A stretch of DNA of 64,000 nt from NCBI GenBank assembly GCA_021234155.1, contig JAJEKV010000047.1, positions 3,338,494 to 3,402,493 of the forward strand. The letters are read 5' to 3'. This document shows, in pieces, positions 1 to 64,000 of this stretch; within the stretch, counting starts at the first letter, position 1, and each line of letters begins with the position of its first letter. The translations under genes and the position numbers were made by a program. This DNA is from Isoetes taiwanensis (Eukaryota; Streptophyta; Lycopodiopsida; Isoetales; Isoetaceae). Below the pieces are notes generated by a model. That model searched no databases and was not told the DNA's origin. It saw only the letters and a program-made list of their open reading frames with translations.

Positions 1-1560
1 CTATGGTCGCTCCTACTACAAACAATATGAAGATCCCACAGGCCACCCCCGCCCACCCTTCTTCGCTCAACCCGCCATGCCTATGCCCACTACTAGACGA
101 TTTCGGAGCACTCGACTCTTCCAATAGCCTTCTCACATGTTGAACTTCTCCTCCGCCCATACCTCTAAGTCCGGCCACCACACTATAACCCATCAAATTT
201 GGTTTACCCCATTGTTTTGCATCGCTTAATATATAAAGGGCCCATTTCAAATCAGTTGCACATGCATGACGTAAGAAAAGAATGGTTTCTCTTCTTCTTC
301 TTGAAACCTTCTCCCTTGGACATTCTCGAAACCTTTTCTCTTGACATTGTCATATGAAAATACTAAATATGTAAATAAATAGACCTCCCTCAGGTATTAC
401 CTAGATTTGAAGTTGGAAAATACCCCTTGCAGTATGACCATAGAGTTCAAATAAGCATTGATAACCAAGCAGTCAAGGTTTCAATTAATTTGCAAATGGA
501 CATGCTATCTTCGTTAGAAATTCCTCTAGTTGTAGGTGGTATGTGGACATGTGTGACGTGAAGGAGGTGCCCTTGGGCTCTGTTGATCTTGGATTGCAGA
601 GTTTTCCTCCCTTTATCCCGTTTCAGTAGGATCCTTATGTGACTTAAAAATGCGAATTTACTGAAGGCGTCATGAATGTTGAGATTGGTTTGTGAAAATC
701 GATCAGAATCCAGTTGCAGGCTCACGTTGAATGTCAATCCTTCTTCCAATCCTTTACCCTAATTTTGTAGGTTATTTAATTCTGTGCTTTTTTTTCAGTG
801 GCACCTGCGAGCTCATTCAATCACGAGTTTAATTTTGCCTCGCAGGGCCATTAGCTCTCTGGCATAAATAAAATGGTAAGCATTTCTGGTAGCGGCATTT
901 TGGATTGCTGCTATTCTAGTTTTCGACAAACAGAGCTCCGGTTGTGGCTTCTTGCAATCCACTGCATGCCGGTCAAAAAAGAAGCAGACTTCATTTAAAA
1001 CATCAGACATGTGCTACTGCAACTGAGGGGGCTGAAAAAGATGAGGACCCTGAATTACCTCAACCAGACATAATATCTGTAAGCATTCCCTACATGTGCA
1101 TTTGTTAATAGTTTTGTCCAAGCTCAACGTTCGCAAGCTGTCGGGAAATCTGCTAACCATAAACATCCCACATATCAAGATTGGGCCAAAGGTCTTTGTT
1201 TTCAGCCTTCTCATCTCTGACTACATGTACATTGTCAAAATCCCATCCCATCCGCCCACATATATGGTATTTATAAGAGATTTCCTGGTGTTTAAATGGA
1301 TTTAGTCTCTGGGAACGTCTGTAGCATTCCGTGGGAGAATTTCTATCCTCGTGCCTGTGCAAACCTTACTCTTATCTTGTTTGCTTGTAAAGCAAATTTG
1401 AACTGTGCAGCATTCATGGAAGTTAAGAGTGTATGCAATGTACCTGTTTAACAGGTGAAACCATGTCAAGCTGAGCCCGCCACATATGAAGGGCGCCAAG
1501 TGAAATGCTTCTGAGCACTTGCCCTCGTCAAAGCATGCTGATATTTTTAGTTCTTTACGT
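1..1560. other. No recognisable gene; intergenic or decayed sequence
   Basis: Short open frames occur on both strands, but none has a motif I recognise and none is longer than about 104 codons. The sequence has plant-intron-like composition with T-rich runs. It lies directly upstream of the UBP12/13-like fragments and could contain further decayed introns of that gene, which I cannot show. Confidence 0.4.
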
Positions 1561-1580
1561 TTTTGTACGGTTATTTGCAG

Positions 1581-2516
1581 GAAGAAGTTGCCAGCGAATT
1601 CAACATTCTCTCTCAATCTCAGCGATTTTGGTTGTCAGCAATTCACACCTATCGTCCTAAAGTGCATGAAGAAAAGGCCAAACCCAGAATCTTTCCCAAA
1701 CACGATTCAAGTGCTCAAAGCAGCTTGGCATCCATTCTGACAACTCGGGTATGATTGTACAGGAACACAGATCTGGTTTTTTATCCTAAGTCTTAGTAAG
1801 ATGAATTAGCTGGCACTATGGTATACCAGCGCATACTAATGCTCTACGCTTCTCATCTGCGTTTATTTACAGTGGATACTGGAATTGCTATCGGTGAGTC
1901 CTGTAACCATATATTGTGTATGCTAAGCATAGAATTAGGAAAAAATTTGGCATAGAATTAATGACATTGGCATTATTGACACGGGGCAATGTAGACAACT
2001 CAGGGTGATAATTTCTGAGTAATTCCTTCATATCGTAGTTTCTGAAGACAGTCTTCCATTCAAAGCTTTTTAGCTTCTCACTTGTGTGTGAAATATAGCT
2101 CCTCTTGCAACTAGCTGAAAAATGGTTGTTAGATTAAGCTAGGTATGGCATAGCCAGAAATTTGAGCTCAAATTAATCTTCTTGAGTCCTGCTCTTGATT
2201 TCCTTACATAACTTCCACGTCAATATTGAGGGCCACCTCTTAATACTCTGAGTACTTAGGGACGTCTTCGGCTGCGCTGCGATGCCTGCTTATGGAAATA
2301 GGCCTTGATAAATCGATATCATAATTCAGAAAACTGAGAAATGTTAATGGCTGCCAATACATGTCATATTTCTCCATCGTTGTCCCATGAGTATCAGTTC
2401 ACAGCTGCACTTAAAATTGCTAGAATTATTAACATTGGGATTATTGGAACGGAGCAATATAGATAAAGCAATTCTAGTGCTGTTAAGGCTCTTCCTGGAA
2501 GTCAGACCAACTCCGG
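1581..2516 (+). pseudogene. UBP12/UBP13 (USP7-like) ubiquitin protease fragment, copy 1
   Basis: After an acceptor-like TTTGCAG, 1,581 onward reads EEVASEFNIL, then SQRFWLSAIHTYRP. This matches the C-terminal ubiquitin-like (USP7 ICP0-binding) region of plant UBP12/13, where I recall the pattern EEVAKEF...QRFWIWAKRQNHTYRPNRPL. Four or so residues before HTYRP are missing. A further exon-like piece near 2,488-2,516 reads as the following LFLEV segment (LRLFLEVRPTP), but with stops and shifts between. UBP12/13 are deubiquitinases with a MATH domain, a USP catalytic domain and these ubiquitin-like modules; only a small slice of the last part is here and no catalytic Cys or His box is present. 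Introns seem retained, so this is a gene-derived copy and not a processed one. It is non-functional. Family assignment is fairly secure; exact exon limits are not. Confidence 0.6.
1941..2155. repeat. Direct repeat, left copy (partner at 3,355-3,597)
   Basis: About 215 bp beginning AAAAAATTTGGCATAGAATT is nearly identical to 3,355-3,597. The partner carries an extra ~25-bp internal duplication (the CTTCCATTCAAAGC segment appears twice there). Both copies follow a UBP12/13-like fragment, so the repeat is part of one larger duplication of that gene piece with its downstream intron. Confidence 0.8.
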
Positions 2517-2751
2517 TATGCCTATAATCTAGGATGGTCTGTACTTCTATTTGTAGGACAGAGCTATTAAACTTTTAGTCCAAACCAGGTCGCAAATAGC
2601 CCACATTAAAAAAAATACACCTTGAGCATGTTTTCTTAATGCAGATCTTATAAGTGTACTTTTTTCTTTGGTGAAATTGGGTAACTCGTCAAAATATGCT
2701 GAGGTTTTTAGTTATTCACGTTTCGATGGTTATTTCGATGGTTATCTGCAG

Positions 2752-3022
2752 GAAGAAGTTGCCAAGGAATTCAACATTCCCATTCAAAATCAACAATTTT
2801 GGTTGTGAGCAGAACGTCAAATTCAAACGTCAAACTCACACGTATCATCCTAGTCGGCCTTTCACTGACCACGAAGAATCTCAAAGTGTAAGCAGTCTGA
2901 TCTCAAATTATTTAACACAGTAATTTTAATGCTGCATATTGCAGGTTGCCCAGCTAAAAGAGGTCTCAGATAGGCCACACAATGCTGAGTTAAGACTCTT
3001 TCTTGAAGTTGGACCAATTCCA
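2752..3022 (+). pseudogene. UBP12/UBP13 (USP7-like) ubiquitin protease fragment, copy 2
   Basis: This is a better-preserved second copy. After a TCTGCAG acceptor it reads EEVAKEFNIP, then QNQQFWL followed by a stop and a frameshift, then HTYHPSRPFTDHEESQS up to a donor-like GTAAGC at about 2,888. After an acceptor at 2,943-2,944 the next exon reads VAQLKEVSDRPHNAELRLFLEVGPIP, matching the plant UBP12/13 pattern VGQLREVSNKA.NAELKLFLEVE. The correct exon/intron phase between the two pieces supports descent from a real intron-containing gene. At least one nonsense change (TGG to TGA after FWL is one reading) and one frame change disable it. Copies 1 and 2 share their 3' flanks, so they arose by local duplication. 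It encodes only part of a ubiquitin-like module; no protease activity is expected. Confidence 0.7.
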
Positions 3023-3119
3023 GTATGCTCATAATCTGGGATAGTTTGTACTCCTATTTGTAGCACAGAGCAGTTAATGCAACTTTTAATTCCATCTCAT
3101 TAGAAGAAGGTTTTTCAGA

Positions 3120-3275
3120 TTTAGTGGATCTGAGCATGGTATTATGTAAAATGTTATTGCAGGATTTGTAGAGTTCTCTTGCTTCACTTGAGAGATCTAA
3201 AGAGCAACAAAGATTTTCAATTACAAGAGGGTTCAGGCCCCAGCTTGCAAAGCTTTATCCTGAATATCAGGTTTA
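3120..3275 (+). other. Unidentified exon-like segment downstream of UBP-like copy 2
   Basis: After an acceptor-like TTGCAG near 3,161, one frame reads LASLERSKEQQRFS followed by ITRGFRPQLAKLYPEYQ before a donor-like GTTTAT. I do not recognise it. It may be an exon of the same captured fragment or of another gene. No start codon or long frame supports a protein here. Confidence 0.25.
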
Positions 3276-3354
3276 TAATTGATTTCTTAAGTCTCTAATA
3301 TGGCATTGTGTTCAGTGCTTTGCAAAAGCTTTTTCCTCTGAACATTGTCGTCGG

Positions 3355-3597
3355 AAAAAATTTGGCATAGAATTAATGACATTGGCATTATTGACACGGG
3401 GCAATGTAGACAACCCAGGGTGATAATTTCTGAGTAGTTCCTTCATATCGTAGTTTCTGAAGACAGTCTTCCATTTAAAGCTTTTTAGTTTCTCTTCCAT
3501 TCAAAGCTTTTTAGCTTCTCACTTGCGTGTGAAATATAGCTCCTCTTGCAACTAGCTGAAAAATGGTTGTTAGATTAAGCTAGGTATGGCATAGCTA
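3355..3597. repeat. Direct repeat, right copy (partner at 1,941-2,155)
   Basis: Near-identical to 1,941-2,155, with a ~25-bp internal tandem duplication unique to this copy. See the left copy for context. Confidence 0.8.
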
Positions 3598-3789
3598 GTT
3601 GGGAGAGAACTTACTAAAGGAGAGATAGAATATGTAAATAAAGGAGAAGAGGTGACTAAACTTGAAATCATAGAAGGTGAAGTAACAGAGTTTGTGTCTG
3701 AAGACGAAGAAAAAACTGAAAGGGCAACAGATGCAACGGATGGAGTCACCAGGGGCTGAACAAATAGAAGTTGGAGATACAAAAGATCT

Positions 3790-4113
3790 AGTATTGGATA
3801 GAGGACTAGCAGATGAAAATGTACGATTATTTGGGAATATAGAGGCAAGTTCTGGGCCATTTAACCAAGTCAAGCTAACTTCTTGCAGTAATTGCCACTT
3901 TTGACCATCACACTATCAGGGATAGAGTGGTCAATCGGAGGGATAGAGTGGTCAATCGGGATAGCTAGTATGGGATGGAGGACTAGGAGATGAAAATATA
4001 TATTTGGGAACATAGCAGCAAGTTTTGGACCATTTAATAAAGTCAAAGTTAACTTATTGTAGTAATTCCCACTTTTGACCAACACACTATCACGAATAGA
4101 GTGGTCAATTGGA
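3790..4113. repeat. Imperfect tandem duplication, ~170 bp unit
   Basis: 3,790-3,960 and 3,967-4,113 are diverged copies. Both contain GACTAG.AGATGAAAAT, a TTTGGGAA.ATAG stretch, CCATTTAA and CACTTTTGACCA, and each ends with a short motif GATAGAGTGGTCAAT that is itself doubled in the first copy. No coding potential is recognised. Confidence 0.7.
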
Positions 4114-4193
4114 ATATAGATACATATGTGCAACCCATCTTATCTTATATTATAATGTTTTAGTGCAAGTAATGGACCACGCCCTAAATCCGA

Positions 4194-5870
4194 CGACCAG
4201 AATTTGATTGATGTAATTGGACGATGGGGATTCAACTAATTAATTCTATCGAGCTTATGGTAGCAGAGCTTATTCGAGCAGAGCACCGATGCCCATTCTG
4301 ATGCATACTCTAGCTGAGGAGGTGGATATCGCTATGGATCGTCAACTGTTGCTTAGCAGAGCTTTTTGGAGCGAAGCATCGACGCCCGTTTGATGCATAC
4401 TCTAGCTGAGGAGGTGGATCGCTATGGGTTTTGGATTGAATGGCGTATTGAACTAATACAGAGAAATACAGAGATGGATTTGCCGGATGTGGAACAATCT
4501 GCTATGGATATGGAGATTGAAAAGGCAGAGAAAAAAAGCAAATGGTTGGTATTATTTTCAATGGTCTAGGGAAAGTGATGTGGTGCGTGGTGGGTGCGTG
4601 GTGATGTGGTGCGTGGCAGGCCAATGTGTGCTGCAGCGGCAGTGCGGAGTCGATCTGAGGTATAATTGAGCAAAAAAACTGGCAGTTAACAGCACCGGCA
4701 ACATTGCAAAACTTAATTTGGCAGTTACACATTGCAGCAGAGGTAGAGAAATGAAGAGAAAGGCATGTTGCCGCTGGAAGATGTTTTTGATATTGGTCTT
4801 CATGATGCTGGCTATGGAGTTTATAGCAGAAATTCTATCCCCTGGCATGTTAACAAAGAATAGCACATGTTTCCTCCATGTACCATGGATGCCTGCTTCA
4901 ATTTTTCACGATGTATATCATCACCTGAGCTTCTGATTTATAGTTATTCACCATATCCAGCCTTAGAATCATCCCCTTGGTTTACTTCTGATCCTGACAA
5001 GGCATGTCTTTTCGTATTTCTTGCAGAGGAAGGGAATAGATTTAAGCTTAAAAATCTACCCTTCTGGAATGGAGGTCTGAACCATGTTATCATCACTCAT
5101 GTTGATAGATGGATGCAAACAGGTATTGATTCTAAAAGCATAGGTAAGGCTTCTATTCTTAGCTCTGAACTTCATGAATCAAGTTACAGGCCTGGATTTG
5201 ATCTGTCTATTTCTCTCCCTGCCAAATTATACTTTGATGATCTTCAGCATCACAATCCTTTGAAGAGGAAATACTTTGCCACTTTTAAGGTACTAGATAT
5301 TTGAGTTTTCATGGTGCTGAACGGGCTACGAATAATACAGTGGCAGATTGAAGGCCATATCTATGATCGAAGTAATACCCCATGTATTTCCCATGTTTTT
5401 ATTTTTTTCTCGCTTAAGCAATTTACAGCTTCGTTAGCTATGGCGGAGCAGGTAAGATACGATGGGCTATGGAGGCTAGGTTTGAGCCCACTCTACCCAT
5501 TCGAGTCCTTGGCTAATGGTGCCTCAGAGATGGAGCCATAAGATCTAATCCGGTACAACTCTTGAATCTTCCAGGCCGTGTCTCAAGCTTTGTGTTGGGG
5601 TCATGATTATCCAGTTCTTATCATCTCAAAGATCATTTGCTGTGATTTGGTGGTGCAGACTCGGTGATGCAGCAGTCCACATTGCTCTTTCATCTACATG
5701 CTTTGGTTTCAGCTCATGAATAGCAAACTATCATTCTAAGCCAAAAGTGAGCCTGTTAAAAAAGAAATAGATTGCAGTCTGCTTGCAGTTGGGTGGGTTA
5801 CAGTAGTTGTTCAAAATGCTATTATGAAGCCCAAAAATGCATAACTGTGATGAGGCTTCTAGGTGAGAGT
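4194..5870 (+). repeat. Exostosin-like tandem unit 1 (~1.68 kb)
   Basis: First of three head-to-tail units that begin at CCAGAATTTGATTGATG and end at AGGTGAGAGT. Near-identical to units 2 and 3 by eye. Each unit contains a ~105-bp internal direct repeat near its start (GATGCATACTCTAGCTGAGG occurs twice), a GT-rich patch (GGTGGGTGCGTGGTGATG), the exostosin-like frame, and intron-like 3' sequence. This unit has a single-base loss near 4,389 compared with units 2 and 3. Confidence 0.9.
4751..5289 (+). pseudogene. Exostosin/EXT-like (GT47-type) N-terminal fragment, copy 1
   Basis: An ATG at 4,751 opens a basic then hydrophobic stretch (MKRKACCRW followed by KMFLILVFMMLAMEF), typical of a type II signal anchor of a Golgi glycosyltransferase. 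The frame then has to shift at about 4,860 to give CTMDACFNFSRC, LIYSY, then DPDKACLFVF, LPFWNGGLNHVI, GKASILSS, and YRPGFDLSISLP. This order of motifs is that of the N-terminal region of animal EXT/EXTL and plant exostosin-family (GT47) proteins. The frame ends at KRKYFATFK followed by a donor-like GTACTA, where EXT proteins continue with G. The rest of the catalytic domain is absent, so no activity is expected. The same frame break is in all three copies, so the break predates the triplication, unless it hides an unrecognised intron. Confidence 0.7.
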
Positions 5871-7540
5871 AGTCGGACCAGAATTTGATTGATGTAATTG
5901 GACGATGGGGATTCAACTAATTAATTCTATCGAGCTTATGGTAGCAGAGCTTATTCGAGCAGAGCACCGATGCCCATTCTGATGCATACTCTAGCTGAGG
6001 AGGTGGATATCGCTATGGATCGTCAACTGTTGCTTAGCAGAGCTTTTTGGAGCGGAGCATCGACGCCCGTTCTGATGCATACTCTAGCTGAGGAGGTGGA
6101 TCGCTATGGGTTTTGGATTGAATGGCGTATTGAACTAATACAGAGAAATACAGAGATGGATTTGCGGATGTGGAACAATCTGCTATGGATATGGAGATTG
6201 AAAAGGCAGAGAAAAAAAGCAAATGGTTGGTATTATTTTCAATGGTCTAGGGAAAGTGATGTGGTGTGTGGTGGGTGCGTGGTGATGTGGTGCGTGGCAG
6301 GCCAATGTGTGCTGCAGCGGCAGTGCGGAGTCGATCTGAGGTATAATTGAGCAAAAAAACTGGCAGTTAACAGCACCGGCAACATTGCAAAACTTAATTT
6401 GGCAGTTACACATTGCAGCAGAGGTAGAGAAATGAAGAGAAAGGCATGTTGCCGCTGGAAGATGTTTTTGATATTGGTCTTCATGATGCTGGCTATGGAG
6501 TTTATAGCAGAAATTCTATCCCCTGGCATGTTAACAAAGAATAGCACTTGTTTCCTCCATGTACCATGGATGCCTGCTTCAATTTTTCACGATGTATATC
6601 ATCACCTGAGCTTCTGATTTATAGTTATTCACCATATCCAGCCTTAGAATCATCCCCTTGGTTTACTTCTGATCCTGACAAGGCATGTCTTTTCGTATTT
6701 CTTGCAGAGGAAGGGAATAGATTTAAGCTTAAAAATCTACCCTTCTGGAATGGAGGTCTGAACCATGTTATCATCACTCATGTTGATAGATGGATGCAAA
6801 CAGGTATTGATTCTAAAAGCATAGGTAAGGCTTCTATTCTTAGCTCTGAACTTCATGAATCAAGTTACAGGCCTGGATTTGATCTGTCTATTTCTCTCCC
6901 TGCCAAATTATACTTTGATGATCTTCAGCATCACAATCCTTTGAAGAGGAAATACTTTGCCACTTTTAAGGTACTAAATATTTGAGTTTTCATGGTGCTG
7001 AAGGGGCTACGAATAATACAGTGGCAGATCGAAGGCCATATCTATGATCGAAGTAATACCCCATGTTTTTTTTTTCTCGCTTAAGCAATTTACAGCTTCG
7101 TTAGCTATGGCGGAGCAGGTAAGATACGATGGGCTATGGAGGCTAGGTTTGAGCCCACTCTACCCATTCGAGTCCTTGGCTAATGGTGCCTCAGAGATGG
7201 AGCCATAAGAAGATCTAATCCGGTACAACTCTTGAATCTTCCAGGCCGTGTCTCAAGCTTTGTGTTGGGGTCATGATTATCCAGTTCTTATCATCTCAAA
7301 GATCATTTGCTGTGATTTGGTGGTGCAGACTCGGTGATGCAGCAGTCCACATTGCTCTTTCATCTACATGCTTTGGTTTCAGCTCATGAATAGCAAACTA
7401 TCATTCTAAGCCAAAAGTGAGCCTGTTAAAAAAGAAATAGATTGCAGTCTGCTTGCAGTTGGGTGGGTTACAGTAGTTGTTCAAAATGCTATTATGAAGC
7501 CCAAAAATGCATAACTGTGATGAGGCTTCTAGGTGAGAGT
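5871..7540 (+). repeat. Exostosin-like tandem unit 2 (~1.67 kb)
   Basis: Second unit, starting AGTCGGACCAGAATTTG and ending AGGTGAGAGT at the start of unit 3. It differs from unit 1 by scattered substitutions, a one-base deletion near 6,164 (TTGCGGATG for TTGCCGGATG) and a shortened T-run near 7,066. Confidence 0.9.
6432..6970 (+). pseudogene. Exostosin/EXT-like (GT47-type) N-terminal fragment, copy 2
   Basis: Same arrangement as copy 1: an ATG with a basic/hydrophobic anchor, a frame break at about 6,540-6,550, then the CFNFSRC, WNGGLNHVI and GKASILSS motifs and the KRKYFATFK end before a GTACTA donor-like site at 6,971. In this copy the in-frame ATG before FPPC is changed to TTG (CACTTGTTTCC instead of CACATGTTTCC), so no start lies close upstream of the luminal part. 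It is a truncated gene fragment without the second half of the glycosyltransferase domain. It sits in a head-to-tail array, which suggests unequal exchange or replication slippage and not independent insertions. Confidence 0.7.
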
Positions 7541-9181
7541 AGTCGGACCAGAATTTGATTGATGTAATTGGACGATGGGGATTCAACTAATTAATTCTAT
7601 CGAGCTTATGGTAGCAGAGCTTATTCGAGCAGAGCACCGATGCCCATTCTGATGCATACTCTAGCTGAGGAGGTGGATATCGCTATGGATCGTCAACTGT
7701 TGCTTAGCAGAGCTTTTTGGAGCGGAGCATCGACGCCCGTTCTGATGCATACTCTAGCTGAGGAGGTGGATCGCTATGGGTTTTGGATTGAATGGCGTAT
7801 TGAACTAATACAGAGAAATACAGAGATGGATTTGCCGGATGTGGAACAATCTGCTATGGATATGGAGATTGAAAAGGCAGAGAAAAAAAGCAAATGGTTG
7901 GTATTATTTTCAATGGTCTAGGGAAAGTGATGTGGTGTGTGGTGGGTGCGTGGTGATGTGGTGCGTGGCAGGCCAATGTGTGCTGCAGCGGCAGTGCGGA
8001 GTCGATCTGAGGTATAATTGAGCAAAAAAACTGGCAGTTAACAGCACCGGCAACATTGCAAAACTTAATTTGGCAGTTACACATTGCAGCAGAGGTAGAG
8101 AAATGAAGAGAAAGGCATGTTGCCGCTGGAAGATGTTTTTGATATTGGTCTTCATGATGCTGGCTATGGAGTTTATAGCAGAAATTCTATCCCCTGGCAT
8201 GTTAACAAAGAATAGCACTTGTTTCCTCCATGTACCATGGATGCCTGCTTCAATTTTTCACGATGTATATCATCACCTGAGCTTCTGATTTATAGTTATT
8301 CACCATATCCAGCCTTAGAATCATCCCCTTGGTTTACTTCTGATCCTGACAAGGCATGTCTTTTCGTATTCCTTGCAGAGGAAGGGAATAGATATAAGCT
8401 TAAAAATCTACCCTTCTGGAATGGAGGTCTGAACCATGTTATCATCACTCATGTTGATAGATGGCTGCAAACAGGTATTGATTCTAAGCTTCTATTCTTA
8501 GCTCTGAACTTCATGAATCAAGTTACAGGCCTGGATTTGATCTGTCTATTTCTCTCCCTGCCAAATTATACTTTGATGATCTTCAGCATCACAATTCTTT
8601 GAAGAGGAAATACTTTGCCACTTTTAAGGTACTAGATATTTGAGTTTTCATGGTGCTGAACGGGCTACGAATAATAGAGTGGCAGATTGAAGGCCATATC
8701 TATGATCGAAGTAATACCCCATGTATACCCCATGTTTTTATTTTTTTCTCGCTTAAGCAATTTACAGCTTCGTTAGCTATGTACGTTTGAGCCCACTCTA
8801 TCCATTCGAGTCCTTAGCTGATGGTGCCTCAGAGATGGAACCATAAGAAGATCTAATCCGATACAACTCTTGAATCTTTTTAGGCCGTGTCTTAAGCTTT
8901 GTGTTGGGGTCATGATTATCCAGTTCTTATCATCTCAAAGATCATTTGCTGTGATTTGGTGGTGCAGACTCGGTGATGCAGCAGTCCACATTGCTCTTTC
9001 ATCTACATGCTTTGGTTTCAGCTCATGAATAGCAAACTATCATTCTAAGCCAAAAGTGAGCCTGTTAAAAAAGAAATAGATTGCAGTCTGCTTGCAGTTG
9101 GGTGGGTTACAGTAGTTGTTCAAAATGCTATTATGAAGCCCAAAAATGCATAACTGTGATGAGGCTTCTAGGTGAGAGTAG
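7541..9181 (+). repeat. Exostosin-like tandem unit 3 (~1.64 kb)
   Basis: Third unit. It carries the most private differences: a 13-bp deletion inside the exostosin frame near 8,488, a ~60-bp deletion near 8,780 (the GCGGAGCAGGTAAGATACG segment is missing), and substitutions. The array ends at AGGTGAGAGTA, directly abutting VIP3/SKI8-like sequence. Confidence 0.9.
8103..8628 (+). pseudogene. Exostosin/EXT-like (GT47-type) N-terminal fragment, copy 3
   Basis: As copies 1 and 2, but with an additional 13-bp deletion after TGIDSK (AAAGCATAGGTAA lost) that shifts the frame. The GKASILSS and YRPGFDLSIS segments therefore fall out of frame, and the local frame ends in an unrelated tail before 8,602. 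This is the most decayed of the three. The anchor segment, CFNFSRC and WNGGLNHVI motifs remain readable. It is directly followed by intron-like sequence and then the WD40 fragment. Confidence 0.7.
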
Positions 9182-9251
9182 AACAAGGTATTTATATGAC
9201 CCTATTATAGAAATAGATGAAACATCAGACTGAGAAATCTCTCATAAGGCA

Positions 9252-10030
9252 GCCAATTCTAAGGTTGCAGTTTGACCCTAAGGTATGATTCTTCTTTCTA
9301 TCTGTTTACATGTTTACAGTTGTGGGCATGTCCTCATCTTTTAAAACTATTCCTGCATACATGTCTCCTGAACACTTTAAAGGGTCGAGAATAGATGTTT
9401 CTTAGCATTGTAGAACCAGATTGTTTTTTTTTGTTGAAACCTACATTCCAAGGTCTTCATTTGATTGATCTTTGTGCTACTGGAATGATAAAACAATTCT
9501 CCAGATTTAGAAAATTGCTTTCTGGGTCATAACTGGAGTGATTTCCTTGCAGTGGCAGGTGGAGGAAGCAGTATTGTTAAGCTAAGCTATGAAACACTTC
9601 ATCATGGAAGATGGATGCCACATTTGCACTTCCCAAGCTGCAGTCAGTAGATGGCAAAATTGGAGAGAAACATGCTGCTGGGAAGTTTGTATTCGTTGTA
9701 GCTTGGCGCATAGATGGAAAATGGCTTGCCTGTAGTATGATGGATGACACAATTGCTACTTTTGATGTCAATTGTGGATAACTGCTCCATCAGCGCATTG
9801 TCAGGGTATAGAAGGGTATAGAAGTCACGTTTTTTGTGTAGATGGCAGTCCAGATGGTGCTGTGGTTGCCTCTGTATCTGCTGATAAAACAGTTAGATTG
9901 TTGGGTTTGAAAATGAGAGCTGCCATTCGAACAATGACTGACCATACTGATCAAGTCTGGCCTGTGGCTTTTCGTTCGCCTAGAGGTATCGGTGTTTGAA
10001 CATGCCAGTGCAACTGTATCAAAAGGTAAG
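9252..10030 (+). pseudogene. VIP3/SKI8-like WD40-repeat protein fragment
   Basis: A short exon piece ending at 9,282 reads LRLQFDPK before a GTATGA donor. After a TTGCAG acceptor at 9,551-9,552 it continues VAGGGSSIVKL, then (one frame shift later) MDATFALPKLQSVDGK, KFVFVVAWRIDGKWLA and IATFDVN, followed by a TAA stop and LLHQ. After a deletion of roughly one WD blade it resumes with CVDGSPDGAVVAS, KTVRL, LKMRAAIRTMTDH and QVWPVAFR. This is the order found in plant VIP3 (the SKI8 orthologue, a WD40 scaffold of the PAF1 and SKI complexes). Lesions are a frameshift at SYETLHHGRW (normally WDTASWK), a stop at about 9,778, the blade deletion, and a stop after RGIGV. The intron is retained, so this is a duplicated gene segment and not a retrocopy. 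Family identity is strong; function is lost. Confidence 0.85.
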
Positions 10031-12130
10031 AGCATTCTTTGTATGACTATTTGTGAACAGTTGTTTGTTTGATTGTACTTAATTTATCAAGAAATGCAAC
10101 CCATTATTTGTAGATTTATGACATACGAATTGACAAGTAGTGTAAATAGGTAACTTTTGCAGGATTTTGCAGCATAATTTTTCAAATTAAGTGCTAAGAT
10201 TTTAGATTTGGTAATTAAGTGCTAAGATTTTAGATTTGGTTTTACCAAAATAGGATGCTGTTTGAAATGCTATTTTTGGCTTTGATTTTTGATCTGGCAA
10301 CTTCTGGTGCAAATGAATGCCTAAGACATGTTTTTGTCTGGTGCAAATGAATGCCTAAGACATGTTTTTGTGCCAAAGTGTTGTACAAACATTGATAGAA
10401 CTTGATTAGGCCATCCTTTTTGTTGGTAAAGGGCTTCAAGATTTATAAAGCCAAAAATTTGCGCAAAGAGCTCTGTTTGTGGCTGATTTGAAGCTTATAT
10501 GGCATGATCAATTCTATCCCTTAGAATTTTTGGCATTTGCCATGCCATGCTATGGCCCAGAAGATGATTCTAACTAAGATGATTCTAACTGCTTCTGGAT
10601 AAATCAACCTGCACCATGAAAGCTAAGGATTCCATATGGTCATACTCTAGATTAAACACTATAGTACAGTGATATCTAGAGCACTTACCGTGAACGCCCT
10701 GTGCTCTTCCCATCGCGTTGGATGTCCGCGATGGTGCCAAATCCCAGATCCTGCAGATTGTGGACCGCTCGATGTCCCTGCAATTGGTATTGCCATTGCA
10801 TTTGGTACAAATACCAAGTCATGCATGTACCATTGTAGCTTGGTCTCTGCCCTTGCCCATGTTTGAACCGAATGTGCATTGAACAGAAGCACACAGGTTA
10901 TTTGCAAAAACCTTGAATGCATAAGCTTTGGCTTTGCCATGTAATGTAGAGGAGAACAGGGTGTATATATTGGTGCATGCCAATATATTAGGGGAAAAGC
11001 TCTTTTATAATGACATCGGTGTGGAGTAAGTCCATCGATCAGAAGCACATGGGTACGAGCAGAGCTCTTGAATGATAGGCAAGATAACACAGATGTGATT
11101 GAAAAACAACACTCCTGTTTAAGCACGATATGTTGCAATACACTAATCGATGCAATAATGGTCGGATGCTTTTTGGATGCTTTTTGTTTTAACTAAATTT
11201 GGCACCTGGAACTGGACGTCCTTAAGTTTTGTATCAAGAATACATGAGTAGAAAACAAACTAATATAAGTAGGAAACAAAGTTTGGAAGGTTGTTTCGAC
11301 CAAAAACTAAGTAGGAAAAATTGAAGAGATCAAAAGACAATTAGAATATGGACAACATGGCAAAATTGTCCGGTTTGAAGTTGAAATTATAACACCTATT
11401 TCAAGTGATGTGCACTTCAACAATCATCAAAATTGTTGTATAGTGTACCTGTACACTGCCGAAAATACAAAGGAGCAATTGTAAAGAGGTTTTGCCAAAG
11501 GCAACTGCAAAGGAAAACTAGGGCTTTGAATGATCAAAAGCAAATTATTGTAGCAGGGATCTATGAAAAGCATGTTAGAAGAAGGGGTTTTAATAATATA
11601 TGCAGCCCGCTACAGGAATATGATGTATGAGCAAGTTTGTTTTAAATGTATTTTTGAAAGGGAGAAATATACTTCGTGTAGTGCCCTATCCAATACGCAG
11701 CTAGGATTTTTATTTTTGTTCTTTAAGCTATGACAGATAGGCAGTGGCATAAAACAAGGCAACAGAGGCAGAACATAGGGATTTTTGTTCTTCCAATTTG
11801 CACAAACTCAAAGAATCACCAAGGTTTTTGGGCTTTTGCTTTCAGAAGTCTTTAGTTGTTTCTTTTCTTTTTGTGTTGGTGCTCCAGAGAACATTGTATA
11901 GGTACTTAAGAGAAGGACATATATCTCAAAAAAATTTATGCCCAGCAACGCTGGGCACCATTACTAATTAACAATAGAATGCTATGGTTCTCTTCTTATA
12001 TAGAAGAGAACCATCATTCTAGGGATAGGGACAGGGATAGGGACGCCAGTTTTAGCGCCAGCACTCTTTTTAGACCCAAGCTTTCTTTGGCACAAGCCTG
12101 CCATAGCGCAAGCTTTCTTTGGCCCTTTCT
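10031..12130. other. No gene seen; short local duplications
   Basis: Contains small tandem duplications (AAGTGCTAAGATTTTAGATT twice at about 10,189-10,240; TCTGGTGCAAATGAATGCC twice at about 10,302-10,365) and an inverted repeat around GGTTCTCTTCTTATATAGAAGAGAACC near 11,984-12,012. Short open frames on both strands near 10.66-11.14 kb have no recognised motif. Confidence 0.4.
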
Positions 12131-12215
12131 CCCATAAAAGCCTTGTGTCTTCCTGCGTTCCTCATCTGTGTTTCCTCTGAGCTGAATCTTGTTGTTGTAC
12201 GGAGTTTTTCTATGT
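12131..12215 (+). repeat. Dispersed repeat, copy of 20,526-20,600
   Basis: About 80 bp starting CCCATAAAAGCCTTGTGTC and including GAGCTGAATCTTGTTGTTGT recurs at 20,526-20,600 with few changes. At 20,463-20,518 the sequence immediately before that second copy instead matches 16,072-16,127. The pieces therefore belong to a rearranged or multi-copy element I cannot name. Confidence 0.65.
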
Positions 12216-12299
12216 CAGTCATTCTCATTAGCTAGATTTCTCCTTCTTCTGTATGCAGTTTCTTTAGTTTCTACTTAGTACTAGATCATCTCCCTCTTA

Positions 12300-15200
12300 A
12301 TTCTGCATCACTTCACAAGCTTTTCTGGCATTCAAGCAATCTGCAATCCTCACTTCTACCGGATTCATAACCTTTGTTGACAGTTTTTTCCAAAATTCTA
12401 AATTCCTTCCTCATTTGGTGGTTGCTTGGATTCGGCTGGGCTGGAGTTGGGGGTCCGACATCAGCATATCTAGCTGGTCCTAGCATGATCTCCTGCTTTT
12501 GCCATATGAATCAGGACCCAGCTTTGTTTGCTTGCATTTATCTGCGACCTGAAATAAGGCGGTTTTTGAGTTGGAACCTGGTTTGAGCTCCTCTTGGAGT
12601 GGATGCTTTTCTTTGATCATGCAGGGTAAGAAATCCCTTTGTAGCTAGTATTAGGACCGGATTTGCTTGTCATGCCATTTTAAAAATGGATGGATATGGA
12701 CGACTTCCCTGGTTTTTCAAATTGCTTCGGGCAAGTGGGCCACCGTCGTTGTGCAGGTCAGATCTATGGGTGGTGGCGCATCTGTGTACAGGTTTATGCT
12801 TTTTGCTGGGTTTAGCAGGAATAAACACAATAAAATAAACATTTAGCTTACAAAACTAATATCTTATTGTGTTGATCTCTTATTGTGGAGATGCAGGTTC
12901 GAATCTTGAGTTAATGTGGGCATTAACTCATGGGTGAGAAATTTGTGAACCGTTGATAATGTTTTTGGACCTTAGAATCGAGAAGAAGTTTGTTAATCCT
13001 TTTGGATCTTGGATGATTTAGAAACTTTTTGTTGCAGATGCAACTTTGCCTAAATGTCTTCAAGATTTTTGTTGCACTTGTAGTCTGCCAAATTGTTGCA
13101 TAGCTTGTTCTGTTTGGGCCTTGGTTATTTTGTCAAGTTGTTTTTGTGGAGTGCATTTTTCTGCTTGTACATCTTGCTTTGAGCCAGAGATGGTTGTTAG
13201 AGATGTCTTTAGATGCTTTGTTGGTCTTGGGTTGTTTTTGAACCTTCTTAGTTTCGTCCATCCAGGTATAGTTGTGTTTATCCATGTTTGCACAATTCTA
13301 GTACCTACTTTTTATGTTGTAAATATTCGAACACCTCAACTTTTCTACATCGGAGTGGTCGATCGGGGTTTATGCCCATCAATCCCTTGTTTTTTGGAGA
13401 TCGTGTATTGGTCAGGTTGGAATATGTGCCCCTTTTATTAGATTCATTTCGATGACAATTTTCTTGTTTGATGGTTCTCCTTTGTTCAGTTGTCATTGAT
13501 GTACATGAGCTTGGAGTCTAGGGTAAGTCTTGGGTCTTACACCATCAATTCCTTGGATTCCTAGTGCTTGCGTGGGTCATGTGAAGATATGTTGCTTAGG
13601 CTTATTTGTAGTTGGTAGCTAAGATAGTGCTTTTTGGTTGCTCTTCTTGTTTTATGCTCGTAGGGTTGGCATGTTGGCCTAGGGTTTTACTCCGTCCATC
13701 CCTTGTTTTTGCTAGAGCTTCATAGGTTGGGGTGCGTGTCCCTTAATTTCGTGTTTTAAACATGTCATCTTGTTTTTTTGGAAAGGAGTTCTTGCTTTCA
13801 GTTTGTCCTTTAAGTTAGATAAGGTTGGATTCTAAGGTCTTGGGTCTTATGTTTCTAGATTGAAAGCATAGCTTAGATGCTTTAGGTGTCCTTGGATTGT
13901 GTTGTTTCGTTTGATTTTATAAGGCTTTATTGGTTTTTGAGGCATTTTGAGTCTAGGGTCTGTTGTCATGCTTCCTGGGTCCAGTACAACATAGCCTAGA
14001 TGCTTTTTTGTATTCTTTATGAACAGTCGATCCTTGTTTTTATATCATGTTTTCCTATTTTTTCAGTTTGTTGCATAGGTTGGTTTGTTTGGACATGGTT
14101 TCATGAATCTTGTCGAGTTGTTAGGTCATAAAGGTTAGGCTTTTTTGGTGTGGGAAGCATTTTGGTTTGCTTATATTTCACTTTGAGGCAGGCTTGGTTT
14201 GAGGTATTCCCATGAGGGTGGTTGGTTCTAAGGGTTTTTTTCTGGATGCCGGTATCCCACCCAATTTTTACGTGTTGCATGGTTTTTTTAATGGTTTGCT
14301 TGGTTATTCTCCACTGGATATGGTTGTTCCGGCTCTGGCTTGTCCCTTTAACAGGTCATGTTTATTGAAGAATGAGATATGGCTTTTCATTCATCTTGGA
14401 TTAGGCAAGTATATTTTACATAGTGTTTGGTGCTTATATTGTCGACTCAACTACATCAGGCTTCATTTCTAGTAAGCTTTTATATTTTTAAGATTTTGTT
14501 GTTGCTTAACATCTTAGTCTCAGTCCGGCGGCTTGCACATAGGGTGCCTCGATTACTTGTACAGGTTCAAGGTTTTTTGCTATCGAATGCCCTAAATTGA
14601 GCTCCTATTTGTTTATATATTTCTTTTCCTTGAAATTGTATTCCGTGGATGCCTCCTCTGGATTTCTTTGTTCCTTGAGTATTCTCTATTCTCCAGTAAT
14701 ACGTCTATACATGTGCTATAACCATGTACCCAGTTCTAAGATAGGTTGGATTTATGCTGGCTCAATCTTTTAGCTTTGTTTTTCTGGTCTTATCATGCAA
14801 TGATTTTTCTGTTAATATGGTGTTTTTTAAAAGATGTATTCTACTTAAGATGGCTTGGTATCGGAAATTTCCCTCGAAATTGTAGTCCATGCATGCACTA
14901 TAGTCTCATCTTTGCCATGTTTTATGTCATTATCTAGGCAGTTTGTTTTAGATTACATATTCTATCGTTATCTCTATAGTTCATGTGTACATGCATCTTC
15001 TGCTATGCCCTGGCATTTATCTCGGTAATTACATGGTTCTTTTTTTTTTAAAGTGCATATTCTATGTTATATTTTATCGGCTAAAATAATTCATTTGTAA
15101 AGTACATATGTCCATGCACTTGTCAAATCCCGTTTGCCGCCCTTGTTATTCGCTAAATGATTCGTTTTGATATTGCTCGACCCATGCATTGATTCCCTCA

Positions 15201-16835
15201 TCTTGGACTTGTTAAGTACTTGCGATATGCCACCTCATACAAGTGTTGCCAAATCCTGGACATGTTTAGCAAATGGCAAGGGTTTATATCTCTTTGAATT
15301 GGATGTATTGGGATACACTATTTTCATGGTTATCTATTTCAATTTGCTCTTTCATTTTCGCATTTTCTACATGTGAGTTTGCTTTGCACATGAGCATTTT
15401 CACTAACATTTTTCATTCTTTAGGGTGGGAAACATTTTTCATTCTTTAGGGTGGGAGCATCCATTTGGGCATAAAGTAACTTCGGTCGAATGTCTAATTC
15501 TTTGCTTGGCTATTCCATGTATTTCTATCTTTGCAGTCTATGGTAGCGTCCTAGGCACCATAGGTTTCTTAGTTGAGGGATGCTCATTTGTTTGTCCATT
15601 TCACATTGTTTTCCTCTTGGAATTTGTTGATTTCATTCTGCAGGTTATGGGGTTCCTAGTCATCGCTAATTTATTTCTGCGATTACACGGTTCGTTGGTT
15701 TAATTAGAAGTGGCTCATTTCTCTCCATTCTCTCCTCCCTGTAGTTTCATTTGATACTTCCTATGCTTGCTCTATTTCTTTTACCTCATGACTTTTCCTC
15801 CTTCTTCCTTCCCTTTTGCATAAATGTCTCGTCCCATTCAACCTTTGCTGCATCAGTGGTACCAATTGCTCTATTTGTTCTTACTCTATGTATCTCACGA
15901 TGTCCCCTTCATTTGGTTTTTTTATTCCTCGATATCTTTTGATTTGTTGTGCTCTGGTCCTCTTATCTTAATCCCATTTCTCCATCCATTTCATTTGCTT
16001 CTGTTTCTTGAGCTTTGTTTCTAGGTGTATGCGTAGGTAGGTAAGTGCATGCTTCTTTCTCATATGTTCTCAGTTGTTCTCATGGATGCCCTTATGAGGG
16101 CCTATACTCTCCCTTTTATCATAGACTCTTAGTATCTCGTGAATGCCTTTGAGGGCTTTTTAGACATTTGCATTTGTGACTTTACCTCCTTTATCCCAAT
16201 TTGCTCAATCCTCTATTCCCGATCCCTTATTCCATCCATTTCATTATAATCTCCTATTCCTCTCGTTTTCATCTTGCATTTTCTCTGTTTCCTCTTTATT
16301 CGTTCATTTTTATCCCTTGAACTGTCCTTGCTCTTTTATTGTCTTGACTCCCTCCTTTGTCTGCCTCTTGACTCATCATAGTTCTTTTTTTGCCCTAGTG
16401 GCATCGCATCATCCTGCCATTTTACTATGTTGACCCCAGTTGTTTCCTATTTGCTCACTTCGTTTTCACTCGTTCTGCCATCTTGGAACTCCTTCTTATG
16501 GATGCCGACTCCATTGCGCCCTCTAGCTTGTTCTTCTGTTCCCCTTTGGGGATGGTCCCAAATAGGTCATCAAGTTGTTCTCCGAACTCTGCTTTTTTCG
16601 AAAATGTCATATAGTACCCTTTAAGTCCCTTGGATTCATTATTTCAATCTCCATCTTTCTCTCACCATAATGGGTTCTTTGGTCCATTCCCCTAGATTAT
16701 TCTTGAGTTTTGGGGTCCCTATCGTTTTGTTCTAGATTATGTTGTTTTTACATTTGAAAGTTCGCTTGGATCTGTTATGTATGTGGGTATACGTTCATGA
16801 ATTTTAGTCCTTGATATTTGTTGTCATTGCTCTAC
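12300..16835 (+). other. T-rich decayed region, no convincing gene
   Basis: About 4.5 kb in which T greatly exceeds A on the + strand. It has recurring phrases such as CCATGCA, TTGGGTCTT, CCTTGTTTTT and TATTCTA. Open frames (for example 13,046-13,441) are Cys/Phe/Leu/Val-rich because of the T bias and have no motif. The same composition resumes after the LINE-A insertion (20.44-21.5 kb). It may be a decayed transcription unit, a giant intron, or an old transposon body. Confidence 0.4.
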
Positions 16836-16989
16836 CTGCTCCCGCCGCTCAAAATTTGCTCTTGCAATCGCCGCTTTCGAATCCGCACCGCTCCCCCTCG
16901 CAATCGGGCAGATCATCGGCGGCCACATCAAATGCCGATAAAATAGGAACTGTGCCTCCGATGGTGTCTTGAACCGCTTCGGGCTTCCC

Positions 16990-17800
16990 CGGCGAAGGAG
17001 AGAGTCTCAACTCTATTGCACTAGATATGGATCTCATTTTCCTCATGGAAACATGGGAGCATGCAGGGCACAGACTGCCGAACCTCCCATGCTATCTGCA
17101 TTTCTCGGTGTTCAATGAGTGCACCGGCAAGCGAGGGCATGGCGGGGTTGCCTGCTACTATCGTGCAACCTTGAGGCACTCAGTCTCGTTGCACAAAACA
17201 GATAGGTACAATCGCTACTTGTGGGTGCGCTGCGTCAAAGATGACAATGGGCGACATTCTCTTCATAGCAGCATGCTACTTTCCACATGCCGAGAGCAAC
17301 TTTTATAACACTCATTCGGATGTGGATAGATTGGAGCCCTATGTCGATCTATATGATGACATACAGCAGCACAAACAGTTGGGCAGGATTGTGTTGCTTG
17401 GCGACTTTAATGCATGCACAGGAGCCAAGCAGGTTCCAAAATTTGAGCCCCCGCAGAGGACGCGTCTTGCGTTGAACCCCAAGCAGAGGTGGCTTGGTCA
17501 AGGATATCGGATGACGCCATATCTCGCGCTATGGCGGCGCAGTTGTTGTTTGGGTAGTATCTTTGACACGGTTATTTGTAATGGGTTGGCACAATGGCCA
17601 TCTTCCAAATTCACCGACTTGTAGACGTGGAGAACCATGGGGCGGCTCCAAAGTTGTGGTGGATTATCTGCTGGTTGAGGAACGGGATCTGCACCTGATT
17701 ACCCATTTTTCCATCGGAACAGACACTCGGGACGAGGAAGTGGACTCGGATCACCGGCCCCTGTTCATGCATCTCCATTGGCAGGCTTCCCGTGCATCTA
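16990..17800 (+). pseudogene. LINE-A endonuclease (APE/EEP) region
   Basis: Reads SLNSIALDMDLIFLMETWEH, where METWE carries the catalytic Glu of an exonuclease-endonuclease-phosphatase fold, then HGGVACYYR. After a frameshift near 17,250 comes LFIAACYFPH, IVLLGDFNACTG (the GDFN motif), and after a second shift near 17,600 VVVDYLLVEE and DSDHRPLFMHL (the SDHRPL active-site motif). All key motifs of a LINE target-nicking endonuclease are present in order, but they lie in three frames, so no continuous protein is made. The N-terminal part before SLNSIAL is short; normally a strand and an Asn-containing loop precede it, so the 5' end is probably truncated. Confidence 0.8.
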
Positions 17801-19495
17801 CTGCCTCAACGCACCGGGTGCCCCAGCTGCACCTGGACTATGACCGTGCAGGAACCTATGCCCAACTGCTTGAGCATGATCTGGCAGGACTGCTGCAACT
17901 CCCCACACTTCAAGAGCAATCCGCCTCGGTGACTCACACACCCGGCGGTGGCTGAAAGGTGCTTTGAGAGAGGCCGCTCACGGCGAACCCCGGGCACTAC
18001 CACATTTCCCCGCAACAGATGGTTTGATGATGAGTGTCGGGAGCTCAAATGCGCACTCCGGCAAGTCACTGATCCCACTTCCCGCCCACAGGCCGTCAGT
18101 CAATACCGCTCCTTTCTCAAGAACAAGAAAGCCAGATACCTCGCAGAGCATCAGCAACAGATGTTTGGTCTCCTGGATCGACACCCCAGGACATTCTGGA
18201 GAAGGGTCTTGAGCAAGCTGCCGCGACCCATAGGGAACATCACCTGAGCAATGGGTACGGTGCCTTTGCAACAGCGACTTTACGATCCGCTCGGGGGCCG
18301 GACACCAGTCCCTCCACAGATAGGCATGGCTTTGGTCATCACAGAGGGGGATGTCATCATGGGCCTACAACGTCTAGCGAATGGGAAGGCAGCAGATTTG
18401 GATGGCATGCAGGCAGAACTTCTGAAGTGGGCTGGTCCTCCACTAGTGCCTGTCCTCACGGCATTGTTCAATAAAGCATTGCGAGAAGGCTTCCCTCCGC
18501 AGTGGACCACTAGTAGAGTTGTGCCCATATACAAAGCAGGGGACCCTCAATGCCCAGCCAACTACCGTACTATTATGGTCAGCTCTCTCTTTGCAAAACT
18601 GTTGGCTGGCATTCTTGAGCAGCGGCTGACAATATGGGCTGAGGAAACAGATGTGCGAGCTCTTACACATGCAGGTTTCAGGCCCAGGCACTCCACCATT
18701 GATCATATCTTCACTCTGCGCACATTGATTGAGGATAGCAGGAATCGCCGACAAAACCTGTACTGTTGTTTCGTGGATTTCGCAAAAGCTTTTGACCACG
18801 ATTGCCCTTGACAAAGCTATGGGATAGATCTGGCGGCAAGGGGACCCCTTGACTTGCGGAATGCGATTATCTGAGTGCTATCTGAGGCATGCTCGGGCCG
18901 TATCACATCGTCAGGACAGCCGGTAATCAGTAGTATTGGAGTGCGTCAGGGTTGCCCCCTCTCCCCCACACTCTTTGGCCTATACATTGACCAACTGGAA
19001 GATTGGCTCTCTGAGCATGGAGGTGCGGGTGCCCATCTCATGCATCACACAATCCGGCAAGTCATATATGCTGACGATGTCAACCTCCTGGCCTATACTC
19101 CAGAGGACATGCAACGTCACCTGGATGCTCTTGACACTTTTTGCCGATTCACTGGCATGCGAGTTAACTTGGCCAAAACTAGGATGCTACTGGTAGCATC
19201 ATCCCGTCAGCCAAGGATTCCCTCATTCACTTACCAGGGACAAGAGGTAGAGGTGGCTCCAACCTACAAGTACTTGGGGATCGAGTTCTCAACTACCACT
19301 CATTGGGATGCTGCCATCAGGTTGCGGGTCACGGCGGGTTGGAAGGCACTGTATGCCATGCAGAACAACATCCACAAGGCAGAGTTGTATGCCTGGGGCC
19401 ACCAGTCACACCTGTTTCGGGCCTTGGTCGAGTCGGCCCTTTTGTATGGGGCAGAAGTGTGGGGTCCGGTGATATCTCTTAGCAGGTGCAGAAGG
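17800..19495 (+). pseudogene. LINE-A reverse transcriptase region
   Basis: From about 17,950 a linker reads RNRWFDDECRELKCALRQ. After a stop near 18,246, 18,251-18,811 reads LANGKAADLDGMQAELLKWA, VVPIYKAGDPQ, NYRTIMVSSLFAKLL, AGFRPRHSTIDHIF and CCFVDFAKAFD (motif A). After a frame break at 18,805-18,875 comes GVRQGCPLSPTLFGLYIDQLE (motif B region), then VIYADDVNLLAY (catalytic YADD), GMRVNLAKT and YKYLGIEF. The order is that of a LINE RT. The catalytic Asp pair is intact, but frame breaks at about 18,250, 18,806 and 19,490 disable it. GLYIDQLE and the short spacing differ from plant L1 RTs, as in the other element at 32.7-33.8 kb. Confidence 0.85.
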
Positions 19496-20244
19496 CCTTC
19501 TTGGCACGGGCCCTTGGGGTGAAGTCCACAGTTCCATACCAGATCCTACTTCAGGAGACAGGCTTTCTGCCCCTTCAACAGGCTGCATTGGAACGCCATA
19601 TCGTTTACTTCCAGAAGGTGGTCGCTATGGCTGATACACGCTTGCCCAACCTTGCTTTGGCCACGGCGATGGGTCCTCAACGCCTGAAATCCTGCTGGAA
19701 AGACAAGCAAGCTCAGTGGTTCTCACGCTGGGGTGTGCAGGCAAACAGATGCGTCCCGGTCAGGACAAAGAAAGATCGCAAGGCACTTAAGCTGTACCTA
19801 GATGCTACTTTCCTTCGCAAGCTCTGGGATGCAGATGCTTTGACGCATGTTAAGCTGGCACACTATCAGCAGCAAGTCAATTCTAGGCTCACGAGAGGCC
19901 CACACCAGTACTTGTACACCCAGCTGCCCATGAAGAAGCGCAGACTTATAGCTTCCATTCGCACGGGTGCACATCACCTCCGCATTGAAACAGGACGTTG
20001 GGCTCGGGAAGCACGGGAGCCAAGGGTTTGCCAGTGTTGCCACCAGGGTGCTATTGAGGATGAATGTCATGTCTTCCAGATCTGCCCAGCATTTGCTCAT
20101 ATCCGAGAGCGATATGCTCGATTACTAGTGCCTGGCCAGCCGTTGCATCAGTTATTGACCACGGCGTCAGTGGGTTTGTTGGGGTCATACCTCCAGGAGG
20201 TTATGGATGCACGGACTCAGTTGTGTCCTACGGGATGGCATTGA
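19486..20244 (+). pseudogene. LINE-A C-terminal domain with Cys/His cluster
   Basis: A 252-codon open frame following the RT after a frame change. It reads FLARALGVKSTVPYQILLQE, then a helical region, LPMKKRRLIASIRTGAHHLRIETGRW, and CQCCHQGAIEDECHVFQICPAF. The last gives a C-x2-C...H-x4-C type cluster like the nucleic-acid-binding knuckle at the C-terminus of many LINE polyproteins. It ends at 20,244, followed by the 3' UTR. The same region is recognisable on the minus strand at 23,730-24,190 (CQCCQLGVIKDEWHTLQNCPAF), which defines a family. It is the best preserved part of this copy. Confidence 0.8.
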
Positions 20245-20462
20245 AACTGTCCTATACAACTGTACAGCGTTCCAGCATACTTATTACTGCTACGGTTTTT
20301 CCCTCGAAAACCCTTCGGGGCGGGGGTTTTTTAATCCTGTCAGTAATAGGCTTGCTGCTCTCTTTTTGGTTTGGGTCCCATAGGCCAATTGGTCTCCGTG
20401 GACGCTCTTATTCTTATTCTTATTCTATTTCTTATTTTACTCCATATGTGGTCTTATGTTCT

Positions 20463-20600
20463 CAATGGTTCTCATGGATGCCCTTATGAGGGCCTATACT
20501 CTCCCTTTTATCATATATTCTTATCCCATAAAAGCCTTGTGTCTTCCTGCATTCCTCATCGGCGTTTCCTCTGAGCTGAATCTTGTTGTTGTATGGAGTT
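20463..20600 (+). repeat. Dispersed repeat joining copies of 16,072-16,127 and 12,131-12,215
   Basis: 20,463-20,518 (CTCATGGATGCCCTTATGAG and flanks) matches 16,072-16,127 almost perfectly, and 20,526-20,600 matches 12,131-12,215. The two matched pieces are adjacent here but 3.9 kb apart upstream, so either an element family is arranged differently or a deletion/rearrangement took place. Confidence 0.7.
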
Positions 20601-20724
20601 CCCCCTCTCCCACCTCTTACTCTGCTATATGGGTTTTACTTTTTGTTCAATGTTGGCCGATGGGCTTCTGCATTTTTTCCAGCGTAGCAGATTCTGCTTC
20701 TAGAGGGCACCAAGGGGAAGCCCC

Positions 20725-21160
20725 CCTGGATCGAGCCTATATTTCTTATCTCGACGTAGCCCCGTGGCTTCCGAGGATCCTCATGGATCATCTCTTCAAT
20801 TTTCAATATTGTGCTCTTATATTTCTAGTTCAACTTTATAGCTTGCTGACTCTTGGCCCGTGGATGGCTCCTAACACAGTTGATAATCACATATGATTAG
20901 GTCTTGCAATTTGGAGCTCATTGATGTGCATGGTGCTAATTTTTACACGTCTCTGTATCGAGCCTATATTTTCCTATCTCGATGTAGCCCTATGGTTTCC
21001 AAGGATCCTCATGGATTGTCTTTTTCATTTTGATATTGTGCTCTTGTATTTCTAGTCCAACTTTGTAGCTTGCTGACTCTTGGCTCATAGATGGCTCCTA
21101 ACACATTTGACAATCACATATTGTTTGGTCTTGCAGTTTGGAGCCCTCTGAAGTTCATAA
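20725..21160 (+). repeat. Imperfect tandem duplication, ~225 bp unit
   Basis: 20,725-20,930 and 20,953-21,160 are diverged copies that share ATCGAGCCTATATTT, AAGGATCCTCATGGAT-like, TAGCTTGCTGACTCTTGG and GGTCTTGCA.TTTGGAG. Each copy ends with an exon-like frame: CNLELIDVHGANFYT in the first and CSLEPSEVHKVAFYT in the second. Confidence 0.75.
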
Positions 21161-21300
21161 GGTTGCTTTTTATACGAGCGGCCAAAAGGAACACATGGAG
21201 CAGTATCTTAGCGGGACAGATTTGAGTCACTGCTTGGATGGGTGGCGCGACCTGACTATTGCAGTTGTTGCAGTTCGGGAGCATTATAGTATAGCGACTT
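21137..21300 (+). other. Unidentified exon-like frame
   Basis: After TTGCAG the frame reads LEPSEVHKVAFYTSGQ, KEHMEQYLSGTDLSHCLDGW and RDLTIAVVAVREHYS before stops. The composition looks protein-like (mixed, not T-driven), and a partial tandem copy precedes it. I do not recognise the protein. Confidence 0.3.
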
Positions 21301-21699
21301 ATAGTATAGCATTATAGTACACAATTATCTTATATATCGGGTGGTCTAACCGGTAGTTGTATTTGTTGTTTTACTCCTTTGGGGTTTATCATTTTGTTCC
21401 CCTCTTCACTCATTTTGGGGTTCATCAGTTTTGGATGATGATATTTGTGCATAAGGACCTGTCCCTAGAATGGGAAATATACATGCCTAACCCATTTGCA
21501 TTAGAGACTAATTATAAGAACTCATGGACCAACATATTCATTGGTAAATCAGAAACGGAGAACCATGGCATTTTAAAAGCTGAAATCATACTATAAAAAA
21601 CATCAGGAGTAAAGGAGATATCCAGTGCCCATAGTATCCACTCCTCAGGAGGCTAACTTCTCCATAGCATCAACAATATTAAACAAGATAAAAAAAAAG

Positions 21700-22056
21700 A
21701 AATTCTTACCCAGCTTCTTTAGGTAGACCAACACAGGATAGATACTATCGCATCAATCTCCTATAATCAAGGAGGCCACCAATATAATAACCAGCAATAA
21801 CAGAGTAAGCAGTCAAGTTCTCTAGGCATTCAACATGAGATTCGTGATTTATCTCAACTACGGGTACCCCTGAGGCTGTAATATAAGAACTACAATATGT
21901 CTGGTAGAATATAGAGGAGATTTTGAACCAAGGTAATGCTACTTTGCCTTAAGCAATTCTAGAATAGAAAACAACTCTTCCTTACTTGTAGAAGATAAAA
22001 TCTCAAGTGCAGCATCAACCTGAACTAGCGTGTAGGAGAAAAAGCATCTTTACAAA
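21700..22056 (-). other. Unidentified minus-strand exon-like frames
   Basis: On the minus strand a short frame YLSLIEF is followed by a GTAAAG donor-like site and an acceptor TTCAG. Then comes VDAALEILSSTSKEELFSIL followed by ELLKAK and a stop. Further downstream another acceptor (TTACAG) is followed by TASGVPVVEINHESHVECLE, NLTAYSVIAGYYIGGLLDYR and a stop. The composition and splice-like borders suggest remnants of a host gene on the minus strand. No family was recognised. Confidence 0.3.
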
Positions 22057-22173
22057 TTCAATCAGAGAAAGATACTCGGAGACTCTTTGTATAGAACTTG
22101 AACCTTATCAAGCTCGAATCAAGCTCGAGGAGCATCAAACCTCGAAGAAACCCTCTGGAAAGTAGCATGCCTA

Positions 22174-22480
22174 TCATGTGAAGTTTACTTGCCTTTCATC
22201 GATGTAGCCAACGTGATCTGAAGATTTCTCTAAAGGTGGAAAATTTGGAGAAGAATCACCATCATGTACATCCAAAGGATTAACATGAACAGAGGAAAAA
22301 TCCCGTTGAACACCACATGTTGAATCACTCTGCATCAAACCACCAGAAGATGGAACTATTGGCACTACCATAGGTACCGAAGATAGCTGAATGTGATGGC
22401 CAATACCTAAATTTCTTTGAAGACTTGATCTTTGTGATGATGCAATGGATATTATTGAGCATGAACAAATGTTCATTAGA
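22174..22480 (-). other. Unidentified minus-strand Ser/Pro-rich exon-like ORF
   Basis: A 100-codon frame reads RNLGIGHHIQLSSVPMVVPI, VPSSGGLMQSDSTCGVQRDF, SSVHVNPLDVHDGDSSPNFP and SSDHVGYIDER. It ends at AAAG|GCAAGT, a good match to a GC-AG type donor. It lies upstream (in minus sense) of the frames at 21.7-22.06 kb and may be the same gene. It resembles the low-complexity region of a plant regulatory protein, but I cannot name one. Confidence 0.35.
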
Positions 22481-22559
22481 TAGATAGAGCAGAAAGGGTT
22501 CTATTGAACAAATAGGAGTTGCAAGCTGCCACATAACAGTCAGAAGATTTAATAGGACC

Positions 22560-23560
22560 TTGGCTTTTAATCAAAACGTATCTTTAAGGAAAGAATTGTT
22601 GCTGCAGGTTACGAAGAGCAACTTCTTACCTAAATTTAACAAAAAAAACAAAACATGTAGTAATACAGAGTGAGATCAATGTAAAACCTTGATCTAAATC
22701 CAGATGAAGCAGTGAAAGAGAATTATAATCTGATGCAATAGGTTTCAATGGGAATAAAGACCAAATGCCTGCAATCGCTCAAGACATCTAACATTTGATG
22801 AAGCTCAAAAATGTGGCGACACAAATTCGAATCTATCGATTTGAAGAAGCATAACAAAAGTAATTTGATCTACACCTTTGCGAAATTAAAAATATGAAAG
22901 CATGCCAATCCATATGGCCAACGTGCATGCTTCAACAGCTGCAGCAAGAAGGATAAGGCATCTGCTGAAGCCCTCAGAATAGATAAGGCAAACTTTGAAA
23001 ATTGTATCAATAAAAACGTTCCCAATTTTTGGAAATCGGATTTTTTTCCCGACATCTAAAATCCCCAAACCTTAGTAAATCTGGCTAAAGAACGATCCAC
23101 AAGGTTTTCTTACAAACTGGAAAATCCAAATTTAAATAATAGATGCACGTAAATTTAGTTCTTCAGTCTACAAGATATAGCCAGAGTTGAGCCTTATAGC
23201 CAAATGTCTCAATCAAACTATCTCTCTTTTCTTCCACTTTCTCAAGGCATTGATGAGATTTTTTCTCCAAAAATGCTAAGCATCCAATCCAACCAACACC
23301 TCTATGCACTTCGTCATATTAGCCTTTACATCTTCCTTATGTTGCACATTTCACCTTCTTAAAATGTATGCTCCTACTAGCATTTCACTATCCACCTATG
23401 TTTCAGAATGTAAATGGTGCACCTAGTTCCTAAGGTATACCGATGAACCATCTGAAAAAGAAGAAAGGTCATAAATCCAAGATGACTAACATGCCAATAG
23501 AAGATATTGTGAAGGGCAGAGGCAGTAACTAGAAGGATCAGTTTACACTTATTCATCTTT
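22560..23560. other. No recognised gene
   Basis: AT-rich, with only short frames on the minus strand (22,870-23,068) that have no motif. It could hold introns of the minus-strand gene remnant next to it. Confidence 0.35.
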
Positions 23561-23563
23561 GTG

Positions 23564-24190
23564 GGAGTTGAATTGAATTGAATTAGAAACCAACATGCCT
23601 ATAAAACCCAAACAAAGAACACAACAGACCTATTACTGTTTAGGATTAAAAAACCCCTGCCTCGAAGGATTTTCCAGGAGAAAACCGTAGTAGTAATAGG
23701 CTTGCTAATAAAATATACATTTGCACATTTTAATGTAGTGATGAAAGACACAACTGAGTTCGCATGTTCATTACCTTCTGGAGATATGATAGTTGTATCC
23801 CCACTGAAATCGCCTGCAACATCATATGTAGCGATGGGTTAGGTGTAACCAAACTGGCATAACGTGCCATGATAGGTCCAAATGCTGGGCAGTTTTGAAG
23901 AGTGTGCCACTCATCTTTAATAACTCCTAGTTGACAACATTGGCAAATCATGTCTCCTCACTCTTCCCAGACCCATCTGCTTGTCTCAATTCTTAGGCAA
24001 TGTGCACATGTGCAAAAGGCCACAACCACTCTTCACTTCTTCATAGGCAAGTGTGCTATTAAGTGCCATCGTTGGCCTCTGGCAAGTGTAGGGTTAATCT
24101 AGGTTTTATAGTGTGCTGTTCCCAATTCTAAAGCTTTAGCATCCCAAAACTTACTTAAGAAGCACGTATCTAGGCATTGCTTCAGGTGAT
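23564..24190 (-). mobile_element. 5'-truncated LINE-A copy (minus strand)
   Basis: On the minus strand 24,190 to 23,730 reads LKQCLDTCFLSKFWDAKALE, then LPMKK, HCLRIETSRW, and CQCCQLGVIKDEWHTLQNCPAF. This is collinear with the C-terminal domain at 19,790-20,130. It is followed by the same 3' UTR landmarks (GCAGGGGTTTTTTAATCC, AGTAATAGG, TTTTATAGGC) and ends in a (AATTC)n microsatellite at about 23,567-23,586. Stops and shifts interrupt the frame. It is a typical dead-on-arrival LINE copy of about 0.63 kb. The left terminus of the hAT-like element begins about 50 bp beyond its 5' end. Confidence 0.85.
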
Positions 24191-24235
24191 TGTGATCTCA
24201 TTGTTGTGTATATATATGCACCTCTATTCCTGCAC

Positions 24236-24243
24236 ATTCCATC
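24236..24243. repeat. Left 8-bp target-site duplication of the hAT-like element
   Basis: ATTCCATC directly precedes the terminus TAGGGATAGG. The right counterpart is ATTCCCTC at 43,558-43,565 (7 of 8 match). Eight base pairs is the duplication length of the hAT superfamily. Confidence 0.75.
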
Positions 24244-24268
24244 TAGGGATAGGTTCAATACGCTGTAC
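24244..24268 (+). repeat. Left terminal inverted repeat
   Basis: TAGGGATAGGTTCAATACGC matches the inverted right end (CAGGGATAGGTTCTATTCG) at about 16 of the first 19 positions. Further inside, both ends carry TATACGTA-like sequence and then the palindrome array. Confidence 0.75.
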
Positions 24269-24365
24269 GTTTTATACGAAATACGTATGAATTGTATGAT
24301 ACGGCACAAATTTGCCGTATAAAACGTAAAAAATACGGCAAAAAACAATTCCGGCGTTGGAAGAT

Positions 24366-24608
24366 TTCGCGTACGCGAAAACAACTAGAATGCGTACGTA
24401 AACCTTCGAAAGCGCATACGCGAAACCAATTTTTTTTCGCGTATGCGAAAACAACAGAGTCGCGTACGCGAAAATTTTTTCGCGTACGCGTTTTAGTTGT
24501 TTTCGCGTACGCGAAATAATTTAAACTTCGCGTACGCAGTTCTCAGTGTTCGCGTACGCGAAAAAAAGGTTCGCGTACGCCAATCTGTTGCTTTCGCGTA
24601 CGCGAAAA
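24366..24608. repeat. Left subterminal palindrome array (about 11 copies related to TTCGCGTACGCGAA)
   Basis: Copies occur at intervals of about 14-30 bp. Most are exact CGCGTACGCG; some carry changes (GCGTACGTAA, GCATACGCGAA, CGCGTATGCGAA, CGCGTACGCAG). Subterminal repeats of this sort are bound by hAT transposases. The self-complementary motif also gives each copy several potential CpG methylation sites. Confidence 0.85.
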
Positions 24609-25045
24609 TTTTCGAGCTGTTTTTCCCCAATTTACTAAGCAAAAAAAAAGTTTGCGCCTCTGTTTGGCCTGTTTTGTGGCACTATTAATAGTATATATAA
24701 GAAAAACGTGATTAGCCCTAGAATTCACCTCAAACGTTGACTGCCAGGTTGAGTCAAAATACTCCTTGGGAAACGGTTTGCCTTTGAGGTGTCGTTTTTC
24801 GTGTCACGAGCCTGACGTTGGATACTGGAATGTGAGTTTACTCCGTCCTAGTGGTTTCCAGCCTTGGGTTCGTATCTGCTTCCATAGAATATCCTATAGG
24901 GTCCTGTCCAACCCCTCTTGATTCTCGTACGGAACGTCGACGTAACGTATACATTGTGAGCTTACTCCTTTGCATATATACGTCTTCCTTTAGTTCGTGT
25001 AATCAAGGAGTCAGATTAACAGACATTGTCAGCGAGGTCCGAGCA

Positions 25046-27535
25046 ATGGCTACTGGTCATGCATCTACCTCTGGAGGTGCAGGCAGCGGTCATGGATCCA
25101 CCTCTAGAGGTGCGAGGACTGCGCGTGCCCGTGGCAGGGCCACGGAGACTGCACCCCGTCCACGGGGTCGCGTTATTGGAGTTGCGGATCGGAGAAGAGG
25201 CCCAGAATGGGATTTTGTGAAAGAGTTTAGCGTAAATGAGTGGAAATATGTGTTTTATGGATACTCATCGGTAAATGGTTCTGCAACAAGAATTCGAGCT
25301 CACATCTTACGTGAACGAGACGTCGGTGTCCCGACTTGTACTGCATCTGCTGACTTGCGAAAGGATACCATTGAAAGGTTGTCTCGACTGGATGTGATAC
25401 GCAAAACGAAGAATAATACGAGAAAAAGACGAGTTACGGATACTCAACAGCAGTGCCGGGCAGGAGAAGACGAAGATAACTATACCACCCCCCCTGTTGG
25501 GACAGCATACCAATCAGAGGGAGGACTAGGGTCAATAGGTATAAGCACGGGAGAGCAGAGAATGATAGAGACAGTTGAAATAGTGGAAAGACAGACGAAG
25601 CAACAGAGGGTTGATGATTGCTTAACATCAGAGCAACTGAAGAAGACGCAATTGAAGGTTGTAGAGGCATTTTTATATTCCGGGTTGTCTCCACATATTT
25701 TGGAGCACAAAGCAATGAAAGAAGCCTTCCAAGAAGTTGCCAAAGCAGGGCCGGCTTTTAATTTGCCTTCATACAAGCATGCCAACAATAAAATGGTAGA
25801 AAAAATGGTCGAGAGGATGGAGATGAAGTTGTGTCGTGTGACTGAAGCCAGGCCAGCTTTACTAGTGACTGATGGTTGGAGCAATGTAAACAAGGACCAT
25901 CTTATAAACTTCATGATCGTGTATCCAGGGGGTGAAGTATTTTTGAAACCCGTAGAAACTAAAACTGACCAAGTGACAGGGGATTGTATTTTTCAGAAAA
26001 CAAAGGCCGTGATAGAGAGTTTTGGACCGAAGAGAATATTTCAGGTTGTAATGGATAACGCGTCTAATTGCAAGCTAGCGGGTTCGCTATTGGAGTCTGA
26101 ATTTCCAGGGTTGCACGCTACTAGATGCCAATGCCATTGCCTGAACCTATTGCTCAAGGATTGGTTCTCACAGCACACGTGGTTCAAAGATCCCATTCAG
26201 AAAGCGCGTCAGCTTGTAAAATTCATCACAAAGAAGCCAGCAATTTATGCCATTTACAAGTCATTGCGTCAGAAGACCCTAGCACTTATGAATCCTGGGC
26301 AAACCCGATTTGGTTCCAATTACATCTGTCTTGAAAGAGTGCTTAAGTGTCGTGATTGGATTATCTCAATCTCAATCTTCAATCATACAGAGTTTTTTGA
26401 ATGGGAAAGGAGGCAGAAAGGGAAAAATGCCGCCAAACACCGACAACAAGCCGCTGCCCTTCGAGAAATGCTTGGGCGGGAGACATTTTGGAAAGGTGTA
26501 AAGAATGTTGTGAGGTGCATGCAACCTGTTTGTCATGCCATCAAAACCATTGATTCTTCGAAGGCAAGCACTGGAAAGGTCTGAAGGTGTTGGCACTCCA
26601 TTCAATCCTTCCTAGAACGTGATGGCCCTAATGCGCCATTTGACAATGCTAAACGCGCAGCACTACTCAGAGACTTCAATGAACGATGGAAGAAGTCATA
26701 CAATGATCTTCATGGCACCGCACATGCCTTAGACCTGCACAACCACGATATGGACCAGCATACAGATAAAGAAGTGATGGTTTCGTTGAAGAAGGTTGCA
26801 AAAATGTTCTATCCTAACAGCTCGGACTACAAGCTTTTCATTGCCGAGTTAACTGAATACCAGAACCTGAGTGGAAGGTGGGCAGATGAAGAGCTTCACG
26901 ACGCACTGGAGAGTCATAAGAAGGAACCAAATGTGGAATCTTATGCATGGTGGCAAGCCCACTGGCAAGTTACTGATACCTTGCAGGCAATTGCAATGAC
27001 TATCCTCTCCTTGGTATCTTCCAATAGTGCAAGTGAGAGGAATTGAAGTGCCTATAAGTATATACGCAGTGTCACCCGCAATCGCTTGCTACATAAGAAG
27101 GCAGACAAACTTGTATACAACTTCTCAAATTGGCAGCTATTGAATCACAACAGTGGTACACCTGCAATCAATAAGCTACAGTTTCCTTTCATGGATGCAG
27201 ATTCCGAAGTGGAAGAGGACAGCTTCGAAGACAGTGAGGACAAGCTGCTTGCAATAAATGCTGCAAACCATGTTGACGAAGACATTCAGCGTACCCACTT
27301 CGTTGATGACGAAGATGATATAGGCCAAGCCATATTCTCAGACGAGTCAGCCGACAGCGAAGATACCGAGGAGTCCGACACAGATAGGCCAGGTCCGAGC
27401 AATCTAGTTGAGGATTTGACTGGCCTACGTGATCCATCAGACTATCCTTCGCGCTTTACCTTGACAAACAAAGAACGTGCTAGAAGAAACATGTCTCGAG
27501 GACGTTGCACCAAGGGAAAGGGTCCCGGAGGTTGA
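25046..27535 (+). pseudogene. hAT transposase (BED-like / DUF659 / hAT C-terminal dimerisation), two premature TGA stops
   Basis: One continuous frame of 829 codons if the two stops are read through; an upstream extension to 24,851 also lacks stops. I prefer the ATG at 25,046, which opens a Gly/Ser/Arg-rich N-terminus. Residues 55-98 look like a BED zinc finger, but the expected Cys pair is Tyr68/Tyr71 (WKYVFYGY), while His86 and Cys98 remain. The DUF659/RNase-H-like core has LVTDGWSN (Asp276) and VVMDNASN (Asp337), followed by CHCLNLLLKD. The C-terminal hAT block has SASERN (Glu664), giving the D-D-E triad, then YKYIRSVTRNRL and an acidic tail. Stops are at codon 513 (26,582) and codon 667 (27,044, where hAT proteins have Trp after SERN). 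A possible poly-A signal AATAAA lies at 27,687. It encodes the enzyme that would have moved the element, and it is now dead. Confidence 0.9.
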
Positions 27536-28051
27536 ACCTAGGTCACCGACCAGAAGAGGATGGAACTCCGAATGATGAAACTGATGAGGAAGGTGCTGCA
27601 TAGAAAGATGATGTGATGAGTATCTTCAGTCTATTGTAACCGTTCATGAGGATTTTTAAACTATTGTAACCGTCCCCGGCACTATTAATAAAAAGTAAAG
27701 TTTTTTGTTATAAGTTTTTGTCTTCTATACGTTTCGTTCATGTATGATGGTTCTTTCATGTATGATGGATCTTTCTATGTTTCTATCAGGTGTACGCCAG
27801 ATTGGCACTTGAATGCTATCAGGATCGTATACTCTGTACTCCATTCCTTTGGATGACACATGCTCTACATACCTAATGGGTTTGCATGGCAGATGTTGCC
27901 CAAAGGAATGGAGGTACAGATACACAATCCTGATGGCATTCAAACGCATGCCAAGGGGCCAAGCGGCCACGAACCAGTTGAGACATTTCTGATCTTGAAG
28001 AGGGTTCACAAGATACATAATCCACATCGTCCCACCCAATGGACAGGGTAA

Positions 28052-28243
28052 GGCATAACTCCGGTACGCCAAATTGGGATTTAAATGCCATCAGGACCTA
28101 TAATCTGTACTCTATTCCTTTGGGTGGCACATGCTCTAAATACCAAATGGGTTTACATGGCAGATGCCGCCCAAAGGAATGGAGGTACAAATTATAGGTC
28201 CGGATGGCATTCAAATGCCGATTATGCATACCGGAGTTACGCC
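28052..28243. ncRNA. Hairpin family I, longest stem (candidate foldback RNA)
   Basis: The left arm 28,052-28,127 and right arm 28,166-28,243 pair over about 76 nt with scattered mismatches. For example, CATCAGGACCTATAATCTG faces CAAATTATAGGTCCGGATG, and ATTCCTTTGGG faces CCCAAAGGAAT. The loop is about 40 nt and holds ATGCTCTAAATACC. A shorter relative lies at 27,811-27,941 with the same CATTCCTTTGG stem core and a similar loop. This is a candidate precursor only. Confidence 0.5.
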
Positions 28244-28368
28244 ATACATATCCAGTGGATGAGACGATGTTAAACATCATTATGTGTCACTCTGCAATCA
28301 ACACTCGACCTGAACCACTTGAGAGACTTCACCCCGCACGCCCCAAAGACCTATACGCCCAAAGACCT

Positions 28369-28503
28369 GAGTGCAAGCATCGAGACGTCCCAATCTTTGC
28401 TTTCACCCGCCTCTTTGGACAATGGAACTTAGCATGTAAACTAAGCTACATTGCCCAAAGAGGCGGGGGAAAGAAAAACTGGGAAGTCTCGATGCTTGAA
28501 CTC
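28369..28503. ncRNA. Hairpin family II, copy 1 (candidate foldback RNA)
   Basis: Arms 28,369-28,423 and 28,449-28,503: GAGTGCAAGCATCGAGAC pairs with the inverse of GTCTCGATGCTTGAACTC, and CCGCCTCTTTGGACAATG pairs with the inverse of CATTGCCCAAAGAGGCGG. The loop GAACTTAGCATG... is nearly identical in copy 2 at 29,621-29,735. Stem length and mismatch density resemble plant MIRNA foldbacks. Confidence 0.5.
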
Positions 28504-28990
28504 ATCAATCACTAATCTCTAATGAACCCACAGAATCGCAAGCAACCACTAGGCTGATATCATCCGTGGCCACAATAAAAATAGAGTACTCAAAAACCTT
28601 GTTACCTCCGTCCTTGTACAATCTACCACCACGCCGAATGGGACGCGTCCTCTAATTTCAAGTCATAGTGATGCTCAAGGTTCTCCATCAATAGCAGGAG
28701 TTAGGATGTTCCATGATTTGGTGCCTAACAGCCGCTATATAGATGGACAACGCCCAGGCACCACTTTGGCTTGAAATTAGGGTACGCTCTCACCTCTGAC
28801 GTCATAGCAACTTGCATAAGAGAACTTTTACCTCTAGAATGAACGATTTTTGCTCTGGCTCCCATTTTGAGTCTCTTTGTGTAATATAACCTAGCAAGGT
28901 AAGTAAGCTACATTGACACAGAGAGACTACAAAAGAGAGTCAAAGCAAAGCTCGCTCTTTCTAAAGGAGGTAACAAGAATTTCGAGAAGT

Positions 28991-29347
28991 ATAAGGGGAT
29001 TCTATTCATTTTTCAAATGTAACTGGGATCTGGATTTAAGCAGTGTGCAGTAGGGGTTTATCAGGATGTTGGATGGAGGCTCTTCGTCTTCAGCGGGATT
29101 TTCTCCTAAGTTCTTGTTGCTTGGAATTGGCTGCTAACTCCATATAGTATCTAAGCCTGGATGAAGACGGTTTTTCCTATAGTAATCCAGGGGTAGGGAA
29201 GATTGGAGTGGTAGCTTTTTAGTACAATCCTTGACACTTACGAGTTATATCCGCTTTGTGATAATTCTTTCCATCAATCCCATTTGGGGATATCCTATGT
29301 AAATTTTTATATATTAATACATACTCTTACCCTCAAAAAAAAAAAAA
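28991..29347 (+). mobile_element. Short poly-A retroposon inserted in the hairpin array
   Basis: A 357-bp insert interrupts the repeated hairpin unit and is flanked by the 13-bp duplication AATTTCGAGAAGT (28,978-28,990 and 29,348-29,360). It ends in a poly-A run. The paralogous site at about 29,988 is uninterrupted. Its last ~60 bp (CATACTCTTACCCTC before poly-A, preceded by a TATATTAATA stretch) resemble the 3' end of the L1 at 31,368 read on its own strand (GTACTCTTACCATC before poly-A). It is therefore either a 5'-truncated L1 copy or a SINE that borrows the L1 tail. Confidence 0.85.
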
Positions 29348-30371
29348 AATTTCGAGAAGTCTATATTGTTTGCCACGGAGAATATCAGGCCTGGTGAGTT
29401 GACAACCATTCAAGAGGGTCACGGTCCAGGCTTACTTTCTTTTCGATTATCCTGTTTGTATATATCTAAAGTGCCCCCTAAAATGAGCGAGCGATCTCAT
29501 CCTAGGGGGCACTTTAGATACAACAAACAGGACAAAGAAAAGAGACTAAGCCAGGATGAAAGAGATGACAGTTAGTCCACTAATCCTGAATTAAAGCATC
29601 GCGAATGCCCAAATCGACCTGAGTGCAAGCATCGAGACTTCCCACCTCTTTGGACAATGGAACTTAGCATGTAAATTAAGCTACATTGCCCAAAGAGGAG
29701 GGGAAAGAAAGATTGGAAAGTCTCGATGCTTGAACTCATCAATCACTAACATCTAATGAACCCACAGAATCGCAAGCAACCACTAGGCTGATATCATCCG
29801 TGGCCACAATAAAAATAGAGTACTCAAAAACCTTGTTACCTCCTCTAGAACGAATGTTTTTTGCTCCAGATCCCATTTGGGGCGTCTTTGTGTAATATAA
29901 CCTAGCAAAGTAACTAAGCTACATTGACACAGAGACATCCCAAAAGAGAGCCAGAGCAAAACCGCTCTATCTAAATGGGGTAACAAGAATTTCGAGAAGT
30001 CTATATTGTTTGCCACGGAGAACATCAAGACTGGTGAGCTGACAACCATTCAATAGGGCCGCGCTCCAAGCTTACTCTCTTTTCGAGTTTCCTGCTTGAT
30101 GTATCTAATTCGCCACCTAAAATGAGTGAGCGACCTCATCCTAGGGGTCAAATTAGACACATCAAATAAAACAAAAGAGACTAAGCCAGGGTGAAAGATT
30201 GGGAAGTCTCGATGCTTTCACTCAGAATCGCAAGCAACCACTCTCTTTTCGATTTTCCTGTTTGACAAGAATCTAAAGGTTTATTTGAAATAACGTCATT
30301 ACACCTTATTATCCATTCACAAAATGATACAGGTCAAAATTTGATCACTCTCAAAATTTAATGTCTCATTT

Positions 30372-31367
30372 TCATTGGTCATTTGGGTCAACCCAATCAC
30401 CCTGTGGCCCTGGAGGTGGTGGTAGGAACTGATTAATGTCTGGCACTACCTCTCCTTCACGCGGTTCCTCCACTCCCCTCCACAATTCCATCTCACGATA
30501 ACTCTCAAAAGTGTGCATCTGCCCATCTCTCCTGCGAGCGACTAGTTGTGGCAGAGCTGGCATGCGACCTTGCATATTTAATATGGCATATTGTAACTCA
30601 GGAAAAATCCATCCGTCTTGCATTGGACAGAAGCGGCTTTGCAACATCCAATCAAGAGCACATCGCATGTGCAGGCGATGCCCACACCCTGGAGTGTACC
30701 AGCCCACCTATGTCAGGTTGTCACCACACAACTGGCAATGTCTGAAATCAGCAAGCTTTAGCTCTTCCCACTGGCTCTCATACAAATACTCGCGAGGGAG
30801 ATAGGAAATCGACTGCTCTGAAGTCACCCTAAAAGGGTCAGAGTCCAACGATCTTGTCAGATTGCGCAAGTGATCGTTGTTTTTCCTGAGGACCGTTGCC
30901 TCTCTGTTCAATGCCACTAGCTGCCGTTTAGTGTCCTCTAATTCCGCGGCCATCTTGTCATACTCATCGGCACGGTCCTTTAAGCGAATATTCTCTTCGG
31001 AAAGGGTTAGGTTTCGACTTCTCTCATTCTCCAATTGGGCTCGAATATCTACAAGGTCATTCACGGCTCCAGCCGCGGCTACCCCTGCCACCTCCAAAAG
31101 TTGGATAGCGTCAGCAACAAGATATGTAATGGTGATAGGCTCACCATGTGCCCCACTCTCGCTATCTTCCGATAGCTTGACCCTCTTGGTGCTGCCACTA
31201 CCACTTCCTTGCCTCCATTTTCTACTCCCATAATTTACGGGCACTTCCTTCACAAGCTCGTAGTATACTTGATGCGCAAAACTCTTACTAAACTCACCGT
31301 TGTGGGGTAAATGTCCCTTCACTTGGACATACCGCTCGACTGCTTTTGCTCGAACCACAGCAATCTT
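30372..31367 (-). pseudogene. RING-type coiled-coil protein, C-terminal part (hAT cargo), L1-interrupted
   Basis: This is the 3' part of the gene whose 5' part is at 39,780-40,195. The L1 split it at GCAATCTT. The minus-strand frame reads VRAKAVERYVQVKGHLPHNG, then a basic patch (GSTKRVKLSED), a long coiled coil (QLENERSRNLTLSEENIRLK through REATVLRKNNDHLRNLT), and then CQLCGDNLT, an in-frame TAG at about 30,708, then GCGHRLHMRCALDW and RFCPMQ. The C-x2-C ... C-x-H-x2-H-x2-C ... C-P pattern is that of a RING/RING-H2-like zinc module, with the final Cys apparently replaced. It ends with a Pro-rich tail at 30,372. I infer an E3-ligase-like or zinc-binding adaptor protein. The paralogue from 54,097 lacks this whole part because the tandem junction cuts it. 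I do not recognise a specific family. Confidence 0.65.
31360..31367. repeat. L1 target-site duplication, left copy
   Basis: GCAATCTT at 31,360-31,367, directly followed by the poly-T (poly-A on the minus strand) of the L1. It matches 39,780-39,787. The empty site is seen at 54,188-54,195, where a single GCAATCTT joins the two gene halves. Confidence 0.95.
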
Positions 31368-31469
31368 TTTTTTTTTTTTGATGGTAAGAGTACGATATAT
31401 TAATTAATATAGTAAATATTTGTACAATGTACCCCTATATGGGGATAGTTGCGGACGTAATACTGTCAA

Positions 31470-32660
31470 TCATGGCCTTTGTAAATCCCGACTATCATCG
31501 TCTTCAGCTAACCAATGACACTTGAAGAATATGTAAAATCCTTGAATTCTGCCAATCCTGTCCAGAGCTTTATTGTAGTGGCGACCAAATTTTCGATGAT
31601 GGGCTAAAGCCATTAGGGCCACCTCCATATTGAAAATGTTTTTCAGCTTATTCAGGGAAAGCTCTTGCTGGCCCAAAGCAATGCCACATCTATGTTTCCA
31701 TATAGCCCACATGGCTATGTTGACAAGAGATGCCGAAATAATTTTCCCATCTGATACCATCAATATTCCTGGCCATTGTAACATATCAATACCTATAAGA
31801 GGACATACCCAATCCCAGTTACAGACTTTGGGACAAAAGAATAAGTGTCGCGAGGGTTTACGTACTATTGCAACCAAGAGGGCACCTATTGGTACGAAAG
31901 TGATCCCCTTTGAGAAAGCCGATCCATAGTGTTGAGTCCCCTTGCAAGTGTTAACCATCCAAGAACTGCAACCTTTTAGAGCATAGTGTAGTCCATGAAT
32001 TGGTTAGTAATTTTCTAGCTTGAATAATTTCCACTCCTAGCCTGTCAGCAGCCTTTTCAGGGGATCCTGGACAAAGAAGGTTGTAGAGAGTACTGACAAC
32101 ATATTTTTCTTTCTGCTCACAACTCCATCGGTCATTGGGGCCATCCTTACCTGAGAGGACCTCTAAAGTACACCGAATATCCCGAAAGATCTTTCTATCT
32201 CCCTCGCCCGCATTATGCACCTTGTTCTTAAAGCGGGACCAGGAGAGCCATCTGTCACCATCCCATAGATGCCCCACCTTAGTAACTCCTGATTGCCTCC
32301 ATTTAATGAAAATACGGGGGTGTGTAAGAGCTAGGGGTAGGCTATTTCTCGACCATATCTTCAGATTCCAAAAATACTCAGACTTACCAGCCTCCTTGGG
32401 TGCATCCATAGGCTCGAATAGTTTTGAACTTCCAACCAAAGCTTCAAGTAGCTTTCGCGATAATCGGAGATGTGCACGGGCTATTTTATAGCTAAAGAAG
32501 AAGGAACCAACTTCATCACGGGGGGTAAAGATGGCTTACCTTTTAGAGTACAATGCTTTGGAGCCAATACATGACAAAGTGCGAGAGCGGGGAGGTGATA
32601 CCATGTAATGCTCTCCGGACAAACTTTCCAGCAAGTACCTGTGCTTGGGTTGTCAAATTT
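31470..32660 (-). pseudogene. L1 ORF2 C-terminal region (zinc-knuckle/zf-RVT-like)
   Basis: The minus-strand frames 31,951-32,439 and 31,470-31,958 read FLWNLKIW-like EYFWNLKIWSRNSLPLALTH, then HLFFCPKVCNWDWVCPLIGI and IAMWAIWKHRCGIALGQ. This is the layout of the zf-RVT region and tail downstream of RT in plant L1s (HLFF.C......W). The connecting stretch to the RT (about 32,440-32,705) reads GGMGCKNLTT and LAGKFVRRALHG with stops. At least three frame changes are present. The region normally helps RNA binding during target-primed reverse transcription. Confidence 0.7.
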
Positions 32661-32704
32661 TTGCATCCCATTCCGCCATCACTCTTGGCAAGACACATTT
32701 CCGT

Positions 32705-33978
32705 CTAGGCCACTTTATGCATACCTCCCTTCCATATAAATTTCCTGATAATGGTTTGGATTTGATTGTAGACACCCTTCTGAGCAACAATAGCTGAGGA
32801 GTAATAGACATGGGAAGCAGCTAGAATAGCCTTAGCAACCGCTATCCTTCCAGCAACGGATAGACCTTTGGCTGACCATAGGTTGATTTTTTTCCTAAGA
32901 TGATCCAGGATGGGTGTCCATATACCTTTTAAGTTTTCAGAGAGGAATAAGGGCAGACCAAGCAGCTTCGTAGCCTTATCCTTCAGAACTTGAAAGCCAA
33001 GATTTTTCACTCTAGGATCAATGTCGGTCTCAAAGGGCCATACAACAGCACACTTGGATACATTGAGCTCTATCCCCGATATCTTCCCAAATGTACCTAG
33101 CACCTCATGGAAGGACTCAAAACTGGAATCATCAAATCTAAGAAAGATGAAAGTATCATCTGCATATTGCATAAGTGTGAGCTTGTCCCGGGATTCGAAG
33201 TCGCAGACCCGGAGGGTGCCCTCAGAAACTTTAAATTCCACCATTCTGGAAAGTAAATTGGCAATGATTAAGAAAAGATAGGGAGCCAGGGGGCAACCTT
33301 GTCTAATTCCTTTTCTTAGCTCAAACAGGCCAGAAGGTTGTCCATTGATAAGAACTGAAGCTGACGCAAGCTTGTTCAAACCCAAAGAGAGCTCCACAAA
33401 TGAGGTACTAAAACCCATATGGAGCATAATATCTTGAAGACCCCTCCAACGAAGGGTATCATAAGCTTTACGGAAATCCATCTTAACAAAAACACAATTT
33501 TGTTTAGAAAGCTTACACCGGTCACAGCCCTCTCTAGCTGCAATGAAGTTATCCAGAATATGTCTCCCTGGTAAGAAAGTTGTTTGTTCATTCCCAATAA
33601 CCTTACCGAGGATAGGCTTTAGTCGGTTGGCAATTATTTTCATAATAACCTTGTAGAGTACATTGGTCAAGGCAATGGGTCTCCACTCATTCAAACTTAC
33701 GTGGTCGAAAGCAACCTTAGGAACCAAGGAAATAAAACCGTAGAGCAGAGCAGGGTGCGAGATAGTGGACTTCCCATGCCCCCCATTTGCCTTGATGAAC
33801 GCCCCCAAGTAGATCCCCCGTGATTCAACATAGAACTCGGAGGGAGACCATCATGACCAGGGGACTTACCTGAAGCAAGAGAGGAGAGAGTCCTGAAGAT
33901 TTCATCATCCCCTAAATCACACATCAAATTCGTGTTGTCAGCCTGTGAGATTTTGGCCCTCCAATGTATCTTTGTCAA
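32705..33978 (-). pseudogene. L1 ORF2 reverse transcriptase domain
   Basis: Begins after a TAG stop at 33,979 (same frame as the endonuclease) with LASGKSPGHDGLP. After a frameshift near 33,830 it continues FISLVPKV, EWRPIALTNVLYKVIMKIIA, FLPGRHILDN, FVKMDFRKAYDTLRW (motif A), GIRQGCPLAPYLFLIIA (motif B region), LMQYADDTFIF (catalytic YADD), and LGLPLFLSENLKG. It ends at WKGGMHKVA with a TAG where L1 RTs have Trp (KVAW), consistent with a G-to-A change. The order and spacing are those of plant L1s. The catalytic Asp residues are intact but the frame is not. Confidence 0.9.
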
Positions 33979-35277
33979 CTAGTTTTGGAGTACTGATTCA
34001 TAATCATTGGGGAGAGGGTCCTCCTTGAACATTTTCTGAAAGCTTTCCCTAATATATGAACCAATCCCATCAATAGAATCAAACTTATTCTGTTGGTCAT
34101 CAGTAATAGATGTGATACTATTCTCAGCCAAACGGGCTCCTGCAAGCCTGAAGAAGTGTTTGGAATTTTCATGATCTGCTTCTGTATACCACTTAGTTTT
34201 GGATCTTACTGCAGCCCCTCTAGCTTCTTCTTCTTCAATAGCTTTTGCTCTGCCCTCAAGATCAGCTTCCAAAGAGTGGAGGGTAACATTGAAGGGGTCT
34301 ATTAGGAGATCTTGTTTGGTGATTCTAAGCTGATCATAAATATCATTTTTGGCTTTTCTAAACCCCTGAGCCCTATCCTGCCCCCATTTTTTAACCCAAA
34401 CCTTGATGTCCTTAATCTCCTGAATCCAGGCCTTCATACTAGGCACCCCATCCACTTGATGTCGGTTAGCAAGAAAGACCCGAAAAGAGTCACAGAATGA
34501 GGACTTTCCGATCAATGAAGTGTTAAATTTGAACGGCACATTTCCAGTTCTCCGGACAGAGGGAGCATCTTCAAATGTGAGTTTTTGTGGGACGTGATCA
34601 GATTGGGTGAAGGCCAAATCCCCTTCAACAAAGCATCTATCCAAGAATCTAGCTGTTCTGTTAGCTAGATAGAATCTGTCTAGTAAACAATAAACACGGT
34701 CATGCCCTTTCTGCTTATTGGACCAGGAGAATGAGGTATTTGAAGGAGGGATCAAAGTAAATCCCACACTATCAAGTAGAGAGTTCCAAGCTGCATCCTC
34801 CTCTGCAGAGAGATTTCTATGAAGTCCAATCTTCTGGTCCCATATATCGGTCATGTTCAAGTATCCCCCCATTAGCCAGTTTTCAACCTCCTGTCGGGCG
34901 ATCCAAATTTCGATCTCTTTCCACAAAATGGCCCTTTCTGCAGGTTTATTAGAAGCGTAAATATTGAGAAGGCCCCATCTACAATCCTCTGTTTCGAGAA
35001 CAATGGCCTGCCACCTACCATTTGTACCTTTATGCTGGAATTTTACCTTTTGTCCTTTCCATAGTAGAGCAGTACCCCCCTTTGTACCTAAAGCTGGGCA
35101 GGTAAATGAGTCGTATTGCCCCCCTACCCAAGTACCAAGGGAACTAGCCTCGAAATCTGGTAATCTGTGCTCTTGAATAAGGATGATGTCTGCAGCCATA
35201 GACCTTATTGCTGCAAGGACTCTGGCACGTTTTAGTGTCCCCTTGATCCCCCTTAGATTCCAAGATATCACTTTCAT
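33979..35277 (-). CDS. L1 ORF2 endonuclease and linker (open, 432 codons)
   Basis: Starts MKVISWNLRGIKGTLKR, where the Asn of SWNLRG is the first endonuclease motif. It then has IILIQEHRLPD (catalytic Glu), LLNIYAS, WLMGGYLNM (the usual GDFN motif is changed to GGYLN), WSNKQKG, CLLDRFYL and FTQSDHVPQKL (the SDH motif; the usual SDHxPI is mostly kept). It belongs to the EEP/APE nuclease family, which nicks target DNA to prime reverse transcription. GGYLNM in place of GDFNM removes a conserved Asp, so the enzyme would probably be impaired. The frame stops at a TAG at 33,979-33,981 and the RT follows in the same frame. Confidence 0.85.
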   Translation of the reverse strand: MKVISWNLRGIKGTLKRARVLAAIRSMAADIILIQEHRLPDFEASSLGTWVGGQYDSFTCPALGTKGGTALLWKGQKVKFQHKGTNGRWQAIVLETEDCRWGLLNIYASNKPAERAILWKEIEIWIARQEVENWLMGGYLNMTDIWDQKIGLHRNLSAEEDAAWNSLLDSVGFTLIPPSNTSFSWSNKQKGHDRVYCLLDRFYLANRTARFLDRCFVEGDLAFTQSDHVPQKLTFEDAPSVRRTGNVPFKFNTSLIGKSSFCDSFRVFLANRHQVDGVPSMKAWIQEIKDIKVWVKKWGQDRAQGFRKAKNDIYDQLRITKQDLLIDPFNVTLHSLEADLEGRAKAIEEEEARGAAVRSKTKWYTEADHENSKHFFRLAGARLAENSITSITDDQQNKFDSIDGIGSYIRESFQKMFKEDPLPNDYESVLQN

Positions 35278-35968
35278 TTTAATTTACCTTTTGTGCCCCT
35301 GTCAAACATGAGACCATCTCTATCCCATTCCCCACCTCAATGTTGCTATAGTTGGGTAGGTGGCTTTGTATAGTGATTTGCCAAATAGCATTAAAAGCCC
35401 TATCCCATTGAAAGTTCTCCCATCGAGTTCTTCCCCATTTTATGGCCCCCCCATTGTTGCCATAGTAGAGTAGGTAGTGATGTATATTGTAATTGTTGTG
35501 CAAAATAACATTGTATGTGTAATCCCAAAAATTACTTTCAAAACACTTCTTGATGTTGCTAAGGTTGAATTGTGTGATGTATTTGCTTTGTCGAATAACC
35601 ATATATGGAACCCTTAATTTCCTTCCTAAGCATGAAAAGGCACACCAGTGATAGGAATAAAGATAAGTATTTAGCTTATACATGTCGCAAAAAGTAGAGT
35701 ATCAAGCCATCAGGAGACGGCGATTTGAAGAACTAGGGGATATCATCCACACCTAGTATAAGACGGCCATAACCGACCTTGTTGCACTTACATTTGTGCA
35801 TAAGCACAATACATGTCCTGTTTTGTTTTAACATTCCAAAGAGATGTACTAACGAACTAGTTGGAGCATTTGTGGCAAACTTTCAGAACCAAAAACTAAC
35901 CTCAACCATTGCAGTTCCTCCAGAACCATCTTCAGAGAACCAAGTATGCATGTCATCAGAATCATAGA
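35278..35968 (-). other. L1 ORF1-ORF2 spacer
   Basis: About 690 bp between ORF1 and ORF2. The minus strand has a 134-codon open frame (35,279-35,683), rich in Asn and Tyr, that ends just before the ORF2 ATG and has no recognised domain. It also contains two diverged copies of a short phrase (CAAATAGCATTAAAAGCC-like and CAAAATAACATTGTATG-like) next to CCCATTTTATGG. Most plant L1s have overlapping or closely spaced ORFs, so this is unusually long. Confidence 0.5.
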
Positions 35969-38044
35969 TCAAAAACAACCAACCTCTGGTTCCTCAGAAT
36001 TTTTTGTCCTGATTTGTTCCGGGTCTCTACCCCACCAGTATTCTCGCAAGGATTTCCCATCCACCAGCCTTCTACCTTTTTTCTTGGTTAACAGAGGTGT
36101 AGATGCCTGAACAGGCCCAGCTTCCTCTTTGTCTGTCTTCTCCACAATCATTGAATCCTCATGAGTATTAGTTGCAAGCTTTATGTAGCTGGCTGGGGCA
36201 TCACATTCCAGCTCAGAATCCACTGTTTCACAAGGAGTTACAACAGTAGAGATAGGCCCCAAAATGACATTGGCTTTGCAATAAGATTGACTCTGCTGCA
36301 CCACAACTACTTGAGAGTCATCAGCTGTCCGAGAATCATTTGTTACTCCATCCGATCTATGTAACTTGTGGGCTGGTTCTTTTGGTAGCAGGCCCTTAAG
36401 AATAGGCTGTAGTATCAAATGATCATGGCAATCAAGAGATGTATTGACCTGCTCAGCCCTGCCTTGCTTATCTTCCCCAACAGAAGCTTCCTCCCGAGTA
36501 GAATTTGTGAAAGCATCTGTTTGATCAATAGCTGATTGTGTTTGAGTAGGCAAGATGGCTTCCACTTCATTAGGTTTAGGAGCCACAACATTGGCCGAAA
36601 GATGTGTAGCCACATAAGGAATGGGTCTAGTCTGAGTTGAATCCAGCTGAGAAGAATGAGAGGAGCCCATGGCGGTATGGATTGGCTCACCTGTCTTAGA
36701 GAAGTCAATAGAGGTGATATCCATATGATTCCTGCAGATAGGAGCAGCTGGCATATCCATCAGATCACTTGCTGGGCCAGTTGCTGACTGGGGTTCAGTG
36801 GACAAGCTGGCGTCCACCTCATTAGGCCCATGAGCCACGTCACTAGGCCTATGGGCCATTTCAGTAATGGGATCTATGTCAGGGACCACATCATTGTGTT
36901 GACAAGTCAAAGAAGCAGGGGCTTGAGTGCCAAAATCTAGAGATAGATTTGAAATCCTTGACTGATCTGGGATCTTTGACTGGTCAAAGATTGAAGCAGA
37001 AAGGGGGCCTTCAAGGACCACGTTTTCCACATGTTGGTCAGCTGCAGAATGACCAACCATGTTTTCCCCCTTTTGGATAGAGATTGGCAGAGAAGATGGA
37101 AGAGGATCAATAGTTTCCATAGGCTTTTCATACTGGTCAATCATATCCATTCGTCCAGACTTCGAACATTCTCCCTTTTCGTATGGGAGACAAGGGGGAT
37201 CTGTCAGACCAGAAAATTCCCGGCAACTAACTGCAGCCAAACAGTTTTGCTTTTTAACTTGGGATCCAGGGATGTGGCAATGATCCTCTGGCCCAGCACC
37301 TATTGCCATATCAACAACTGAATAACCAGTAAAACAGTTGGTCCCAGCATGCAAACGGACACCACATGCAGCATATGGAATGGGCAGACCAGTAGCCACA
37401 ATTTGGAAGTTGATATCCTCATTAAAATAACCAGAGAAATGAATGAACTCAGGTATCGGCTTGAGGAGGTCCACCGAGATGCAGATCTTGGGGGCTTCAT
37501 CCAGCCTACTATCCATGCATACATATTCCCCAAGTCTAGAAGCAATAAGTTTGAATGACTGGACATTCCAGTATTCCGGGCTAAGATCGGACAGAGAGAT
37601 CCAAATTGGGTAATAGAGGGCATCGGGCTTGAAGGCACGAAATTCAGCCCGATACTTTTGTAGGAAGAACTGCCCATGAGGAGTAGAGATCAAACCCTTA
37701 CGGAATAAAGCATCAATCTCCCTAGATGTGGCAGCTGTTAGCAGGAAATAAGTGTTGCCCAAAATCTGAACTCTGATCTCTGTTTTGGACCTACGTACTC
37801 TTTCAAGAGTTTTTTTTATCTCAGTCCTGCTCGGGTTACCTCTACATATTTTGCCAATGAGACCGAACTTCTCAAAGTACCGGATCCTATCTGCTACAAG
37901 AGCAGTATGAAGAGAGAGTTTGCCTTGCGGGATGGCTGGCATTTTCCCTTTAGAAGTAGGGGAGAGAGCAGGGGCTGAGACTTGAGCAAAAGTTCTACCG
38001 TCCAGCCTACCAGAGGAAGCCATAACTGGACCTTGCTTCTCCAT
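35969..38044 (-). CDS. L1 ORF1 (DUF4283 and zinc-knuckle gag-like protein), 691 aa, open
   Basis: Starts MEKQGPVMASSGRLDGRTFA. Around residues 50-130 is ADRIRYFEKFGLIGKICR, then YFLLTAATSREIDALF. Around residues 140-240 the DUF4283-like core reads YYPIWISLSDLSPEYWNVQS, LGEYVCMDSRLD, ICISVDLLKPIPEF, and PIPYAACGVRLHAGTNC, where plant L1 ORF1 normally has a C-x2-C..GH...C knuckle. Here part of that knuckle is recognisable. The C-terminal half is a long Ser/Thr/Glu-rich low-complexity region ending KKKGRRLVDGKSLREYWWGRD. ORF1 proteins bind LINE RNA. The whole frame is open, in contrast to ORF2. The ATG lies immediately after a TAG ending an upstream frame (TATTAGATGGAG). Confidence 0.85.
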   Translation of the reverse strand: MEKQGPVMASSGRLDGRTFAQVSAPALSPTSKGKMPAIPQGKLSLHTALVADRIRYFEKFGLIGKICRGNPSRTEIKKTLERVRRSKTEIRVQILGNTYFLLTAATSREIDALFRKGLISTPHGQFFLQKYRAEFRAFKPDALYYPIWISLSDLSPEYWNVQSFKLIASRLGEYVCMDSRLDEAPKICISVDLLKPIPEFIHFSGYFNEDINFQIVATGLPIPYAACGVRLHAGTNCFTGYSVVDMAIGAGPEDHCHIPGSQVKKQNCLAAVSCREFSGLTDPPCLPYEKGECSKSGRMDMIDQYEKPMETIDPLPSSLPISIQKGENMVGHSAADQHVENVVLEGPLSASIFDQSKIPDQSRISNLSLDFGTQAPASLTCQHNDVVPDIDPITEMAHRPSDVAHGPNEVDASLSTEPQSATGPASDLMDMPAAPICRNHMDITSIDFSKTGEPIHTAMGSSHSSQLDSTQTRPIPYVATHLSANVVAPKPNEVEAILPTQTQSAIDQTDAFTNSTREEASVGEDKQGRAEQVNTSLDCHDHLILQPILKGLLPKEPAHKLHRSDGVTNDSRTADDSQVVVVQQSQSYCKANVILGPISTVVTPCETVDSELECDAPASYIKLATNTHEDSMIVEKTDKEEAGPVQASTPLLTKKKGRRLVDGKSLREYWWGRDPEQIRTKNSEEPEVGCF

Positions 38045-39604
38045 CTAATACAATTCCAATAGGAATTCTTCAGCCCCAAAGAAGTCACACCGGACCACCA
38101 GAGAGTGCCTTGGGAGGGCGAGATAATCACCAAAGATAAGATGTCTAATAGACCTTCGAACTTCCAGCTGTTCTCCGAGAATGACAAGACCCCCTAAACA
38201 CCTGAATTGATCTTGATGAAGAACACCGTGATCAAGAATAGTAGCCCAAAGCTCACCAACTGGACCACTAAGAACCCCCCAAAAAAGATGAGTGAGGTTG
38301 ACAAGAACTATTGATCTGTAGATAGGACGCTGGGCGCATGGGGAGCCGGGTCGGGGAGAGATAATGTAAGGTTGAGAGCTTGGGGACCTGAAAGAAGGAG
38401 GTGGAGACTCAAGCGGTAGAAGGGGAGATCTGGGAGAAGGTGGAGGCGATTCAGGAGGTAGCGGGGGAGAAACAGAGTTAGCAGGAGAAGCAAAGAAAGT
38501 CCAAAGGAGGAGGCGAACCCAATGGCAATGGAGGAGATACAGAGTTAATAGGAGGAAGAGAAAAACTCAGAAAAGAAAGTGGAGAATCCATTCCAGAGAT
38601 ATCATTGGCTTTCCAGAAGTTATGGCCTAAGAAGTTATGGTCTGTAAACTTCCAAGAGAATGTAGTCTACCATGACAGGGTAAAAGATTCTAAACTTTGA
38701 AAAGCAAGGTTGATCAGCCCCTAAAAAAGCAATTTTCCACTCAAGAGCAGTGGCCTCAGGATCAAGGGACGTTGTAACTGCTTCTCCTTTGTAGAAAAGG
38801 TCAGGGAAGATGTTCTCATCAACTAAATAAGTCCAAAGTTCAAAGATTGAACCTTCTAACCAGCCACAAAAAACCTCCTGATCTTTGAAACCAACCACAA
38901 AGTATTTGCCTGGATCAAGAAGTAGAGGAGGATTTTGGGTTGATTGAGAGTTGGAGCAGACTATAGAGAGGGGCAGTGGACGACCCATTTGGTTGCCAAG
39001 AGGGAATATAAAGGCCAAACAGCACTCATTTCACCAGGACAGTACCGGATAAGGTGCAATAAATTCATGCAATAGATATGGAAGATTAAGAGGCCAAGAA
39101 GGGGCGTGAAACAGAACTAGATTGGGCCTGACTGTAGAGGGAGTTTGTAAGATCAAAGCTAGAAAGCTGATTGCAGGCTCCTGCATGCTGGATATGAGCA
39201 GTCCACATGTGTAAAGTACCGGAAAGCAGACGAATGTTGCAGCAATCCCATCATATGGAATGGTAGCATCTCAAACAGAGAAATCAGTAGATCTTGACAA
39301 TGATCTTCCCGTCAGCCCATTCGCTGTGTACATGAAAAACACCAGCAGCCGATGCCTCTGTATCACCAACGAAATCTCCTAGCCAGCTTTCTACTAAAGC
39401 ATGTGGAATCTCTGGGGTTATCCCAGCTTCTCCAATGTAGAGATGATCCGGGAAGAATCTATCTTCAACCAGAGCAACCCAAATCTCAGTTATTGAACCT
39501 TCTAGCCAGCCGCACTGATAATGATCACCGTGGATTATGATCGTGAAGTATTTGCCGAGTCTGCTTCTCTTAGGCTGAAGTTCAATGGGCAACGGCACAC
39601 CCAT
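38045..39604 (-). other. L1 5' region encoding three related ~100-aa modules (ORF0-like, broken)
   Basis: Three minus-strand stretches share one pattern. Module 1 (39,604-39,284): GKYFTIIIHGDHYQCGWLEG, SITEIWVALVEDRFFPDHLY, then HSEWADGKIIVKIY. Module 2 (39,018-38,635): GKYFVVGFKDQEVFCGWLEG, SIFELWTYLVDENIFPDLFY, then MVDYILLEVYRP. Module 3 (about 38,300-38,045): FWGVLSGPVGELWATILDHG, ending FFGAEEFLLELY and a TAG. Conserved points are a G-W-x-EG or G-x-LSG turn, [EL]W, a (V/I)-D/E-(D/H) step and a terminal E/K-(V/L/I)-Y. Between modules 2 and 3 is a Pro/Ser/Leu-rich stretch. Module 3 ends in the same frame as ORF1 with only TAG between them. I know of no named domain with this pattern; it looks like a repeated, perhaps nucleic-acid-binding, module. 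Confidence 0.6.
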
Positions 39605-39779
39605 GAGCTAAAAGATTCGTGAACAAAGGGGCAAGCCCTCTACAAGGGCCTGCAATCGAACCCAAGATCGAACAGAGAAAGGTAGAATCAAAGATGGAGG
39701 TCAGAACTAGGTAAGGAGGTCCCGTTGGCGAAAATAGAGGCGCAGGCGCTCGCGACCATTGCGACCATCCGGGAACCTT

Positions 39780-39787
39780 GCAATCTT
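39780..39787. repeat. L1 target-site duplication, right copy
   Basis: GCAATCTT at the 5' end of the minus-strand L1; see the left copy at 31,360-31,367. Confidence 0.95.
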
Positions 39788-40195
39788 GCACTCGTGAGCC
39801 TTATACTTACCCCTCCTACTAGGCCACTCTCTTTCAAACTCATTCTTGTCCAAATTTGTGACTACGTCGTCGTAGTCTGCTCCATGCGGACAATAGCCTG
39901 GCCCTGCCTCGCCAGCTACATTATGCACCTCTGTGATGGTGCAATTATCCCTCTTTGAAACTTCCTCCATCGCACGCAGCCTTCTTAACTCAGCCGTGCG
40001 ATACTCATTCGCTCTTGCATGTGCTGCTGCTTTCTCCATTTGCCGAGCAGCTGACATTTCAAGTTCGTTCTCCAGGGTTTGCCGCCAAGGAGAGGGGGTC
40101 CTCAAATTCGAGGGTACCGAAAAATCATGCTGACCCAGCTGCTCCAATGTATCCACGTTGTGTGGAGGAGATTCGTCGTCCTGTTCACGAGACAT
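39780..40195 (-). pseudogene. RING-type coiled-coil protein, N-terminal part (hAT cargo)
   Basis: The ATG at 40,195 opens MSREQDDESPPHNVDTLEQL, then LRTPSPWRQTLENELEMSAA, an Ala/Glu/Arg-rich helical stretch (RQMEKAAAHARANEYRTAEL), CTITEVHNVAGEAGPGYCPHG, FEREWPSRRGKYKAHECKIA, and then the L1. The paralogue from 54,097 shows the undisturbed join CKIAVVRAKAVERY. The gene therefore encoded roughly 138 residues here plus about 330 downstream, giving a coiled-coil protein with a C-terminal RING-like module. It lies about 250 bp downstream of the kinase gene stop, on the same strand. Confidence 0.65.
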
Positions 40196-40445
40196 AATTA
40201 TAGTGCTGACTTGTATAGGTGTGCTTTGACTTCTTGTCTTTATAATTTTCGTTAGCTGCGACATATAAAAAAGCACAAAATAAATAACACAAAAAACACA
40301 CGAAAAGAAGAGCTAAGCTACACACATGGATAAAAATTTCTCAAATAGCATCAAATAAGCGTTTAATGAATTTATTTGGAATATTATATAGTACAAGAAT
40401 GTTTGAATGTAAATTTATGGTCTTGTGAATAACAGAATATGCATG

Positions 40446-42179
40446 CTAAGCGTGACTAGGACCAGCTTGGTCTAATGCGTCGTCGCCACCGCGGCCAAGT
40501 TGAAGAATCCAATCTGATTCCAATTGTGGCCTTGTGCACGGAATTGGAGAGCAATGAAAACTGCTCCGCATGGTGTCAATTAGCTGGGCCATATCAATTT
40601 TTCGTGTTTTTTCTCTCATTGGCGACTCAACGCAATGTTTCAAATAGTCGCACATTCTCTGATGCTTGCCTTGCTGCTCCAGGCTTCCTATTGACTCTAT
40701 GTAGGAGTGCTTACTAGCAAAGTCAGCTAAGTAGTATACAATGTACGCTGCCCCGTGCAAATCAAAGTCAACCCTTGCAGGCACTGTCTTCGAGCCACTA
40801 CCAAAATAAAGATCATCGTGCATATATGGATGCCTGGCCCTTTCCATCTCAATTCTTTTCTTACCTTTGCCATCCAAACCCTTGTAATGCCATCGTTTTA
40901 CCTCCATATTGTCTCGCCGATCAACCTGGATTCACCCCAATCACAAATGCCAATGTATACAGCCTGAGGATCAATACATCTCTTCTCCTTTCCATAATCA
41001 AAATGGAGCAATATATTGCTCGGATGCAAGTCCATATGCAAATATCTTTCTTGATGGAGTTTTCGTAGCCGCTGCAGAATGACATTGCCAAGTCCCCAAC
41101 CCTAGAGGCAATAAATAATTCTTTCTTTCTGTGCTCCTCAAGCAGCCTCAAGTCCGTCTCAACTCTGGGGACAGCTCCTAACTTCTTAAATGCAAGCTCT
41201 GCAAAAGCATTGCACCCATGACTTGTAAAGAAGGTTGCCAACGAACCTCCATTCCAAAAAGAGAAAATTAACCCTTGTCTTTCTAGGCCGGTTGTGCTAC
41301 CAATGCAGCGTATTATACACCCGTGCCTAACTTGCATTCCAGACTCCCTCATGTTCTTCAACATAACTTCCACTAACTTATTGGGATCTGTACTTCGCTG
41401 AAAATTATTATGTTGAAGTTTTACACAATAAGGTTCATCCTTAATAAAACTAGACCCTAAAATATTGCACTTATACACTGCGCCATATGAACCAGAACCA
41501 ATTTGTTGTCTGTTTATTATTTGTGATGAATCTACTTTGGCAAACCAAGTTGTCTTGGCATCTGCTCTTCTATGAGCTTCCCACTCCCTATCTGTCTCAG
41601 CAGGACGTGTGGCTTTTATAGTTTGCGCCAACACTTTCTTAACAAGATGAGGGGGTTGATGGGCTTCTTTCTTCAATTTTCTGTTGGTCCATGCCACATT
41701 CCATGTGCTGGCTTTTTCTTTTAGCTCTAGCCTCAAGCGATGACTACTCAAATTTGCAACTTCTGTGATCATATTCCCGGTAGTGCGGCTAATATTACCC
41801 ACTATCCATGTATATCTCTCTTGCTCACTCTTTTCAGGCTCTAGATCCATCATTCGAAGCTTAAAAGCCCTCTCGGCATCTTTTACCAGCCCTGCATGGT
41901 AGTCTAGCCATCCTTCCTCGCTGTTGGTAGTCAATTCCAAATCCTGAGCTGAGGCATTGCACAGCCGGTTACACAACCAGTTCATGAATTCTGGTCTCAA
42001 AGTAGACCATGCTTGTTGTGGTCTAGTTCTTTTTCTACGCGGCAGTGCTGCAGAAGATGACTCAGGTTGCAGCTTTGTAGCCTCTGAGGCGCCAATGCCT
42101 CTACTGGTTGCGGCTCTATCTGAGACACTAATGCCACATTTGGTTGCGAGTTAACTTCTGCTCTCTCTTCTAAAGTCAT
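40446..42179 (-). pseudogene. Protein-kinase-like gene (hAT cargo), copy A, frameshifted
   Basis: The same gene as 54,853-56,589. The N-terminal part from 42,179 is shifted by a 4-bp deletion near 42,090, after which 42,000-41,080 reads the long N-terminal region and the kinase N-lobe: GSGSYGAVYKCN (Gly-rich loop), YCVKLQHNN (the Lys of the VAIK position), and LIFSFWNGGSLATFF (hinge). A 1-bp loss near 41,075 then shifts the frame before the catalytic loop; the paralogue shows LHMDLHPSNILL there. Past the shift, CIDPQAVYIGICDWGESR keeps a DWG in place of DFG. A +2-bp change near 40,905 shifts it again. The C-lobe continues as VDFDLHGAAYIVYYLADFAS to the stop at 40,446. Three indels disable it. 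Sequence is otherwise near-identical to copy B. Confidence 0.8.
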
Positions 42180-43290
42180 ACTGCTTGTTTTAAGGGATTG
42201 TCTAGCTAGCTAGCAAAATGGGACTCCACGACAATACGCAAATGACAACAGCAACACCTACAAGTCAAGCAAAGATAAAACTTTCAATTTAGTGCTTAGC
42301 ACATGAGGGTAAATCAACTCACTTTGACCAAAACAAAACGCTAATTTTACGCTACTACGCTAAGACCCTAACATTTTATCCTATTACTTAGTAAATTTTA
42401 ATTGGTTCATAAGTATGTATGTGCAAGGCCAAGGATGGGGTAACACATGAAAGGACCAAAACACGATTTATGATCTATAGCCCAGCTACTGCCAAAATGT
42501 GAGCCTAGCAAGTTTAAAATGCATTGCACTTGTCCCAGGTCGCGCTTTTTCAAAAGACGAGACCAATCGAATGCTTACTAAAACATACGCCAGTTCCTAT
42601 ATTGGTGTCGGACTTTCATCAACAACACCATCAAGAACTAGGGTGTGAATTAATAAAACATTCTCTTAACCCTTAATAAGAGTACAACGCACACCTTTTG
42701 ACACCGCGTGACCAAGGCCAACAACGGCGTCAGGCGAGGGTTATATTTCTTAAAAAAGGGAGACCCTAGTTGCCTTAAACTTCTGCAGTGCCACCCAACC
42801 TCGGCATGGCGCAAATAAATGCGCCAATACCAGGCAAGGGGCATGCCTACGCTCTTGGCAACACGAAACCCTAAAAAAGCACTAAACCTAATTGATACTA
42901 AAGTTGTCGTTTAAGGGAAGGCAACAAAAATTTGTTTTTTTTTTGTTTCTTTTTATTTTTATTTTTTATTTTGGTCTTAAATTATTATTTGTCTTAAATT
43001 ATTGTTTTCTTTTTTATTTTTATTTTTTTTCTAAAATAGGCCAAGCTCAGCCCACAGAACAAGGCACTCACCATCGTCACGCCCCTTACACAGGGAGGCA
43101 ACAGGTGAGGGCCTAACTGTGGACCTAACCTGGCCTAACTATAAAAAAGAAACAACAAAAAAAAAACCTAAAAACTAAGAAAAACAAAAAAAAAAAAAAG
43201 TTTTTGGGGGGCAAGTTGGAAGGTTGGGCGCAGAAGATACCTTCTTTTGCGGGGCGAAAACTGAAACACCGCGCCGCATATATATAAAAA
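42180..43290. other. Upstream region of the kinase gene, no gene
   Basis: Non-coding stretch between the kinase ATG and the palindrome array. It includes T-rich low-complexity runs (42,935-43,032) and a 5'-GGGGGGCAAG-type patch near 43,205. It would contain the minus-strand promoter for the kinase gene, but I cannot point to a core promoter with confidence. Confidence 0.4.
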
Positions 43291-43293
43291 AAC

Positions 43294-43440
43294 TTCGCGT
43301 ACGCGAAACGTAGTAAACTGCGTACGCGAACACCGCGCGTACGCGAAATTTTTTCGCGTACGCGAAACACATAGTTTTGCCTCGCAAAATTCAAATCTGA
43401 GTTTTGTGTACGCAAAATATGAAGGTTTCGCGTACGCGAA
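43294..43440. repeat. Right subterminal palindrome array (about 6 copies related to TTCGCGTACGCGAA)
   Basis: Copies at about 43,294, 43,320, 43,335, 43,353, 43,407 (variant GTGTACGCAAAA) and 43,427. Same motif as the left array, as expected of subterminal repeats from one element. In the paralogous copy most of these are replaced by other sequence (57,600-57,730). Confidence 0.85.
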
Positions 43441-43529
43441 TTTTTTTTTCCGGTCGGCGACCTTTAAATACGTTATATACGTATTTTATTAAAAATATAT
43501 ATATTTTTTCTTTATACGTCAGGAATTTG

Positions 43530-43557
43530 AATTTTGTACGAATAGAACCTATCCCTG
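43530..43557 (-). repeat. Right terminal inverted repeat and 8-bp duplication (43,558-43,565)
   Basis: GAACCTATCCCTG ends the element. It is followed by ATTCCCTC, which matches the left flank ATTCCATC at 7 of 8 positions. The same end is duplicated at 57,898-57,918. Confidence 0.75.
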
Positions 43558-43959
43558 ATTCCCTCTGGAGAACCATTTGGCTCATTTCATCTTCTAGTGC
43601 GATTTAAGACGACATGGACGGATGAACATTGTGTAGGAGAGTTTTAGAAGGCAAGTGTCTCCCATATTTAAAACCTACGGATGTGACATTATACTGCAGC
43701 CCTTTGAAGAGGTAAGAACCATGTTTTTTGCATAAGAATTTGATGTGGGACTATAACTTGACTCCAGGCTTTCTGAACCCGTTCTAAGTCATCCTAGGTG
43801 ACAAGTGATATCATTGGCCCCATGCTTTCACTTCATATAGAAGAACTGGCAGGACTGACTAGTGGTACCAGTCATAAACCTCTGTTTTACAATAATTGTT
43901 CTATGTTGCATATAAAGCATTCCAGCCTATCATCACCTGATGTTGGATACAAGTATACC

Positions 43960-44890
43960 AGTACATGGTAATTGTGAACTTGTGTGTCTACACTACTTTG
44001 ACTTTTTTACCTTGATACGTGAAGCAAAGATGCTATTGTTATCACGAGGATGGTGTCGAGAGCACCTTGGTCTTGACCAACTTGATGCACATTCCAGTAT
44101 TTTAGCAGAAGGTATTTAGTGCATCCGGATGCTGACTGCATACTTGCTAGGATGTAAGCTAGGAGGTCTACATCATCTGCACATATCATATATTAGATGA
44201 TATAATGAACTAAGTGGCTCCCTCCCTCCATATTAAACAAGTCATTCTTCAAGATAATCAATGTGAGTCCAAATAGCGTGGGAGAGAGTGGTCACCCATA
44301 GCGGACGACAACAATATTGTGGACAAGCTGGCCTCCTGGTAGCAGCATTTGAGTTGAGCATGTTTCATATAGTCTATATACTGCAATTTATAATCTTAAG
44401 GAACTCCTAACTGCATCAATTTTTGCAAAATTTACAAAGCGATATTATAGATCTTGTTGTTTATTTATTGTCCTCTATCAAGGCCCACAAAGTGAAAATA
44501 TGATCAATGGTGGCATGTCTAAGCGTGAACCATGCATGGGTAAGGGGCATGCACCTCTGTGTCCTCTACCCATGCCCTCAATTGCTGCTAAAGAATTTCG
44601 GCCGACAACTTTACCAACAATGAGCTGATTATAGTTGTGTAGTAGTTAAAGAAGAGTGGGGATCACATGCCTTATATATTAAAACCACTCTATTGGCGGT
44701 CTATTTGGGGTTGGGGGAGGGGGGGTGTCCTTGGGATGGCCTATTGAATAGACTAACAAATCCGCGTCATCTGAGCCTGCAGCCTTATAATTTGTGAGAC
44801 ATTGCAAACATTTAATTACATCTGCTACTGTTATAATCGATGCGGAGTTGCCTATATTGATGCATCGTTTTGAACCCGATAGGATCATAA
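43960..44890 (-). mobile_element. Decayed LINE-A RT fragment (minus strand), copy A
   Basis: Reading the minus strand from 44,890 to 43,990 with several frame changes gives ITVADVIKCLQCLTNYKAAGSD, HATIDHIFTLWALIED, PLSPTLFGL, YMICADDVDLLAYILASMQ and TGMCIKLVKTKVLST. This is collinear with the LINE-A RT at 18,320-19,190 (NGKAADLDG, IDHIFTLRTLIED, PLSPTLFGLYID, YADDVNLLAY, TGMRVNLAKT). It is an old copy with large internal losses between NGKAAG and IDHIF. It lies just outside the hAT-like element and is partly deleted in the duplicated copy. Confidence 0.85.
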
Positions 44891-44899
44891 AGCTGCATT

Positions 44900-47460
44900 T
44901 AGTACTATCCCCACTGTTCTAAAAAAAATGTTTCCTATAGGTTACATATGTATTTGTAGTACTTTTCTCCAAAATATTTTGAGGTGGCAATCAAGGAGGT
45001 AAAATATTTTCCGTTGATGCTTTATAATGCATTGTGCCTTCTTGCCTTTGAGAAAACCTCTGTATTGTTTGATCGCCTGCAATCTGAAAGTAGGATCAAT
45101 CACCTAAGGAGTTTCTTACTTAAGCTGGTAGTCAAGGTATTGACATTTGACACAAACTTTATATGCAATTAGTGTCAAAGTGTCCTGACTTAGACAAGGG
45201 TAGCTTGCGGGGTAAAGTGGCAAGTAGTGTATAAGCAGTACAAGGCTGATAAAAAAATAAAATAATATGTTTGGTTTTGAAAGGTGTGAGGCGTGCAAGT
45301 ATGGTCTTATGGATCGATACATAAACCAATGAGCACATATTGTATGCTATGCAGTGCAAGTGATGCTAACCTCCCATGGGAGAAGATCCAGATGAGATTG
45401 AAGAATTTCATTTGCCAAATGGAAAAAAAAAAAAGCACCAAACGATACATCAAAGGAATCTAGGGATTCAGTGATCCACCTCCATGAACGGGTTCTCGCA
45501 TGGCTCCAACTCAATCTTGAAAATTGAATTGGTTAATCTTTGTTTTAAAAGGCTTGCAAAGTTTTTCTTGGTTTACTGTTATGAACATGGCTTGGAGTAA
45601 GAACAAAGCTAAGGAAATAATCCATATTGGGAATGCTGATGTAATGGGGGCATGCCATCTGCATTCAAGGGGTAGCAAAAAACCCACAGTATACGGATTT
45701 TTAAGAAGCCAATTTTGACCCCTCCAAATAAAATTTACTTAGGATAGTGTCCAAATTCCTGAAAAAATGACACCCTACTGAACATATATGTACATAAATA
45801 GGTCCAAAAAAACCCCTCTCCGTGCATGCAGATACATTATACATACAAAATGGTGAGCCCCCCTTGGCGTTGATGTCGTAGCACTTGATTGGATGGACCA
45901 AATACACGAAGTCAAGCTTCATGAGCAAAAGGGCTAGTAGCCGGATGGTCTTTTATATAGACTATCAAATTATCCCAAGGATGTTAAAGATCAGAGATTT
46001 CCAAGTCAGGCACCAAGCTTTTTGTGCAAGTACACTCTCAGCAATTATATCAAGAATCCTCTTGATTGTACTTTCCATCTCGGCCATCACTTGGAGTCAG
46101 GGATGCTTAATCTAGAATCCGGGGGAAGAGGTGGTAGGTGCTAATTGATGCGTCTAGCGCAGCCAAGGTCCATTTCATTGGGTTTTTGTACTGGGAGGGC
46201 TTTTGATTGGTAGAGGGGCAGCTGGATATGAGTATTTTATAAGCAATTAGGAATTGTGCAGCATCAACAAAAGAGCCAACAATTCTTATCACGGTGGGAG
46301 AGTCTAGAATTTTGGGGGTGAGGCGATAAATGCTGCCTCATGTGCTTGCACTATGTGCAACCAAAGATCATTGCATAGAGCTTGAGTTAGAGGCTAGAGT
46401 GGGAAAAAAAAAGCATCTGCAAGTGATTAGGGACATCTTGGATGAACATTTCCCAAATGAAATCGAACTAAACAAATTAAATCAAACCTGGCAACCATCA
46501 AAAAGCCCAAGGGAATATCCAAGACTCAGAATCCTTTGTTGGAAACTCACCACAGCATCAGAACACGAGAGAAATCCAACAATGAGAAGATCCATCTGCA
46601 CAAACAAAAAAGCCAAGAACTCACTAAAAACCAAACCCAAAAGTTGAACTAGAGCCAAACCTTTGGCACTATCTATGTGTTACATGTATACTAGATTCCT
46701 AACACAAGCTCGATGTCATTTTTACTGCGCCAAGCATCACATTTTATAACGTTTTAAGCATCATGTATACAATAAACGCATGAATGGATGATCATAACAA
46801 TTTTAATGTCTGACATAATGCAGATGCTAACATGTCTGGCCAAAGTATTTTAACCCTGTGTTTGGCTGTTTAACTTTTCACTTAATTGGAGTACTTTATC
46901 TTCTATGTATAACTCTGGCATGCATTAGATGGCGCTCTTGAGGCACCTTTGACTATGGCGGGGAACGAAGAAACTAGGTTTTAACATAACTTTTGCACCC
47001 GATCTTTGTTTCTCATAGGTTCTCTAATGTTGGGTCGCTATTTTGATGCCACTGCACATTGCACACTTTGAAGAGACAAGCTTCATTTGTGTATTGCACA
47101 AATAAATGTCTGCTACTGTGCATAAGATCTTTCAAGGTTTGGCTAAGGTTGTTGTAGGCATGGAAGCTCTGCCCTGCCCCATTTCTTTATTCCTTTACTT
47201 CCATGAATCCGTGTGCTATATTCAAAGACATAGCCTTAAATTTTTGTTGGATAAGTTTCTATGTCAAATGGTCTATTTAAGTGCTTCTGTACCCCTTGTA
47301 TGCATCTATTAGGTTAGCATATGTTGGTCTTCTGAACCATTTCTCCCGAACCATTTCTTCTGAACCAATGTAGTATATCAATTTCCTCTCTTATATCATA
47401 TCACCAACAAAAGAATTAACAAGCATATTCATTCTAATTGTACTCAAATTTTCAGCGTAT
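44900..47460. other. Flanking region without a recognised gene (copy A)
   Basis: Short open frames at 44,984-45,172 (+), 45,116-45,359 (-), 45,701-45,928 (-), 45,885-46,115 (+), 46,330-46,647 (+) and 47,106-47,312 (+) are kept in the duplicated copy only as far as neutral near-identity would predict. None has a motif I recognise. 46,330-46,647 encodes a Lys-rich frame (LELEARVGKKKHLQVIRDIL) that might be a decayed coding exon. Confidence 0.35.
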
Positions 47461-47463
47461 TAT

Positions 47464-47822
47464 CTCTTTTTTTTTTTGGTGAAAGTAAGAAAATTTTGTA
47501 TTCAACAGATTGGAAGAATTACAACATAAAGATCCCTCATGGATCAAATTTAGATTCAGTACAACGGATCCCACGTGAATCTAAAATTTTATCTGAAGCT
47601 CTTGTACTCATAAGCCTCTCTCAACCTCTTTCTTCGTCTAACTAGTACTACAGTATCAACATCTTCGTAGTTAAACAAAGTACTAGAGGAGTCAAGTGCC
47701 CATTTTCCACGATTTGCAGACAAATCTTGAATGCTCAAAGAACCCTCTTGCATAAATAGAGAAGGAGAGGAAAGAAATGACGAGTAACTTGAGCAATCTC
47801 CCGCACTGCTCAAAGAAGCCAC
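47464..47822 (-). mobile_element. Poly-A-tailed retroposon-like 3' end with a short ORF (copy A)
   Basis: The T-run at about 47,468-47,479 is followed (+ strand) by GGTGAAAGTAAGAAAATTTT, the inverse of a common plant LINE-like 3' end (AAAATTTTCTTACTTTCACC then poly-A). Upstream on the minus strand, 47,822-47,589 is open: MASLSSAGDCSSYSSFLSSP, then DVDTVVLVRRRKRLREAYEY and a stop. This could be the C-terminus of a LINE ORF2 or of a retroposed gene. The 5' limit and target duplication were not found. Confidence 0.45.
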
Positions 47823-48346
47823 CTATGCTTCAAACTATGATCATATCTACAAATCTACTTACATCTGTGAAGTCAAAAGAGATGCTGCATTGTCGGGATG
47901 TGCCAGTCAGCCAACCTGAATAACCTAGACACACAGCCCAGCCGCCAAAACTCTCCTCCAAAGTATGGTTCATGATATGGGAGCATCGTCCTAGTCACAA
48001 TCAAATCCCTAGCTCGGCATTCTCAAGAAATCTCACATTCTATTAATAAACTTGCAAATAGTGATAAAAAAAACTCTGCTTCCTTCCAAGGAAACAGCCC
48101 TAGATCTTTACGCTAACATGAAAGAGCAAGAGGGAGGGAATTATACAATTGTTTAAAGAATCTGGATTAAGATATAGACTGCTAGAAATCAAAAGAACCT
48201 GAAGCCCATTTTCACAAAGCTATGCACAAATTTGCTCCACCTTATAGACCTATATGCCTTTTCAGTGTGTTCTTGCCTACAAAGAAAGAAAGAAATGAAG
48301 AATTTATGCCAGTCCGGCCACTTTAGCATCTTCTGAGAAAGAGCCC

Positions 48347-48784
48347 TTGCAGCCTATTCCACTAATTAGAGATAACAAAGATTGGGGCAGCCAAAAATTC
48401 TTCCCAAGATCTTCCTTTCTTGCAAGAAACATAATGCCTCTGATGCATTTGAGCAGAAAGACCACATTAGTGGATTACCCATATCCTCATAGGAAAGTCG
48501 CCCTGAAGAAGCTTCAAGAAACAAATTATCTGACAATCTTGAGATGCAACAGATCCGGCAAAAACATCTGCAAGAAACCCTGGCTAGCATCTGTAGAAAC
48601 AAAGAAATCTCTGGAAGTGTTGCAGCAGTGCCGATTTGAGAGAAGAGGAGAGCAGCTTCCCTTCTCTCACATCGCCCTAGCCGCAGGCGCCAAGAACGAT
48701 CATCTTAACATGTCCGGTGCTTTTTGTATTACAAGGACAAAATCCAGTGTATCATCTCTCTATAGAGTAGAATGTCAAGAGTAG
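48347..48784 (+). other. Unidentified 145-codon ORF or exon remnant (copy A)
   Basis: An open frame MQPIPLIRDNKDWGSQKFFP through HLNMSGAFCITRTKSS. A second frame over the same bases reads EASRNKLSDNLEMQQIRQKH and LQETLASICRNKEISGSVAA, which looks more like a natural helical protein but contains stops. The duplicate at 62,082-62,519 is nearly identical. No domain is recognised and I cannot choose the frame. Confidence 0.3.
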
Positions 48785-49427
48785 AATGAAGGTACCCTCC
48801 AGTGCTGGGATTGATAGTTTGAATGTTGTGGTGAATAGTTCATAACTGATCATTTTCATGGTCTTAAGTCTTCTAGATTTTATTGCCGCGGTTGGTTATG
48901 GTTGCATGAGGAGCTGCGAATAATTATGGATACTAGTACATCTCTGATAATTTTCCTTGGGTTGAGCTATGGCCAGGTGGTCCGTTTGGAAATTTATAAC
49001 ATATAAGTTCTGAAGACAGTTCGTTTGAAGACACTTCTTAGCTTCATTATAATCCTGCAATGTATGTGGTTAATAAAAATGTGTTTGGCTTCTTTACAAA
49101 AGCTCCTGCTCTATATGTACCTCGGAGGATTATGATAGAGCTAAGCATTATCTTCAGAGTGCTCATACCACTCCGTCTGGTCCTTCAAGCAGCTATATGC
49201 AGACCCTATTAGTAAACCTTACAGATACTTCTTTTTGTTTTTGCACCTTAAGATTTTGTGCTATATAGGCTTGCCCTGTCATTTCCCACAAGATGTTACT
49301 TCGACATACCATTAGAATTTGCTGGGGTTTCCAGCAGCTCTATCTCCGATCCTTCAAGGATGAAGAATGGAGTTCTACCAGTGATGACGAGTGTCTCTAC
49401 CATAAATGCTACAAGGCTAAAATATCC

Positions 49428-49634
49428 TCAGAATAGGTAGACGAGTCGAATCAAAGTTGAGTGCTTACCGGAAGGCATGGTCTTTCGTTTCTTCGTTCCA
49501 CTAGAGCCCGGCTCCGATCCGGCGCCCTGCTTCTTTGTTGGAGTCGTCATGTCTTGATGCTTGCGTGTCTCTTGCTGCTCGAATTCCCTTCTAAACTTAG
49601 TCTCTTCTAGGACTTTGTGATTTTGGGACTGCAC
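49428..49634 (-). other. Unidentified minus-strand exon-like ORF with donor site (copy A)
   Basis: Reads LEETKFRREFEQQETRKHQD, then MTTPTKKQGAGSEPGSSGTK and KRKTMPSG. It meets a good donor CCG|GTAAGC. The first exon of a small nuclear protein is one reading (basic KKRK patch). In the duplicate at 63,770-63,900 two single-base insertions break the upstream part of the frame while the MTTPTKK part is kept. Confidence 0.35.
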
Positions 49635-49952
49635 GTAAAAACAGGTTCCAGCGTGTTCTTAAATTTGAAATTAAGGATACACAATCATTCAAGGAAAAAA
49701 AGAGGGCTAAGGGTACAACATGACCATCTTTAGCCTGCCCAAACGCTAATTCGAACTTTTACATTTCGAGGGACTAAGTATATCGAGCGCAGAGTTTTAT
49801 CGGGTCTTAGCAGCCGGAGGCAGAGAGAGATTCCGAATGACTTCTTGGCATGGCGCCACGACGCTGTAAGCTCCTAACATCAATTTAGTTTGTAGCTCCG
49901 TCTAATTGAGTGTTCTGTTGAAATTAGATGATTTAATCGATGTACGTGGGCC

Positions 49953-50150
49953 ATGGTAGCAGTGGGAGATGAGTTAGAGGACACTGACACTCTTCACTGT
50001 AGCGCCATGGAGAAGAGATACACAAGAATTGCTTTAACACAAGTTTTTGATGGAGATGCCTTGTTGATGAGGCCGACAGAAGAAGCAAAGACCCTCGGAG
50101 AGGCTGCGGGATCTGTGATACAATGGCCCAAAGAATACTTGCGAGAAGAG
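49953..50150 (+). pseudogene. DUF8039-like exon of a plant transposon-type protein
   Basis: The frame reads VAVGDELEDTDTLHCSAMEK, RYTRIALTQVFDGDALLMRP, TEEAKTLGEAAGSVIQWPKE and YLREE before a donor-like GTGAGT at 50,151. The pattern (A-x-G-x-[IV] start, VRV-like strand, D-A-x-L-x-x-P, T-[IL]-G-E-A-x-G-x-x-x-x-WP) is that of DUF8039, a domain found in plant proteins linked to CACTA/TNP-type transposons. Only one exon is visible and the rest of the gene is not recognised nearby. The call rests on motif memory. Confidence 0.5.
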
Positions 50151-50244
50151 GTGAGTGCTTACCACTGTTTTATTAGGATGCTTGTTTCAGAGATCCTGTT
50201 AAGATGTTAGACTTGTTTAGAATGTGAAACTGCTCGAAAGCATG

Positions 50245-51063
50245 CTCGATTGGTTATTTCCTTGTTGAGCATATTTTAGCATCGAGACACCCTCTGGGTT
50301 GAGAGATGCTGAGCAAGGGAGCAACCAATCGGAGTAACTCGCCAACAGCTCCATGTTTTGGTTGGAATGCATTCCCCTGTGGTTAGTCGCAGAGGCCTCC
50401 ACCCAATCTGAGACCCTTCCCTTCGCAATATTCGAGGAAGATGGTTCGAAGGAGAGTGGCTTGGACTGGCTAGAGGCACCTGCGACTCGACACTGAAGAA
50501 TGCACTAGAGCTTGGGTAGGTCAAAGGCGGATGTGGGATAAGCAATCTGCATTGCTGTGGATAAGAGTCGAGGTCCTTCTCGACTCGCGAGCCGAGAAAG
50601 CCTCCAGTCCTCCTTAGGGATGCAGTTCAAATGCATTCCCCTGTGGTTAGTCGGAGAGGCCTCCACCCAGTCTGAGCCCCTTCCCTTCACAATATTCGAG
50701 GAAGGTGGTTCGAAGAAGAGTGACTCTGACTGGATAGAGGCACCTGCGACTCGACACTGGAGAATACACTAGAGCTTGGGCAGGACAAGGGAGGATGTGA
50801 GATAAGCAGTCTGCATTGCTGTGTGTAAGACTCGAGGGCCTTCTCGACTCGCGAGTCGAGAAAGCCCCCCAGCCCTCCTTAAGGATGCAGTTCAAATGCG
50901 TTCCTCTGTGGTAAGTCGCAGAGGCCTCCACCCAGTCTGAGCCCCTCCCTTTCGCAATATTCGAGGAAGATTGCTTGAAGGAGAGTGGCTCTGACTGGGT
51001 AGAGGCACCTGTGACTCGATACTGGAGAATGCACTAGAGCTTGGGCAAGTCAAGGGAGGATGT
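50245..51063. repeat. Tandem repeat, ~262-bp unit (about 3 copies) with CTCGACTCGCGAGTCGAG palindromes
   Basis: Units begin CACTAGAGCTTGGG at 50,508, 50,769 and 51,031, with a partial unit upstream from about 50,300. Each full unit contains a palindrome close to CTCGACTCGCGAGTCGAG (50,577 with one change; 50,840 perfect), then CCCTGTGGTTAGTCG-type and AATATTCGAGGAAG-type segments. Short minus-strand frames here are by-products of the repeat. It resembles the subterminal repeat zone of a DNA transposon. Confidence 0.8.
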
Positions 51064-51392
51064 GAAACTATCATTCATTTAAATTGGGATTATATGTCTT
51101 AATTTTGGGACAAATTTCATATTGTATGTTTTTAATAACATATTCAAATTCACACAAACCACCTCAAAAGTATAAAAATGTAATCTCATATTATTTACAA
51201 AGTAATATTTCACAATATAGCACCATATTATAAAAACGTGACGAAGAAAATTTACATAGTTATTCACTTCTATTCAAGCACCTCCAATGATATCATAGCC
51301 TTCTTCCTGACATCCTGAGGTATTGTAATTCTCACATTTCTACCTAAAATAGTTTTTGAAGTCCATGAGTACAATACACTTTCAAAGTCTAG

Positions 51393-52440
51393 TCAAAGAT
51401 CAGGATTCCTCGGATGTCTCCTCCATTTCTTTGTCCAACACTCTAAGTACCTTTCTTTATCTGATACATTGGTCAACTGATGCATTGGACACCACCATTC
51501 TACCCGCACATGGTTAAAGTTAATATTACCTTCTTCTTTGCAAATATCAGAGATGGTGTACCCCAACCACACTGGATAGGTATCTAAATCTGTTGGCTTT
51601 ACTACCACAAATTGGTGGCATTCCAAGTCAGTAGAAGGTTCATAAGCTTGCATGCCTAGAAACTTTGGCCTGTTATTCTTAGGACCAACATAGTGTTTGT
51701 CAGAAGGAGGAGGAACATAATGCTTACGAATGCTACTAACAGTGTCATCAACATCCTCAGCACCTGCTAAGGTCTTCCACCTAGTTTTAGGCAACCATCC
51801 TTCTTTCAATTCATCTGAGGATGTGGCTATCTCCCCCAACAGGTTAATCACCTTCTTTCAGTAAGCTATCAAAACACGGTTGGTGTCATCGGGGTATGCT
51901 TTATATAGTCCTGGATTCCTTCCTTAGTCAATCCCAATTGCTTCACTTTTTTAGTAGGTTTTAGAGCTTTTGGTTGACCTGGAAGTATCATAGGCTCATT
52001 CTCATCTCTACGCCATATTTCCTCCCCTCCTCTCCACTTTTCTTTCGAAGGTCTCATCTTCCATTGAAAGATTGGAATTCAATTTCTCACCCAAAAAGTG
52101 AACTGCAGAGGCCTGGAATGACCTTCAAGATCCAATGCATAATCATCCACAAAGCTCTTCCAATCAGGCACTTCTTCTATGAGAAAACATATAGGGTTTG
52201 CAGCAGTGCATTCACGCAAGATTTCCATTAGCCTAGGAAAGTTGGTCACTGTCTGCTGCTTCAGTATACAACTATATTTGCCAAATAACGCATCCACATT
52301 CTCATGGGTATGCCCGAGCATCAAAAATCCTAAATTAACTCTTTCAAATATCCCCACAGCTGTTAAGTAGGATAGGAAAGAAAACATCCACCTGTTCTTA
52401 TTTTGGCCTGCACAATTATCAAGTTGCAAGAGGAACCTTC
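51393..52440 (-). pseudogene. DUF7869-like protein (probable transposon-encoded, RNase-H-like)
   Basis: From about 52,440 the minus strand reads RARAQDLPRRFLLQLDNCAG, QNKNRWMFSFLSYLTAVGIF, LGFLMLGHTHENVDALFGKY and a frame to WVRN with a TGA at 52,079. It continues in the same frame with MRPSKEKWRGGEEIWRRDEN to a stop at 51,869, then in another frame HYVPPPSDKHYVGPKNNRPK, VRVEWWCPMHQLTN and WTKKWRR to 51,393. The signature (L)Q-x-DNC-x-x-[EQ]NKN...GIF...GHTHxxVD is that of DUF7869-type proteins, which look like integrase or transposase folds in many plant and animal elements. One stop and one frame change make it a pseudogene, unless the frame change is an intron. Confidence 0.65.
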
Positions 52441-52489
52441 TAGGTAAATCTTGAGCTCTGGCACGTGAACTTGAAGCCCCCTGAGGGTT

Positions 52490-52660
52490 TGGGGGTTTCT
52501 CGACTCGCGAGTCGAGAAATTCCCCAATTACAAGGAAGCCCCTGAATAGCAGTAAATTAAGAATTCTAGGTATTCTCGACTCATAAGTCGAGAAAATCCA
52601 TGGGAAGACAAAAACGGGGGGGGGGGTAGGGGCTTTCTCAACTCAGTGAGTCGAGAATAA
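52490..52660. repeat. Palindrome cluster (three copies related to CTCGACTCGCGAGTCGAG)
   Basis: A perfect copy at about 52,499, and diverged copies near 52,575 (CTCGACTCATAAGTCGAG) and 52,632 (CTCAACTCAGTGAGTCGAG), spaced about 60-75 bp apart. It lies between the DUF7869-like and ParB-like frames. Related copies occur at 50,577 and 50,840. A poly-G run lies at 52,616-52,626. Confidence 0.75.
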
Positions 52661-52805
52661 TACAGTGCGGTCGAGTAAAATACCTTATGTAGTTAGCACT
52701 TGCTGCTATTGTATTCTGACAGTGGCTAACGCTGGCAAGCTCGGTAGGTGGTGTATCCGTTGAAAGAACTCTGCACTCCCGTTTGGAATACCGATCTTTA
52801 ATCCT

Positions 52806-53249
52806 CTATGGGATCTCCTTTTCTGTCTGCAACACTTGTGCTGCCCTAAGGGAATACTGACCATCCACAACCCAGAACCTCACATCTTTACCCTTCAGGT
52901 CTTCCTCAATGCTCCACCTGAACAATTCATCTGCAGCTCTGCTGAATGGTATAATGTCCGTGGGCATTGAATCCGCAACAGGATGACGCACCATGAGGTT
53001 CAATATCTCTAGCATGTGAGCTGGATTAAATTCCCTATAGTTGAAGAGGACCGCATCACCAGTGCAAACCTTCAAGCTTCTTATGTCCAGTAGCAACTTG
53101 TGGCCAATCCCCAATTTTATTTCGGATTTGTTTCCATCGGATCTGTGCATGTAATTTAGCTGCATGTGCTTTGCTTCCCAGAGAAGAGAAGCAAATTGTA
53201 GACTGCATTGTCTTCCTCTTAGCGGATTATGCATGTCTATTTTCACCAA
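52806..53249 (-). pseudogene. Unidentified ORF with a ParB/sulfiredoxin-like motif
   Basis: A 147-codon minus-strand frame reads HNPLRGRQCSLQFASLLWEA, GIGHKLLLDIRSLKVCTGDA, FNPAHMLEILNLMVRHPVAD, DVRFWVVDGQYSLRAAQVLQ and a stop. The FW-V-VDGQ-x-S-x-x-AA ending is similar to the nucleotide-binding motif of ParB/sulfiredoxin-fold proteins (usually GQHR). It sits on the same strand and just upstream of the DUF7869-like frame, separated by palindromes. Both may therefore be exons or genes of one element. Product and activity are unknown; the fold call is tentative. Confidence 0.4.
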
Positions 53250-54096
53250 AGTAATAAAAATTTGTCAGCACTTTTTTGCAAAGTGAGCATTAATTATATT
53301 GAGCTGTCAATGCTTACTCTATGTTGGAATGGAATTGGGGTACAGTTCCCCTGCAATTTACTGCTATATTCTTATTGTCATGTCTAGAGCACATTAATGT
53401 GGCTGGAGGTGGTATTGGACTATATGTCCGTTCTTTAGAGAATGGTTTTTATAGAGCATTATTGGCAGTATTATTGGCAGTATTTTTGGCAGTATTCTTG
53501 GCCAATAGTCAGTCATATATACATCTTCAACTATTAATTGAGAGAGAGTTATTAAGTTCACTCAACAAAGAAAATCAAATAATATTTTAATTGCATCATA
53601 CTTTATAAAGAATACTCTTTTCTCATTCCCAACACATTATGACCACAATGCTTTCGCCCTGCAATGCCGTATTTTTTAAACCATAATTCTTAGGCTGGAA
53701 GTACATTAAAGAACTTGAAGATGTTGAATGCATAGTACAAAGCTTCAAACCTTTTTCCGTATTTTTGCAATAATTATTTTACAATGTTTTTCATTGTTGC
53801 AATTTAATCTCAAACGTTACTACATATACCTACGTTAAAATAACACCATTTATATATATATATGACCCTATAAAAGGATACGATGCCTCCCTTTTGCTGG
53901 ACTAACATTCCAAACGTGTGTCTGCATCATTGGACACACATTGCGCTCATGATAATACATATGTAGTTTAGGAAGCATATGCGCATCCAACAACTTAACC
54001 ACCAAAGAGATACCCTCAAGTTATATCGTGCATCCATTTCGCAATTGGTCTGAGAGGGATAGGTGGAGAATAACTACAAGGTTTGAACTACAAGGT
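53250..54096. other. AT-rich, no gene seen
   Basis: Includes a triple direct repeat of TATTGGCAGTATT-like sequence near 53,460-53,500, a TA run at about 53,852-53,862, and a short tandem duplication (GAACTACAAGGTTT twice) right at the duplication junction 54,075-54,098. Confidence 0.5.
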
Positions 54097-54602
54097 TTGA
54101 TGCGCAAAACTCTTACTAAACTCACCGTTGTGGGGTAAATGTCCCTTCACTTGGACATACCGCTCGACTGCTTTTGCTCGAACCACGGCAATCTTGCACT
54201 CGTGAGCCTTATACTTACCCCTCCTACTAGGCCACTCTCTTTCAAACTCATTCTTGTCCAAATTTGTGATTACGTCGTCGTAGTCTGCTCCATGCGGACA
54301 ATAGCCTGGCCCTGCCTTGCCAGCTACATTATGCACCTCTGTGATGGTGCAATTATCCCTCTTTGAAACTTCCTCCATCGCACGCAGCCTTCTTAACTCA
54401 GTCGTGCGATACTCATTCGCTCTTGCATGTGCTGCTGCTTTCTCCATTTGCCGAGCAGCTGACATTTCAAGTTCGTTCTCCAGGGTTTGCCGCCAAGGAG
54501 AGGGGGTCCTCAAATTCGAGGGTACCGAAAAATCATGCTGACCCAGCTGCTCCGATGTATCCACGTGTGTGGAGGAGATTCGTCGTCCTGTTCACGAGAC
54601 AT
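54097..54602 (-). pseudogene. RING-type coiled-coil gene, 5' part, copy B (cut by duplication junction)
   Basis: The ATG at 54,602 is followed after about a dozen codons by a 1-bp deletion relative to copy A (CACGTGTGTGG for CACGTTGTGTGG) that shifts the frame. The remaining frame reads SEQLGQHDFSVPSNLRTPSP, RQMEKAAAHARANEYRTTEL and KAHECKIAVVRAKAVERYVQ. It ends at FAHQTL where unrelated sequence begins at the tandem junction. The join CKIA-VVRAK shows the gene before L1 insertion. The coiled-coil and RING parts are missing. Confidence 0.7.
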
Positions 54603-54852
54603 AATTATAGTGCTGACTTGTATAGGTGTGCTTTGACTTCTTGTCTTTATAATTTTCGTTAGCTGCGACATATAAAAAAGCACAAAATAAATAACACAAA
54701 AAACACACGAAAAGAAGAGCTAAGCTACACACATGGACAAAAATTTCTCAAATAGCATCAAATAAGCGTTTAATGAATTTATTTGGAATATTATATAGTA
54801 CAAGAATGTTTGAATGTAAATTTATGGTCTTGTGAATAACAGAATATGCACG

Positions 54853-56589
54853 CTAAGCGTGACTAGGACCAGCTTGGTCTAATGCATCGTCGCCACCGCG
54901 GCCAAGTTGAAGAATCCAATCTGATTCCAATTGTGGCCTCGTGCACGGAATTGGAGAGCAATGAAAACTGCTCTGCATGGTGTCAAGTAGCTGGGCCATA
55001 TCAAATTTTCGTGTTTTGTCTCTCATTGGCGACTCAACGCAATGTTTCAAATAGTCGCACATTCTCTGATGCTTGCCTTGCTGCTCCAGGCTTCCTATTG
55101 ACTCCATGTAGGAGTGCTTACTAGCAAAGTCAGCTAAGTAGTATACAATGTACGCTGCCCCGTGCAAATCAAAGTCAACCCTTGCAGGCACTGTCTTCGA
55201 GCCACTACCAAAATAAAGATCATCGTGCATATATGGATGCCTGGCCCTTTCCATCTCAATTCTTTTCTTACCTTTGCCATCCAAACCCTTGTAATGCCAT
55301 CGTTTTACCTCCACTGTCTCGCCGATCAACCTGGATTCACCCCAATCACAAATGCCAATGTATATAGCCTAAGGATCAATATATCCCTTCTCCTTTCCAT
55401 AATCAAAATGGAGCAATATATTGCTCGGATGCAAGTCCATATGCAAATATCTTTCTTGATGGAGTTTTCGTAGCCCGCTGCAGAATGACATTGCCAAGTC
55501 CCCAACCCTAGAGGCAACAAATAATTCTTTCTTTCTGTGCTCCTCAAGCAGCCTCAAGTCCGTCTCAACTCTGGGAACAGCTCCTAACTTCTTAAATGCA
55601 AGCTCTGCAAAAGCATTGCACCCATGACTTGTAAAGAAGGTTGCCAACGAACCTCCATTCCAAAAAGAGAAAATTAACCCTTGTCTTTCTAGGCCGGTTG
55701 TGCTACCAATGCAGCGTATTATACACCCATGCCTAACTTGCATTCCAGACTCCCTCATGTTCTTCAACATAGCTTCCACTAACTTATTGGGATCTGTACT
55801 TGGCTGAAAATTATTATGTTGAAGTTTTACACAATAAGGTTCATCCTTAATAAAACTAGACCCTAAAATATTGCACTTATACACTGCGCCATATGAACCA
55901 GAACCAATTCGTTGTCTGTTTATTATTTGTGATGAATCTACTTTGGCAAACCAAGTTGTCTTGGCATCTGCTCTTCTATGAGCTTCCCACTCCCTATCTG
56001 TCTCACCAGGACGTGTGGCTTTTATGGTTTGCGCCAACACTTTCTTAACAAGATGAGGGGGTTGATGGGCTTCTTTCTTCAATTTTCTGTTGGTCCATGC
56101 CACATTCCATGTGCTGGCTTTTTCTTTTAGCTCTAGCCTCAAGTGATGACTACTCAAATTTGCAACTTCTGTGATCATATTCCCGGTAGTGCGGCTAATA
56201 TTACCCACTATCCATGTATATCTCTCTTGCTCACTCTTTTCAGGCTCTAGATCCATCATTCGAAGCTTAAAAGCCCTCTCGGCATCTTTTACCAGCCCTG
56301 CATGGTAGTCTAGCCATCCTTCCTCGCTGTTGGTAGTCAATTCCAAATCCTGAGCTGAGGCATTGCACAGCCGGTTACACAACCAGTTCATGAATTCTGG
56401 TCTCAAAGTAGACCATGCTTGTTGTGGTCTAGTTCTTTTTCTACGCGGCAGTGCTGCAGAAGATGACTCAGGTTGCAGCTCTGTAGCCTCTGTTTGAGAC
56501 GCCAATGCCTCTACTGGTTGCGGCTCTATCTGAGACACTAATGCCACATTTGGTTGCGAGTTAACTTCTGCTCTCTCTTCTAAAGTCAT
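54853..56589 (-). pseudogene. Protein-kinase-like gene, copy B (one in-frame stop)
   Basis: The ATG at 56,589 opens a ~220-residue N-terminal region (MTLEERAEVNSQPNVALVSQ, a basic RRKRTRP patch, then helices) with no recognised domain. The kinase domain follows: Gly-rich loop IGSGSYGAVYKC (about 228-239), YCVKLQ (Lys255), hinge FSFWNGGSLATFF, catalytic loop LHMDLHPSNILL (His383-Asp385-Asn390, with Met for Arg and His for Lys), then a TAG at codon 407 where copy A has Gln. Downstream in the same frame are ICDWGESRLIGE (DWG for DFG), HPYMHDDLYFG, VDFDLHGAAYIVYYLADFAS (an Asp-x-x-x-x-Gly-like helix F) and a C-terminal tail to 54,853. The full protein would be near 578 residues. Apart from the stop it is open. 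It may have been an active but atypical kinase. It is adjacent to the RING gene in both copies. Confidence 0.85.
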
Positions 56590-57298
56590 ACTGCTTGTTT
56601 TAAGGGATTGTCTAGCTAGCTAGCAAAATGGGACTCCGCGACAATACGCAAATGACAACAGCAACACCTACAAGTCAAGCAAAGATAAAACTTTCAATTT
56701 AGTGCTTAGCACATGAGGGTAAATCAACTCACTTTGACCAAAACAAAACGCTAATTTTACGCTACTACGCTAAGACCCTAACATTTTATCCTATTACTAG
56801 TAAATTTTAATTGGTTCATAAGTATGTATGTGCAAGGCCAAGGATGGGGTAACACATGAAAGGACCAAAACACGATTTATGATCTATAGCCCAGCTACTG
56901 CCAAAATGCGAGGCTAGCAAGTTTAAAATGCATTGCACTTGTCCCAGGTCGCGCTTTTTCAAAAGACGAGACCAATCGAATGCTATATTGGTGTCGGACT
57001 TTCATCAACAACACCATCAAGAACTAGGGTGTGAATTAATAAAACATTCTCTTAACCCTTAATAAGAGTACAACGCACACCTTTTGACACCGCGTGACCA
57101 AGGCCAACAACGGCGTCAGGCGAGGGTTATATTTCTTAAAAAAGGGAGACCCTAGTTGCCTTAAACTTCAGCAGTGCCACCCACCCTCGGCATGGCGCAA
57201 ATAAATGCGGCAATACCAGGCAAGGGGCATGCCTACGCTCTTGGCAACACGAAACCCTAAAAAAGCACTAAACCTGTTGTCGTTTAAGGGAAGGCAAC

Positions 57299-57299
<1 letters not shown>

Positions 57300-57329
<30 letters not shown>

Positions 57330-57730
57330 GTCTTAAATTATTATTTGTCTCAAATTATTGTTTTTTTTTTTATTTTTATTCTAGTAACACGCCAAGCTCA
57401 AATTTCACGTAACAAGGCACTCTACCATCGCCAATGCCTTACTGTGAGTGCAATAGGTGAGGGCCTAACTATGGACCTAACCCGCCTAACTATAAAAAAA
57501 AAAACAACAAAAACCTAAAACTAAGGAAAAAGTTTTGGGGGCAAGTTGGAAGGTTGGGCTAAGATACCGCCTTTAAGGGGCTTAAACTCAAACACCGCTA
57601 CCAAGATATATAGGCAAAACCACAGACGCTGGTAAATCCTTTCGCAGACGCTGAACGTAGTAAATCTAGCGACTGTTGAACACCGCAAGATACGCTGGAA
57701 TTTTTCACAGACGCTGAACACACATAGTTT
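57300..57730. other. Hyperdiverged stretch next to the right terminus, copy B
   Basis: Compared with 42,935-43,370, this stretch differs at many positions while both flanks are nearly identical. The palindromes of copy A are replaced, for example TTCGCGTACGCGAAACG by TTCGCAGACGCTGAACG, and GCGCGTACGCGAAA by CAAGATACGCTGGAA. Only the two innermost-to-end copies (GCGTACGCAAAA and TTCGCGTACGCGAA near 57,760-57,795) remain. Confidence 0.7.
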
Positions 57731-57882
57731 TGCCTCGCAAAATTCAAATCTGAGTTTTGCGTACGCAAAATATGAAGGTTTCGCGTACGCGAATTTTTTT
57801 TTTCCGGTCGGCGACCTTTAAATACGTTATATACGTATTTTATTAAAAAATATGTATTTTTTCTTTATACGTCAGGAATTTG

Positions 57883-57918
57883 AATTTTGTACGAATAGAA
57901 CCTATCCCTGATTCCCTC
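57883..57918 (-). repeat. Right terminus of the hAT-like element plus 8-bp duplication, copy B
   Basis: GAACCTATCCCTG ends at 57,910, followed by ATTCCCTC, identical to copy A. Because the flank is shared, this end was duplicated with its surroundings and not by transposition. Confidence 0.8.
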
Positions 57919-58138
57919 TGGAGAACCATTTGGCTCATTTCATCTTCTAGCGCGATTTAAGACGACATGGACGGATGAACATTGTGTAGGAGAGTTTTAG
58001 AAGGCAAGTGTCTCCCATATTTAAAACCTACGGATGTGACATTATACTGCAGCCCTTTGAAGAGGTAAGAACCATGTTTTTTGCATAAGAATTTGATGTG
58101 GGACTATAACTTGACTCCAGGCTTTCTGAACCCGTTTA

Positions 58139-58570
58139 TTATAGATCTTGTTGTTTATTTATTGTCCTCTATCAAGGCCCACAAAGTGAAAATATGATCA
58201 ATGGTGGCATGTCTAAGCGTGAACCATGCATGGGTAAGGGGCATGCACCTCTGTGTCCTCTACCCATGCCCTCAATTGCTGCTAAAGAATTTCGGCCGAC
58301 AACTTTACCAACAATGAGCTGATTATAGTTGTGTAGTAGTTAAAGAAGAGTGGGGATCACATGCCTTATATATTAAAACCACTCTATTGGCGGTCTATTT
58401 GGGGTTGGGGGGAGGGGGGGTGTCCTTGGGATGGCCTATTGAATAGACTCATCTGAGCCTGCAGCCTTATAATTTGTGAGACATTGCAAACATTTAATTA
58501 CATCTGCTACTGTTATAACCGATGCGGAGTTGCCTATATTGATGCATCATTTTGAACCCGATAGGATCAT
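58139..58570 (-). mobile_element. Decayed LINE-A RT fragment, copy B (internally deleted)
   Basis: Corresponds to 44,443-44,890 of copy A: HATIDHIFTLWALIED and NYKAAG remain readable on the minus strand. The YADD part present at 43,990-44,190 is removed by the 659-bp deletion at GAACCCGTT|TATTATAG. Confidence 0.8.
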
Positions 58571-58599
58571 AAAGCTGCATTTAGTACTGTCCCCACTGT

Positions 58600-61180
58600 T
58601 CTAAAAAAGATGTTTCCTATAGGTTACATATGTATTTGTAGTACTTTTCTCCAAAATATTTTGAGGTGGCAATCAAGGAGGTAAAATATTTTCCGTTGAT
58701 GCTCTATAATGCATTGTGCCTTCTTGCCTTTGAGAAAACCTCTGTATTGTTTGATCGCCTGCAATCTGAAAGTAGGATCAATCACCTAAGGAGTTTCTTA
58801 CTTAAGCTGGTAGTCAAGGTATTGACATTTGACACAAACTTTATATGCAATTAGTGTCGAAGTGTCCTGACTTAGACAAGGGTAGCTTGCGGGGTAAAGT
58901 GGCAAGTAGTGTATAAGCAGTACAAGGCTGATAAAAAAATAAAATAATATGTTTGGTTTTGAAAGGTGTGAGGCGTGCAAGTATGGTCTTATGGATCGAT
59001 ACATAAACCAATGAGCACATATTGTATGCTATGCAGTGCAAGTGATGCTAACACTCCCATGGGAGAAGTTCCAGATGAGATTGAAGAATTTCATTTGCCA
59101 AATGGAAAAAAAAAAGCACCAAACGATACATCAAAGGAATCTAAGGATTCAGTGATCCACCTCCATGAACGGGTTCTCGCATGGCTCCAACTCAATCTTG
59201 AAAATTGAATTGGTTAATCTTTGTTTTAAAAGGCTTGCAAAGTTTTTCTTGGTTTACTGTTATGAACATGGCTTGGAGTAAGAATGAGAATGAGAATGAT
59301 TTTTTATCGTCCACTGAGGCCAATCGGCCTATGGGAACAAAGCTAAGGAAATAATCCATATTGGGAATGCTGATGTAATGGGGGCATGCCATCTGCATTC
59401 AAGGGGTAGCAAAAAACCCACACTATACGGATTTTTAAGAAGCCAATTTTGACCCCTCCAAATAAAATTTACTTAGGATAGTGTCCACATTCCGGAAAAA
59501 ATGACACCCTACTGAACATATATGTACATAAATAGGTCCAAAAAAACCCCTCTCCGTGCATGCAGATACATTATACATACAAAATGGTGAGCCCCCCTTG
59601 GCGTTGATGTCGTAGCACTTGATTGGATGGACCAAATACACGAAGTCAAGCTTCATGAGCAAAAGGGCTAGTAGCCGGATGGTCTTTTATATAGACGATC
59701 AAATTATCCCAAGGATGTTAAAGATCAGAGATTTCCAAGTCAGGCACCAAGCTTTTTGTGCAAGAACACTCTCAGCAATTATATCAAGAATCCTCTTGAT
59801 TGTACTTTCCATCTCGGCCATCACTTGGAGTCAGGGATGCTTAATCTAGAATTTCGGGGGAAGAGGTGGTAGGTGCTAATTGACGCGTCTAGCGCAACCA
59901 AGGTCCATTTCATTGGGTTTTTGTACTGGGAGGGCTTTTGATTGGTAGAGGGGCAGCTGGATATGAGTATTTTATAAGCAATTAGGAATTGTGCAGCATC
60001 AACAAAAGAGCCAACAATTCTTATCACTGTGGGAGAGTCTAGAATTTTGGGGGTGAGGCGATAAATGCTGCCTCATGTGCTTGCACTATGTGCAACCAAA
60101 GATCATTGCATAGAGCTTGAGTTAGAGGCTAGAGTGGGAAAAAAAAGCATCTGCAAGTGATTAGGGACATCTTGGATGAACATTTCCCAAATGAAATCGA
60201 ACTAAACAAATTAAATCAAACCTGGCAACCATCAAAAAGCCCAAGGGAATATCCAAGACTCAGAATCCTTTGTTGGAAACTCACCACAGCAGAAATCCAA
60301 CAATGAGAAGATCCATCTGCACAAACAAAAAAGCCAAGAACTCACTAAAAACCAAACCCAAAAGTTGAACTAGAGCCAAACCTTTGGCACTATCTATGTG
60401 TTACATGTATACTAGATTCCTAACACAAGCTCGATGTCATTTTTACTGCGCCAAGCATCACATTTTATAACGTTTTAAGCATCATGTATACAATAAACGC
60501 ATGAATGGATGATCATAACAATTTTAATGTCTGACATAATGCAGATGCTAACATGTCTGGCCAAAGTATTTTAACCCTGTGTTTGGCTGTTTAACTTTTC
60601 ACTTAATTGGGGTACTTTATCTTCTATGTATAACTCTGGCATGCATTAGATGGCGCTCTTGAGGCACCTTTGACTATGGCGGGGAACGAAGAAACTAGGT
60701 TTTAACATAACTTTTGCACCCGATCTTTGTTTCTCATAGGTTCTCTAATGTTGGGTCGCTATTTTGATGCCACTGCACATTGCACACTTTGAAGAGATAA
60801 GCTTCATTTGTGTATTGCACAAATAAATGTCTGCTACTGTGCATAAGATCCTTCAAGGTTTGGCTAAGGTTGTTGTAGGCATGGAAGCTCTGCCCTGCCC
60901 CATTTCTTTATTCCTTTACTTCCATGAATCCGTGTGCTATATTCAAAGACATAGCCTTAAATTTTTGTTGGATAAGTTTCTATGTCAAATGGTCTATTTA
61001 AGTGCTTCTGTACCCCTTGTATGCATCTGTTAGGTTAGCATATGTTGGTCTTCTGAACCATTTCTCCCGAACCATTTCTTCTGAACCAATGTAGTATATC
61101 AATTTCCTCTCTTATATCATATCACCAACAAAAGAATTAACAAGCATATTCATTCTAATTGTACCCAAATTTTCAGCGTA
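58600..61180. other. Flanking region without a recognised gene (copy B)
   Basis: Collinear with 44,900-47,460. It has the same short frames with small differences (for example a 13-bp loss near 60,287 that removes part of the Lys-rich frame seen at 46,330). It contains the LINE-A stub at 59,285-59,334. Confidence 0.4.
59285..59334 (-). mobile_element. 50-bp LINE-A 3'-end stub with microsatellite tail
   Basis: The insert is absent at the matching site of copy A (AGTAAGAACAAAGC at about 45,596). On the minus strand it reads CCATAGGCCGATTGGCCTC, then AGTGGACGAT, a short A-run and (ATTCTC)n. This matches the end of the LINE-A at 20,377-20,430 (CCCATAGGCCAATTGGTCTC, GTGGACGC, then TTCTTA repeats). 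A 3-bp GAA may be the target duplication. Confidence 0.8.
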
Positions 61181-61186
61181 TTATCT

Positions 61187-61557
61187 CTTTTTTTTTTTTC
61201 TTTTTTTTTTTTGGTGAAAGTAAGAAAATTTTGTATTCAACAGATTGGAAGAATTACAACATAAAGATCCCTCATGGATCAAATTTAGAATCAGTACAAC
61301 GGATCCCACGTGAATCTAAAATTTTATCTGAAGCTCTTGTACTCATAAGCCTCTCTCAACCTCTTTCTTCGTCTAACTAGTACTACAGTATCAACATCTT
61401 CGTAGTTAAACAAAGTACTAGAGGAGTCAAGTGCCCATTTTCCACGACTTGCAGACAAATCTTGAATGCTCAAAGAACCCTCTTGCATAAATAGAGAAGG
61501 AGAGGAAAGAAATGACGAGTAACTTGAGCAATCTCCCGCACTGCTCAAAGAAGCCAC
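61187..61557 (-). mobile_element. Poly-A-tailed retroposon-like 3' end with a short ORF (copy B)
   Basis: Same as 47,464-47,822 but with a longer T-run interrupted by a C (61,188-61,212). The 77-codon minus-strand frame (61,324-61,557) differs by one residue (SASRGKW for SANRGKW). Confidence 0.45.
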
Positions 61558-62081
61558 CTATGCTTCAAACTATGATCATATCTACAAATCTACTTACATC
61601 TGTGAAGTCAAAAGAGATGCTGCATTGTCGGGATGTGCCAGTCAGCCAACCTGAATAACCTAGACACACAGCCCAGCCGCCAAAACTCTCCTCCAAAGTT
61701 TGGTTCATGATATGGGAGCATCGTCCTAGTCACAATCAAATCCCTAGCTCGGCATTCTCAAGAAATCTCACATTCTATTAATAAACTTGCAAATAGTGAT
61801 AAAAAAAACTCTTCTTCCTTCCAAGGAAACAGCCCTAGATCTTTACGCTAGCATGAAAGAGCAAGAGGGAGGGAATCATACAATTGTTTAAAGAATCTGG
61901 ATTAAGATATAGACTGCTAGAAATCAAAAGAACCTGAAGCCCATTTTCTCAAAGCTATGCACAAATTTGCTCCACCTTATAGACCTATATGCCTTTTCAG
62001 TGTGTTCTTGCCTACAAAGAAAGAAAGAAATGAAGAATTTATGCCAGTCCGGCCACTTTAGCATCTTCTGAGAAAGAGCCC

Positions 62082-62519
62082 TTGCAGCCTATTCCACTAA
62101 TTAGAGATAACAAAGATTGGGGCAGCAAAAAATTCTTCCCAAGATCTTCCTTTCTTGCAAGAAACATAATGCCTCTGATGCATTTGAGCAGAAAGACCAC
62201 ATTAGTGGATTACCCATATCCTCATAGGAAAGTCGCCCTGAAGAAGCTTCAAGAAACAAATTATCTGACAATCTTGAGATGCAACAGATCCGGCAAAAAC
62301 ATCTGCAAGAAACCCTGGCTAGCATCTGTAGAAACAAAGAAATCTCTGGAAGTGTTGCAGCAGTGCCGATTTGAGAGAAGAGGAGAGCAGCTTCCCTTCT
62401 CTCACACCGCCCTAGCCGCAGGCGCCAAGAATGATCATCTTAACATGTCCGGTGCTTTTTGTATTACAAGGACAAAATCCAGTGTATCATCTCTCTATAG
62501 AGTAGAATGTCAAGAGTAG
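62082..62519 (+). other. Unidentified 145-codon ORF or exon remnant (copy B)
   Basis: Duplicate of 48,347-48,784 with three residue changes in the open frame (Q to K, I to T, and a silent-type change). Frame choice and product are unknown. Confidence 0.3.
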
Positions 62520-63118
62520 AATGAAGGTACCCTCCAGTGCTGGGATTGATAGTTTGAATGTTGTGGTGAATAGTTCATAACTGATCATTTTCATGGTCTT
62601 AAGTCTTCTAGATTTTATTGCCGCGATTGGTTATGGTTGCATGAGGAGCTGCGAATAATTATGGATACTAGTACATCTCTGATAATTTTCCTAAGCATTT
62701 GCCCTTGGGTTGAGCTATGGCCAGGTGGTCCGTTTGGAAATTTATAACATATAAGTTCTGAAGACAGTTCGTTTGAAGACACTTCTTAGCTTCATTATAA
62801 TCCTGCAATGTATGTGGTTAATAAAAATGTGTTTGGCTTCTTTACAAAAGCTCCTGCTCTATATGTACCTCGGAGGATTATGATAGAGCTAAGCACTATC
62901 TTCAGAGTGCTCATACCACTCCGTCTGGTCCTTCAAGCAGCTATATGCAGACCCTATTAGTAAACCTTACAGATACTTCTTTTTGTTTTTGCACCTTAAG
63001 ATTTTGTGCTATATAGGCTTGCCCTGTCATTTCCCACAAGATGTTACTTCGACATACCATTAGAATTTGCTGGGGTTTCCAGCAGCTCTATCTCCGATCC
63101 TTCAAGGATGAAGAATGG

Positions 63119-63673
63119 CATTAGAGGAAATTTGAGATCTCATTCCATCCCCATAAGAATCCTCCAATGGAATGGCTACCCTCTATTACCTGCAATTAAT
63201 GCAGCACCAACAACTTCATTGTTGTTGTTTTCCCCCCATAACTTTTGATCCACTCATCAAAATGTTGTGGCGTTTGTTGCATTAGATGCGGAATGAAAAG
63301 ATCTTTCCAATGATATATGGTTATGATGTATTTCAATATGGTCATATGCGTTAACCTTAAAAAAATATGATTTTTTGCTTATTTCTTATATATTTGTATC
63401 GTAAAAGATGTATGAATGGGTTATCACTAGATAGATCTTGTGAAGACGAACCCATTGCTACAAAAAGTTTTTGAATCGGAGTTCTGGATCAAAAGTTATA
63501 ATGAAAAAATGATACTACAGAAGTTAGTTGCAATTGCATTAATTACAGGCTGCCACATAATACTGGAATGAGATATACTGGAGCTCTTCTCTTATTGGAC
63601 AGTTTAAAAAGCTGACATGGCATTTTAAGCATTCCTTAATGGGACAAAATGTGATCTCATTTTTCCTCTAATG
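63119..63673. mobile_element. MITE-like insert (555 bp) present only in copy B
   Basis: Copy A reads AAGAATGGAGTTCTACC at 49,363-49,379. Copy B has 555 bp between AAGAATGG and AGTTCTACC. The insert starts CATTAGAGGAAATTTGAGATC and, inverted, ends CATTAGAGGAAAAATGAGATC, so the terminal inverted repeats are about 20 bp with good identity and extend more weakly to about 40 bp (a CCCATTAAG / CCCCATAAG step). There is no coding capacity. No target duplication longer than one base is visible, so the superfamily is undetermined. Confidence 0.85.
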
Positions 63674-63769
63674 AGTTCTACCAGTGATGACGAGTGTCTC
63701 TACCATAAATGCTACAAGGCTAAAATATCCTCAGAATAGGTAGACGAGTCGAATCAAAGTTGAGTGCTT

Positions 63770-63900
63770 ACCGGAAGGCATGGTCTTTCGTTTCTTCGTT
63801 CCACTAGAGCCCGGCTCCGATCCGGCGCCCTGCTTCTTTGTTGGAGTCGTCATGTCTTGATGCTTGCGCTGTCTCTTGCCTGCTCGAATTCCCTTCTAAA
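63770..63900 (-). other. Exon-like ORF remnant with donor site (copy B)
   Basis: Duplicate of the minus-strand frame at 49,428-49,634. The MTTPTKKQGAGSEPGSSG and KRKTMPSG part with donor GTAAGC is unchanged, while two one-base insertions (in GCGCTGTCTC and TGCCTGCTCG) break the upstream part. Confidence 0.35.
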
Positions 63901-64000
63901 CTTAGTCTCTTCTAGGACTTTGTGATTTTGGGACTGCACGTAAAAACAGGTTCCAGCGTGTTCTTAAATTTGAAATTAAGGATACACAATCATTCAAGGA

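Follow-up and report, generated by a model that had tools for sequence, protein, structure and literature searches.

Positions 24244-43557 of the DNA analysed here hold a genuine single hAT insertion, and the family to which it belongs probably consists of multi-gene cut-and-paste hAT elements of ~10.5 kb, whose kinase, RING protein and hairpins serve their transmission in the plant host. The window, i.e., the whole stretch analysed, comprises 64,000 nt of Isoetes taiwanensis (assembly GCA_021234155.1, contig JAJEKV010000047.1, positions 3,338,494-3,402,493 of the forward strand). The recurring unit has the transposase gene on one strand, the kinase and then the RING/coiled-coil gene in convergent orientation, hairpins between the transposase and RING genes, and terminal inverted repeats (TIRs) with 8-bp target-site duplications at its borders. 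The features of the window are as follows.

24236-24243: left target-site duplication ATTCCATC, matching the right one at 7/8 positions
24244-24256, plus strand: left TIR TAGGGATAGGTTC, starting at 24244
24368-24612: left subterminal array, six exact copies of the palindrome CGCGTACGCG
25046-27535, plus strand: decayed hAT transposase gene with two in-frame TGA codons (Pfam DUF659, Dimer_Tnp_hAT)
27814-30185, minus strand: cluster of eight foldbacks; in the window copy, all eight fold more stably as the minus strand
27814-27938, 28036-28259, 28386-28487, 28821-28977: foldbacks 1-4
28991-29349, plus strand: LINE 3' fragment (0.36 kb) within the hairpin array, with duplication TTTCGAGAAGT
29453-29530, 29621-29721, 29849-29971, 30091-30185: foldbacks 5-8
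30372-31367, minus strand: 3' part of the RING/coiled-coil gene, with one in-frame TAG
31368-39779, minus strand: L1-like LINE nested in the RING gene (RVT_1, Exo_endo_phos and DUF4283 matches), with duplication GCAATCTT
39780-40195, minus strand: 5' part of the RING/coiled-coil gene, separated from the 3' part by the L1-like LINE
40446-42179, minus strand: protein-kinase gene, its frame broken near 42085, 41065 and 40910 in the window copy
43296-43438: right subterminal array, four exact copies of CGCGTACGCG
43545-43557, minus strand: right TIR CAGGGATAGGTTC, inverted partner of the left TIR
43558-43565: right target-site duplication ATTCCCTC, matching the left one at 7/8 positions
54094-57910, minus strand: truncated second copy of the right-hand portion (5' segment of the RING gene, kinase and right end), sharing the right flank of the element

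As the earlier note had proposed, the termini, the 8-bp duplication with one mismatch and the arrays at both ends (6 + 4 copies of CGCGTACGCG) mark one insertion; exact copies of this palindrome number 11 in the whole window and 0 in 100 shuffles. The two minus-strand genes in tandem that it described are also present, one for a kinase and one for a RING/coiled-coil protein. Its figures required correction: eight foldbacks were counted instead of nine, and the 19-kb element measures ~10.5 kb without the nested LINEs. The 19-kb span arises because the L1-like LINE (8.4 kb), which cuts the RING gene in two, sits inside, and a native element of that size is ruled out by the nested LINEs with their own duplications. 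The RING stretch is uninterrupted by this LINE in the partial second copy at 54094-57910. The second right end (57910) was considered as an independent insertion and rejected, its flank being identical to the first for ~230 bp; because the right flank is shared, this stretch is read as a duplication, with which the right flank of the window element could just conceivably have been exchanged. All three genes (transposase, kinase and RING) are broken in the window copy.

The 8-bp duplication, the short TIRs with subterminal repeats and a transposase with a dimerisation domain place the element among hAT transposons; Ac/Ds elements likewise make 8-bp duplications. The window transposase matched Dimer_Tnp_hAT at 22.5 bits (cut-off 21.4) and DUF659 at 97.3 bits, and a 640-aa open frame in another copy, C1026, matched DUF659 and not the dimerisation domain. 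Neither of these two proteins matched Pfam BED; a CVFC...H...C spacing, read by eye in C1026, is lost in the window copy. TIRs of the type (C/T)A(A/G)GGATAGGTTC occur across copies, and exact genome-wide matches to CAGGGATAGGTTCNRTACG number 739 + 709, with 0 for the reversed control. Exact palindromes are few or absent in the subterminal regions of C1028, C1067 and C907, unlike the arrays of the window.

Five relatives are complete, each with a perfect 8-bp duplication (8/8) and with transposase, RING, kinase and hairpins inside: C1028 (ATATCAAT), C1067 (CTTCTGGT), C907 (CCGTCGTA), C1076 (GTGGCGAA) and C908 (CTTACCTG). At 9.7-11.2 kb, they are similar in length to the ~10.5-kb window element. 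Perfect duplications (8/8) also flank two further insertions: C257 (CCTGCGAT), inside which all three genes are matched, and C188 (ATGCTATC), inside which at least the kinase is. The same cargo thus recurs between distinct 8-bp duplications, the outcome that a test set in advance by the earlier note had called for. Both ends were recognised in six of the 12 element copies read (window included); C1058 and C920 show the left end only, C1084 and C1026 just the right one, C490 a left end together with a questionable right one, and C1100 neither. In every one of the 12, one or more of the genes is interrupted by a stop or a frame break. Among seven partly read kinase regions (C13, C1075, C1034, C908b, C1081, C941 and C157), the right end was seen in three.

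After merging, there are at least 102 kinase, at least 150 RING and at least 84 transposase loci. Among the matches listed, a RING locus lies within 15 kb of 54 of the 102 kinase loci, in 52 of these 54 cases 3' of the kinase and sharing its strand. Within 15 kb of the 84 transposase loci listed, RING is found at 33 and kinase at 21, and among these matches the neighbours are always convergent with the transposase, on the strand opposite to it; by chance, such a neighbourhood is estimated at 0.16-0.29% per locus. The kinase copies of C1081 and C941 have no RING gene within the stretch read. A Helitron-like ORF was seen by eye downstream of the C941 kinase; a Helitron as the kinase carrier in C1081 and C941 was dropped because their downstream flanks differ.

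The predicted kinase combines a family match with the catalytic motifs of a eukaryotic-type protein kinase. Two of three intact proteins exceeded the cut-offs of both Pkinase (33.3 and 35.5 bits; cut-off 31.7) and PK_Tyr_Ser-Thr (28.6 and 41.0 bits; cut-off 23.1), and the third fell under both. Across 24 distinct loci, the glycine loop is recognisable in 23 (all three glycines in 19), the VK lysine is present in 23, NMRES in 24, HMDLHP(G/S)N, which represents HxDLxxxN, in 19, and DWGE in 20 of 23; the last motif is DWG instead of DFG. Open frames span 596-621 aa in both lineages. A profile search of the PDB gave weak matches to RAF kinases (best E 0.0011), and a single-sequence structure model had a mean pLDDT of 34.7, too low for use. 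No alpha-kinase family appeared among the Pfam matches of the kinase at E up to 0.1, and six kinase peptide patterns found no match in IMG/VR.

In most of 16 RING copies, C-x2-C, CGHRxHxRC and C-P are retained; the motif has no usual last Cys and carries an Asp one place further. Of the RING Pfam families, only zf-C3HC4 scored above its cut-off, in one of two proteins, and the PDB profile search gave a weak match to an E3 RING (E 0.0011). An AATAAA lies on the minus strand at 30280-30285, ~90 bases past the RING stop, and may end the RING mRNA ahead of the hairpins.

Estimates of omega show the mark of purifying selection on all three predicted proteins: 0.15-0.40 for 24 within-group kinase pairs, 0.16-0.29 for 6 A pairs of RING, and 0.16-0.19 for 12 A-B pairs of transposase. 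RING pairs involving the decayed C908 gave 0.43-0.74, with upper bounds up to 1.10, and within-group transposase pairs gave 0.27-0.71, with one upper bound of 1.17. When three B elements were compared with one A element, nucleotide identity was 68% for RING and 70-71% for kinase, and 83-85% for transposase and 86-91% for the array. These values show the elements to be mosaic, with kinase-RING modules of two deeply diverged lineages joined to less diverged transposase/array halves. Kinase and RING stand in one order in both lineages, whose synonymous sites are saturated.

If kinase and RING were mere passengers, copied from host genes in a single capture and amplified by hitch-hiking, the stops that break many copies would be expected, as would omega bounds reaching 1 in some RING pairs; plant DNA transposons commonly pick up genes. 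The omega values of the 24 kinase pairs and the 6 A-type RING pairs, the shared gene order across saturated lineages, and the open kinase frames in both lineages largely refute this reading, which we regard as very unlikely. It is hardly credible that the two ends come from different elements, or that a host cluster of kinase and RING genes was caught between them by chance. The imperfect window duplication (7/8) and the second right end at 57910, whose flank is identical, would fit such an origin; at seven other insertions, however, perfect 8-bp duplications surround kinase-bearing DNA, and five of these were read from one end to the other and contain all parts. For the family this reading is already refuted. 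The kinase and RING proteins might instead regulate the transposase of the element itself (its timing, copy number or cell type) by phosphorylation and turnover, leaving the host unattacked. Among the matches listed, the two genes run convergent to the transposase in every case with neighbours, and the kinase lies opposite the transposase also in fungal IS3EU, for which the available part of the source gives no role (PMC12730594). A kinase-RING module has been joined to a less diverged transposase half, so that close co-evolution with a single transposase need not be assumed; the sequences also hold no pointer to the transposase as substrate. We consider such control possible but rather doubtful. 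Under the reading we prefer, selection seems to have preserved the kinase, RING and hairpins, a sign that they may help the element to spread in its host.

The hairpin cluster lies between the transposase and RING stop codons. It was found in 11 of the 12 copies read; C1100 has only ~305 bases where the array would be and was excluded from the hairpin set because the array is absent. The minus (kinase/RING) strand is the more stable in 59 of 64 hairpins, which suggests that they may act as RNA precursors, and with the register fixed by arm alignment, G:U and A:C number 289 vs 94. This asymmetry is clear in families H2-H4, H6 and H7. The signal is weaker when each column is counted once: H2-H4 then have 47 G:U and 22 A:C, with shared departures at 11 vs 2 and singletons at 16:17. 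No stems formed in 10 mononucleotide shuffles of two copies. The presence of the array in 11 copies, the lack of stems in shuffles, the asymmetry in the families named and the contrast of shared departures with singletons in H2-H4 speak against the view that the hairpins are no source of small RNAs but foldback-repeat debris, a structured decoy RNA or a terminator acting in both directions on the convergent genes. Other observations favour that view, to which we assign a substantial chance, short of even. H1 shows little strand bias (G:U vs A:C 47:38; minus more stable in 6/10), and the excess in its per-column count (27:12) lies in singletons, a pattern not predicted by the selection reading. 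Hairpin number and order vary between copies, C1100 has no array, and the conserved H2 core takes in the loop, unlike typical miRNA precursors. In Rfam, no hairpin matched at the gathering score; the best sub-threshold match to a known miRNA family, mir-4484 (5.6e-6), was read as generic hairpin likeness.

Self-regulation of transposase, RING or kinase by the hairpins was rejected on a search of 21-mers from seven of the eight window hairpins against the window's own genes, which gave none at up to 3 mismatches and one at 4. When 4338 distinct hairpin 21-mers were compared with 12 host Argonaute or DNA-methylase stretches, none matched at 0-2 mismatches; there were 6 matches at 3 mismatches (three of them one overlapping site) vs 1 in the reversed control, and 49 vs 32 at 4 mismatches, too weak to name a target.

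Based on these data, we propose a plausible mechanism in which the kinase and RING proteins would raise transmission of the element, most likely through phosphorylation and ubiquitination of a host protein by which it is silenced or held in check; control of the transposase is the less likely route. Transcription of the kinase/RING strand would yield the hairpins, which Dicer-like enzymes would process into trans-acting small RNAs. That the element manipulates host signalling or silencing, as the earlier note suggested, we likewise infer from sequence. A more specific version, in which the kinase and RING ligase disable a host silencing protein, small RNAs from the hairpins knock down more host genes, and the module is swapped between lineages as a unit, is offered as a tentative conjecture.

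Only for few plant transposons, such as those with VANC proteins or miR820, is it known how they escape silencing. The present family, which has more than 1000 marked ends, recurring hairpins and two conserved proteins of signalling type, offers a tractable system whose parts are separately breakable in transposition assays. Where a genome of this sort has 'kinase' or 'RING' genes in high copy number, these can belong to transposons and swell the counts of gene families.

VANDAL elements belong to the Mutator-like superfamily. Those of Arabidopsis resemble the present family as plant transposons with an accessory protein, VANC, which counteracts host silencing; VANC is a sequence-specific anti-silencing protein, neither kinase nor RING (PMC5735166, PMC10398659). 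Rice CACTA transposons carry miR820, which targets OsDRM2, and are thus plant DNA transposons with an RNA hairpin precursor acting on the host; miR820 has a shown product and target, whereas the cluster here is predicted and adjoins protein genes (PMC3459959). Maize Ac/Ds shares hAT membership, short TIRs and subterminal repeats, but Ac, at 4.6 kb, has less than half the length of the present element, which carries two more conserved genes (PMC3260210). The statement in the earlier note that hAT elements normally encode only a transposase has published exceptions in fungi, where hAT7, like IS3EU, Zisupton and other DNA transposons, carries TET/JBP genes (PMC12730594). Since fungal IS3EU elements with an alpha-kinase and fungal hATs with TET are on record, accessory-gene transposons are already known as a kind. 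The fungal elements resemble ours in joining cut-and-paste transposition to accessory enzyme genes, in the TET-bearing IS3EU with an alpha-kinase gene opposite the transposase, as the kinase is here, and in accessory genes that pass between element lineages, comparable to the mosaic described above (PMC12730594). They differ in kingdom and in TET, of which no gene was recognised here; their kinase is an alpha-kinase, whereas ours matches Pkinase/PK_Tyr_Ser-Thr and shows no alpha-kinase family; and the RING gene and hairpin cluster occur here, with no mention of either for the fungal set in the available part of the source (PMC12730594). Kinase-type accessory genes are not limited to fungal elements.

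The element of the window (G000:C1053:3338494-3402493 in the searched genome) carries a hAT transposase with DUF659 on its plus strand and tandem genes for a kinase and a RING/coiled-coil protein on its minus strand; a foldback cluster lies between the stop codons of the transposase and RING genes. Two LINEs with their own duplications are nested within it:

24244-43557: hAT element, TIRs (C/T)AGGGATAGGTTC, flanking duplication ATTCCATC/ATTCCCTC
8.4 kb, interrupting the RING gene: nested L1-like LINE bearing DUF4283, duplication GCAATCTT
0.36 kb, within the foldback cluster: nested LINE piece, duplication TTTCGAGAAGT

Without both LINEs the element measures about 10.5 kb, and the native size of 19 kb proposed in the earlier note is thus not upheld. 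This anatomy lends good support to mobilization by the hAT transposase. The DUF659 of the transposase and the DUF4283 of the LINE are domains associated with plants and point to a plant host. In a partial second copy at 54094-57910, the RING gene is unbroken at the LINE insertion site. A new insertion was rejected in favor of a duplication because this copy and the window element share about 230 bp of right flank. Upstream of its DUF4283 ORF, the nested LINE has in its 5′ region a pair of 98-nt stretches (38771-38868 and 39417-39514; 71% alike) whose encoded peptides resemble each other and may represent a duplicated N-terminal domain. Elsewhere in the window, three near-identical blocks of 93-nt-period repeats (4261-7779; at 4261, 5942, and 7612, about 1.67-1.68 kb apart) are perhaps part of a larger tandem array, and a 264-bp unit is repeated in tandem at 50366-51065 (2.6 copies, 89% matches).

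Element sequence was read for 12 copies, the window included, and both ends were recognised in six. The duplication agrees at 7/8 positions in the window and at 8/8 in each of the other five (C1028, C1067, C907, C1076, and C908, named after their contigs), which are 9,715-11,228 bp long and all contain transposase, RING, kinase, and hairpins. These five complete relatives bear out the expectation that several insertions with distinct 8-bp duplications share the kinase, RING, and hairpin cargo; they therefore speak against both outcomes that would have refuted the idea, namely ends drawn from different elements, or kinase and RING genes lying outside any other copy of these termini. Two further spans, picked by TIR-end coordinates and read at their ends only, also have 8/8 duplications. 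A kinase match is located inside the span on C188, and kinase, RING, and transposase matches lie within the 42.8-kb span on C257 (352925-395677; ends in stretches L058 and L059; perfect 8-bp duplication CCTGCGAT), presumably an element of 10 kb that other insertions have enlarged from within.

Searches of the genome (1.66 Gb, 1110 contigs) gave at least 104 kinase (1524 candidates, 102 scored), 153 RING (1016 candidates, 150 scored), and 92 transposase matches (2154 candidates, 84 scored), corresponding after merging to at least 102, 150, and 84 loci, respectively, among the matches listed. Among these, a RING locus lies within 15 kb of 54 of the 102 kinase loci, downstream and on the same strand in 52 and on the other strand in 2. 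Within the same distance of the 84 listed transposase loci, RING is found at 33 and kinase at 21, every one convergent, and 17 triples of all three genes occur; the remaining kinase and transposase loci have no partner within 15 kb among the matches listed. The TIR-end pattern has 1448 exact genome matches vs 0 for the reversed control. At least 14 end pairs among the first 100 TIR-end places listed are only 0.45-0.78 kb apart, indicating that short derivatives exist. One such nonautonomous derivative, 624 bp long and equipped with TIRs and its own perfect duplication (GCTGGTTC), has inserted in opposite orientation into the C908 element (stretches L017 and L018), a full element of the same family.

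The kinase-RING genes form two deep lineages, A and B. Between the B elements C1026, C1084, and C908 and the A element C1076, identity is 68% for RING and 70-71% for kinase vs 83-85% for transposase and 86-91% for the array, the array values being best local matches over no more than 41-86% of its length. Comparisons within A show the opposite order, with 88-95% for the genes and 81-88% for the array. The A-B transposase dS is 0.41-0.78. These comparisons indicate that the elements combine a kinase-RING half with a transposase-array half that differs from it in age.

Each cargo gene reads as a single open frame (kinase, 596-621 aa; RING, up to 543 aa). The kinase region of the roughly 600-aa kinase protein comprises all after the first ~230 residues, which have no Pfam match above cut-off; kinase motifs are retained in most of 24 distinct loci, with DWG in place of DFG. 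In the RING protein, the RING-like motif lacks the last Cys, and a long coiled-coil-like helix is predicted (residues 74-170 of the model, with block means of 70-96 across residues 91-160). Selection was estimated by the Nei-Gojobori method with codon bootstrap, stop codons excluded, on 10 kinase, 10 RING, and 7 transposase stretches chosen from the retrieved loci for the length of their matches. Kinase omega is 0.15-0.40 in 24 within-group pairs (upper bounds ≤ 0.68). RING omega is 0.16-0.29 in six A pairs and 0.23-0.74 in 15 B pairs; the five B pairs with the decayed C908 copy account for 0.43-0.74, with upper bounds to 1.10, and one further B pair without it reaches an upper bound of 0.98. 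For transposase, omega is 0.16-0.19 in 12 A-B pairs and 0.27-0.71 in nine within-group pairs, with one upper bound of 1.17. Kinase and RING A-B comparisons yield no exact omega, because their synonymous sites are saturated or nearly so. Selection on the codons supports a function of both cargo proteins on behalf of the element.

The two most divergent A kinases, on C1081 and C941, have open frames; no recognised ends and no RING gene accompany them within the stretch read. Directly 3′ of an intact kinase ORF in stretch L033, an 818-aa open frame (3546-5999) resembles, on visual inspection, a Helitron replication protein. Stretches L041 and L042 contain Piwi-domain genes in which one long open frame, of 509 and 476 aa respectively, spans the entire domain; introns are usually more numerous in plant Argonaute genes.

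The arrays of 11 copies yielded 64 hairpin loci; in the twelfth copy, C1100, the array site spans only about 305 bases. No Rfam family reached the gathering score for these hairpins. The minus strand, on which the kinase and RING genes lie, folds more stably in 59/64, and the H1 family accounts for four of the five exceptions. With pairs fixed by arm alignment, G:U to A:C counts, which are not independent because the copies are related, are 72:11 in family H2, 114:40 in H3, 13:5 in H6, 16:0 in H4, 27:0 in H7, and 47:38 in H1. Counted once per column in H2-H4, with H6 and H7 included, G:U occurs in 47 column pairs and A:C in 22; the ratio is 11:2 for those shared by half of the copies or more and 16:17 for singletons. 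We read this pattern as an RNA stem probably under selection while the elements were active, with neutral decay thereafter. The H1 family does not fit this reading: its columns give 27:12, the excess lying in singletons (17:6), and shared columns give 2:4. Given an AATAAA at 30280-30285 on the minus strand, the RING mRNA may end before it reaches the hairpins.

We propose that kinase and RING would act foremost on host silencing or defence; control of the transposase would be the second choice. The former is ranked first because plant elements are reported to carry the anti-silencing protein VANC (PMC5735166, PMC10398659) and the anti-silencing miRNA miR820 (PMC3459959). Among the open-licence papers listed on gene-bearing hAT or kinase/RING transposons, we found no plant hAT with kinase and RING described, and among those listed on IS3EU and alpha-kinase no title concerned plant hATs. 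Kinase-bearing DNA transposons are, according to this literature, already known from fungi: IS3EU, like the present plant hAT, is a DNA transposon that bears a kinase, in its case an alpha-kinase (PMC12730594).
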